A DNA stretch of 38,742 bases from Candidatus Saganbacteria bacterium (lineage in GTDB: Bacteria > Margulisbacteria > WOR-1 > O2-12-FULL-45-9), in contig JABMSE010000118.1 in the NCBI GenBank assembly GCA_013204645.1, forward strand, positions 1 to 38,742, in the 5' to 3' direction. The position numbers and the translations under genes were made by a program. This document shows positions 1 through 38,742 of the stretch, piece after piece. The notes beneath the pieces are model-generated. The model was not told where the DNA came from. It saw nothing but the letters and a program-made list of their open reading frames with translations, and did not search any database. Each line of letters starts with the position of its first letter. Positions within the stretch are counted from its first letter, which is position 1.

Positions 1-65
1 GTCTCATAGTTTTATCACCATCCCGAACATAACGAACCTGAGACTAAAGTCTCGGTTCCGTTCCT

Positions 66-95
66 AAAATCAACAGAATTAATTCTGTTGATTTT
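66..95. terminator. Perfect 30-nt palindrome AAAATCAACAGAATT/AATTCTGTTGATTTT followed by T-run; possible (bidirectional) terminator
   Basis: Perfect inverted repeat with T6 on the + strand side. Confidence 0.5.
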
Positions 96-133
96 TTACT
101 GGAACCGCGAATTTATTCACAGGTTCCCACTTA

Positions 134-160
134 TTATCGATTCTTTCTCCCAGAAATTTC
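134..160 (-). promoter_or_regulatory. Sigma-28-like promoter reading left: GAAATTTC-N11-ATCGATAA
   Basis: Reverse complement gaaatttc tgggagaaaga atcgataa; same spacing as the other sites in the window. Confidence 0.5.
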
Positions 161-170
161 ACTAAAAAGT

Positions 171-197
171 GAAATTTCTGCTAATTGCTGCCGATAT
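171..197 (+). promoter_or_regulatory. Sigma-28-like promoter: GAAATTTC-N11-GCCGATAT
   Basis: gaaatttc tgctaattgct gccgatat, 25 nt upstream of the ATG at 223. Confidence 0.6.
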
Positions 198-222
198 ATA
201 GTACGGAGGTACATGATTACCC

Positions 223-1080
223 ATGCGTGGAGCAACTGGCTTGCCCGAATCTAAAATACGCCCTGCCTTAAAGGTTATGTGGTATTGCCGCCAACTTTTT
301 GTTGGGGCATTAGTTCGCGTAACCAAGGGAGATTATCAACGTTTAGGGATAAGCCCCCAATTTTTCAAAAGGGGCGCCTTGTTTTTTCTTTTAGAAAAGG
401 CAAGTGAGGGGAGACTATCAGCGGTACGTAAACGTGGATATCCGCAGGGATTTTATCCTATGAGTGAGAATGGCGATCTCAATGCCTTCTTACAAGGTAG
501 AATTGCATACTTGCCCGAGCGCTCACGCGTCATTGCTCTTCCTAAAGGTTTTAACCCATCGACCGTCTTTCATGAAATTCTGCATGACATTTTTGCGGGA
601 GGCGGACTTTCTGTTTCTGAGCGGCAAGAATTTGTTAGAAATGTACTTAATCGGCTTCGAGACTCAGGAAACCCCGACATGCCCGATAGCCACAAAAATG
701 CTCCTTTCTTTGCCAAAGTGGCAGAAATTTGTTCAGAAAAATACGACATTGGGGCAATTTCTCCCCTCTATAACGTGGGGAGGCCATGGGAAGATCCTGA
801 TTTTATGATTTTCGCCGGAGAATGTTTCGCCTATGCTGGAGAATTTATGCTGCATCCACAAGCAGTTCCTTTTGATGCAATTCCAAAAGAAATGGAATCT
901 GAGCTAAGATTTATGCGGATTTTTGATCGCGCTCACTTAGATCAAGTAGTAAGACTCGTTAGCAACGCTCTAAACCCAGGGAACGAGGTTTCCATACACC
1001 CGCTATCCTCAACAACTGTTTCTCCGGACGCAGCCAGCCCCGCAATGGCCAGTGCCATGGCAATGCGATGGTCGCCATAG
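223..1080 (+). CDS. Putative zinc metallopeptidase-like protein (HEILH motif)
   Basis: ORF with VFHEILHDIF (HExxH) and a downstream ECFAYAGE; GGAGGT upstream; sigma-28-like promoter. Confidence 0.6.
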   Translation: MRGATGLPESKIRPALKVMWYCRQLFVGALVRVTKGDYQRLGISPQFFKRGALFFLLEKASEGRLSAVRKRGYPQGFYPMSENGDLNAFLQGRIAYLPERSRVIALPKGFNPSTVFHEILHDIFAGGGLSVSERQEFVRNVLNRLRDSGNPDMPDSHKNAPFFAKVAEICSEKYDIGAISPLYNVGRPWEDPDFMIFAGECFAYAGEFMLHPQAVPFDAIPKEMESELRFMRIFDRAHLDQVVRLVSNALNPGNEVSIHPLSSTTVSPDAASPAMASAMAMRWSP

Positions 1081-2354
1081 CTTTTGACTTTTGCGCCCTT
1101 CAGCTTGGTTGACCCGGAAATTATCATCCCATCTTCTAACTCTTTTATCTCTTCGCCCATTTTTCTAAGCTCACTAGAGATAGTTTTTATGCGGTCGCTT
1201 TCTTTGATGCGCAGCTCGCGGGCTCCACGGATTTCGGTTGTACCCTGAGCTTGAGTTGCGGCCACGGCAATAATTGGAATTTCATCAATAATGCGGGGAA
1301 TAATTTCCCCGGAAATTTTTATTCCTCTGAGCCCTCTTGTTTCTACGTTGCTGTGTTGCTGTGTTGTTGTGACCCTGATACTAGCTCTGGGCTCCTCGCA
1401 AAGCATCTGCTCGTCGCTCACTTCTAACTGTGCTCCCATCCTATGCAAAACATCAATAATACCTGTTCTAGTAGGATTAACTCCAACATTGCGAATTAAT
1501 AACTCAGAATTTGGAACAATAAGACCAGCCACCAGAAAAAATGCAGCGGACGACAGATCGCCTGGAACATCAATCTCCTTGCCCTCAAACTCCCTATTCC
1601 CAATAATTTTACTGATTACGGTTAACTGGTTAGTGGTTACTTTAATATCCGCGCCGAAATAAGCCAACATGCGCTCGGTGTGGTCCCTGGCTTGCTTTTT
1701 CTCAACTACAATTGTTTCGCCACCTGCAAAAAGCCCGGCTAAAAGAATAGCGGATTTAACTTGAGCAGATGCAACCGGCAATTCATATTCGATGGGGTTA
1801 AGTTTGCCACCTTTAATGGTTAAGGGGGCATAGATTTCCTCTCCTCCGGATCCTCTTACTTCTGCGCCCATTTCCCTCAGAGGCTTTACGATCCTCATCA
1901 TCGGCCGTTTTTGAATTGATTTATCGCCAGTAATTTTGGTGGTAAACGGCTGTCCAGCCAAAATCCCCGACAACAGGCGAATAGTGGTTCCAGAATTACC
2001 CACGTCCAGCATTTCCTTAGATGCGGTGAGCCCTGACAGTCCTTTCCCTTTTATAATAATTTTACATTCATTTGACACTTCGTGCTGAGCCTTGTCTTTA
2101 TTCTCAGTGCGAAGCATTTGACATTTGCTCGTCCCGAGCGAAGTCGAGGGATCATTTGACATTTGGATCGGGATCCCCAATTTACCCAAGCAATCCACCG
2201 TGGCCAAACAATCCGCACTTGGTAGAAATCCATTTACGATGGTCTCGCCAGCTGCCAGTGAGCCAATTATAATCGCTCGATGGGAAATTGATTTATCGCC
2301 AGGGACGTGGAGGGTACCCTTCAAGTTTTTCTTGGATGAGACTGTTAATTGCAT
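942..2354 (-). CDS. aroA: 3-phosphoshikimate 1-carboxyvinyltransferase (EPSP synthase)
   Basis: Motifs VPGDKSISHRA, LDVGNSGTTIRLLSGILA, RIKESDRI, YGDHRIAMALAIAGL; start chosen at MQLTVSSKK, internal to the longer ORF. Confidence 0.95.
   Translation of the reverse strand: MQLTVSSKKNLKGTLHVPGDKSISHRAIIIGSLAAGETIVNGFLPSADCLATVDCLGKLGIPIQMSNDPSTSLGTSKCQMLRTENKDKAQHEVSNECKIIIKGKGLSGLTASKEMLDVGNSGTTIRLLSGILAGQPFTTKITGDKSIQKRPMMRIVKPLREMGAEVRGSGGEEIYAPLTIKGGKLNPIEYELPVASAQVKSAILLAGLFAGGETIVVEKKQARDHTERMLAYFGADIKVTTNQLTVISKIIGNREFEGKEIDVPGDLSSAAFFLVAGLIVPNSELLIRNVGVNPTRTGIIDVLHRMGAQLEVSDEQMLCEEPRASIRVTTTQQHSNVETRGLRGIKISGEIIPRIIDEIPIIAVAATQAQGTTEIRGARELRIKESDRIKTISSELRKMGEEIKELEDGMIISGSTKLKGAKVKSYGDHRIAMALAIAGLAASGETVVEDSGCMETSFPGFRALLTSLTT
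1347..1373. repeat. Interspersed coding repeat, family D (GTTGCTGTGTTGCTGTGTTGTTGTGAC)
   Basis: Same unit pattern as in tyrA, apgM and miaA; encodes TTTQQHSN in aroA. Confidence 0.6.
2076..2165. repeat. Short palindromic repeats inside aroA (CTTCGTGCTGAG..CTCAGTGCGAAGCATTTGAC and CTCGTCCCGAGCGAAGTCGAGGGATCATTTGAC)
   Basis: First unit recurs in ctpA (18872-18915); encodes the non-core segment PSTSLGTSKCQMLRTENKDKAQHEVSNE. Confidence 0.65.
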
Positions 2355-2387
2355 CGGATTAATTATACAGTTTTTTCTTAAAAAAGT

Positions 2388-2414
2388 GAAATTCGTCACA
2401 TATCTTAACGAGAT
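2388..2414 (+). promoter_or_regulatory. Degenerate sigma-28-like promoter: GAAATTCG-N11-AACGAGAT
   Basis: Same spacing; weaker -10; upstream of the ATG at 2429. Confidence 0.35.
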
Positions 2415-2428
2415 ATCTATGAGATAAA

Positions 2429-3166
2429 ATGAAAACACAATTTCCCCCCGGAATAGCACGATTTAAAGGCAACTGGAAAACTCACTTAGGAACGGTTGAG
2501 CAAAAAGCAGGAGCAGTAAAGGAAGGAATTCTCTATACTGAACATATTCCTGGCAACTTGCCTTTCTTAACCACTTCCATGAGACCCCCAGTAGAAGAAA
2601 TTGACCTTTTACCCGCAAAACAAATACCTTCCTTTGAAATTGCGCGCTTATCACACCGCCTCTCTAGCAATATCATGGGCCCTGGTTTAAAATGTTATGG
2701 GGCCTTTCTTGGATATTTAGAAGGGATCCAGATTCCAGTAGCAATCAAGTTCCCTAACTTTTCTGCATATAAACATTATGGTCCTTTTGAGCTTGCCTTT
2801 CAGGTGGAGCTTCTGGCTATCCAATTAGCAAGCCAAATAGGTTTAGGTCCAGAATTTATAGGGAGAGTAACTTACAGGCTTCCAGTAAGGAAACCAGGGG
2901 TAAAAGGTTATGCAATGACGCTCGTTCCTGGAGATTTTTATCAGGCGGAGAAAGAATCTCCCGTCTCCACTTGTGGAAATGACCTGCAAAGAATCACGGA
3001 AGTAGCAACAGAGCATTCTTTAGCGCTTGAGATAATTCTTCGTCATTCTCATCTCACTCCATCAGGCAGGCTTGTTCCCATTGATGCTCACGACTGGCTA
3101 CGGCCTGCAATTTACAATCAATATCTCCATTTAATTGAGGGAGATTTCTTGCAATTTTTACCCTAA
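2429..3166 (+). CDS. Hypothetical protein
   Basis: 245-aa ORF; no family recognised with confidence. Confidence 0.6.
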   Translation: MKTQFPPGIARFKGNWKTHLGTVEQKAGAVKEGILYTEHIPGNLPFLTTSMRPPVEEIDLLPAKQIPSFEIARLSHRLSSNIMGPGLKCYGAFLGYLEGIQIPVAIKFPNFSAYKHYGPFELAFQVELLAIQLASQIGLGPEFIGRVTYRLPVRKPGVKGYAMTLVPGDFYQAEKESPVSTCGNDLQRITEVATEHSLALEIILRHSHLTPSGRLVPIDAHDWLRPAIYNQYLHLIEGDFLQFLP

Positions 3167-3219
3167 AAAATCGAATTCCTGAAGTGCTTTGCGCGCTCGA
3201 GCTCTTTTTCAATCTTTTT
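3163..3219 (-). pseudogene. Duplicated 3' tail of tyrA (KKIEKELERAKHFRNSIF*)
   Basis: Near-identical to the tyrA C-terminus KIEKELERVKNFRNSIL*. Confidence 0.7.
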
Positions 3220-3442
3220 CATTCATTCAAATTAATTAAATATGTTTTTAGAAATTTCTCTACGGCTTTCACGGTTTCATCTTTCAACTTGGCAGGGATT
3301 GAAGCTATCTACCTTTTTGCTGTAATAATGCCAATTTTTGATGTTAACCTATGACCTCTCGGTTAACATAGGTTAACTGCCCATTAGAGGTTAACGCAAA
3401 GAAGGCAAATCTGTCAAGCAAATTCTAGGATTTACTCAAATT

Positions 3443-4291
3443 CTACAAAATCGAATTTCTGAAATTCTTCACCCTTTCCAACTCTTTCTCAATCTTCTCT
3501 GCATCGCCTTCTTTAATGAGGCGTTCAAGTTTGGATAGAGATTTTTTGAAAGCAGAAATCATGGCGAGGACGGCTTTTTTGTTGGTGGTAAACATATCAA
3601 CCCCAAGAATGGGGTCACCCGAGGCAATGCGGGTTGTATCGCGAAAGCCGGAAGCCGCACATTTTTGCATCTCTTCTTTTCCGGCTTCGGAAGCAGCCAC
3701 GACATCAACTAAAGCAGCCGCCACAGCAAGCGGCATATGGCTAATCCCAGCTACAGCTAGATCGTGCAGCTTGGGATCCATTATGACTGTGTTGCTATGC
3801 AGCCGTGTCACTATGTCACTAATTTTCTCTAATGCCTTTTTGCTGGTTTTTGAAGTGGGAGCTAGTATCCACAGCTTTTGATTAAAAAGGGTGGCCTCGG
3901 CTTCTTTTAGCTTTACCTTTTCCTTGCCAGCCATGGGGTGACCACCTACAAAATAGGTTCCCTTGGGCATGATCTTGTCAGCTTGAGAGACAATCTCATA
4001 CTTTGAGCTTCCAACATCAGTTGCAATGGCTCCCTTCTTAAGGGCCGGGGCGATTTCTTTAAGAATTGGAATAATCAAATTGATCGGTGTGCAAATAAAA
4101 ACAATATCCGCATCAGCTACACCTTTCTTGGGATCAGTCGTCCCGCAATCAATTGCCCCACCAGCAATTGCTTCTTTTACGGTTTCTTCCCTGCGCGGAA
4201 TTCCAATAACTCGCAAGTCAGCATTTTGCTGCTTTAAGGCTAAGCCAATTGATCCCCCAATTAAGCCCACTCCGATAATTGCTATCCTCAT
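3443..4291 (-). CDS. tyrA: Prephenate dehydrogenase
   Basis: N-terminal GVGLIGGSIGLALK Rossmann motif, VGGHPMAG, SHMPLAVAAAL. Confidence 0.9.
   Translation of the reverse strand: MRIAIIGVGLIGGSIGLALKQQNADLRVIGIPRREETVKEAIAGGAIDCGTTDPKKGVADADIVFICTPINLIIPILKEIAPALKKGAIATDVGSSKYEIVSQADKIMPKGTYFVGGHPMAGKEKVKLKEAEATLFNQKLWILAPTSKTSKKALEKISDIVTRLHSNTVIMDPKLHDLAVAGISHMPLAVAAALVDVVAASEAGKEEMQKCAASGFRDTTRIASGDPILGVDMFTTNKKAVLAMISAFKKSLSKLERLIKEGDAEKIEKELERVKNFRNSIL
3787..3818. repeat. Interspersed coding repeat, family D (degenerate)
   Basis: gtgttgctatgcagccgtgtcactatgtcact; encodes RLHSNT in tyrA. Confidence 0.45.
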
Positions 4292-4328
4292 GCCTCAATC
4301 TTATTCCAAATCATTTTAAAATTCAACT

Positions 4329-4355
4329 GAAATTTTCACCTTTTCCTATCGATAT
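4329..4355 (+). promoter_or_regulatory. Sigma-28-like promoter: GAAATTTT-N11-ATCGATAT
   Basis: gaaatttt caccttttcct atcgatat. Confidence 0.6.
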
Positions 4356-4365
4356 ATATATAGAT

Positions 4366-5481
4366 ATGTTAAGAAACGTAGGCAACCTTAGAACTCAACA
4401 CTTGAATATGCAAAAGCGCCTTGTAGAAAAGGTGAGGCAGCAGGTAGGAAATACTCCACCGAAAGTCCTTGTTTTCTATGGCGAACATGCACCACTTGAG
4501 CCTATGGAAAAAACCGCTCAACTTCTTTCTCAAACTTTTGCCCCTCCAGAAGTTGTTTTGGTAGAGATTCCAACGGCTCATACCCCTTTAGGCTATGCCC
4601 TTTCGGCCCATGATTTTATTGCAGAACAGAGCCAAAGGATGGTAGATGGAACACAGGTTTTAGCAGATTTTACCGTCCAAGAAAATGTGGATTTTGGAGA
4701 ACAGCTTCAAGCGCTTATGAGAGAGGTGACGCAAAGAATTGAATCTCTCTTGCATGTTTATAATGCTGGTTTTGAACAAAACAACGGTGTTGCCGGCAAT
4801 AATGTACGCAAAGGAATGCTTAAATTGCTCAAAAAAGAAGTTGGAAACGACAAATCCCTTGGAAAATTTAAAGACATGCTCGATGCCCTAAGACAGCTAA
4901 AAGATATTGCCCCCTTGCTGGAACTAGTTTGTTTTGAACTGGCAAAAGAATATCCTGGAACATATTTTGCAACCCTACACTTGCAGTGGCCTGGATATAT
5001 CACCTATCATATGGACCTACCAGAGAAAAAAGTAATGAGCACTTTAGCTGCGGCCGAAACAAACATCGCCGTTGCTAGAGCTATCAACCAGACTTACGCC
5101 CGGCAGGTCGATCACTGGAATACTGAAAGGGTCCCTCTTTTCTCTCCCCTCGTGCGAGAGCTCTTGCCGGTATCCGAATTTGACACGGAGGTTCCTTTTA
5201 CCGTTTTTGAAATGCCCCAACTTTTACTAGAATCAACCGCTCCTCATCCTGAAACCCTGGCAAGAGCAACCTACGGCGCTTTCTTGCTCCAAGACCCCTT
5301 TGATATCAGTAACGATAAATCTCAAGGTAATTGGGATATGGATTATTTCCGGACCACCACCGAAAACAAGGCAGAAGAACATGCTGGAAATATTGCGGAA
5401 TTTTTGACACATGTGTTGAGAGCTGGTCCAGAAACCAGGGTATCTTTAAGCGGGGAAACACCCCTACACCGTTCTACTTAA
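4366..5481 (+). CDS. Hypothetical protein
   Basis: Start placed at or after the predicted sigma-28 TSS (MLRNVGNL at 4366, or MQKRL at 4408); no recognised family. Confidence 0.6.
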   Translation: MLRNVGNLRTQHLNMQKRLVEKVRQQVGNTPPKVLVFYGEHAPLEPMEKTAQLLSQTFAPPEVVLVEIPTAHTPLGYALSAHDFIAEQSQRMVDGTQVLADFTVQENVDFGEQLQALMREVTQRIESLLHVYNAGFEQNNGVAGNNVRKGMLKLLKKEVGNDKSLGKFKDMLDALRQLKDIAPLLELVCFELAKEYPGTYFATLHLQWPGYITYHMDLPEKKVMSTLAAAETNIAVARAINQTYARQVDHWNTERVPLFSPLVRELLPVSEFDTEVPFTVFEMPQLLLESTAPHPETLARATYGAFLLQDPFDISNDKSQGNWDMDYFRTTTENKAEEHAGNIAEFLTHVLRAGPETRVSLSGETPLHRST

Positions 5482-6706
5482 ACAAAAATTTCAGCAGCTC
5501 GTGGCCATTTTTTATCCGCAGCTTTGATTTCTTAATCTCTTTCTCGCTATAGCCCTTAACGCCCTTTATCACCTTACGGGCCTTTATGGCTTCGCCCTGA
5601 GCAAATCTTTGTTGCTCAGCCCGAAGGGGCCGTTCTCCATTTTGGTAAATCACAAACGGCACCGGATCCGCCGTGTGGGTCATAAGCCTAATCGGTGTTG
5701 GATGGTCAGGAAGAACCAGTATCTTTGTCGCTATGTTGCTATGTTGCTGCGTCCACTCTAGAACAGTCCCTACCACATACTTATCAAAATCCTGGATAGC
5801 TTGGATCTTATGCTTGATGTTTCCTTCGTGGCCGGCCTCATCTGGTGCTTCCACGTGCACAAAAACAACATCGTTTCTTTTTAGGGCGCGCAAAGCATAC
5901 CTGGCTTTTTGTTCATAATCCGTATCCAGGTAGCCCGTTGCACCTGGAACATTTATAACTTCCATGCCCAAAACCTTACCCATACCCTTTAGGAGATCAA
6001 CTGCGGTAATGATGGCGCCTTTTTTGCCAAATTTTTTCACGAAGGCTGGCATCGTAGGAGATTTTCCTTGTCCCCACGGCCAAATCATCGTGGCTTGGGT
6101 CCCCAGATTATGCAGCAAAACTTCGCTCTCGTTCATTAATTGCAATAAAAGTTGGGCACCTCGGCCTTTTGGCAAATATTTGCCAATATTTTTCCCGGTA
6201 ATATCATGGGGCGGCGTTGTAGCGACATCGGCACATCGGCTTCGCTCGGCACCGGACTTAATTACCAGGAGATGCCGATAACTTAACCCGGGATAAAATC
6301 TGATCTCTTTAGTGCCTAACTTTTGATCAAGTAACTCTATGATCCGGCGAGCCGAAACTGTGTCAATATGCCCAGCCGTAAAATCAGACATTTTGTGGTT
6401 TTTAATCGATACCAGATTGCAGCGAAAAGCAACTTCGTCCTTTTTTAGCTTGACGCCTAAACTTGCTGCTTCCAGCGGGCCACGGCCAGAATAATATTTT
6501 TTGGGATCATAACCAAAGATGCTCATGTTAGCTACATCAGATGCTGGCTGCATACCGCGGGGAACATTGTTAACCCAACCTACAATCCCCTTTTGCGCCA
6601 AGAAATCCATATTAGGGGTTTTGGCGGCCGAAAGTGGGGTTTTACCTTTAAGTTTCTTTAAGGGGTAATCCGTCATCCCATCGCCGATTAAAACAATGTA
6701 TTTCAT
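5474..6706 (-). CDS. apgM: 2,3-bisphosphoglycerate-independent phosphoglycerate mutase (archaeal-type, ApgM)
   Basis: MKYIVLIGDGMTDYP, GRGPLEAASLGV, FVHVEAPDEAGHEG, LPDHPTPI..RTHT-like LMTHTADPVPF. Confidence 0.9.
   Translation of the reverse strand: MKYIVLIGDGMTDYPLKKLKGKTPLSAAKTPNMDFLAQKGIVGWVNNVPRGMQPASDVANMSIFGYDPKKYYSGRGPLEAASLGVKLKKDEVAFRCNLVSIKNHKMSDFTAGHIDTVSARRIIELLDQKLGTKEIRFYPGLSYRHLLVIKSGAERSRCADVATTPPHDITGKNIGKYLPKGRGAQLLLQLMNESEVLLHNLGTQATMIWPWGQGKSPTMPAFVKKFGKKGAIITAVDLLKGMGKVLGMEVINVPGATGYLDTDYEQKARYALRALKRNDVVFVHVEAPDEAGHEGNIKHKIQAIQDFDKYVVGTVLEWTQQHSNIATKILVLPDHPTPIRLMTHTADPVPFVIYQNGERPLRAEQQRFAQGEAIKARKVIKGVKGYSEKEIKKSKLRIKNGHELLKFLFK
5588..5638. repeat. Palindromic repeat, family A (GGCTTCGCCCTGAG..GCTCAGCCCGAAGGGGCCG), in frame in apgM
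   Basis: Inverted repeat; second copy at 26467-26512. Confidence 0.65.
5726..5751. repeat. Interspersed coding repeat, family D
   Basis: gtcgctatgttgctatgttgctgcgt; encodes QQHSNIAT in apgM. Confidence 0.6.
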
Positions 6707-6707
6707 G

Positions 6708-7418
6708 CTACGAGCCGGGCTTACCCTGCGGGACATTGGGCAAAAGCTTGCGCTCTTTCAAAAGCTCGATTATTTTTTCCTGCTGATTTTTAGTCATTTC
6801 ATTAGGTTTTTTTATGTTTTCTAGAAACACATCGAACTCGATTTTTTCTGGATTGGTCTTTTCTGGCTCGGGATCCACCGTTTTGGTACTACTTTGCTCC
6901 CTAATTTTTTCAAGAATATTATCTTTCATAAAAATGTTAACCTTGGGCATTATTTGTTTGGCATAGGGATAGGCCCATTCATAAACTGAGATTGAGAAAG
7001 AAGAAATATAGCTGGTTACAATGTCCTGTTTTAGTCCTTTTGAAATGGGCATAAAAAGCATCAGCTGAAGCACGATTCCGCAGATAAGGATTCCCTTAAA
7101 GCCCCCCACCAAAATACCGCAAATCTTATCTACCGGCCCCAAAATCCTAATGTAAATTATTTTGGTAAACAGGATCAAAAGCGCTACATCCAAAAGAATA
7201 TAAATGATGGCAAAAGCAAGGAGAAATGCAATGATGGCCGAAAGATTGCCCGGCTCACTAAAGCGTGCTGTTCCTTGGGAGAGAAAATCAATAAACCAGC
7301 TGGCCAGAAAAAGCGAGGCCAAAACCGCAACCACACTTAAGATAGCTTTAACCAGGCCTTCGCGCAATCCCAGAAGGACAAATAAGACAATTACTATGCC
7401 GACAACTATATCAAGCAT
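6708..7418 (-). CDS. CvpA family membrane protein
   Basis: N-terminal DIVVGIVIVLFVLLGLREGLVKAIL and multiple TM segments. Confidence 0.8.
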   Translation of the reverse strand: MLDIVVGIVIVLFVLLGLREGLVKAILSVVAVLASLFLASWFIDFLSQGTARFSEPGNLSAIIAFLLAFAIIYILLDVALLILFTKIIYIRILGPVDKICGILVGGFKGILICGIVLQLMLFMPISKGLKQDIVTSYISSFSISVYEWAYPYAKQIMPKVNIFMKDNILEKIREQSSTKTVDPEPEKTNPEKIEFDVFLENIKKPNEMTKNQQEKIIELLKERKLLPNVPQGKPGS

Positions 7419-7420
7419 AT

Positions 7421-7876
7421 TTAACCCTTAGAGAGTTTTATTTTAAAGGCTTTAAGTTTTTTAGTGAGCTTGGGGTATTTTAGAGCTAAAATTTGTGCTG
7501 CCAAAATAGCGGCATTTTTAGCGCCGTCAATGGCAACGGTTGCCACCGGAACCCCCGAGGGCATCTGCACAATAGCAAAAAGAGCATCATGCCCAGATAA
7601 GGCCTTTGCGGAAACCGGAATCCCGATCACCGGAAGGGTAGTCTGCGCAGCCACTACCCCGGGAAGTGCCGCCGCCATACCAGCGGCCGCAATTATCAAA
7701 TCATATTTCTTTTCGGCCGACTTAGCATATTGCTCAACTTTTTTGGGGGTGCGATGAGCTGAAGCAACGGTAATATCTGATGCAATACCAAACTCATCTA
7801 ACATGAGCTGTGCCTTGGAAACAATCGGCAGATCAGATTTACTGCCAGTTATAATACCAACTTTGGGCTTAGGCAT
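7421..7876 (-). CDS. purE: 5-(carboxyamino)imidazole ribonucleotide mutase
   Basis: [44 protein letters not shown]. Confidence 0.95.
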
Positions 7877-7894
7877 TATCGGGCTCCTCTTTTT

Positions 7895-9133
7895 TTATTT
7901 GGGCGGAGTAACCGTTAAAATCTTGCATGCCTGCTTAGGATAACGTGCTACAAAAAACAATTCTTCCTTGGTCAATGGTTTTTGCGTATTCACGTTTGCA
8001 TAGCGCACCAGTTCAAGTATTTTCGCTGCTTCTTTATCATTTTTGAACTCAACTTCAAGCGTGCCATAAACATTGCGAAAGCCTTTAATGCCCGAATATT
8101 CACCCACGGTTATCATGCGGCCGGTCTCAACTAATTCCTGCTCTCCGCGACCAAGCTCTTCATAGTCATAGAGCTCATAGTTTCGCCGATTCTTAAGTGC
8201 CCCATCAGCATGGATCCCAGATTCATGGGCAAAAGCATTTGCCCCTACCCCAACCTGGTTAACGGGAATTGGAATATCAAAGGCATACGAGGCGTATTTG
8301 GCAAAGGCCCAGATTTTATCCAAATTAATATCCTTTGGGAAAAGTTTCTTGCCCTTAAATCCGCTCGCATATTTTAGCGCCAGCAAGACAGAAAGCAAAT
8401 CAGCATTTCCCGCCCGCTCACCCATACCATTTATGGTAGTGTTAATGTAAGCATCCTGGCCACCATCAATTACCCCTTTGGCCCCAGCCACAGAACAAGC
8501 TACTGCCATTCCTAAATCATTATGGCAGTGCATTTCCCAGGCAATTTTGGTTTTAGTTGCCAGCTCTTTCATGCGCTTATAAAGAATTAGCGGCCCATCG
8601 GTCCCCAGGGTGTCACAATACCTCACCCGCTTAGCTCCAGCTTTTTTAGCAGCTTTGGCAAATTTTATCAAATCTTCAATGCCGGTACGCGAGGCATCCT
8701 CGGCATTTACTCCCACAGATTCGGCACCTAGCCTGTAGGCCGCCTTAACTGCCGACACCATCGAATCAATGACGCTATCAATCGTCATCTTTCCCTTAAA
8801 TTTGAGCTCCAGCATTAAAGGAGAAGTTGAAATAGAAAGATTTAAGTGTTTTATCTTTGGGCAAAGCTTAAAGGCTAAATCAACATCTTTTTTGAGCGCC
8901 CGGCACCAGCCCTCAAGCCTGAGTGGGGCCAAAACCCCCATTTCAGCCAATTCTAGGTTTGCATTCAAATAATTAGTTTCATGGTGAGTAAAAGGAAAGC
9001 CAAATTCAGACTGAAAAATCCCCATGTCATTTAAATACATATTGATGATAGTTTTTCCAAGTTTTGACAAGCCAATCCGAGAGGTTTGCACCCCATCACG
9101 ATTAGTTACGTCGATAATATAGACTCTGGGCAT
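7895..9133 (-). CDS. Homocitrate/2-isopropylmalate synthase-like (HMGL-type) enzyme
   Basis: DVTNRDGVQ, GVNAEDASRT, HCHNDLGMA, NTTINGMGERAGN, HESGIHADG. Confidence 0.85.
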   Translation of the reverse strand: MPRVYIIDVTNRDGVQTSRIGLSKLGKTIINMYLNDMGIFQSEFGFPFTHHETNYLNANLELAEMGVLAPLRLEGWCRALKKDVDLAFKLCPKIKHLNLSISTSPLMLELKFKGKMTIDSVIDSMVSAVKAAYRLGAESVGVNAEDASRTGIEDLIKFAKAAKKAGAKRVRYCDTLGTDGPLILYKRMKELATKTKIAWEMHCHNDLGMAVACSVAGAKGVIDGGQDAYINTTINGMGERAGNADLLSVLLALKYASGFKGKKLFPKDINLDKIWAFAKYASYAFDIPIPVNQVGVGANAFAHESGIHADGALKNRRNYELYDYEELGRGEQELVETGRMITVGEYSGIKGFRNVYGTLEVEFKNDKEAAKILELVRYANVNTQKPLTKEELFFVARYPKQACKILTVTPPK

Positions 9134-9207
9134 AGTTTCCCTCCTTGTTAATTAAGAATTATATCTTACTTTTCTCTCTTTTACAACTGTGCTATACTGG
9201 CCACAAT

Positions 9208-10050
9208 ATGAAAAAAAGCGTTGGATTAATTGGCTATCCCCTGGGACATTCGGTTTCCCCAGCCATGCAAAATGCTGCTTTTAAAAAACTTGGGCTTGAT
9301 TGGGAATATTTGCCGTACGAAGTTGCCCCAGAGGATTTAGCCGGGGCTTTATCGGGGATGCGGGCCCTACACATGGCCGGATTTAACGTCACTATTCCCC
9401 ACAAAGAAACAATTGTCCCTTTGCTCGACGATGTCACCAAGCTAGCGCGCATTATCGGCGCCGTTAACACCGTCAAAAATCAGGACGGGCAATTAGTTGG
9501 CTATAACACCGACGGAGCTGGATTTATTGATTCTTTAAAAGAAGACGCAAAAACTGATCCCAAAGATAAAAATGTGGTGGTGCTCGGTGCCGGTGGTGCC
9601 AGTCGGGCTATTTGCGTTATGTTAGCTGAAAATAAGGTGAAATCATTAACCCTAACCGACCTTTTAGATGAAAAAGCAGCTGAGCTTGCCTCTTATGTTG
9701 GATCATATTTTGGCCTAGATTGTAGCGCAGTTGTGGCCAATAGCCAAGATCTTCAAACGGCAATTGATAAAGCCGATATTCTGGTAAATTCTACTCCGAT
9801 TGGGATGGAGCCAAATATAGAAAGAAACCCCCTCGATGAAAACATAAGATTGCCGGCAAACCTTCTGGTTTATGACCTAGTTTATAATCCGGCGCAAACT
9901 AAACTTATTACGCTTGCCAAAAAATCCGGCTGCAAAACATGTTCTGGTTTGGGGATGTTGGTTCGCCAAGGGGCAGCCGCACTTGGTATTTGGACCGGGA
10001 AAGAAGCTCCGATTGCGCTTATGCGCAAAGCCGCAGAAAAAGCCCTCTAA
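9208..10050 (+). CDS. aroE: Shikimate dehydrogenase
   Basis: GLIGYPLGHSVSPAMQNAAF, NVTIPHKE, GYNTDGAGF, VLGAGGASRA, NSTPIGM. Confidence 0.95.
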   Translation: MKKSVGLIGYPLGHSVSPAMQNAAFKKLGLDWEYLPYEVAPEDLAGALSGMRALHMAGFNVTIPHKETIVPLLDDVTKLARIIGAVNTVKNQDGQLVGYNTDGAGFIDSLKEDAKTDPKDKNVVVLGAGGASRAICVMLAENKVKSLTLTDLLDEKAAELASYVGSYFGLDCSAVVANSQDLQTAIDKADILVNSTPIGMEPNIERNPLDENIRLPANLLVYDLVYNPAQTKLITLAKKSGCKTCSGLGMLVRQGAAALGIWTGKEAPIALMRKAAEKAL

Positions 10051-10313
10051 TGAGCTCTCATTTGATTCATTAACGTAATACTTAAAGCTTTTATGTGATC
10101 AAAAACTGAAGCCACAACGTTTTTGCTGATATAGGGCTGGGCCCGCGGACACTTGTGGCAAATTCTAAATTTTAGCAGAGGAATAGTGCAGGCTTCTTCA
10201 GGATAATAAATACAGGTACATTTCTTTCCTGGCTTATTTTTCATTTCACGGTTAATATTGGTTTGTTTGGTTTCGTTAATCCTGGGTATTTCAGGCAAAT
10301 CAAAAAATGCCAT
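10047..10313 (-). CDS. Hypothetical Cys-containing small protein
   Basis: 88-aa ORF with CTCIYYPEEAC and CHKCP. Confidence 0.55.
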   Translation of the reverse strand: MAFFDLPEIPRINETKQTNINREMKNKPGKKCTCIYYPEEACTIPLLKFRICHKCPRAQPYISKNVVASVFDHIKALSITLMNQMRAH

Positions 10314-10419
10314 TTCCCCTCCCTTACGTGCCAGGCACGCACTACAATTTTACCGCGATTCGGGGCTTTCCTCAAGGATTTTTGGGCTCTTTAGCAAAAA
10401 GTGTGCTTAGTGGTCTACC

Positions 10420-10525
10420 CTAGAGAGTGCAAGAATTTATTTTTTTTGTAGCGAGTCCCGATTCCCATCGGGAGGAGCGAGAAAAATATCAAATTCTTGC
10501 ACATCCAATAGACACCTACTGTTGG
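10420..10525. repeat. Hairpin repeat element (MITE-like), copy 1
   Basis: GTGCAAGAATTTATTTTTTTTGTAGCGAG..CTCCTCCCGAT..GAGAAAAATATCAAATTCTTGCAC inverted repeat; inverted copy at 20128-20340. Confidence 0.75.
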
Positions 10526-10561
10526 CACACTTTTTCGGCTTTTCTGCTATACTTATGTTAT

Positions 10562-11269
10562 ATGATCATCGTCAGGGTCATCCACACTGTATTTTTCTAT
10601 GTACTAACGGTTATAAGCTTCTTTATTGGAACAACCCTTACCTTAATCCTCCTCCCATTTTGCAAATCAAAAACCAAGGCTTTTCAGACCGCTGCTCACA
10701 TTTGGGCAAAATTTTTGATTTTTTCTTCTGGCCTTAGCGCCCAAACCCAAGGAATAGAAAATATCCCCAAAGATAAAACCCTTATCTTTGCCGCTAACCA
10801 TCAGGGTGCGGCGGATATCTTAATTGTCCTGGGCTGCTTACCGATTGGCTTTCGCTTTGCCATTAAAAAAGAGTTATACCAAACCCCGGTTTTTGGATGG
10901 TATTTGCGCCAAGCTGGGTATTTCTCAGTGGATCGCGAAGTGGTATTAAGCGCTTACCGCACCGTTAAACAAATCATTGAAATCCTAAAAATCGGGGAAT
11001 CGGTTTTGATTTTTCCGGAGGGGACCCGCAGCAAAACCGGGAAGCTGGGGAAGTTTCGGCGGGGAAGCTTGTTGGCTGCCTTAAAATCCGGCGCTCCGAT
11101 TGTGCCGGTGGCTATTTCTGGCAGTTTCAATCTAATGCCCCGGGGAACATGGATAATCCATCCCTGCCCAGTCAAATTCAGCGTTGGAAAGCCAATCTAC
11201 ATTAACTCGAAAGAGGATTATGACAACAAAGTTTTAGAAGTAAGAGACTCAATCGCGAAGATGATGTAG
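10562..11269 (+). CDS. 1-acyl-sn-glycerol-3-phosphate acyltransferase (PlsC-like)
   Basis: NHQGAADI (NHx4D), FPEGTRSKTGKLGKFRRGS, VPVAISG. Confidence 0.9.
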   Translation: MIIVRVIHTVFFYVLTVISFFIGTTLTLILLPFCKSKTKAFQTAAHIWAKFLIFSSGLSAQTQGIENIPKDKTLIFAANHQGAADILIVLGCLPIGFRFAIKKELYQTPVFGWYLRQAGYFSVDREVVLSAYRTVKQIIEILKIGESVLIFPEGTRSKTGKLGKFRRGSLLAALKSGAPIVPVAISGSFNLMPRGTWIIHPCPVKFSVGKPIYINSKEDYDNKVLEVRDSIAKMM

Positions 11270-11292
11270 CCAGATTGGCAACCTCTTTTTGG

Positions 11293-11376
11293 CTACTCCA
11301 CATTTACAATGCTGCCAGTACCGCAATATACCTCGTCGCCCGTATCACAGGTACTTGCTCCCCCCGTCAAACACAT
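11293..11376 (-). CDS. Possible short Cys-repeat peptide or remnant: MCLTGGASTCDTGDEVYCGTGSIVNVE
   Basis: Translation of minus strand shows C-x2-G repeats like the adjacent peptides; below the ORF-track cutoff. Confidence 0.4.
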   Translation of the reverse strand: MCLTGGASTCDTGDEVYCGTGSIVNVE

Positions 11377-11398
11377 TTTCTCGATTTGCACCACACAC

Positions 11399-11428
11399 TT
11401 GACAGCTAGCTGAGGGGGGAGGTATAAT
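11399..11428 (+). promoter_or_regulatory. Sigma-70-type promoter TTGACA-N18-TATAAT
   Basis: Consensus hexamers; G-rich spacer. Confidence 0.75.
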
Positions 11429-11459
11429 CCACTCAGAATTAATTCACAAGGAGAAAGCA

Positions 11460-11717
11460 ATGATTGAAGACAAAAAAAGACAAATTATTGAATACACAAA
11501 GCCGGGGCTGATAGCCTTTGCTCCCGATATTGGAATGGGGGCATGTGAAGCGGGGGGCGCCGATTCTTGTTCAACTGGCAATTTAAACATTAATGCCTGC
11601 GGCATTGGCACCAGTGCCGCGGCGGATTGTAATGTCGGCAACTCCGCTCTGACTTGCGATGCTACAGGTGGCTCGGCAGATTTCTGCGATGCTACCGGTA
11701 GCTCAGCTGGGATTTGA
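11460..11717 (+). CDS. Cys-repeat small peptide, candidate RiPP precursor 1
   Basis: MIEDKKRQIIEYTKPGLIAFAPDIGMGAC... leader with YxxPxL, then six Cys repeats of the form C-x2-G-x-S-A; AAGGAG SD. Confidence 0.7.
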   Translation: MIEDKKRQIIEYTKPGLIAFAPDIGMGACEAGGADSCSTGNLNINACGIGTSAAADCNVGNSALTCDATGGSADFCDATGSSAGI

Positions 11718-11859
11718 TTGCGAAACAGGAAATAGTCAGAGTATGCCATAGGGTGGAAGCAGCTTCTCTGGATTGCCCCCTCTTGTTTTTTCGACATACC
11801 TTTATGCCGGTGCCTGGCTCAGATTGCTGGGGTGGCTCGGTTGTCTATCGAACAAGCGT

Positions 11860-11888
11860 TTGACAGCTAGCAGAGGGGGGGGTATAAT
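11860..11888 (+). promoter_or_regulatory. Sigma-70-type promoter TTGACA-N17-TATAAT with G8 tract in spacer
   Basis: Consensus hexamers. Confidence 0.75.
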
Positions 11889-11919
11889 CCACATAGAATT
11901 AATTCACAAGGAGAAAGCA

Positions 11920-12180
11920 ATGATTGAAGACAAAAAAAGACAAATTATTGAATACAAAAAACCGGGGCTTATAGCCTTTGCTCCCGGTATTGGAATGGGG
12001 GCATGTGAAGGAGGGGGCGCCGATTCTTGCTCAACCGGTAATTCAAACATTAATGCCTGCGGCATTGGCTCAAGTGCCGCGGCGGATTGTGATGTTGGCA
12101 ACTCTGCTGGGACTTGCGTTGCTACCGGTGGCTCGGCAGATGAATGCGATGCTACCGGTAACTCAGCTGGGATTATTTGA
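11920..12180 (+). CDS. Cys-repeat small peptide, candidate RiPP precursor 2
   Basis: Paralog of 11460-11717 in a tandem duplication; same leader and SD, divergent core. Confidence 0.7.
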   Translation: MIEDKKRQIIEYKKPGLIAFAPGIGMGACEGGGADSCSTGNSNINACGIGSSAAADCDVGNSAGTCVATGGSADECDATGNSAGII

Positions 12181-12274
12181 TTGCGAAACAGGAGATAGTC
12201 AGAGTATGCCATAGGGTGAAAGCAGCTTCTCTAGATTGCCCCCTCTTTATTTTTCTGATATACTCTTGCCTGCC

Positions 12275-12772
12275 ATGCAATTAAGCGGCAAAGCCCATAA
12301 ATTCAAAGACGATATTAATACAGATTATATAATTTCTGGGCGCTACAAATTTAAGATCCAGGACCCAGTCGAACTGGCCAAGCATGTAATGGAAGACCTG
12401 GACCCTGATCTTTATAAAAAGATCAAAAAAGGTGATTTTATTGTGGCGGGCCGAAACTTTGGCTGCGGTTCGTCCCGCGAGCAAGCCCCCATGGCCATAA
12501 AATATGCTGGGATCGCAGCTGTAATTGCCAAATCCTTTGCGCGCATTTTTTACCGCAATTGCTATAACCTGGGATTACCCGCCATTGAAGCTGATACCGA
12601 TAAAATCGACGCTGGAGATGAACTGGAAGTAAACCTTAACAAAGGGATCATAAAAAACAAGACCAAGAATACGGAAATTGAAACTTCACCGCTCCCCCCA
12701 ACTATGCAAACCCTCCTAAACGACGGCGGCCTGGTAGAACACTTCAAAAAACATGGTAAATTTAAGATTTAA
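12275..12772 (+). CDS. leuD: 3-isopropylmalate dehydratase small subunit
   Basis: [42 protein letters not shown]. Confidence 0.93.
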
Positions 12773-12839
12773 GCCGTTACCTATAATCAATTGCAAATTG
12801 GCAAAAATCAAGCTAAAATAGTATTCAAGGTTAAAAAAC

Positions 12840-13271
12840 ATGTCAGATTTAACTGTAATTATTAACTTACTAGCGGCTTTTATTTTAGGTGGAGCAATTG
12901 GCTGGCTGCGCGAGATGGAAGCCAAGACCGCCGGGCTGCGCACCCACATTTTGGTAGCCGTTGGCTCTGCCCTCTTTATGATTATCTCCGCTGAAATGAT
13001 TTTAATTTCAGGAATTGCTGACCCCGGCCGAATTGCCGCCGGTGTTGTAGCTGGTATTGGGTTTATTGGTGCAGGCTGTATTTTGCAAGGCCGCGACTCG
13101 ATAAGAGGCATTACTACAGCAGCTTCTATCTGGGTTGCAGCAGCCGTTGGCATGGCCTGCGGAATGGGTTTTTACGTTGGCGCGATTGCCGTTACAATTA
13201 TTACCCTCATCACTCTGCGTTCCCTTCGAAAAGTAAAAAAGTTCATTAAAGTTGACAAAGAAACCGAGTGA
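12840..13271 (+). CDS. MgtC/SapB family protein
   Basis: LGGAIGWLREMEAKTAGLRTHILVAVGSALFM, GIGFIGAGCIL, TTAASIWVAAAVGMACG. Confidence 0.88.
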   Translation: MSDLTVIINLLAAFILGGAIGWLREMEAKTAGLRTHILVAVGSALFMIISAEMILISGIADPGRIAAGVVAGIGFIGAGCILQGRDSIRGITTAASIWVAAAVGMACGMGFYVGAIAVTIITLITLRSLRKVKKFIKVDKETE

Positions 13272-14167
13272 TTGTCCTTCTCGGTCCCACCGCAGTTGGA
13301 AAAAGCAAAACGGCAATTGAGATTGCCAAAGAAATTGGCGGAGAAATAATTTCGGCTGATTCGATGCAGGTTTATCGGGGCATGGATATTGGAACCGCCA
13401 AACCAACTAAAGACGAGCGCCAGGGAATTCCCCATCATCTTATTGATATCAAAAACCCCGACGAAGAATGGACCGTTTCTGATTTTGTTAACGCTGCCAA
13501 CAAACTAATTGGAGAGATCAAAGAAAGAAGCAAAACCCCTATTATTTGCGGTGGAACTGGCCTTTATCTCTGGACGCTCTTAGAAGGTTATTCTTTTCCT
13601 ATTGCACCAGCTAATAAAGAAATTCGTAAGCAGCTAGAAAAAGAACCCTTAGGTGAGCTTTATGAAAAGTTAAAAAAAATCGATCCTGCTGCTGCAGAAA
13701 AAATCCATCCCAACGACAAAAAGCGAATCGTCCGCGCCCTCGAGGTTTACGAGCTAACAGGAACGCCAATCTCAAAACTACAAAAACTAAGAGACACAGC
13801 GACACAGCGACATAGCGACATGGCGACAAATATAGTTGGCTTAACTTTGCCTCGCGAAGAATTATATAAGCGCATTGAACAACGCGTTGACCAAATGATT
13901 AAAAAGGGCTTAATTGACGAAGTGAAAGGATTATTGGCTAAAGGCTACTCAAAAGATCTTCCATCTTTTCAGGCTCTAGGCTATAAAGAGGTAATCAAAT
14001 ATCTAGAGCGACACTGGACGCTGGACAACATGACAATTGAGCTAAAGAAGCGCACCCGCCACTTTGCGCGCAGGCAGATGACTTGGTTTAAACGATTTGA
14101 AAACGTAAAATGGCTTGAACAACCGGTTGACGTTTCTTGCCTTTTAGGCTATATTAATAAGATATGA
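13268..14167 (+). CDS. miaA: tRNA dimethylallyltransferase (GTG start)
   Basis: LLGPTAVGKSKTAIEIA, SADSMQVYRGMDIGTAKP, HHLIDI, GGTGLYL, KRRTRHFARRQMTWF-like. Confidence 0.95.
   Translation: MIVLLGPTAVGKSKTAIEIAKEIGGEIISADSMQVYRGMDIGTAKPTKDERQGIPHHLIDIKNPDEEWTVSDFVNAANKLIGEIKERSKTPIICGGTGLYLWTLLEGYSFPIAPANKEIRKQLEKEPLGELYEKLKKIDPAAAEKIHPNDKKRIVRALEVYELTGTPISKLQKLRDTATQRHSDMATNIVGLTLPREELYKRIEQRVDQMIKKGLIDEVKGLLAKGYSKDLPSFQALGYKEVIKYLERHWTLDNMTIELKKRTRHFARRQMTWFKRFENVKWLEQPVDVSCLLGYINKI
13792..13828. repeat. Interspersed coding repeat, family D (opposite orientation)
   Basis: gacacagcgacacagcgacatagcgacatggcgac; encodes DTATQRHSDMAT in miaA. Confidence 0.65.
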
Positions 14168-14274
14168 TCCGACTACGCAAACAAGAAATAAAGCGCCGAA
14201 GAAAGAGAAGAAGGGAACGGCTTCGCAAAAGAGGCGTTTTCAAGAGAACAGTCAAAAGCTCGTCTTCTTCTTAA
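14164..14274 (+). CDS. 36-aa Arg/Lys-rich small protein
   Basis: MIRLRKQEIKRRRKRRRERLRKRGVFKRTVKSSSSS; overlaps miaA stop (ATGA). Confidence 0.5.
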   Translation: MIRLRKQEIKRRRKRRRERLRKRGVFKRTVKSSSSS

Positions 14275-14287
14275 GCCCCCTCTTAGC

Positions 14288-15556
14288 TCAAGAAAACCTC
14301 ACATCAATAGCCCGCGCGTGGGCGTCTAGGCCTTCGATTTGGGCAAGCAGTTTAATGTCTTTCCATACATTTTTTAAGGCCGGTTTGGTGTAGCCAATAA
14401 TACTCTGGGTTTTGACAAAATCATAAACCCCCAAGGGCGAAGCAAAACGAGCTGTTCCTCCGGTCGGCAAAACATGGTTAGGTCCGGCAATATAATCTCC
14501 CACCGGAACTGGCGAATGCGGTCCCAGAAAAACTGCCCCGGCATTTTTAATTTGCTCGAGCACCTTTTGCGGAGAACCGATTTCAAGTTCCAAATGCTCC
14601 GGTGCAATTTGATTTGTAATCTCAATTGCTTTTTCAATGTTTTCCACGACAAAAATGGTTATATCGGCTTTTTCAATGGCTTCTTTTCGCTCTAGCTTTT
14701 TTATCTGTTTTTCGATTTCTTTTTTGGTCTTTTCGGCAATCTTAGAGGAAGGAGTTATAAGAGCCGCAAAGGAATCAGGTCCATGCTCAACTTGAGAAAG
14801 AAGATCAGCTGCTAAAAATTCCGGTTCCGCATCCTGATCAGCAATTATAACCACATTGGATGGCCCAGCTAAACCATCAATATCAACCATCCCATAAACT
14901 AATTTTTTGGCCAGGGTTACATACATATTTCCAGGCCCGACAATTTTGTCCACCCTAGGTATGGTTTGGGTACCAAAAGCCAGTGCCGCGATGGCTTGTG
15001 CCCCACCCACCTGATAAATTTTAGAAATCCCCACCTCGCAAGCAGCTACCAAGGAATGGGGGTTAATCGGGGGCGGAGAAACCATTACAATTTCGCGGAC
15101 TCCAGCAACTTTAGCTGGGATGGCACCCATTAAAACCGACGAGGGATAAGCAGCAGATCCTCCGGGAACATAAATCCCAACCTTATCAAGTGCTATAACC
15201 CGCTGTCCTAAAACTACATCCAGGGGTAGCGTTTCAAACCATTCATCAGGGTGTTGTTTGCTATGATAAGCACCTATATTCTGGATAGCTTTAGCCAGTG
15301 CAGTTAAAAAGGCTTTATCAACTTTTTTATAGGCTTTATCAATCTCCTTTTCACAAATTTTAATGGCTTCTACGGGAACTTCCTTTTTGTCAAATTTGGC
15401 CGTGTAGGAAACAATTGCTTTGTCTCCCTCTTTTTTGACATCTTTAACAATTGCCTTTACACTTTTTTCAAGGTCTGAATCAAAAATAAAGGTTTGTTTT
15501 TTGACAATTGCGTCAATCTCTTTTTGAATATCTTTTTTCTCAACAATTTTTATCAT
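14288..15556 (-). CDS. hisD: Histidinol dehydrogenase
   Basis: YVPGGSAAYPSSVLMGAIPAKVAGV, VGGAQAIAALAFGT, KIVGPGNMYVT, GPSNVVIIAD, QVEHGPDS, PTGGTARFASPLGV. Confidence 0.95.
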   Translation of the reverse strand: MIKIVEKKDIQKEIDAIVKKQTFIFDSDLEKSVKAIVKDVKKEGDKAIVSYTAKFDKKEVPVEAIKICEKEIDKAYKKVDKAFLTALAKAIQNIGAYHSKQHPDEWFETLPLDVVLGQRVIALDKVGIYVPGGSAAYPSSVLMGAIPAKVAGVREIVMVSPPPINPHSLVAACEVGISKIYQVGGAQAIAALAFGTQTIPRVDKIVGPGNMYVTLAKKLVYGMVDIDGLAGPSNVVIIADQDAEPEFLAADLLSQVEHGPDSFAALITPSSKIAEKTKKEIEKQIKKLERKEAIEKADITIFVVENIEKAIEITNQIAPEHLELEIGSPQKVLEQIKNAGAVFLGPHSPVPVGDYIAGPNHVLPTGGTARFASPLGVYDFVKTQSIIGYTKPALKNVWKDIKLLAQIEGLDAHARAIDVRFS

Positions 15557-16617
15557 GCTGCCATCCTGGTTCCTTTTTTGATTTGCGTCCCATCTGCTAA
15601 CACCGTTCCTTTTTCAATTACCACCCCATCTTCAATTGTGCAATTTGCCCCCAAAATACAACTCGACAAATGCACATGATTACCTATTTTACAACCCTTC
15701 CAAATAATCGCATGATCCAGGGTGCAATGCGCCCCAATTGTAACACGATCTCCAATAACTACATAGTCAACGATTTCCGTCTCAGGTCCCAAACGGGCTT
15801 TTTCGCCAATTATCGAAGGCCCGATAATTCTGACGGTTGGATCAATATGCGCATCGGCCCCAACCCAGAATCTACCATCAATTCTGGACCCTATTATTTT
15901 AACCGCTACCTCGCCGCGTAAAATAGCCTGATGGGCCTCGCTATACTTATGGGGATTTCCAATATCAATCCAATAAGCTTCTGAGGGATAGCCAAAAATA
16001 GGGACCCCTTGCTTTAGGAGAGAGGGATAAAGCTCTCTTTCAAAAGAATAGGGTTTGCCAGCTGGGACTTCTTTAAATATCTTGGGATCCACAATGTAAA
16101 TACCCGCATTAATTGTTTTAACCGAAACCATATCCCAGCTTGGTTTTTCCAAGAATTTTGTAACGCGACCGTTTTTGTCAGTTAAAATCAGGCCAAAGGG
16201 TGTGGGATCTTCTACTTCGGTTAAGGTCAAGGTGACTGCGGCCTTTTTTTCTCGGTGAAAAGCAATCACCTTAGAAAGATTAATGTCGGTTAAGATATCA
16301 CCGTTAAAAATAACCATGGGTCCATCATCAAAAAACTGCTCGGCATTCTTAACTGCCCCAGCTGTTCCTAGGGGGTGTTCTTCAATAGAATAATGGATTT
16401 TTATACCCCAGTGTCTGCCATCCCCTAAGATCTTTTTTATTTCATGGGAAAGATAATGCAGATTAAGAATAACTTCATCTATGCCGTGCTTAACTAAAAG
16501 TTCAATCTGATGCACAACAAAAGGTCGATTTACCACCGGCACAATCGGCTTGGGGGTATTACAGGTCAAAGGCCGAAGACGGGTCCCAAGGCCGCCAGCA
16601 ATTATGATGGCCTTCAT
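15553..16617 (-). CDS. Nucleotidyltransferase, mannose-1-phosphate guanylyltransferase-like
   Basis: MKAIIIAGGLGTRLRPLTCNTPKPIVPVVNRP, FNGDIL, C-terminal hexapeptide-repeat region. Confidence 0.88.
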   Translation of the reverse strand: MKAIIIAGGLGTRLRPLTCNTPKPIVPVVNRPFVVHQIELLVKHGIDEVILNLHYLSHEIKKILGDGRHWGIKIHYSIEEHPLGTAGAVKNAEQFFDDGPMVIFNGDILTDINLSKVIAFHREKKAAVTLTLTEVEDPTPFGLILTDKNGRVTKFLEKPSWDMVSVKTINAGIYIVDPKIFKEVPAGKPYSFERELYPSLLKQGVPIFGYPSEAYWIDIGNPHKYSEAHQAILRGEVAVKIIGSRIDGRFWVGADAHIDPTVRIIGPSIIGEKARLGPETEIVDYVVIGDRVTIGAHCTLDHAIIWKGCKIGNHVHLSSCILGANCTIEDGVVIEKGTVLADGTQIKKGTRMAA

Positions 16618-17681
16618 CGCATAAGCTCCCTTTTCAAGCGCTCAATAACACCCACCGGCGTTGGATCAATCCCACGCAAAATTGCCAGATAGACGGTTAA
16701 AAAATCGCCAAAATAAATCAGGGACAATATTCTCGCCAAGGCAGAGTTGCCCTCTGCCCAAACCTCATTAACTCCGCCCAGTTGCCGTCCTATCAGGGAT
16801 TTTGTGATTTCAATTCGTTTTTTGATGCGCTCGCTATCTTTTTCATCACGCAGAAAAAGCAGGGAAAAATTGTGCTCAACTCTCTTTAAAAGTGAAAGTC
16901 CCACTATCTCGTTATGATTAAGCTCTGGAAAAAGATTAAATAAGGCTGCCACCTTGCTGTTTTCATTAAGCTGTGCCTTAAGCCTTAATGCTGCCGCACC
17001 AGTTGTGCCAGACACAGCAAAAACCACTGGGATTTTGCCTACCAGTTTTTTGGCCAGCTCTTTTGCCCTGTTAGCGCGGAGGGGTTTTTGGGGAGCATAT
17101 TGAAGTTTTAATTTCTCTAAAAGAGAAATGGCAAGAGAAAGTTCGCCAGAAAAAGAGGGTATAACGCCAAAAGTTTCAAGGGTCGCTAAAACCGGAAGCA
17201 AAAGATAAGGCAAGGCTACCCTGGGTTGATAGCCACTTGGGATTAGAAAGAGGGGGTATCCTTTTTCTTGTGCAATTTCTTTTAGCTTTCCACCGGAAGT
17301 AACACAAACAATCTGTGCTTGCCGTTTAGCTGCGGCAAAAAGAGCGCGGAGCGTTTCCTCGGTATTGCCAGAATAAGAAAGGGCCAAAAAGAGTGTTTCG
17401 TGATTCACAAATCCTGGGATACTATAATTACGATTAACCCAGATTGGCAATTCAGCTGTATTCCCATACAAATCACAAATAATATTTCCGGAAATAGCCG
17501 ACCCACCCATACCCGCAATCACAACCTGTTTAATCTTCTTTATTTTAGGAAGGGAAACGTGCTTGGCGCGTTCCTCGGCATCACGCAGCATCTCTGGGGT
17601 ACTTGCAACTACTTCTAGCATCCCCGACTTATCTATCTCACCTATTTTCGAAAGGTTATCTAAAACTTCGAGTTTTGCCAC
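16614..17681 (-). CDS. Bifunctional phosphoglucose/phosphomannose isomerase (SIS domain)
   Basis: VIAGMGGSAISGNI, SYSGNTEETL, LNENSKVAALFNLFPELNHNEIVG. Confidence 0.9.
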   Translation of the reverse strand: MAKLEVLDNLSKIGEIDKSGMLEVVASTPEMLRDAEERAKHVSLPKIKKIKQVVIAGMGGSAISGNIICDLYGNTAELPIWVNRNYSIPGFVNHETLFLALSYSGNTEETLRALFAAAKRQAQIVCVTSGGKLKEIAQEKGYPLFLIPSGYQPRVALPYLLLPVLATLETFGVIPSFSGELSLAISLLEKLKLQYAPQKPLRANRAKELAKKLVGKIPVVFAVSGTTGAAALRLKAQLNENSKVAALFNLFPELNHNEIVGLSLLKRVEHNFSLLFLRDEKDSERIKKRIEITKSLIGRQLGGVNEVWAEGNSALARILSLIYFGDFLTVYLAILRGIDPTPVGVIERLKRELMR

Positions 17682-17686
17682 TATAT

Positions 17687-18928
17687 TTATCCCTTGATCA
17701 TGCCGTTTAACACCTCAACTGCCTTCTCTAACTGGATATCCTCTCCTTCTTGGTCGGGCAAGATTAATAGGGCTTCAACCTCCAGAGTTGGAACTAACAC
17801 CAGAACATCCGGCGAAATTCCCTTTTCATTAATATCTTCCCCATTGGGGGTCAAGTATTTTGCAATCGTAACCAATAGGGCCGACCCATCACTTAAACGA
17901 CGCACGTTTTGCACCGAAGCCTTGCCAAAGGAGTTAGAGCCGACCAGGGTAGCCTTTTTATTGTCACGCAGCGCCCCAGCTAAGATCTCAGATGCAGAAG
18001 CAGAAGCCTCATTTATTAAAACAACGGTGGGTTTTCGCCAGAGAACCCTTCCGGTTGACTCAATTTGTTCTTTTCTTCCTTCTCGATCAACGGTTTGCAC
18101 AATAACTCCCTTATCAACAAACATGCTTCCAATACTAATTGCGCTTTGCAGTAGTCCTCCACCATTACCACGCAGGTCAATAATTAAGCCGTTAGCATCC
18201 CGGGCTTGTCGCAAGGCTTTTTCAAATTCACGCGCAGAAGCCAAGTTCTCAAAAGTATTAAGCTTAATATAGGCGATGTTACCATCCAGCTGTTTGGTCT
18301 TAACGCATTGGATTTTGATATTGTCCCTTACAATCCCTACGTCCTTTGGCTTACCCCATCCCTGCCGCAAAATCCCCAAAACCACTTTTGTGCCGCGCGG
18401 CCCGCGAATTAAGCTTACGGCTTCTTCCAGTGCCATATCCTTAGTTACTTTTCCGTCAACCGTCATGATTTTATCGCCGGCTTTTAGGTGACCTTTATCG
18501 GCCGGGGTACCTTCGATGGGAGAAATAACCGTGAGTTGGTTGTCTTTCATGCCAATGTATATACCAATTCCCGAATAGATCCCGCTCATTCTAATTTTCA
18601 TTTCTTCATAGGCCTTAGGCTCAACAAAGCGCGTATAGGGATCATCGAGGGCTGAAAGCATGCCGCGAATTGACCCATAGACTAATTTTTGATCATCCAC
18701 ATCCTTTTGTACATAATCATTTTTAACAATATCCAGAACCTGCAGATAAGTTTCAAGTTTTCTTTCTAGGCCCTCCTGAGCGGTTACGCGGCTAAAAATC
18801 GAAACCCCCACCACCACAACCATAATCGCTAACACTATATTCCTCAATACCCTAAACCTTCCCTCAGCAACACCTCGTGCTGAGTGTTGTCCCTTTCCTC
18901 GGTGCGAAGCATTGGACTTACTAAACAT
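17687..18928 (-). CDS. C-terminal processing (S41) peptidase with PDZ domain
   Basis: DPYTRFVEP, PDZ region, DLRGNGGGLL, INEASASASEILAGAL, GKASVQ. Confidence 0.93.
   Translation of the reverse strand: MFSKSNASHRGKGQHSARGVAEGRFRVLRNIVLAIMVVVVGVSIFSRVTAQEGLERKLETYLQVLDIVKNDYVQKDVDDQKLVYGSIRGMLSALDDPYTRFVEPKAYEEMKIRMSGIYSGIGIYIGMKDNQLTVISPIEGTPADKGHLKAGDKIMTVDGKVTKDMALEEAVSLIRGPRGTKVVLGILRQGWGKPKDVGIVRDNIKIQCVKTKQLDGNIAYIKLNTFENLASAREFEKALRQARDANGLIIDLRGNGGGLLQSAISIGSMFVDKGVIVQTVDREGRKEQIESTGRVLWRKPTVVLINEASASASEILAGALRDNKKATLVGSNSFGKASVQNVRRLSDGSALLVTIAKYLTPNGEDINEKGISPDVLVLVPTLEVEALLILPDQEGEDIQLEKAVEVLNGMIKG
18872..18915. repeat. Short palindromic repeat, family B, within the 5' end of the S41 peptidase gene
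   Basis: cctcgtgctgagtgttgtccctttcctcggtgcgaagcattggac; related to aroA 2076-2122. Confidence 0.6.
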
Positions 18929-18948
18929 TTCTTCCTCCCTTCATAAAA

Positions 18949-20061
18949 TTACAAATACGATATTGGATTTACTGGTTTCCCGTTTTTTCGCACCTCAAAA
19001 TGCAGGTGTGGACCAGTTGAGTATCCGGTGCTTCCCACCAGACCAATGGTTTGTCCCTTAGCAATTATATCACCTACTCGCTTATAAATTCTCGACATAT
19101 GGCCATAGACCGTAGTTGTTTTTCGGCCATGGTCAATAACAATGGCTTTCCCATAGCCATCCCACCATCCAGAAAAAATAACTTCACCTGCATCAGCAGC
19201 CTTAATCGGTGTCCCATATTTGGCTGCAACGTCTAGGCCAGTATGGAAGCTGCGTCCCCCCCAAAGAGGATGGCGCCGATAGCCAAAGCGTGATGTTATC
19301 CGACCACGCAGGGGCCACGCCATCTTACCGCTGCCATAAACCTTGGTTCCTTGGCGTGCGGCCATCTTTTTCAAAATAAGAACTTCTAGGTCTTTTGAGC
19401 TTTTTTCAAGCTCTGCTACCCGGGCCTCGTATTCTTTTCTCCTCTGCTTTAGAGATTGGTAAATTTTGTTTTTTTCGTGCGCCTTCTGTGAAACCTCTGT
19501 TTTCTTTTCTTCAAAAACTTTGGCTAAACCACGTATTTCTTGGGTTTTGCTCTTAAGCGTTGCCCTTTTTTGCTTTGCTTTTGCCGCATCGGTGCGAATG
19601 GACTGAACCAAGTTTGCATCATAATCAATTATCTTCTTAAAAAAATAAAAGCGATTCGAAAAATCAGAAACCGACTGAGAAGTAAAAAGGAGCTGCAGGT
19701 AATTTAATCCGCTGCTCTTATAAACTTCCCTAAGGCGTCCCTCAAGTTTTGCCTCTTTTTTGACCAGCTCCTTTTCGGTCTGGGTAAGCTCCCGGGTCAA
19801 GGTCCCGATTTGGCTTTCGTTTTGCCTTATTTTTTTTTGGGTCTGGTACAAACTATTCTTGGTTTTGCTTAATTCCTTCTTTATTACTACCAGGCGCCCT
19901 AAAACTGCCTGTTCCTCTTTTTTAGTTTTGGCTAACTTCTGCTTATTTTGTGCAAGCTCCTTTTGGATAACTTTTAACTTCTGCTCCTCGGTTAAATCAT
20001 CAGCAAAAACAGCAAAAGAACACAACAGGAGCGTTAAGAGAAAGGCCGCCAAAATCCTCAT
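18949..20061 (-). CDS. Murein hydrolase activator EnvC-like, coiled coil plus M23 peptidase domain
   Basis: Signal peptide, coiled coil, HTGLDVAAKYGTPIKAADAGEV, GPHLHFEVRKNGKPVNPISYL. Confidence 0.9.
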   Translation of the reverse strand: MRILAAFLLTLLLCSFAVFADDLTEEQKLKVIQKELAQNKQKLAKTKKEEQAVLGRLVVIKKELSKTKNSLYQTQKKIRQNESQIGTLTRELTQTEKELVKKEAKLEGRLREVYKSSGLNYLQLLFTSQSVSDFSNRFYFFKKIIDYDANLVQSIRTDAAKAKQKRATLKSKTQEIRGLAKVFEEKKTEVSQKAHEKNKIYQSLKQRRKEYEARVAELEKSSKDLEVLILKKMAARQGTKVYGSGKMAWPLRGRITSRFGYRRHPLWGGRSFHTGLDVAAKYGTPIKAADAGEVIFSGWWDGYGKAIVIDHGRKTTTVYGHMSRIYKRVGDIIAKGQTIGLVGSTGYSTGPHLHFEVRKNGKPVNPISYL

Positions 20062-20127
20062 AAAAAAATCATAACATAAACCTTGTGCCGTGACAACATA
20101 AATGCCATCCTTCCCCCCCCCTGCATT

Positions 20128-20340
20128 AGGTGTCTATTGGACAAGTGCAAGAATTTGATATTTTTCTCGCTTACTAGGGTGCCGAGTTGTCTACTGAATG
20201 AGTGTGGAAATTCGATATTTTTCTCGTTCGTCCCGATGGGAATCGGGACTCTCTACAAAAAAAATGAATTCCCACCCTCTCTAGGGGTTGCAATGGTCCT
20301 TACAAAAAAATAAATTCTTCCTCTTTCTGGGGGTTTCAAT
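20128..20340. repeat. Hairpin repeat element (MITE-like), composite second copy
   Basis: ggtgtctattgga.aagtgcaagaatttgatatttttctcgc and cccgatgggaatcgggact.tctacaaaaaaaa match the reverse complement of 10420-10525. Confidence 0.75.
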
Positions 20341-20343
20341 GCT

Positions 20344-21609
20344 TCATGATTCGTATAGGCTTCTAGCCCTCTTCTGACGATGGTAGGTAATGGCAAAACG
20401 ATGGGCTTCATCCCGGATACGCTGAAGAAGCTTTAGCGCCGAAGAAGTTTTTGCCAAAGCTAGCGTTTTAGTCACATTGGGAAAGCAAATTATTTCTTGT
20501 TTTTTGGCTAATCCAATAATCGGAATGCTGGCCAAATTTGCCTCAACTAGCGCTTTTTTTCCAGCATTAGCCTGGGCCACCCCACCATCTACTAAAACTA
20601 GATCGGGCAAAGAAAGCTGGCTCGCCAGTGACTTAGAATAACGGCGCCGAACAATCTCGTAGATGGCCGCAACATCATTGGGTTTGTTTTTAAGGGTTCT
20701 AACTTTAAATTTTCTATACTCACTTTTTGCTGGGAGCCCCCCATAAAAAACTACCATGGAACCAACAATGTTTTTGCTAGAAATATTTGAAACATCAAAG
20801 GCCTCAATGCGCATTGGTTCTTTTTTGAGTTTCAAAACCTTTTTAAGCTCAATAATTTCAGAAAGGCGCCGCGGAGTCGGTGGCGCGCTTAATTCTTTTC
20901 CTTCCAGCATTTCAGATAAAATTTTCATGCGATCGCGCAGATAGGCTGCTCGCTCATATTCGCGTTTACTAGAATTTTTGACCATTTCTTGCTTTAGTTT
21001 GGCAAGCGCCTGGTCCATTTTACCCGAAAGCAACGCCTTAATCCCTTGGACCAAAACCCAATAATCTTTTTTGGCTATTTTGCCAATACAGGGCCCAGAG
21101 CAGGTGCCGATACGATAATAAAGACAGCCTTGCTTGCGCTCTTGCAGGGGAGATTCCTTGCACCACCTAATAGGAAAAAGTTTTTTGCAAAGACGGATAA
21201 CTTCGCGCACCATTTTCCCCTGATAGCGGCCAAAGTAAAGTGCGCCGTCTCCCACCTTGCGTCTAACCAAAAGCAGGCGAGGCCATTTTTCATTAACGGT
21301 TAATTTAAGATAAGGATAAGATTTGTCGTCACGCAGCGAGATATTATAACGCGGTTTATATTTTTTAATTAACTCATCTTCAAGCAGCAAAGCCTCCATT
21401 TCGGACTTAACAACTATATAATCTATATCATGTAAGCGCGCAAGGAGGATGCCGGTTTTTAAATCCGGGCTCGGGGTAAAATAAGAAGAAACTCGGGTAA
21501 AGAGAGACTTGGCCTTGCCAACGTAGAGAATAGTTGCATACTTATCTTTGAAAAGGTAAACACCGGGTTTTTTAGGCAGCGATTTCAGCTTCTCCTTAAG
21601 AGAGCCCAT
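20344..21609 (-). CDS. uvrC: Excinuclease ABC subunit C, apparently lacking the C-terminal (HhH)2 domain
   Basis: GVYLFKDKYATILYVGKAKSLFTRVSSYF (GIY-YIG), UVR motif, DVSNISSKNIVGSMVVF, DLVLVDGG; ends after RIRDEAHRFAITYHRQKRARSLYES. Confidence 0.9.
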   Translation of the reverse strand: MGSLKEKLKSLPKKPGVYLFKDKYATILYVGKAKSLFTRVSSYFTPSPDLKTGILLARLHDIDYIVVKSEMEALLLEDELIKKYKPRYNISLRDDKSYPYLKLTVNEKWPRLLLVRRKVGDGALYFGRYQGKMVREVIRLCKKLFPIRWCKESPLQERKQGCLYYRIGTCSGPCIGKIAKKDYWVLVQGIKALLSGKMDQALAKLKQEMVKNSSKREYERAAYLRDRMKILSEMLEGKELSAPPTPRRLSEIIELKKVLKLKKEPMRIEAFDVSNISSKNIVGSMVVFYGGLPAKSEYRKFKVRTLKNKPNDVAAIYEIVRRRYSKSLASQLSLPDLVLVDGGVAQANAGKKALVEANLASIPIIGLAKKQEIICFPNVTKTLALAKTSSALKLLQRIRDEAHRFAITYHRQKRARSLYES

Positions 21610-21611
21610 GG

Positions 21612-22058
21612 CTACTTTGATACTACTTTAATTTTAACTTTGGCCACAACATCTTGAAAGAATCCGATTGAAACTTCGTGTTCGCCAATAACTTTAATGG
21701 GAGAAGCCAAATCAATCATTTTCTTGTCAACCTCAATCTGGCTGGCAGCCAAGATGGCATCGGCAATATCAGTTGCGGTAACCGACCCAAAAAGTTTCCC
21801 TTCTTCCCCCGCATCCACAGGAATTAAAATCTCAAGGGAAGCAAGTTTTTGGGCTTTTTCCTGGAATTCGCCTTTCCTGACTTCGAGTTCTTTTTCTCTT
21901 TGTGCCCGTCTTTTTTCTAGAGCGGCGAGGGCTTTGGGGGTTGCGGGCCCAGCTAAATTATTGGGCAAAAGGTAATTTCTAGCATAACCATCGGAAACCT
22001 TAACTAAGGTGTTTTTCTCGCCAAGCTTAGGCACATCTTTATATAAAATTACTTCCAT
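21612..22058 (-). CDS. rplI: 50S ribosomal protein L9
   Basis: MEVILYKDVPKLGEKNTLVKVSDGYARNYLLPNNLA. Confidence 0.95.
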   Translation of the reverse strand: MEVILYKDVPKLGEKNTLVKVSDGYARNYLLPNNLAGPATPKALAALEKRRAQREKELEVRKGEFQEKAQKLASLEILIPVDAGEEGKLFGSVTATDIADAILAASQIEVDKKMIDLASPIKVIGEHEVSIGFFQDVVAKVKIKVVSK

Positions 22059-22060
22059 GG

Positions 22061-22321
22061 CTACTCTACCGTGTAAGGCGCTAGGCCTAATTGGCGGGCG
22101 CGTTTTACTTGCTTAGCAACCATTCTCTGGTGCAGAGCACAACAGCCTGTCATGCGGCGGGGAGCAATCTTTCCCCGATCGGTTATAAAACGGCGCACAA
22201 AAGCAACGTCTTTATAATCCAGGGTTTTCTGATCAGCACAGAAAACACACTTTTTTATCTTTCTTTTCCTGAACTGGTCTTTGCCTTTAAACTTTGGTTT
22301 TCTTCTCTCTCTGGTCATCAA
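22061..22321 (-). CDS. rpsR: 30S ribosomal protein S18
   Basis: DYKDVAFVRRFITDRGKIAPRRMTGCCALHQRMVAKQVKRARQLGLAPY. Confidence 0.95.
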   Translation of the reverse strand: MMTRERRKPKFKGKDQFRKRKIKKCVFCADQKTLDYKDVAFVRRFITDRGKIAPRRMTGCCALHQRMVAKQVKRARQLGLAPYTVE

Positions 22322-22329
22322 TTAACCTC

Positions 22330-22707
22330 CTAAAAAGGGATTTCCTCTTCTTTTTTGTTTTCTGAAAGATGGGGCGCACTTTTTCTTCCTAGCATTTGCA
22401 TGCCATCTGCCACTATTTCAGTCATGCTTTTCTTTTCTCCGTTTTTCGCTTCGTAATTTCGGATCTGGAGCCTGCCCTCAATTGAAACTGACATTCCCTT
22501 TTTTAGATATTCTCCGCAAACCTCAGCTAACCTACGCCAGGCCACAACATTAATAAAATCCACATCCTGGCCTCCATCGCTCTCAGTACCTTTTCTTTTT
22601 ATGCGGTTTACCGCCACGGCAAAACGGGCCACGGGAATGCCTGACGTGGTATAGCGCAGCTCTGCATCACGGGTTAAATTTCCAATTATAAAGGCTTTGT
22701 TATACAT
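22330..22707 (-). CDS. ssb: Single-stranded DNA-binding protein, copy 1
   Basis: MYNKAFIIGNLTRDAELRYTTSGIPVARFAVAVNR; C-terminal EEEIPF. Confidence 0.92.
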   Translation of the reverse strand: MYNKAFIIGNLTRDAELRYTTSGIPVARFAVAVNRIKRKGTESDGGQDVDFINVVAWRRLAEVCGEYLKKGMSVSIEGRLQIRNYEAKNGEKKSMTEIVADGMQMLGRKSAPHLSENKKEEEIPF

Positions 22708-22711
22708 AATA

Positions 22712-23098
22712 TTAAAAGGGCAGGTCGTCTGCCAGGCTTGCCTCGTCAATTATTTCGCTTTCCGGCATCGAGGATACGGGACCCGAAACCTTAGCCTGAT
22801 CCAAGATTTGAACATTTCTCGCTACAACTTCAGTAACCCAGCGCCGTTGGCCGCTTTGATCTTCAAAGGAACGAATCTGGATTCTTCCTTCAACCAAAAG
22901 CATGGTATCTTTTTGGACTTTCCCGCCCAAATTTTCAGCTTCTCTTCTCCAGGCAATTATATCAAAAAAATCATCGCCGCCCTGGGGACGACCAACTGCC
23001 AATCTAAATTTAGCCATGGGAATCCCGTCCATGGTTGAGCGGGATTCTAGATCAGCGGTGAGCCTTCCCACCAAAATTATGCGGTTAAGATTGGCCAC
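22712..23098 (-). CDS. ssb: Single-stranded DNA-binding protein, copy 2
   Basis: MANLNRIILVGRLTADLESRSTMDGIPMAKFRLAVGR; C-terminal ADDLPF. Confidence 0.92.
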   Translation of the reverse strand: MANLNRIILVGRLTADLESRSTMDGIPMAKFRLAVGRPQGGDDFFDIIAWRREAENLGGKVQKDTMLLVEGRIQIRSFEDQSGQRRWVTEVVARNVQILDQAKVSGPVSSMPESEIIDEASLADDLPF

Positions 23099-23480
23099 TT
23101 TGTTCTTTAGTTTCCTTTATTTCCCCGACGTTGACGGCCAGGATTTCATCAGTGCTGCCTTTTTCTTCTTTTTCGACTGGAGCTTTTTCTTCTGCACGGA
23201 TAATTACATAACGCAGCAGGTTTTCGGTAACCTTCAAATAAGCCTTAAGTGGTGCAGGAAGAGAAGTTTCGGCCTTGAAAAATATCAAGACGTAATACCC
23301 CTGGGTAAGCTTTCTTGCATTGCGCATCATGGAAGCCAGCCTTCTGGTGCCCCACTTGTCAGTTTTTTGAATTTTTCCACCCAGAGATTTTATTTTATCC
23401 TCTATCTTGGTGAGTATGGCAGAAATATTTTCTTCCCCCAGATTCGGATCAAAAATCAACGTTAGCTCATATGAAACCAA
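23085..23480 (-). CDS. rpsF: 30S ribosomal protein S6
   Basis: YELTLIFDPNLGEENISAILTKIEDKIKSLGGKI, WGTRRLASMMRNARKLTQGYYVLIFF. Confidence 0.93.
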   Translation of the reverse strand: MVSYELTLIFDPNLGEENISAILTKIEDKIKSLGGKIQKTDKWGTRRLASMMRNARKLTQGYYVLIFFKAETSLPAPLKAYLKVTENLLRYVIIRAEEKAPVEKEEKGSTDEILAVNVGEIKETKEQSGQS

Positions 23481-23556
23481 TATAATACCCTCCTTGAAAA
23501 CACTAGTTAATTAGACCAAAAACGTGAGGTTTATTATACCATAAATAGAGAGGAGA

Positions 23557-24486
23557 TCACAAGAGAACATCTCGTACGACTCGAAAGCCAACATCGTTGT
23601 GGCGAAGATCAGGTTCGCTTCCATCACGAAAAACACATTCTAAAAAAGAGGATGCGGTGCTTTCAAAACTACCCCCGCGTAGCACGCGCTCTCTTCCTTC
23701 GTAAGCAGGCCCTCTTGGATTGTGTGAATCAGAGAAATTAAATTCACTTGTAGCGCAGGACCAACTATGTACCCACTCTGATACCTGCCCAGACATATCA
23801 TAAACAGCATAAGGACTTTGTCCTCTTTCCACGCCGGGACGATTAACTGGCTGGGTCCTCGTGCTAGCAAAAACCACTCCCCGTTCTTCTGCTTGAAAAG
23901 TGTTTCCCCAGGGAAACTGTTGGGCATTTATTCCACGCGCTGCTTTTTCCCATTCAAATTCGGTTGGCAATCTTACCCGTGCCCACTTACAAAAGGCAAG
24001 CGCATCGTCAAAGCTCACCCCAACAACCGGAAGGTGCTCTCCTATCGGCTGCCCATCCCCATCTAAAGCAGAAATCCCCAAGTACCTATCGTTCCAATAT
24101 TGTGGCTGCCTATGTCCAGTGGCCTCTAAAAATCCTTGGTACTGACTATTGGTAATAGGGGTTTGGCTCATGAAAAAAGTAGGTAAAACCAAGTTAACGG
24201 CCGACCTCTCACGAAAATAAAAGGCGCCAGCAGGAATCGCTACCAGCTGCGGCAACACAACCTCTCCTCCTGCTAACCACAGCAAAATCTTATCAGTTCT
24301 TTCCTCTCTCAAAAGAGAAGCAACTCTTTGCTTTACTACCGGCAGCCCATAAAGGCGGAGTGCATCCACAAAATCATCTATCTGGCTAGCGTCTATATCT
24401 TGTAATCTAGCCCGCAGCTCATCCCGAGAAGGAATCGGCTGCAAGCTCTCTTGCATATTAAATGATATTAGTTTTAGGTTATACAT
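23557..24486 (-). CDS. Formylglycine-generating enzyme / SUMF1-like domain protein
   Basis: TPITNSQYQGFLEATGH, PVVGVSFDDALAFCKWARVRLPTEFEWEKAARG, VYDMSGQVSEWV, VLRGGSF, GFRVVRD; start possibly at 24456. Confidence 0.88.
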   Translation of the reverse strand: MYNLKLISFNMQESLQPIPSRDELRARLQDIDASQIDDFVDALRLYGLPVVKQRVASLLREERTDKILLWLAGGEVVLPQLVAIPAGAFYFRERSAVNLVLPTFFMSQTPITNSQYQGFLEATGHRQPQYWNDRYLGISALDGDGQPIGEHLPVVGVSFDDALAFCKWARVRLPTEFEWEKAARGINAQQFPWGNTFQAEERGVVFASTRTQPVNRPGVERGQSPYAVYDMSGQVSEWVHSWSCATSEFNFSDSHNPRGPAYEGRERVLRGGSFESTASSFLECVFRDGSEPDLRHNDVGFRVVRDVLL

Positions 24487-24487
24487 C

Positions 24488-24522
24488 TCTATGTCTCTTT
24501 GTCGCTATGTCGCTATGTCACA
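24488..24522. repeat. Interspersed repeat, family D, intergenic or 5' leader copy
   Basis: ctatgtctctttgtcgctatgtcgctatgtcacat. Confidence 0.55.
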
Positions 24523-24551
24523 TTGATGCCGGGCACCATGGACACGGTCTA

Positions 24552-24578
24552 TTATCGTAGGGGTTTTTAGAAAATTTC
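24552..24578 (-). promoter_or_regulatory. Sigma-28-like promoter for the FGE-like gene: GAAATTTT-N11-TACGATAA
   Basis: Reverse complement gaaatttt ctaaaaacccc tacgataa. Confidence 0.6.
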
Positions 24579-24588
24579 ACTAAAAAGT

Positions 24589-24615
24589 GAAATTGTTTGG
24601 GGAAGCGTTCGATAA
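24589..24615 (+). promoter_or_regulatory. Sigma-28-like promoter for the TPR gene: GAAATTGT-N11-TTCGATAA
   Basis: gaaattgt ttggggaagcg ttcgataa. Confidence 0.6.
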
Positions 24616-24624
24616 AGGGGTGTT

Positions 24625-25821
24625 ATGACAAGGATCGCTGCTACTAATCCAATGCAAATATTGGCCCAAGCACGAGGGCACTTTGAGGCAGGGCAGATAA
24701 GCTGGGGAGTTGTTTCATTTCATCAACTCCACGCTCAGGCAACGCTACAGCTGCCACACTATCTAAAAATAGCAACTATGTTGCGCAAAAGCAACTGCAT
24801 AGAGTTAGCACTGATCTCTGGAAAAATAGCAAAAGCTGAGCTCTTATTTATCGAAAAATGCATAGAAGCGATTGCCCTCATTGCAGCAGAAGTACAGCTC
24901 GGACGCCGAACTCTAGCTCCCAAACCCAAACAAGAGATCGAAGAAAACATGCCCCATATTTATTTTCATGCTGGGATTTTTTGCCTGGCCCGAGGAGATA
25001 CCAAGAACGCCAATACTTATTTCCTCTTTGCCGGAAAACTGGGGAAGGGAAACTTTTGGCCTGAGGCCATTTCTGGGGGCATCTCTTCAGAAGAGCTTGC
25101 TGGCTTGGTTGCCGATGACCCAGCGCTAGCAGCCGAATCTTTGGGGCCTGCCTTTGCTTTTATTAAATCAACCTTTGCCAAAGCAGCAATTCCTCCTCCG
25201 GCAGCGCCTAGCCATGGAAGGCCCCCAGCTTCGAGGGCAGCGGCAGCACAACTAGCTCCCGCATCCAAACCCAATCCCAAAAAACTTATTAACAAAGCCC
25301 AAGGGGCCTTATCGCAAAACAATCCAACTGAGGCCTTTTCTTTTATTAGGCAAGCACGAACCTGTGCAAAGAACGAGCAGCAAAGAGCCATTCTCGATTA
25401 CCTAGAAGCAGTTGCTGAGGTTAAATTAAGGCATTTTGGGAGGGCCTCCCTATTACTAGCCAAGATAACGCCAGGCCATCCGCGTTACGGCAGATCAATA
25501 AAATATAAACTTATTGTGTTTGACAAAACTAAGCGCTACAGCGAGGGGCTTGAACTTCTAGGGCGGGAAGGTCATGCTCTACAGAACGGAAAAAGAACAC
25601 AAGTTATTTTATATTATGAATATCGAGCTCGTTTTCTTTTAGCCAGAGGGCAAAAAGATGTGAGAGAGGGAAGTAGGTGGGGAGCTGAGAACGACTTCGA
25701 GTCTGCTGACACTGCATTAGCGCATGCACGGTCTCTGCAAGATTCCCCTGAACTTAGAAGATTACAAAGCTGGATCGATCGCGACAAAGAAGCTCTTGAA
25801 AGAGCAGAAAGAGGATATTAG
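24625..25821 (+). CDS. TPR-like repeat protein
   Basis: Repeated helical Ala-rich segments (ARGHFEAGQISWGVVSFHQLHAQA, AQGALSQNNPTEAFSFIRQAR). Confidence 0.55.
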   Translation: MTRIAATNPMQILAQARGHFEAGQISWGVVSFHQLHAQATLQLPHYLKIATMLRKSNCIELALISGKIAKAELLFIEKCIEAIALIAAEVQLGRRTLAPKPKQEIEENMPHIYFHAGIFCLARGDTKNANTYFLFAGKLGKGNFWPEAISGGISSEELAGLVADDPALAAESLGPAFAFIKSTFAKAAIPPPAAPSHGRPPASRAAAAQLAPASKPNPKKLINKAQGALSQNNPTEAFSFIRQARTCAKNEQQRAILDYLEAVAEVKLRHFGRASLLLAKITPGHPRYGRSIKYKLIVFDKTKRYSEGLELLGREGHALQNGKRTQVILYYEYRARFLLARGQKDVREGSRWGAENDFESADTALAHARSLQDSPELRRLQSWIDRDKEALERAERGY

Positions 25822-25828
25822 TAATACG

Positions 25829-26431
25829 ATGCCACAACGAGTAAGCAATGGAAATGGACCTCAAAGAGGACGGCCGGTGGGCGAACGCTTGTTTCGCCAA
25901 GCACAAGCCGCACAAGCACGCGGAGATCGAATTGGCGTCTTAGCGGTCATGCTTGAGTGGGTAAAATTACAAGATATCCAAGAATCAAGGAGAGCCTTTG
26001 CACAATATCTAGCCCAGGTTTGTGATCAGTGGATCCCATTAGAACACAAGGAACCAGCCGATGTAAGAAAGGTCCAAAAAATTATTGCTGATATGAAAGA
26101 AATAGCCCTCACTGCTATTCAAAGCGCGCAAGCTGAGTATTTAGAAGTGGTCTGCCTTTTTGAACAAAAGAGATACGATAAAGTACTCGAGCTTTTAGAG
26201 CGCCTTAGCCCAGAGCATCGCTACCATGTAGAAACCTTAAGGACTCGGTTAAGTTGCTATCAAAGATTGCAAAGGTTTGAGGAGGGCGCTGCCTTTCTTT
26301 CAACCGTAAACCGTCTGCTGCCCGATGAAACAGCTGCGGGATTTGCAAGAGCTTTTCGTAGCACCCCAAGAGCACCGGAGCGTAACGGAAGACGTCCTCC
26401 CTGGGCTTTTGCCCTGGATGACGATGAATAA
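25829..26431 (+). CDS. TPR-like hypothetical protein
   Basis: GERLFRQAQAAQARGDRIGVLAVMLEWVKLQD; directly downstream of the preceding TPR-like gene. Confidence 0.55.
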   Translation: MPQRVSNGNGPQRGRPVGERLFRQAQAAQARGDRIGVLAVMLEWVKLQDIQESRRAFAQYLAQVCDQWIPLEHKEPADVRKVQKIIADMKEIALTAIQSAQAEYLEVVCLFEQKRYDKVLELLERLSPEHRYHVETLRTRLSCYQRLQRFEEGAAFLSTVNRLLPDETAAGFARAFRSTPRAPERNGRRPPWAFALDDDE

Positions 26432-26466
26432 TCCTAAATGGGGACACACGCTTCTCGAACAAAAGG

Positions 26467-26512
26467 GCTTCGCCCTGAGAAAGACTTCGTGCTCAGCCCG
26501 AAGGGGTCCGTC
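26467..26512. repeat. Palindromic repeat, family A
   Basis: gggcttcgccctgagaaagacttcgtgctcagcccgaaggggtccg. Confidence 0.65.
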
Positions 26513-26519
26513 CCCTTTT

Positions 26520-27605
26520 TTAAACCTTAAACCGCACCAAAACCAAGTCACCATCCTGCACTACATAATTCTTGCCTTCGGTATGAAGAACCCCTTTTTC
26601 GCGAGCTTTGGAGTAGGAGCCGACGCTTGCTAAATCATTATAATGTATAACCTCGGCGGCAATAAAACCACGCTGCATGTCAGAGTGCACTTTGCCAGCA
26701 GCCTGTGGAACTGTGGTTTCCTTCTTAACTGTCCAGGCTCGACATTCTTTTTGATTGGCCGTGAAAAAAGTAATCAGATCAAGTAATTTGTAGCCATTTT
26801 TTATTAGCTTTTGCAATCCTGTTTCGGAAAGTCCAATTTCTTTTTTATAGGCTTTTGCGTCTTCTTCTGGAAGTTGGGCAATTTCAGATTCAAGTTGAGC
26901 ACAAACCACAACGACCCTCGTTCCTTCCTCCCTCGCCACTTTCTCAATAATTTCAACCTGCTCGGGGTTTCCTGACTCATCCACATTCGCCACATAAAGA
27001 ACTGGCTTAAAGGTCAAAAGTGGAAGATCTCGTACAAAATCCTTTTCGTTATCAGCAATTTTCACGCTGCGGGCCGGCCTGCCAGCCCCTAGCGCATCCT
27101 TTAATTTTTGCAAAACCTCCGCTTGCTTGCGCAATGTCTTGTCTCCAGCTTTAGCTTTTATTGACACCTCCCGCAAGCGCTTCTCGACCAAGGCTAAATC
27201 AGCCAAGTTTAATTCAATATTTATGATTTCAATGTCATTTTTGGGGTTAACTTCACCGGCTACATGGGCAATCTCCTGGGATTTAAAGCAGCGCACCACA
27301 TTGACGATCGCATCGACTTCCCGGATGTGAGATAAGAATTGATTGCCCAGGCCCTCCCCTTTATGTGCCCCCTTCACCAACCCCGCAATATCATAAAACT
27401 CAATCACCGTCGGAATAACCTTGGAGGAGCCGATGATTTTCTGAACCTGATAAAGCCTTTCATCCGGGACTTCAACGATACCGACATTGGGATTGATGGT
27501 GCAGAAAGGGTAATTTGAAACCTCGGCCCGAGCAGAAGAGAGCATATTAAATAATGTGGATTTGCCAACATTTGGAAGGCCAATAATACCTAGCGAAAAG
27601 CCCAT
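26520..27605 (-). CDS. ychF: Redox-regulated ATPase YchF (OLA1-like)
   Basis: GIIGLPNVGKSTLFNMLS, FYDIAGLVKGAHKGEGLGNQFLSHIREVDAI, TFFTANQKECRAWTV. Confidence 0.95.
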   Translation of the reverse strand: MGFSLGIIGLPNVGKSTLFNMLSSARAEVSNYPFCTINPNVGIVEVPDERLYQVQKIIGSSKVIPTVIEFYDIAGLVKGAHKGEGLGNQFLSHIREVDAIVNVVRCFKSQEIAHVAGEVNPKNDIEIINIELNLADLALVEKRLREVSIKAKAGDKTLRKQAEVLQKLKDALGAGRPARSVKIADNEKDFVRDLPLLTFKPVLYVANVDESGNPEQVEIIEKVAREEGTRVVVVCAQLESEIAQLPEEDAKAYKKEIGLSETGLQKLIKNGYKLLDLITFFTANQKECRAWTVKKETTVPQAAGKVHSDMQRGFIAAEVIHYNDLASVGSYSKAREKGVLHTEGKNYVVQDGDLVLVRFKV

Positions 27606-27666
27606 AGATCTTGATTATAGCACAGTTATTTGGTATAATATTATTATCTCGAAAAGGGGGTAAATT

Positions 27667-28455
27667 ATGCGTTATTTGATTGTTTTGTTGATTGGGTTAT
27701 CATTGCTTTTGGGAGGTTTTTCAACTGAGGGCTATGCCAAGAAGGGGAGATTGACCCCAAGGCAGCGGGCAAAAATAAAAGCTCGCGTTCATAATCTAAC
27801 TCCTGCGCAAAAAGAACAAGCCGCTGCAGCCCTAAGACAAAAAATGATCCGTTTGGAAAATGCATCCGAAAAAGCCACCGCTGGTGCAAGTAGGGCTTTG
27901 ATTGAAGCGGACCTTGAAAGGGTTCAGGTTGAGTTAGGGTTGATTGCGCCTCCACCGATGGTAAAACCCCTCCGGCCAAAACCACCCCTTCCTCCAGGCA
28001 AAAAACCTCTACCACCTAAGGCTCAACTGCGTGGGCCACGCGTAGCTGTTTCAGTTGGCTATTTAGCCGGAATGATCGCTGCCCAAGGAGAACTCCGATA
28101 CTTTGAACCGTTTGGTTTAACTCAAATCACCTCTCAAATTGGCGCAGCTTATGCCCAAGGAGAAGATAGCGATAAAGTCCTTCGCAAACATGCTTTGATC
28201 ATACTAGGAGGAGCCTATAATTTAAACCCTCCAAAAACTTCAGGGCTTAGATCCTATATTGGCGTAGCAGCCAACTATGATGCCTATACCACTGGCAAAG
28301 TTTCTGGAACTTTTGGTGGAGAAGCTTATTACGGACTCGAAGGTGGTGCTCCCAAGGGTGGAAAAACTTTCTTTGAAGTTGGTTACGGCACCATTCGCAC
28401 TGGCTTTAGCCCAGATTATACGGGAGTAATTGCGCGGTTGGGTTATAAGTTCTAG
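27667..28455 (+). CDS. Secreted or outer-membrane beta-barrel-like protein
   Basis: N-terminal signal peptide; Gly/aromatic-rich C-terminal half ending in GVIARLGYKF. Confidence 0.55.
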   Translation: MRYLIVLLIGLSLLLGGFSTEGYAKKGRLTPRQRAKIKARVHNLTPAQKEQAAAALRQKMIRLENASEKATAGASRALIEADLERVQVELGLIAPPPMVKPLRPKPPLPPGKKPLPPKAQLRGPRVAVSVGYLAGMIAAQGELRYFEPFGLTQITSQIGAAYAQGEDSDKVLRKHALIILGGAYNLNPPKTSGLRSYIGVAANYDAYTTGKVSGTFGGEAYYGLEGGAPKGGKTFFEVGYGTIRTGFSPDYTGVIARLGYKF

Positions 28456-28476
28456 TTCTCGATTATTTATCTTAAC

Positions 28477-28509
28477 AAAAAAGACCCTGATTTATCGGGG
28501 TCTTTTTTT
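28477..28509 (+). terminator. Rho-independent terminator
   Basis: aaaaagaccctgatttatcggggtcttttttt. Confidence 0.85.
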
Positions 28510-28565
28510 ATGGATTGCAAACCTTGTTTCCCCTTTTCTTTTATCTAGAAATCTTTAAAAAACTT

Positions 28566-28592
28566 GAAATTTTCTTGAAATGCTGCCGATAA
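28566..28592 (+). promoter_or_regulatory. Sigma-28-like promoter for the GH16 gene: GAAATTTT-N11-GCCGATAA
   Basis: gaaatttt cttgaaatgct gccgataa; best match to the classical GCCGATAA. Confidence 0.7.
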
Positions 28593-28638
28593 ACCTTTGA
28601 CCATAAGGCTTTACTAAAGCAATAAAAGGAGTTTAATC

Positions 28639-30027
28639 ATGAATATTTCAGTTATTGATAGAATTTATTCGGTTTTCTTTTCTTCTCCTCTTTCGGCTTG
28701 CAATCCATCGGCGGGTGAAACAAGAACTGCTCAGGCTGCTCCAGATGATCCAACTCCGGCCCCAGTAACGGCTTCGGCTGATCCCCCTCCTCAAGCAACG
28801 GCTGATGCCTTGATAACCTGGGATGCACAAACTGCCCAGGAAATGAATCAGCATGAGGGAGGAAATTGGCATATGGCCAATTGGTCTAATGGTAATCCAT
28901 TTGATTGTACCTGGCAGCCGGACAATATTAGTTTTAATGATGGCATTATGACACTTACATTAGATAATAAGGGGTGTCCGGCTAGCTGCAACAGCGAGCC
29001 CTATGCTTCAGGAGAATATCGCACAATGCAGGAAACTTACGGCTATGGATATTACGAAACAAGTATGAAGGCAGCAGCTGGAGAAGGACTGGTGTCAGCC
29101 TTCTTCGTATACACAGGCGTTCACAGTCAACCATCGCATCAAGAAATTGACTTTGAAATTTTAGGAAAAGACTGCACCCAAGTCCAAACCAATTATTTTT
29201 CTGGAGTTCGTGATAGGGAGAAAGAAGAACAAGGCCTGTACGAAGAAAAGATCGATCTTGGTTTTAATGCCTGCGAAGAATTCCATAATTATGGTTTTAT
29301 GTGGGCAGCGGATTCTCTCGTCTGGTATATAGATGGGCAGCCTGCCCGAACTGTTTCACAGGCTGATGGAGCAAGTATTCCCCACGGAAAAACAAAGATA
29401 ATGCTAAATCTTTGGCCAGGCCGAGGTGTGGATGGGTGGCTAGGTCAGTTTGAATATCCGGGTCAGCCAATCACTGCTCAATACGATTGGATAAGATATT
29501 CTCCTCTGACTGACTTCGTTGAAGGAGCAGGTCCTCCTTCAGTAGAAGGACCTACATCAAAACCACCTACGGCACCTATTTCCAAAGAAGTCCCTCCCAC
29601 ACCGGCCACTGAAGGAACATTGCTGGTTAGTTCTTTTGCTGGAGGATCCTTTAATTTCAATGGTGGATTGTTTGCTAAAAAAACTGCTGAGCATTATACT
29701 TTTTCAGCTAGTCAAGCAGGCGATGCTGGTGGAGGAATCTTTTGTTCAAACCAAGATATTGCTGCTCATTCTACTTTAAAGTTTGAAATTGACGGATCGG
29801 TCACCCAACACGGAAACTGGACAAGATTGATTGTGCAGGTTTACGATGATGGTGACAGCAATTCTGCTCCATCTGTAAGTTTTGATCCCATTATTGTATC
29901 TGCTGACCAACAAACAATTGAGGTCCCTCTTCATAGCCAAGTAGATAATTTAGCTAAAATTCAGTTTATGCTGGTGGCCGATAGCGGAAGTTGTAATGTA
30001 GATATTTACAATTTGCGGTTTGAGTAG
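28639..30027 (+). CDS. Glycoside hydrolase family 16-like (beta-glucanase type) with C-terminal domain
   Basis: HQEIDFEILGKD (ExDxxE catalytic motif), SGEYRTMQETYGYGYYETSMKAA, HNYGFMWAADSLVWYIDGQ; AAAGGAG SD. Confidence 0.9.
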   Translation: MNISVIDRIYSVFFSSPLSACNPSAGETRTAQAAPDDPTPAPVTASADPPPQATADALITWDAQTAQEMNQHEGGNWHMANWSNGNPFDCTWQPDNISFNDGIMTLTLDNKGCPASCNSEPYASGEYRTMQETYGYGYYETSMKAAAGEGLVSAFFVYTGVHSQPSHQEIDFEILGKDCTQVQTNYFSGVRDREKEEQGLYEEKIDLGFNACEEFHNYGFMWAADSLVWYIDGQPARTVSQADGASIPHGKTKIMLNLWPGRGVDGWLGQFEYPGQPITAQYDWIRYSPLTDFVEGAGPPSVEGPTSKPPTAPISKEVPPTPATEGTLLVSSFAGGSFNFNGGLFAKKTAEHYTFSASQAGDAGGGIFCSNQDIAAHSTLKFEIDGSVTQHGNWTRLIVQVYDDGDSNSAPSVSFDPIIVSADQQTIEVPLHSQVDNLAKIQFMLVADSGSCNVDIYNLRFE

Positions 30028-30029
30028 AA

Positions 30030-32120
30030 TTACTTCATAAAATCGAGCTGGCTGATGTCAATGGCTTCAAAGCCGTCGTCACGGCTTTTGATTTCAACAT
30101 GATCGTAATCCCCAATCTCAATTTCATCTTTAGCCTCTTCTTCCTGGGCGTCCCATTTTTCATAAAGCTCTGACGAAAGCTCTTCTAGGTAGCGGGATGT
30201 ACGCATAATCACCTGGCCATCATAGCCGGAGTAGATCAAAGGGTAAGACAGATAAAGTTCGTCTTTAGCCCGGGTAATGGCCACATAAAATAAGCGGCGC
30301 TCCTCTTCCATCTCCTCTTCTTTTCCAAAACTCAAATAGGAAGGGAAGCGACCATCGGCCAACCAAGGCACAAAAACTATTTTCCATTCCAGTCCCTTTG
30401 CCTGATGAACAGTTGAAAGCACACAGGCTTCCTTATCGCCGCTATCGCCCTCAACAATGGTTTCCGATTCAATGCCCGAAACTAGTGCCAAAGCACTTAA
30501 AAGGGTTTCAAGATTTTTAAATTGGACCGCATATCCTCCCAGCTGCTCCAGATCCTCCATGCGTTCCCGATAATTTGGATATTGGTTTTTTAAGTGGTCT
30601 TCGTAACTTGATCGCGAAATCATTTTTATCATTTCAGATGGCGAATCAAGCTGCGATAATTCTCTGAGTAAGGACTGAAAAATCTTAAAAGACCTTTCTG
30701 CCCCGCTTGGAACAATTTTTAATACTTCTTTGCCAAGAATCTCTTCCAGGGGCTTGGGAGATTGATGGATAAATTGAAATATTTTAGCTGCGGTGCGCGC
30801 CCCAACTCTCTCCAAAAGTTTTAATATTCGGCCCCAAGAAATTTCATCAAAAGGATTATGGAAAACCTTTAGGTGGGCTAACACATCCTTGATATGGGCT
30901 TCCTCAAAAAAGCGAATGCCTGATCTTACCTCAAAGGGAATGCCCCTTTTCGTCAGCTCCATTTGGATTTCCATTGACTGATAATGGGAACGGTAGAGCA
31001 CGGCCATGTCATTTAAGCTGTGGCCTTGTTCGCGAAGCTCAAGCATTCGCTGGGCAATAAAAATGGCCTGCTCGTTCACGGTGTTTAAGGATAGCAGGAT
31101 GGGTTTTTCGCCTTGGGGCCGATTGGGGCGCAGGGATTTTTTAAATTTCTCCTTTGCCTGCGCAATGCTGGCATTGGCCATGTTTAAAATTTCCGGAGTT
31201 GAGCGGTGATTAAGCTCCAGCTTAAAAAGCTTGGCCTTAGGATAAACCTTGGGAAATTTCATTATATTTTTAAAGTGGGCACCCCGGAAGCTGTAAATGG
31301 ATTGTGAGTCATCTCCGACGGCCATAATATTTCCATGGTGCGAAGCTAGGATATCGATTATTTTTGCCTGAATGAGATTAGTGTCTTGATACTCATCCAC
31401 CAAAACATGCATAAATTTTTTGGCATAGGTTTGTGCAATATCAGGATTGTCCGCAAGTAACTTCCACCAGTAAAAGAGCAGGTCATCAAAGTCCATCAGG
31501 CTATTTTTCTTTTTCCGCTGCTGGTAGCGGTTAAAAATATCTTCAATCTCATCGGTTAAGGGTTCAAATTGAGGATAATTATAAGCAACAACATCACTAA
31601 TTTTTCGTCGCGTATTAACCGCTAAGCCAAAAATTGAACAGAGGTTATCGCCTTTGGGAAAGCGTCTGGCCTTAACGTCAATGTTGGCTTCGGTGATTGC
31701 AGCATCAATTAGTTCTTTTGAATCAGCTCGATCCAAAATAGTAAAGTTTGGCTTATATCCGATCTCCTTGGCGTGCTTGCGCAGGATGCGGTTACCGACA
31801 TGGTGAAAGGTCCCGCCCCAAATCCCTTTAACATCACGCTTCAAGAGCATCTCCACTCGAGAAAGCATCTCACGGGCGGCTTTGTTGGTAAAAGTAACCA
31901 GCAAGATTCTGTCCAGCGGAACGCCTGATTCAACCAAGTAGGCAACACGATAAGTAACGGTGCGGGTTTTGCCAGACCCGGCCCCGGCAATTACCAGCAT
32001 CGGGCCATTCTTCGCGGTTACTACTGGCAACTGCTCGGCAGTTAACTCTTGTGCATAATTAATCCGGAATTTTTTCTCCGCATTAAAATGGGTTTTTAAA
32101 ATGTACTTGTGCTGAGCCAC
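30030..32120 (-). CDS. UvrD/PcrA-type ATP-dependent DNA helicase (GTG start)
   Basis: VIAGAGSGKTRTVTYRVAYL, LLVTFTNKAAREM, LVDEYQDTN, VGDDSQSIYSFRGA, STVHQAKGLEWKIVFVP, RLFYVAITRAK. Confidence 0.95.
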   Translation of the reverse strand: MAQHKYILKTHFNAEKKFRINYAQELTAEQLPVVTAKNGPMLVIAGAGSGKTRTVTYRVAYLVESGVPLDRILLVTFTNKAAREMLSRVEMLLKRDVKGIWGGTFHHVGNRILRKHAKEIGYKPNFTILDRADSKELIDAAITEANIDVKARRFPKGDNLCSIFGLAVNTRRKISDVVAYNYPQFEPLTDEIEDIFNRYQQRKKKNSLMDFDDLLFYWWKLLADNPDIAQTYAKKFMHVLVDEYQDTNLIQAKIIDILASHHGNIMAVGDDSQSIYSFRGAHFKNIMKFPKVYPKAKLFKLELNHRSTPEILNMANASIAQAKEKFKKSLRPNRPQGEKPILLSLNTVNEQAIFIAQRMLELREQGHSLNDMAVLYRSHYQSMEIQMELTKRGIPFEVRSGIRFFEEAHIKDVLAHLKVFHNPFDEISWGRILKLLERVGARTAAKIFQFIHQSPKPLEEILGKEVLKIVPSGAERSFKIFQSLLRELSQLDSPSEMIKMISRSSYEDHLKNQYPNYRERMEDLEQLGGYAVQFKNLETLLSALALVSGIESETIVEGDSGDKEACVLSTVHQAKGLEWKIVFVPWLADGRFPSYLSFGKEEEMEEERRLFYVAITRAKDELYLSYPLIYSGYDGQVIMRTSRYLEELSSELYEKWDAQEEEAKDEIEIGDYDHVEIKSRDDGFEAIDISQLDFMK

Positions 32121-32220
32121 AAAAGAAAATCCTTTCTCAATAATTTAAGTCGAAGCACTTGTGCTGAGCCACAAAAAAAGTCCCTTCTCAATAATTTAGG
32201 TCGAAGCACTTGTGCGGCGC
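32105..32220. repeat. Tandem repeat (51-52 bp unit, about 2.2 copies) of the helicase translation-initiation region
   Basis: acttgtgctgagccacaaaa..cttctcaataattta.gtcgaagc twice, then a partial copy. Confidence 0.85.
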
Positions 32221-32272
32221 TATCATTTGCATTATAGCAAAAATATGGCCGCTTGGGAATCGGTCAGAAGGT

Positions 32273-32299
32273 GAAATTTTGGTTGCTTTTAGTCGATAT
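32273..32299 (+). promoter_or_regulatory. Sigma-28-like promoter: GAAATTTT-N11-GTCGATAT
   Basis: gaaatttt ggttgctttta gtcgatat. Confidence 0.65.
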
Positions 32300-32330
32300 A
32301 TATAGAGAGACCTACAAAGGTTCAAAAATA

Positions 32331-33761
32331 ATGCAAATTGTTGGATATTATACAAATAATGCTTGTATGGCAGGGCCACCACCCCCCTTGCAATGTGATC
32401 CTACCGTCGCTGAGTATTTGGTGGAGGATGAAAAAGGAAATATTCATATTATCTCCCCGGATATTATTTCCCCGCCCCTTGATCCGTTGGAAATTGAACT
32501 CTATATGCCAACTCCTGCCTCCGAAGAACTAGCCACTCTTTCAGCAAGGGATGAATGTTTTAAAGGGGAAAACCCAGAAATCCAAAACCTGCTATCCCTT
32601 ATCAAAGAAACTGAACCTGAATCCGCCATTTACGAATTGGAAAAAATTCAAGGTGGTCCAGCTTGCCTACGCTTAATTATTCAAGAAGGAACTTTCATGC
32701 AATATTATCTCTCAGCTAGATCTTTGACAGAATCTCCTCTGCCCGAAGCAGATACAGTTATTCGACAAATGATAACAAACAGCACCGCAACATGGGAAAA
32801 GGCCCTAGGATTAATTCTTTTGGGTTCCAGGACAGCCGCTGGCATAGAATCAGAATCCAACCCAGCAGAAATCATTTCGCCCTTTCTTGTAAGCGAGGAT
32901 CCCCTACTGCGGCTTGGCGCAATATTCGGCCTTTTGCGCATGGACGCTGAAAATGAACTAAACGAATTTGCAGAAGAAAGAAAAGGTTCCAGGATAGCGC
33001 AAACAGTCAACGGTCTTCTTTCTTACAAAGGACAAAGCACATCTTATGTTAGCACTATTCTTTTTGACTGGGCTGATCCGGGAACCTATCAGACAGCTTT
33101 TTTTCGCCACCCAACATTACTTGATGAGTTAGTAAAAGATGCCCAGGTCCATCCTGCTCAAGAATATAATGTTTGGGAAATTGGGTGTTCCTTGGGTCTT
33201 TCAACTGAAAGTGCCCGGATCGCCCTCAGCTTAAATAGAGAAGCAGCCTTTCACATTACAGGAACCGACATAAGTCCCTTTGCCCTCCTTTATGCAGCGC
33301 GAGGCAAATATCTCTTAGAAAACCTGTCACACATAGATCACTACTATTCAATTGATCCTCAGGAAAATGACTTGCAATCTTTCAGAAGGTACGTTTCGCA
33401 ACATAACTGGAATCCTGAGAAGGTCCTTAATGATTTTTTCACAAAAAAAGAATGCTCTTTGGGACCACTCTATACAGCACGGCGCGATCCAGGAATCCAT
33501 TTTATATTTGATGACGTTGCCTCCACAGACTCTTCTCTTCCCGATACTTCTTTCGACACTATAATTTATGCTAATGTCCATTACTTTTTAAGCAGAGAAG
33601 AGCGAGCACGTGCAATTCAAAAAATCCACCAAAAGCTGAAACCCGGGGGGGAAGTTTTCGTAGTAGATCCAAGGTCTCAAACATATATTGAATTTGAAGC
33701 CGCCTTTGGCAACCCCACCATAATAAAAGACGGTCCATTGATGGTTTACAGGAAGGATTAG
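32331..33761 (+). CDS. HEAT-like + CheR-like SAM methyltransferase, paralog 1
   Basis: FFRHPTLLDEL, VWEIGCSLGLSTESARIAL, ITGTDISPFALLYAARGKYLLE, FDTIIYANVHYFLSREERARAIQKIHQKLKPGGEVFVV. Confidence 0.75.
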   Translation: MQIVGYYTNNACMAGPPPPLQCDPTVAEYLVEDEKGNIHIISPDIISPPLDPLEIELYMPTPASEELATLSARDECFKGENPEIQNLLSLIKETEPESAIYELEKIQGGPACLRLIIQEGTFMQYYLSARSLTESPLPEADTVIRQMITNSTATWEKALGLILLGSRTAAGIESESNPAEIISPFLVSEDPLLRLGAIFGLLRMDAENELNEFAEERKGSRIAQTVNGLLSYKGQSTSYVSTILFDWADPGTYQTAFFRHPTLLDELVKDAQVHPAQEYNVWEIGCSLGLSTESARIALSLNREAAFHITGTDISPFALLYAARGKYLLENLSHIDHYYSIDPQENDLQSFRRYVSQHNWNPEKVLNDFFTKKECSLGPLYTARRDPGIHFIFDDVASTDSSLPDTSFDTIIYANVHYFLSREERARAIQKIHQKLKPGGEVFVVDPRSQTYIEFEAAFGNPTIIKDGPLMVYRKD

Positions 33762-33929
33762 AGCAACCTTTACACTTGGGGGCCGCCCCCACTTTTTTGC
33801 CTTAAGATAGCCAAAAACTCCTACAAATGGCCAAAAGGGGCAAAGGGGACAGTCCCCCGGAGGACTGCCCCCAACCCTTGACGTACCGGTGCCTGGCACA
33901 GAGTGACCAAATAATTCCTGCAAAAGTGT

Positions 33930-33956
33930 GAAATTTTTGCCCCCGCCTGTCGATAA
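33930..33956 (+). promoter_or_regulatory. Sigma-28-like promoter: GAAATTTT-N11-GTCGATAA
   Basis: gaaatttt tgcccccgcct gtcgataa. Confidence 0.65.
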
Positions 33957-33977
33957 GATATAGAGGCTTAAACAAAA

Positions 33978-35315
33978 ATGGAAATTGTTGGATATTATAC
34001 AAATAATGCTTGTATGGCAGGGGCACCGCCTTCGCTATGTGATCCGGACATAACGCATTACGAGGTTGCGGATGAAAATGGCGATCTCTACATAATTCCC
34101 CCACCCTTTGATCCCTTGCAAGTTGAGCTATATGGTTTTCCCCTGCACACAGCCCCTTCAGAAATCCAGCCGCTCTTAAATCTAATTCTAGAAGATGATG
34201 CCTTGGGGGCCGCTGAAGACTTGGCTAAGATAAAAGGGGGGTCTTTTTATTTTAGACTCCTCATCCAGGAAGGAACCTATCGTCAATTTTGTCTGGCAGC
34301 TAAGTTTCTTGCGGAAAGCCCGCTTACTGAAGCTGATACAACTATTATTAAAATGATAGAAGATGGGGCTCCCTCTGAAAAAGCAGTAGCCATGACTATT
34401 TTGGCTGACCGGGCGGCGGAGCAAAAAACCAACATCCCAAATCCAGCAGAAATTCTTTTTCCTTTTCTTGAAAGCGATGATCCTCTTCTTGAGCTTGGAG
34501 CAATTGTTGCGCTTATCCGCCTTGGCGCTAAAGACGAATTAAGGGCCTTTGCTGAAAAACGTCAAGGAACTCCGATTGAAAAAAGGATCAATCATCTGCT
34601 TGATTACAGATTCAATTTCAGTATCTTTGCCTTGAGTTGGTTGCACAAACACCAAACTGCCTTTTTTCGCTATCCAAGTATACTTGCTAAGCTAGCAAAT
34701 GACGCTAAATCTTATACAGGACAAAAATATACAGTTTGGGACATTGGATGTTCTGTGGGGCTTTCAACCCAAAGTATTCAAATAACATCACCCAACGCTC
34801 AGGTTATAGGAACAGACATCAGTCCCTTAGCTCTAATTTACGCCGAGCGCAGAAGCTTTTCGCTTTCCGCCCGCCCTCTAGCAAGCTACGGGAACCCAGC
34901 CGTAGCTTATCAAACAGAAATGCAACTTTTACAAAGCTATGCTTTTCTGCAGGGGTTGGACGCAGACAAAATCGTAAGAGAAAATTTCACAATACAAGAT
35001 GGTTCTTATCCTCCCCTCTATATGGTGAATTCCAATAATCCCCCCACATTTGCCTTTGATGATATTGCCTCACCGGTTTCTATTGTTGCAGACGCTTCAG
35101 TTAATGCCGCTGTTTACACTAATGTCCACTATCAGCTCTCCCCAGCAGAACAGCGCCAAGCCATACAAAAAATCAAACAAAAATTAGTCCTTGGCGGAAA
35201 AGTTTTTGTGCTAGATCCTGACCAAGAAACTTATGCAGAGTTCGAAGCTACCTTTGGCGAACCCACGATGACAGGCACTACATTAAGCATTTATGTGAAA
35301 AGGGAAGCGAAATGA
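33978..35315 (+). CDS. HEAT-like + CheR-like SAM methyltransferase, paralog 2
   Basis: FFRYPSILAKL, VWDIGCSVGLSTQSIQI, VIGTDISPLALIYAERRSF, AVYTNVHYQLSPAEQRQAIQKIKQKLVLGGKVFVLD. Confidence 0.75.
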   Translation: MEIVGYYTNNACMAGAPPSLCDPDITHYEVADENGDLYIIPPPFDPLQVELYGFPLHTAPSEIQPLLNLILEDDALGAAEDLAKIKGGSFYFRLLIQEGTYRQFCLAAKFLAESPLTEADTTIIKMIEDGAPSEKAVAMTILADRAAEQKTNIPNPAEILFPFLESDDPLLELGAIVALIRLGAKDELRAFAEKRQGTPIEKRINHLLDYRFNFSIFALSWLHKHQTAFFRYPSILAKLANDAKSYTGQKYTVWDIGCSVGLSTQSIQITSPNAQVIGTDISPLALIYAERRSFSLSARPLASYGNPAVAYQTEMQLLQSYAFLQGLDADKIVRENFTIQDGSYPPLYMVNSNNPPTFAFDDIASPVSIVADASVNAAVYTNVHYQLSPAEQRQAIQKIKQKLVLGGKVFVLDPDQETYAEFEATFGEPTMTGTTLSIYVKREAK

Positions 35316-36610
35316 TCGGAAGACTATTAGGACTCGGACGGGCATTAGAAGTAAATCCTAACTGGTCAAGGCGTGGGCTGATTAGGGCCGCGGCCATTGC
35401 TACAGGCGCTACGCTTATTGGCTGCAGAAAGAAAGAGCGCCTAAACCTTGAAGGTGCCCCGGATAAAATAAAATTCTGGTTGGATCAAATGAAAAGAACC
35501 GGTTCTCCTCTGGAGATCCTATACCTGGCCGACATAGAGGGTTCTTGTCCCTACGTGCGGCTAGTTATGCAAGAGGGAACCTTCGATCAATTCTATCTTG
35601 CAGCTTCTACCCTGGCTGATTCTTCTTTTCTCGAAGCAGACACCACCATTCAGGAAATGATTAACAGCTCTGAGGCGTGGGAGAAAGCACTTGGCATGAT
35701 TGTTTGGGGAGAGCGCGTAGAATTAGGTAGAGCCCAAGAGTCAAACCCCGCTGCGCTCATCACGCCTTACCTTGCAAGCGAAGATCCCGTGCTCCAGCTG
35801 GGAGCAATCGTTGGCCTGATGCGGATGGGGGAAAAAGACACCCTCCAGACTTTTGCGAACAAAAACCAAGGCACTCCGGTAGAGGGCAAAATAAATAATT
35901 TCCTTAATTATCACGACAACCTCTTCATAAACCACTGGCTTTTATACGTTCCTGGAGAAAGAGGCTCCGATGCTTTTCAAACCGCTTTTTTTCGCAACCT
36001 TGATTTAATCGACGCGGTAGCCAGAGAAGCCCAGACCTTCTTGTCGCCGCCTCTCATCTGGGACATAGGCTGCTCCTCAGGCCTTTCCAGTGAAAGTTTT
36101 CGCATAGCAACTGGCGCAGAAGTTGTTGGAACAGATATTTGCCCTTTTTCCCTCCTCTACGCTGAAAGAGGAAAGTATTTGCTGGAAAGCGTTCCAACGG
36201 TAAGTCTGGGTGGAACCGAAAAAGATCTGTTTGAAACCTATGCACAAGAACACGTCCTGGACGCAGAAAGAATTATAAAGAGAGATTTTACCATAGAAGA
36301 GGGGGTACTGGGACCTCTTTATATCGCAAAGCGCAGGGATTCAAGTATTCGCTTTGCTTTTGATGATATTGCCTCTCCTTATTCAACAATTCCAGATGAA
36401 TCCATTGATATAGCTGTCTATACAAATGTTCATTACCTACTACCACCTAAGCAAAAGTTGGCTGCCATTGAAAAAATCCACACAAAGTTAAAACCAGGAG
36501 GAAAAGTTTTTGTAATAATCTCTCGCTCAGAAACAGATACTGAATTCGAAGCTGTCTTTGGCAGGCCCACCACGACAAAAGGTATCTTGAGTGTTTATGT
36601 AAAAAGGTAA
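35312..36610 (+). CDS. HEAT-like + CheR-like SAM methyltransferase, paralog 3, with Tat/lipobox-like N-terminus
   Basis: NWSRRGLIRAAAIATGATLIGC; FFRNLDLIDAV, IWDIGCSSGLSSESFRIA, VVGTDICPFSLLYAERGKYLLE; ATGA overlap with paralog 2. Confidence 0.75.
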   Translation: MIGRLLGLGRALEVNPNWSRRGLIRAAAIATGATLIGCRKKERLNLEGAPDKIKFWLDQMKRTGSPLEILYLADIEGSCPYVRLVMQEGTFDQFYLAASTLADSSFLEADTTIQEMINSSEAWEKALGMIVWGERVELGRAQESNPAALITPYLASEDPVLQLGAIVGLMRMGEKDTLQTFANKNQGTPVEGKINNFLNYHDNLFINHWLLYVPGERGSDAFQTAFFRNLDLIDAVAREAQTFLSPPLIWDIGCSSGLSSESFRIATGAEVVGTDICPFSLLYAERGKYLLESVPTVSLGGTEKDLFETYAQEHVLDAERIIKRDFTIEEGVLGPLYIAKRRDSSIRFAFDDIASPYSTIPDESIDIAVYTNVHYLLPPKQKLAAIEKIHTKLKPGGKVFVIISRSETDTEFEAVFGRPTTTKGILSVYVKR

Positions 36611-36621
36611 GGCAAAATAAA

Positions 36622-37959
36622 ATGATCGGAAGACTATTAGGCTTGGGCCACACATTACAAGTAAATCCCAACTGGTCAAGGCGCGATCTTGGCAGAGGTG
36701 CGCTTATTACCGCTGGTTCAATCTTGCTTTTTCGCCCGCCAGGGCTGCTGGAAAATGCGCCGCTAGAAATTAGGAGATTATGGCCCAAAATAATGCGCTC
36801 TGGTTCTTCCGAATCGGAAATGGGAATCTCAATGTTGGCTGCAATTAAAGGCGGCAGCGCTTACTTGCGTTTAGTAATTTCAGAAGGAACTTTTGCCCAA
36901 TACTATCTTGCTTGCCAAGAGCTGGCTCAAAGCAATTTATCCGAAGCCGATATAATCATTAAAGAAATGATTGTAGATAGTCAACTTTCTTGGGAAAAAG
37001 CAGCCGGAATGCTTATCTTAGGATATAGGGTAAGCCATGGCAACAGCTCTCTTTCTAATCCCTTACAAATGCTTGAGCCATTTCTTGAAAGTGAAGACCC
37101 CCTTCTTCGTTTTGGTGCCATTGTTGGCCTTATGCGAATGCGCAAATTAGCAAATCTAGAAAGATTTATGCGTAGAAACCCAAAGAGCCCAGCCGCTGCG
37201 GAAATCAGCCAGCTTGTAAGCAATACCGAGCCGGCCTTACATGACTTTCGTATCCTCGAAGTTTATCAAACCTCTTTCTTTCGCCACCCGCATATTTATC
37301 CTGAGTTAATCCAAGATTTCCAATCTTGCACTAAGCCAAAGCATGTAATTTGGGACGTAGGCTGTTCCGCCGGCCTTTCAGCTGAAAGTTTTCGTATGGC
37401 TCTGCTCACAGCTCCTGATACTAGTTCTAAACTTCAAGTTATAGGAACTGACGTTGAACCACTGGCCTTAGTTTATGCCGAGCGCGGAAAATATCTGCTT
37501 GAGGCAACCTCTTTAGTTGGGACCAGGGAATGGGGATATTGTAATGATGGGACTGAAATAGAAGAATTCTCAACTTATGCGCAAAGCCAGGGATGGAGTC
37601 ATTGGCAGGCCGCTGGAGTACTCACAAGGTTTTTTAAAATTGAAGACGGCTCCCTTGGAAAAACCTACACGGTAAGGCCAGATCAAAGAGCCGAATTTGG
37701 TTTTGATGATATCACCACTCAAGCATCTTTTATTTCCGACCGATCAGTTGACGGCGCTGTGTATACTAATGTTCATAGGCTCTTGCCACAACTAGTACGC
37801 ACGCGAGCCCCAGCAAAAATCTATGCAAAACTTGCGCCCGGGGGTAAAGTCTATGTCTCTTCGCTACGGGCTTATACTTTCGATGATTTTGAGCAGGTTT
37901 TTGGACCGCCACTAAAACTTCTAAGAGATGGCACCATGGTTTACGCCAAAAATGTTTGA
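36622..37959 (+). CDS. HEAT-like + CheR-like SAM methyltransferase, paralog 4
   Basis: NWSRRDLGRGALITAGSILLF; FFRHPHIYPEL, IWDVGCSAGLSAESFRMAL, VIGTDVEPLALVYAERGKYLLE. Confidence 0.75.
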   Translation: MIGRLLGLGHTLQVNPNWSRRDLGRGALITAGSILLFRPPGLLENAPLEIRRLWPKIMRSGSSESEMGISMLAAIKGGSAYLRLVISEGTFAQYYLACQELAQSNLSEADIIIKEMIVDSQLSWEKAAGMLILGYRVSHGNSSLSNPLQMLEPFLESEDPLLRFGAIVGLMRMRKLANLERFMRRNPKSPAAAEISQLVSNTEPALHDFRILEVYQTSFFRHPHIYPELIQDFQSCTKPKHVIWDVGCSAGLSAESFRMALLTAPDTSSKLQVIGTDVEPLALVYAERGKYLLEATSLVGTREWGYCNDGTEIEEFSTYAQSQGWSHWQAAGVLTRFFKIEDGSLGKTYTVRPDQRAEFGFDDITTQASFISDRSVDGAVYTNVHRLLPQLVRTRAPAKIYAKLAPGGKVYVSSLRAYTFDDFEQVFGPPLKLLRDGTMVYAKNV

Positions 37960-37985
37960 CTCCCCCCCCCTAGGTAATGTACAAT
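37956..37985 (+). promoter_or_regulatory. Sigma-70-type promoter TTGACT-N18-TACAAT with C9 tract in spacer
   Basis: ttgact ccccccccctaggtaatg tacaat. Confidence 0.65.
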
Positions 37986-38013
37986 TTTCAGTGAAAGAAA
38001 TGGGAGGACTAAC

Positions 38014-38319
38014 ATGCAAGAGAAAAGATTGTCAGGGCTATTTAATTTAGTAGACTACCAAGCTCCGCAACTATATGGATTGTTTGACAGGAAGACCTTG
38101 GGGGAAGGTTGTGCTGATGGTTCGAGCGCGCTAATTACAGGTGGTTGCGGAACAGGAACAACCGCAGAGAGAATTGAGTGTGATGGAGTTGGGGGTAGTG
38201 CCGATGCTCCGTCTGGCGTCAGCATTGGCGACCAATGCGCTGAGGGGGGTGCGGCAGCTTGCAACATAGGATCAACAGCCGACGTGTCTTGTGCTGGTGG
38301 CAGTGGACCAACTGCCTAG
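38014..38319 (+). CDS. Cys-repeat small peptide, candidate RiPP precursor 3
   Basis: MQEKRLSGLFNLVDYQAPQLYGLFDRKTLGEG leader with YxxPxL, then Cys/Gly repeats (CGTGTTAE, CDGVGGSAD, CNIGSTAD); GGGAGG SD. Confidence 0.7.
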   Translation: MQEKRLSGLFNLVDYQAPQLYGLFDRKTLGEGCADGSSALITGGCGTGTTAERIECDGVGGSADAPSGVSIGDQCAEGGAAACNIGSTADVSCAGGSGPTA

Positions 38320-38326
38320 TCGTTTC

Positions 38327-38742
38327 TTACTTTCTAATTGAACCTATCTCAAGGCTAATATCCAGCGCCTTGGCTGAATGAGTGAGGGCTCCAACGGAGA
38401 TAGCATCAACGCCGGTTTTGGCAATTTTGGCAACTGTTTTTAAGTTTACGCCACCCGAGGCTTCCGTTCCTATCCGCCTGCGGCGGACCTTCTTACATAA
38501 TCTAACTGCTTGACGCATGGTTTTAAGGCTCATATTATCTAAAAGAATTTTGTCGGCACCGGCAGTAATTGCTTGCTTAACTTGCGCAAGTGTTTTGGTT
38601 TCGACTTCGATGAGGAGTGGTTTTTGTCCGCCGTAGGCCTCGCCCCGAAATGGTCTCTTCCGCTCGGCCCGAGGGGCGGAGTCTTTTGTAATTTGTAATT
38701 TGTAATTTGCTCTTTGTATGGATTCTCCAACCCCCCCACTCA
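38327..38742 (-). CDS. nadC: Nicotinate-nucleotide pyrophosphorylase, C-terminal part (runs off the window)
   Basis: IEVETKTLAQVKQAITAGADKILLDNMSLKTMRQAV, EASGGVNLKTVAKIAKTGVDAISVGALTHSAKALDISLEI. Confidence 0.92.
   Translation of the reverse strand, partial: SGGVGESIQRANYKLQITKDSAPRAERKRPFRGEAYGGQKPLLIEVETKTLAQVKQAITAGADKILLDNMSLKTMRQAVRLCKKVRRRRIGTEASGGVNLKTVAKIAKTGVDAISVGALTHSAKALDISLEIGSIRK
38638..38712. repeat. In-frame repeat insertion in nadC (AATTACAA tandem units plus family-A-like palindrome)
   Basis: aatttgtaatttgtaatttg and cctcgccccgaaatggtctcttccgctcggcccgaggggcgg. Confidence 0.6.

Follow-up and report, generated by a model that had tools for sequence, protein, structure and literature searches.

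Candidate promoters and neighboring genes in the window

The window is the whole 38,742-nt stretch of DNA that we analyzed, namely, contig JABMSE010000118.1 (GCA_013204645.1), positions 1 to 38,742 of the forward strand, with the features noted lying within 134-33956 and onward. It belongs to Candidatus Saganbacteria bacterium, an uncultured groundwater organism in the candidate class WOR-1/Saganbacteria, phylum Margulisiibacteriota. Members of WOR-1 are uncultured relatives of Cyanobacteria. Near the contig edge, two putative promoters stand back to back: TGAAATTTC-N13-CGATAA at 134..161 (minus strand, 15/15 positions matching), which points out of the contig, and TGAAATTTC-N13-CGATAT at 170..197 (plus strand, 15/15). 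The latter is followed by a predicted regulon member at 223..1080 (plus strand), an orphan protein with no Pfam match and a HEILH motif (HExxH at residue 117). A degenerate site, TGAAATTCG-N13-CGAGAT, lies at 2387..2414 (plus strand, 12/15) with an A-tract upstream; it is a plausible promoter, its score alone being at chance level given other 12/15 places in the window, and the orphan open reading frame (ORF) at 2429..3166 (plus strand, no Pfam match) is a possible regulon member. Another orphan ORF without a Pfam match (4366..5481, plus strand; start codon uncertain) is assigned to the regulon from the site TGAAATTTT-N13-CGATAT at 4328..4355 (plus strand, 15/15).

A second back-to-back pair consists of TGAAATTTT-N13-CGATAA at 24552..24579 (minus strand, 15/15) and TGAAATTGT-N13-CGATAA at 24588..24615 (plus strand, 14/15). 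On the minus-strand side is a gene for an FGE-sulfatase-domain protein (23557..24486, minus strand; Pfam PF03781, E=1.2e-45), whose N-terminal LKLISFN module is common to other regulon proteins and is predicted to form a small helical bundle (pLDDT 66, no PDB match). On the plus-strand side is a putative regulon member encoding a 398-aa protein without a Pfam match (24625..25821), overlapped at its downstream end by an ORF at 25724..26431 (plus strand) with a weak TPR match (PF14559, E=9e-5, under the gathering score). The remaining sites all lie on the plus strand and match at 15/15 positions. The first, TGAAATTTT-N13-CGATAA at 28565..28592, precedes a gene for a GH16 glycosidase-domain protein (28639..30027, plus strand; PF00722, E=1.1e-38), and TGAAATTTT-N13-CGATAT at 32272..32299 precedes one for a CheR-like methyltransferase-domain protein with the N-terminus MQIVGYYTNNACMAG (32331..33761, plus strand; PF01739, E=1.1e-15). 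The last, TGAAATTTT-N13-CGATAA at 33929..33956, precedes a paralogue of that CheR-like gene (44% identity between the products), which is the probable head of an operon (33978..35315, plus strand; PF01739, E=2.5e-4). Two further CheR-like genes are probably cotranscribed with it: one at 35312..36610 (plus strand), which shares 4 nt with the ORF before it and whose product begins with SRRGLIRAAAIATGATLIGC, a sequence that looks like a Tat lipoprotein signal, and one at 36622..37959 (plus strand; PF01739, E=1.6e-8).

The motif is nonrandom and placed upstream of start codons

The original prediction was that eight sites fitting GAAATTNY-N11-NNCGATAW and one degenerate site, all with an 11-nt spacer, mark a sigma-28-like regulon. 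All eight proved exact, and the ninth (2388-2414) carries two mismatches; by comparison, the chance expectation for exact matches in the window is ~0.01-0.02, and mononucleotide shuffles of the window gave a mean of 0.02. When spacers of 8-16 nt were tried, the window returned 8 sites at 11 nt and 0 at other lengths, while the remaining genome DNA that was fetched returned 77 at 11 nt and 3 at all others combined, so the constant spacer is not an artifact of the search pattern. Genome-wide counts were made by pattern searches with reversed-pattern controls and from DNA stretches fetched around the sites. The genome contains 96 exact sites versus 0 for the reversed pattern, rising to 138 versus 3 when T(-1) was added and one mismatch allowed, and 31 genomes of the class together hold 1,161 versus 8. 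At 75/91 sites, a same-strand ORF of ≥150 aa starts no more than 150 nt away, compared with 27% of random positions, and the median distance from motif to chosen start codon is 39 nt. Motif density is thus not random with respect to start codons, a point on which the original prediction had staked itself.

High copy number, together with several contigs that break ≤200 nt from a site, might suggest a dispersed repeat or the end of a mobile element. However, spacer sequences vary between copies, only promoter positions are conserved, and the site at rpoD is orthologous across the class. This spacer diversity and the rpoD footprint largely refute a repeat, and we give that explanation almost no credence.

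Anatomy of the candidate promoters

Several conserved features lie beyond the positions searched for. T occupies -1 at 98% of sites, G(-2) is present at 71%, and an A/T tract resembling an UP element accompanies the motif. Within the -35 element, positions 1 (G) and 5 (T) are as constant as the spacer. Downstream, TR at +6/+7 forms a YR initiator-like step, followed by a purine-rich, Shine-Dalgarno-rich leader. Given T(-1), the A/T tract, the YR step, and start codons downstream, we read the motif as a directional promoter. Its predicted order would be an UP-like A/T tract, a -35 element GTGAAATTTY, 11 nt, a -10 element NNCGATAW, a YR start ~6-7 nt farther on, and the leader.

The resemblance to the sigma-28 consensus asserted in the original prediction holds in part. 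The -10 core CGATAW and the 11-nt spacer are those of sigma-28 promoters, but the -35 element is GAAATTTY preceded by GT, unlike TAAAGTTT, and little remains of the extended -10 GC (first position G at 56%, second position without preference). TAAAGTT-type (TAAAGTTT) -35 sites numbered 0 in the window and 0 in the 353 kb of DNA examined. The two back-to-back pairs make palindrome-like arrays, which would suit a transcription-factor operator at genes transcribed by RpoD polymerase. Such an operator is nonetheless very unlikely, in that the motif has a direction and no symmetry, keeps its spacer rigid, and is accompanied by an UP-like tract, a YR initiator, and downstream start codons, and the combination of CGATAW with an 11-nt spacer is how sigma-28 promoters are arranged, as at E. 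coli sites (PMC4183435).

Two sigma-28-family factors in or beside flagellar loci

Sigma70_r2 proteins in the genome number only three: one is RpoD, and the other two match FliA/WhiG best in PDB. Sigma-28 is known from textbooks as the flagellar sigma factor, and a gene of its family was what the predicted regulon called for; with two such genes (242 aa and 200 aa) and a nonrandom motif, the sigma-28-like reading is supported. Regions 2 and 4 are recognizable in both the 242-aa protein (PF04542, E=1e-16; PF04545, E=6e-6) and the 200-aa protein (PF04542, E=2e-7; PF04545, E=3e-10), and for the latter the best PDB matches were FliA/WhiG factors only. The top NCBIfam match of the 242-aa protein, TIGR02479, scored 135.3 bits against a cutoff of 189.6; the protein is sigma-28-family-like but outside the curated TIGR02479 subfamily. 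Both genes sit in or beside flagellar export loci: that for the 242-aa FliA/WhiG-like factor is embedded in a flagellar rod/ring operon, and class orthologues of the 200-aa factor usually adjoin flhA. The flagellar-locus genes that were annotated showed no FlgM-type anti-sigma factor. Among 29 class genomes inventoried for sigma and flagellar genes, 28 carry a FliA-like orthologue and 27 the 200-aa factor. The 200-aa factor was not detected in the incomplete assembly G072, which has 159 motif sites, and the FliA-like factor was not detected in the incomplete assembly G062, which has 25. We infer that a sigma-28-family factor pairs with the motif, such that RNA polymerase with either the 242-aa or the 200-aa sigma would transcribe ~100 dispersed units plus rpoD.

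A probable flagellum-derived apparatus without filament or motor

The earlier remark that no flagellar genes are visible is correct for the window; elsewhere, the genome encodes an export gate, ATPase, MS-ring, rod, and P/L-rings (FlhA/B, FliP/Q/R, FliI, FliF, FlgC/F/G, FlgH, and FlgI). In the present MAG, FlgI is interrupted. Flagellin (PF00669) was found in 0/29 class genomes, while controls and 8 members of the phylum were positive in the same search. FlgD likewise went undetected in all 29 class genomes tested, as were the FliG torque domain FliG_C (PF01706) and MotB_plug (PF13677) (0/29 each), FliG consisting of N and M domains only. Complete loss of the hook was considered and rejected: a short FlgE/F/G-family protein and FliK-type proteins persist, though FlgD is missing. 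Because flagellin, FlgD, the FliG torque domain, and MotB were undetected in the class, we assign the regulon to a nonrotary apparatus. Altogether, it is quite likely that a lineage-specific sigma-28-type factor uses the sites as promoters and that their regulon is tied to a filament-less, motor-less, nonrotary type III export apparatus, a judgment that covers the promoter, sigma factor, and apparatus jointly and leaves export of the products aside.

No exact sites occur at the export operons. The head of the rod/ring operon has a 12/15 match in genome G000, not seen in five relatives. In G000, a one-mismatch site accompanies the operon that includes the 200-aa sigma gene, and the homologue in G044 has a perfect site upstream; no motif was present in the upstream stretch fetched for most other class homologues. 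Just upstream of flagellin genes in flagellated members of the phylum, a CGATA promoter was not obvious.

Predicted regulon targets and the question of export

The ~100 scattered putative target genes are mostly uncharacterized and include kinases, FGE proteins, glycosidases, and orphans, along with rpoD, which encodes the main sigma factor. Kinases, FGE, GH8, a starch-synthase-like protein, and an RRM protein recur across genomes. The original observation that housekeeping genes lack sites stands within the window but fails beyond it: each of the 19 class genomes examined at rpoD has the motif 14-39 nt ahead of that gene. Sec-like N-termini are rarer in regulon products (6/82 versus 32/116, p=4e-4). 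GH8-domain products have no visible Sec signal, and large orphans with no visible signal predominate among the targets, outgroup genomes included. Lipoprotein N-termini of Sec or Tat type are seen in some products, and several targets resemble ordinary lipoproteins or outer-membrane proteins. Given these N-termini and the cytosolic-type rpoD, RRM, and starch-synthase-like products, not all targets are cargo. An Arg-rich N-terminal signature appeared in 2/4 genomes; a universal basic N-terminal export signal was unsupported in G055 and G072.

Since the genes for late flagellar substrates have sigma-28 promoters, the simplest mechanism would be one in which the export apparatus activates the sigma factor and many products are late cargo, i.e., exported enzymes or effectors. 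By this analogy, export of a large share of regulon products is a real possibility, if somewhat short of an even chance. The same promoters could instead serve a general growth-phase or stress program, with the sigma-28-family factor as a global alternative sigma and mainly cytosolic or envelope products unlinked to the export apparatus. The rpoD promoter, the conserved RRM and starch-synthase-like targets, the ordinary-looking envelope proteins, and the export operons without exact sites are consistent with such a program, and we take it seriously without favoring it. Under it, however, the location of one sigma gene within the rod/ring operon and, usually, of the other beside flhA would have no obvious purpose, and the GH8-domain products and predominant large orphans without visible signals, even in outgroups, argue against it. 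Returning to export, we suggest, more tentatively, that across much of Margulisiibacteriota the filament-less, motor-less apparatus may be a dedicated secretion system, in which an ex-flagellar sigma drives a large, fast-changing secreted repertoire (kinases, phosphatase, glycosidases, FGE proteins, duplicated metabolic enzymes, and giant orphan proteins) and feeds back on rpoD.

Sigma-28 appears to have been kept in a class that has lost filament and motor, while it came to prefer a different -35 and gained many more targets. If so, the promoter would provide a sequence handle for listing candidate substrates of an uncharacterized secretion machine in uncultured bacteria, and the purpose of a propeller-less flagellum would become a directly testable question.

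Comparison with known systems

No earlier report of a WOR-1-type sigma-28 regulon without flagella was found in the literature searched. Buchnera aphidicola retains basal body and type III export genes while having lost flagellin and motor genes, as in WOR-1, and secretion is proposed (PMC8109811). Its lineages are host restricted and their genomes reduced, with FlgD/FlgE/FlgK kept in some, whereas WOR-1 is a whole environmental class; the parts of the source consulted report no such sigma-28 regulon. Lysobacter enzymogenes is nonflagellated and, like WOR-1, retains a flagellar export system, which secretes FlgD and on which toxin secretion depends (PMC9927559). It has lost rod genes and fliG/fliM, unlike WOR-1, and the portions of that source consulted report no dispersed sigma-28 regulon. 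The FliA regulon of E. coli, with 52 bound sites, 30 of them inside genes, a TAAAGTTT-type -35, and a GCCGATAA -10 (PMC4183435), shares with WOR-1 a sigma-28-family factor, the 11-nt spacer, a CGATAA-type -10, and sites at nonflagellar genes too. In contrast, WOR-1 sites are mostly intergenic, with a GTGAAATTTY -35, a weak -10 GC, and filament targets absent. Finally, sigma-28 of Chlamydia trachomatis binds two genes, hctB and tsp (PMC12282069), and likewise acts on nonflagellar genes in a bacterium with type III secretion, whereas WOR-1 has ~100 sites and carries its sigma genes within flagellar loci.

Predicted promoter architecture and distribution

The eight window sites (between 134 and 33956) predicted to fit GAAATTNY-N11-NNCGATAW are all exact matches, where shuffled windows held a mean of 0.02; the ninth, at 2388-2414, lies where predicted and is degenerate, with two mismatches. 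The predicted fixed spacer also held: within the window, scanning spacers of 8 to 16 nt gave eight sites at 11 nt and none at any other length, while stretches of the same genome (G000) outside it gave 77 at 11 nt versus three at all other lengths. The constant spacer is therefore not a product of the pattern used. Bases beyond the pattern carry signal (T at -1, 98%; G at -2, 71%). Upstream, positions -7 to -3 form an A-run and positions -17 to -11 an A/T tract, in keeping with the layout of E. coli UP elements; a TR step follows 6 to 7 nt past the -10, and then a purine-rich Shine-Dalgarno zone. The divergent window pairs at 134/170 and 24552/24588 have the core ATTTCACTAAAAAGTGAAATT in common, which brings each UP tract near its partner's -35.

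Across the 1.78-Mb assembly (160 contigs, 94% complete; the window is its contig 110), the motif is far from random density, with 96 pattern matches versus 0 for the reversed control, or 138 versus 3 with T(-1) added and one mismatch allowed. The sites mostly fall between genes and have an orientation: 75/91 are followed within 150 nt downstream by the start of an ORF of 150 aa or more, compared with 550/2000 for positions drawn at random and 34/82 when the mirror direction is read. The median distance from site to chosen start was 39 nt, starts having been picked with a simple score rather than a trained gene finder. Among 74 Margulisiibacteriota genomes searched, the motif occurs in 31/31 members of the class (WOR-1/Saganbacteria), at 6 to 159 sites per genome and 1,161 in sum versus 8 reversed. 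Genomes outside the class mostly have few sites, those above control being G012/G013 (48 and 22) and the set of G002 and G031-G034 (7 to 19 each).

Sigma factors and a reduced flagellar apparatus

Only three Sigma70_r2 proteins were found in G000, namely RpoD and candidates of 242 and 200 aa whose best PDB matches are FliA/WhiG; the sigma-28-family factor called for by the original prediction is thus present twice. The 242-aa sigma is encoded as fliA within the operon flgF-flgG-flgA-flgH-flgI-flgJ-fliA-flgB-flgC-fliE-fliF-fliG-fliH-fliI-fliJ and has orthologues in 28/29 class genomes (60 to 78% identity), while the 200-aa sigma occurs in 27/29 and usually adjoins flhA. Named database relatives of the sigma factors come from WOR-1/Saganbacteria, Margulisiibacteriota. 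Either sigma could be the one that reads the motif: the 200-aa form was undetected in G072 (159 sites) and a FliA-like sigma in G062 (25 sites), both incomplete assemblies. Of the region 2.4 residues known from work on E. coli FliA, R74 and D81 are kept in the 242-aa sigma; R91, linked there to the extended -10, is replaced by Tyr, a change that would be consistent with the missing GC ahead of CGATAW.

All class genomes tested (29/29) have FlhA, two of them as fragments. FliP/Q/R, FlhB, FliN, a FliK-type protein, FlgH and FlgI also occur. Class FliG, at ~160 aa, has only the N and middle domains. Flagellin (PF00669), FlgD (PF03963), the FliG torque domain (PF01706) and the MotB plug (PF13677) were each found in 0/29 class genomes, including ones rated 98 to 100% complete; the same searches were positive in control species and flagellated phylum members. 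Since the genomes are mostly metagenome assemblies, single absences mean little, and the class-wide absences are based on n = 29. Taken together, the genes present and absent indicate, at the level of sequence, that the class retains the export machine and the envelope-spanning rod and rings, without rotation. In G000 contig 104, flgI is broken by an in-frame stop (L080:13783-13785, minus strand), either a local mutation or an assembly error; the gene is uninterrupted in relatives (L096, L099 and G063). With at least two FlhA matches, the flagellated phylum members G028-G035 may harbour a flagellum alongside the non-rotary system.

Genes behind the sites

The predicted promoter precedes rpoD in 19/19 class genomes examined (four first sampled and 15 further). 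In the latter 15 it lies 14 to 39 nt ahead of the first in-frame start, and 14 of them match at 13 to 15 of 15 positions; in G073 the spacer is one nt longer. The G000 site (L053 around 1500; G000:C100:3769-3795) extends over the final codons and stop of dnaG. Searched likewise, five phylum members outside the class yielded no rpoD site, a weak control, as the rpoD start was located in one only.

Other targets are diverse, with 50 Pfam families among 73 proteins, each in at most three. In G000 they include three Ser/Thr kinases, a PP2C phosphatase, CheR-like methyltransferases, GH8, GH16 and GH72 glycosidases, proteins with phosphoglycerate-kinase, enolase or transglutaminase domains, and giant proteins without a Pfam match. 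In other class genomes, too, sites are linked to kinases and to FGE, GH8, starch-synthase-like and RRM proteins. Site-linked FGE-domain proteins have an N-terminal LKLISFN module in common, predicted to be a helical bundle and possibly a targeting module. The wider family (K-L/I-I-S/A-F...) is multi-gene, with every member behind a site and several bearing FGE domains (window 23557-24486; L002, L009, L028, L047, L071 and L072; L201, L204 and L207 of G072). In G012 and G002, large orphan proteins follow the sites, several with Ser/Asn/Arg-rich N-termini; G002 loci L275-L282 carry their own motif variant, GAAATTATT...TTCGATAT-like, ahead of such proteins.

Several single loci stand out. At window 33978-37959, three tandem CheR-like genes are probably one operon, the second with a twin-arginine lipoprotein-like N-terminus. 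A protein of >1,100 aa that runs off its stretch (L035:7790-11200, plus strand) has its enolase C-domain ahead of the N-domain and follows a promoter of the sigma-28 type. Contigs 55, 155 and 157 of G000 (L034, L075 and L077) stop ~90 nt past a site and all encode KKSTELILL, which suggests that a gene or element is repeated downstream of these promoters. The RRM RNA-binding protein gene has its promoter ~200 nt upstream in both G000 (L074) and G072 (L195), a long leader that may be regulatory.

We asked whether the products are cargo. Sec-like N-termini are scarce among them (6/82 versus 32/116, p=4e-4), GH8 products lack a visible signal, and G000 N-termini are Arg-rich and Lys-poor (p=3e-13 versus controls, p=2e-4 versus their own interior), all of which we count for export; this last signature recurs in G063 (p=0.01) and was not seen in G055 and G072. 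Against export we count the lipoprotein and Tat-like N-termini of some products and the plainly cytosolic types among the targets. On balance, we put the chance that the apparatus exports a large share of the regulon's products at somewhat below even.

Comparison with known systems

We found no earlier report of this regulon in the literature searched, and flagella and sigma factors go unmentioned in the phylum papers searched. E. coli FliA has 52 bound sites, 30 of them within genes, with a motif of the TAAAGTTT/GCCGATAA type (PMC4183435), and C. trachomatis sigma-28 has two bound genes (PMC12282069). Flagellar export systems without a filament are already known from Buchnera (PMC8109811) and Lysobacter (PMC9927559).
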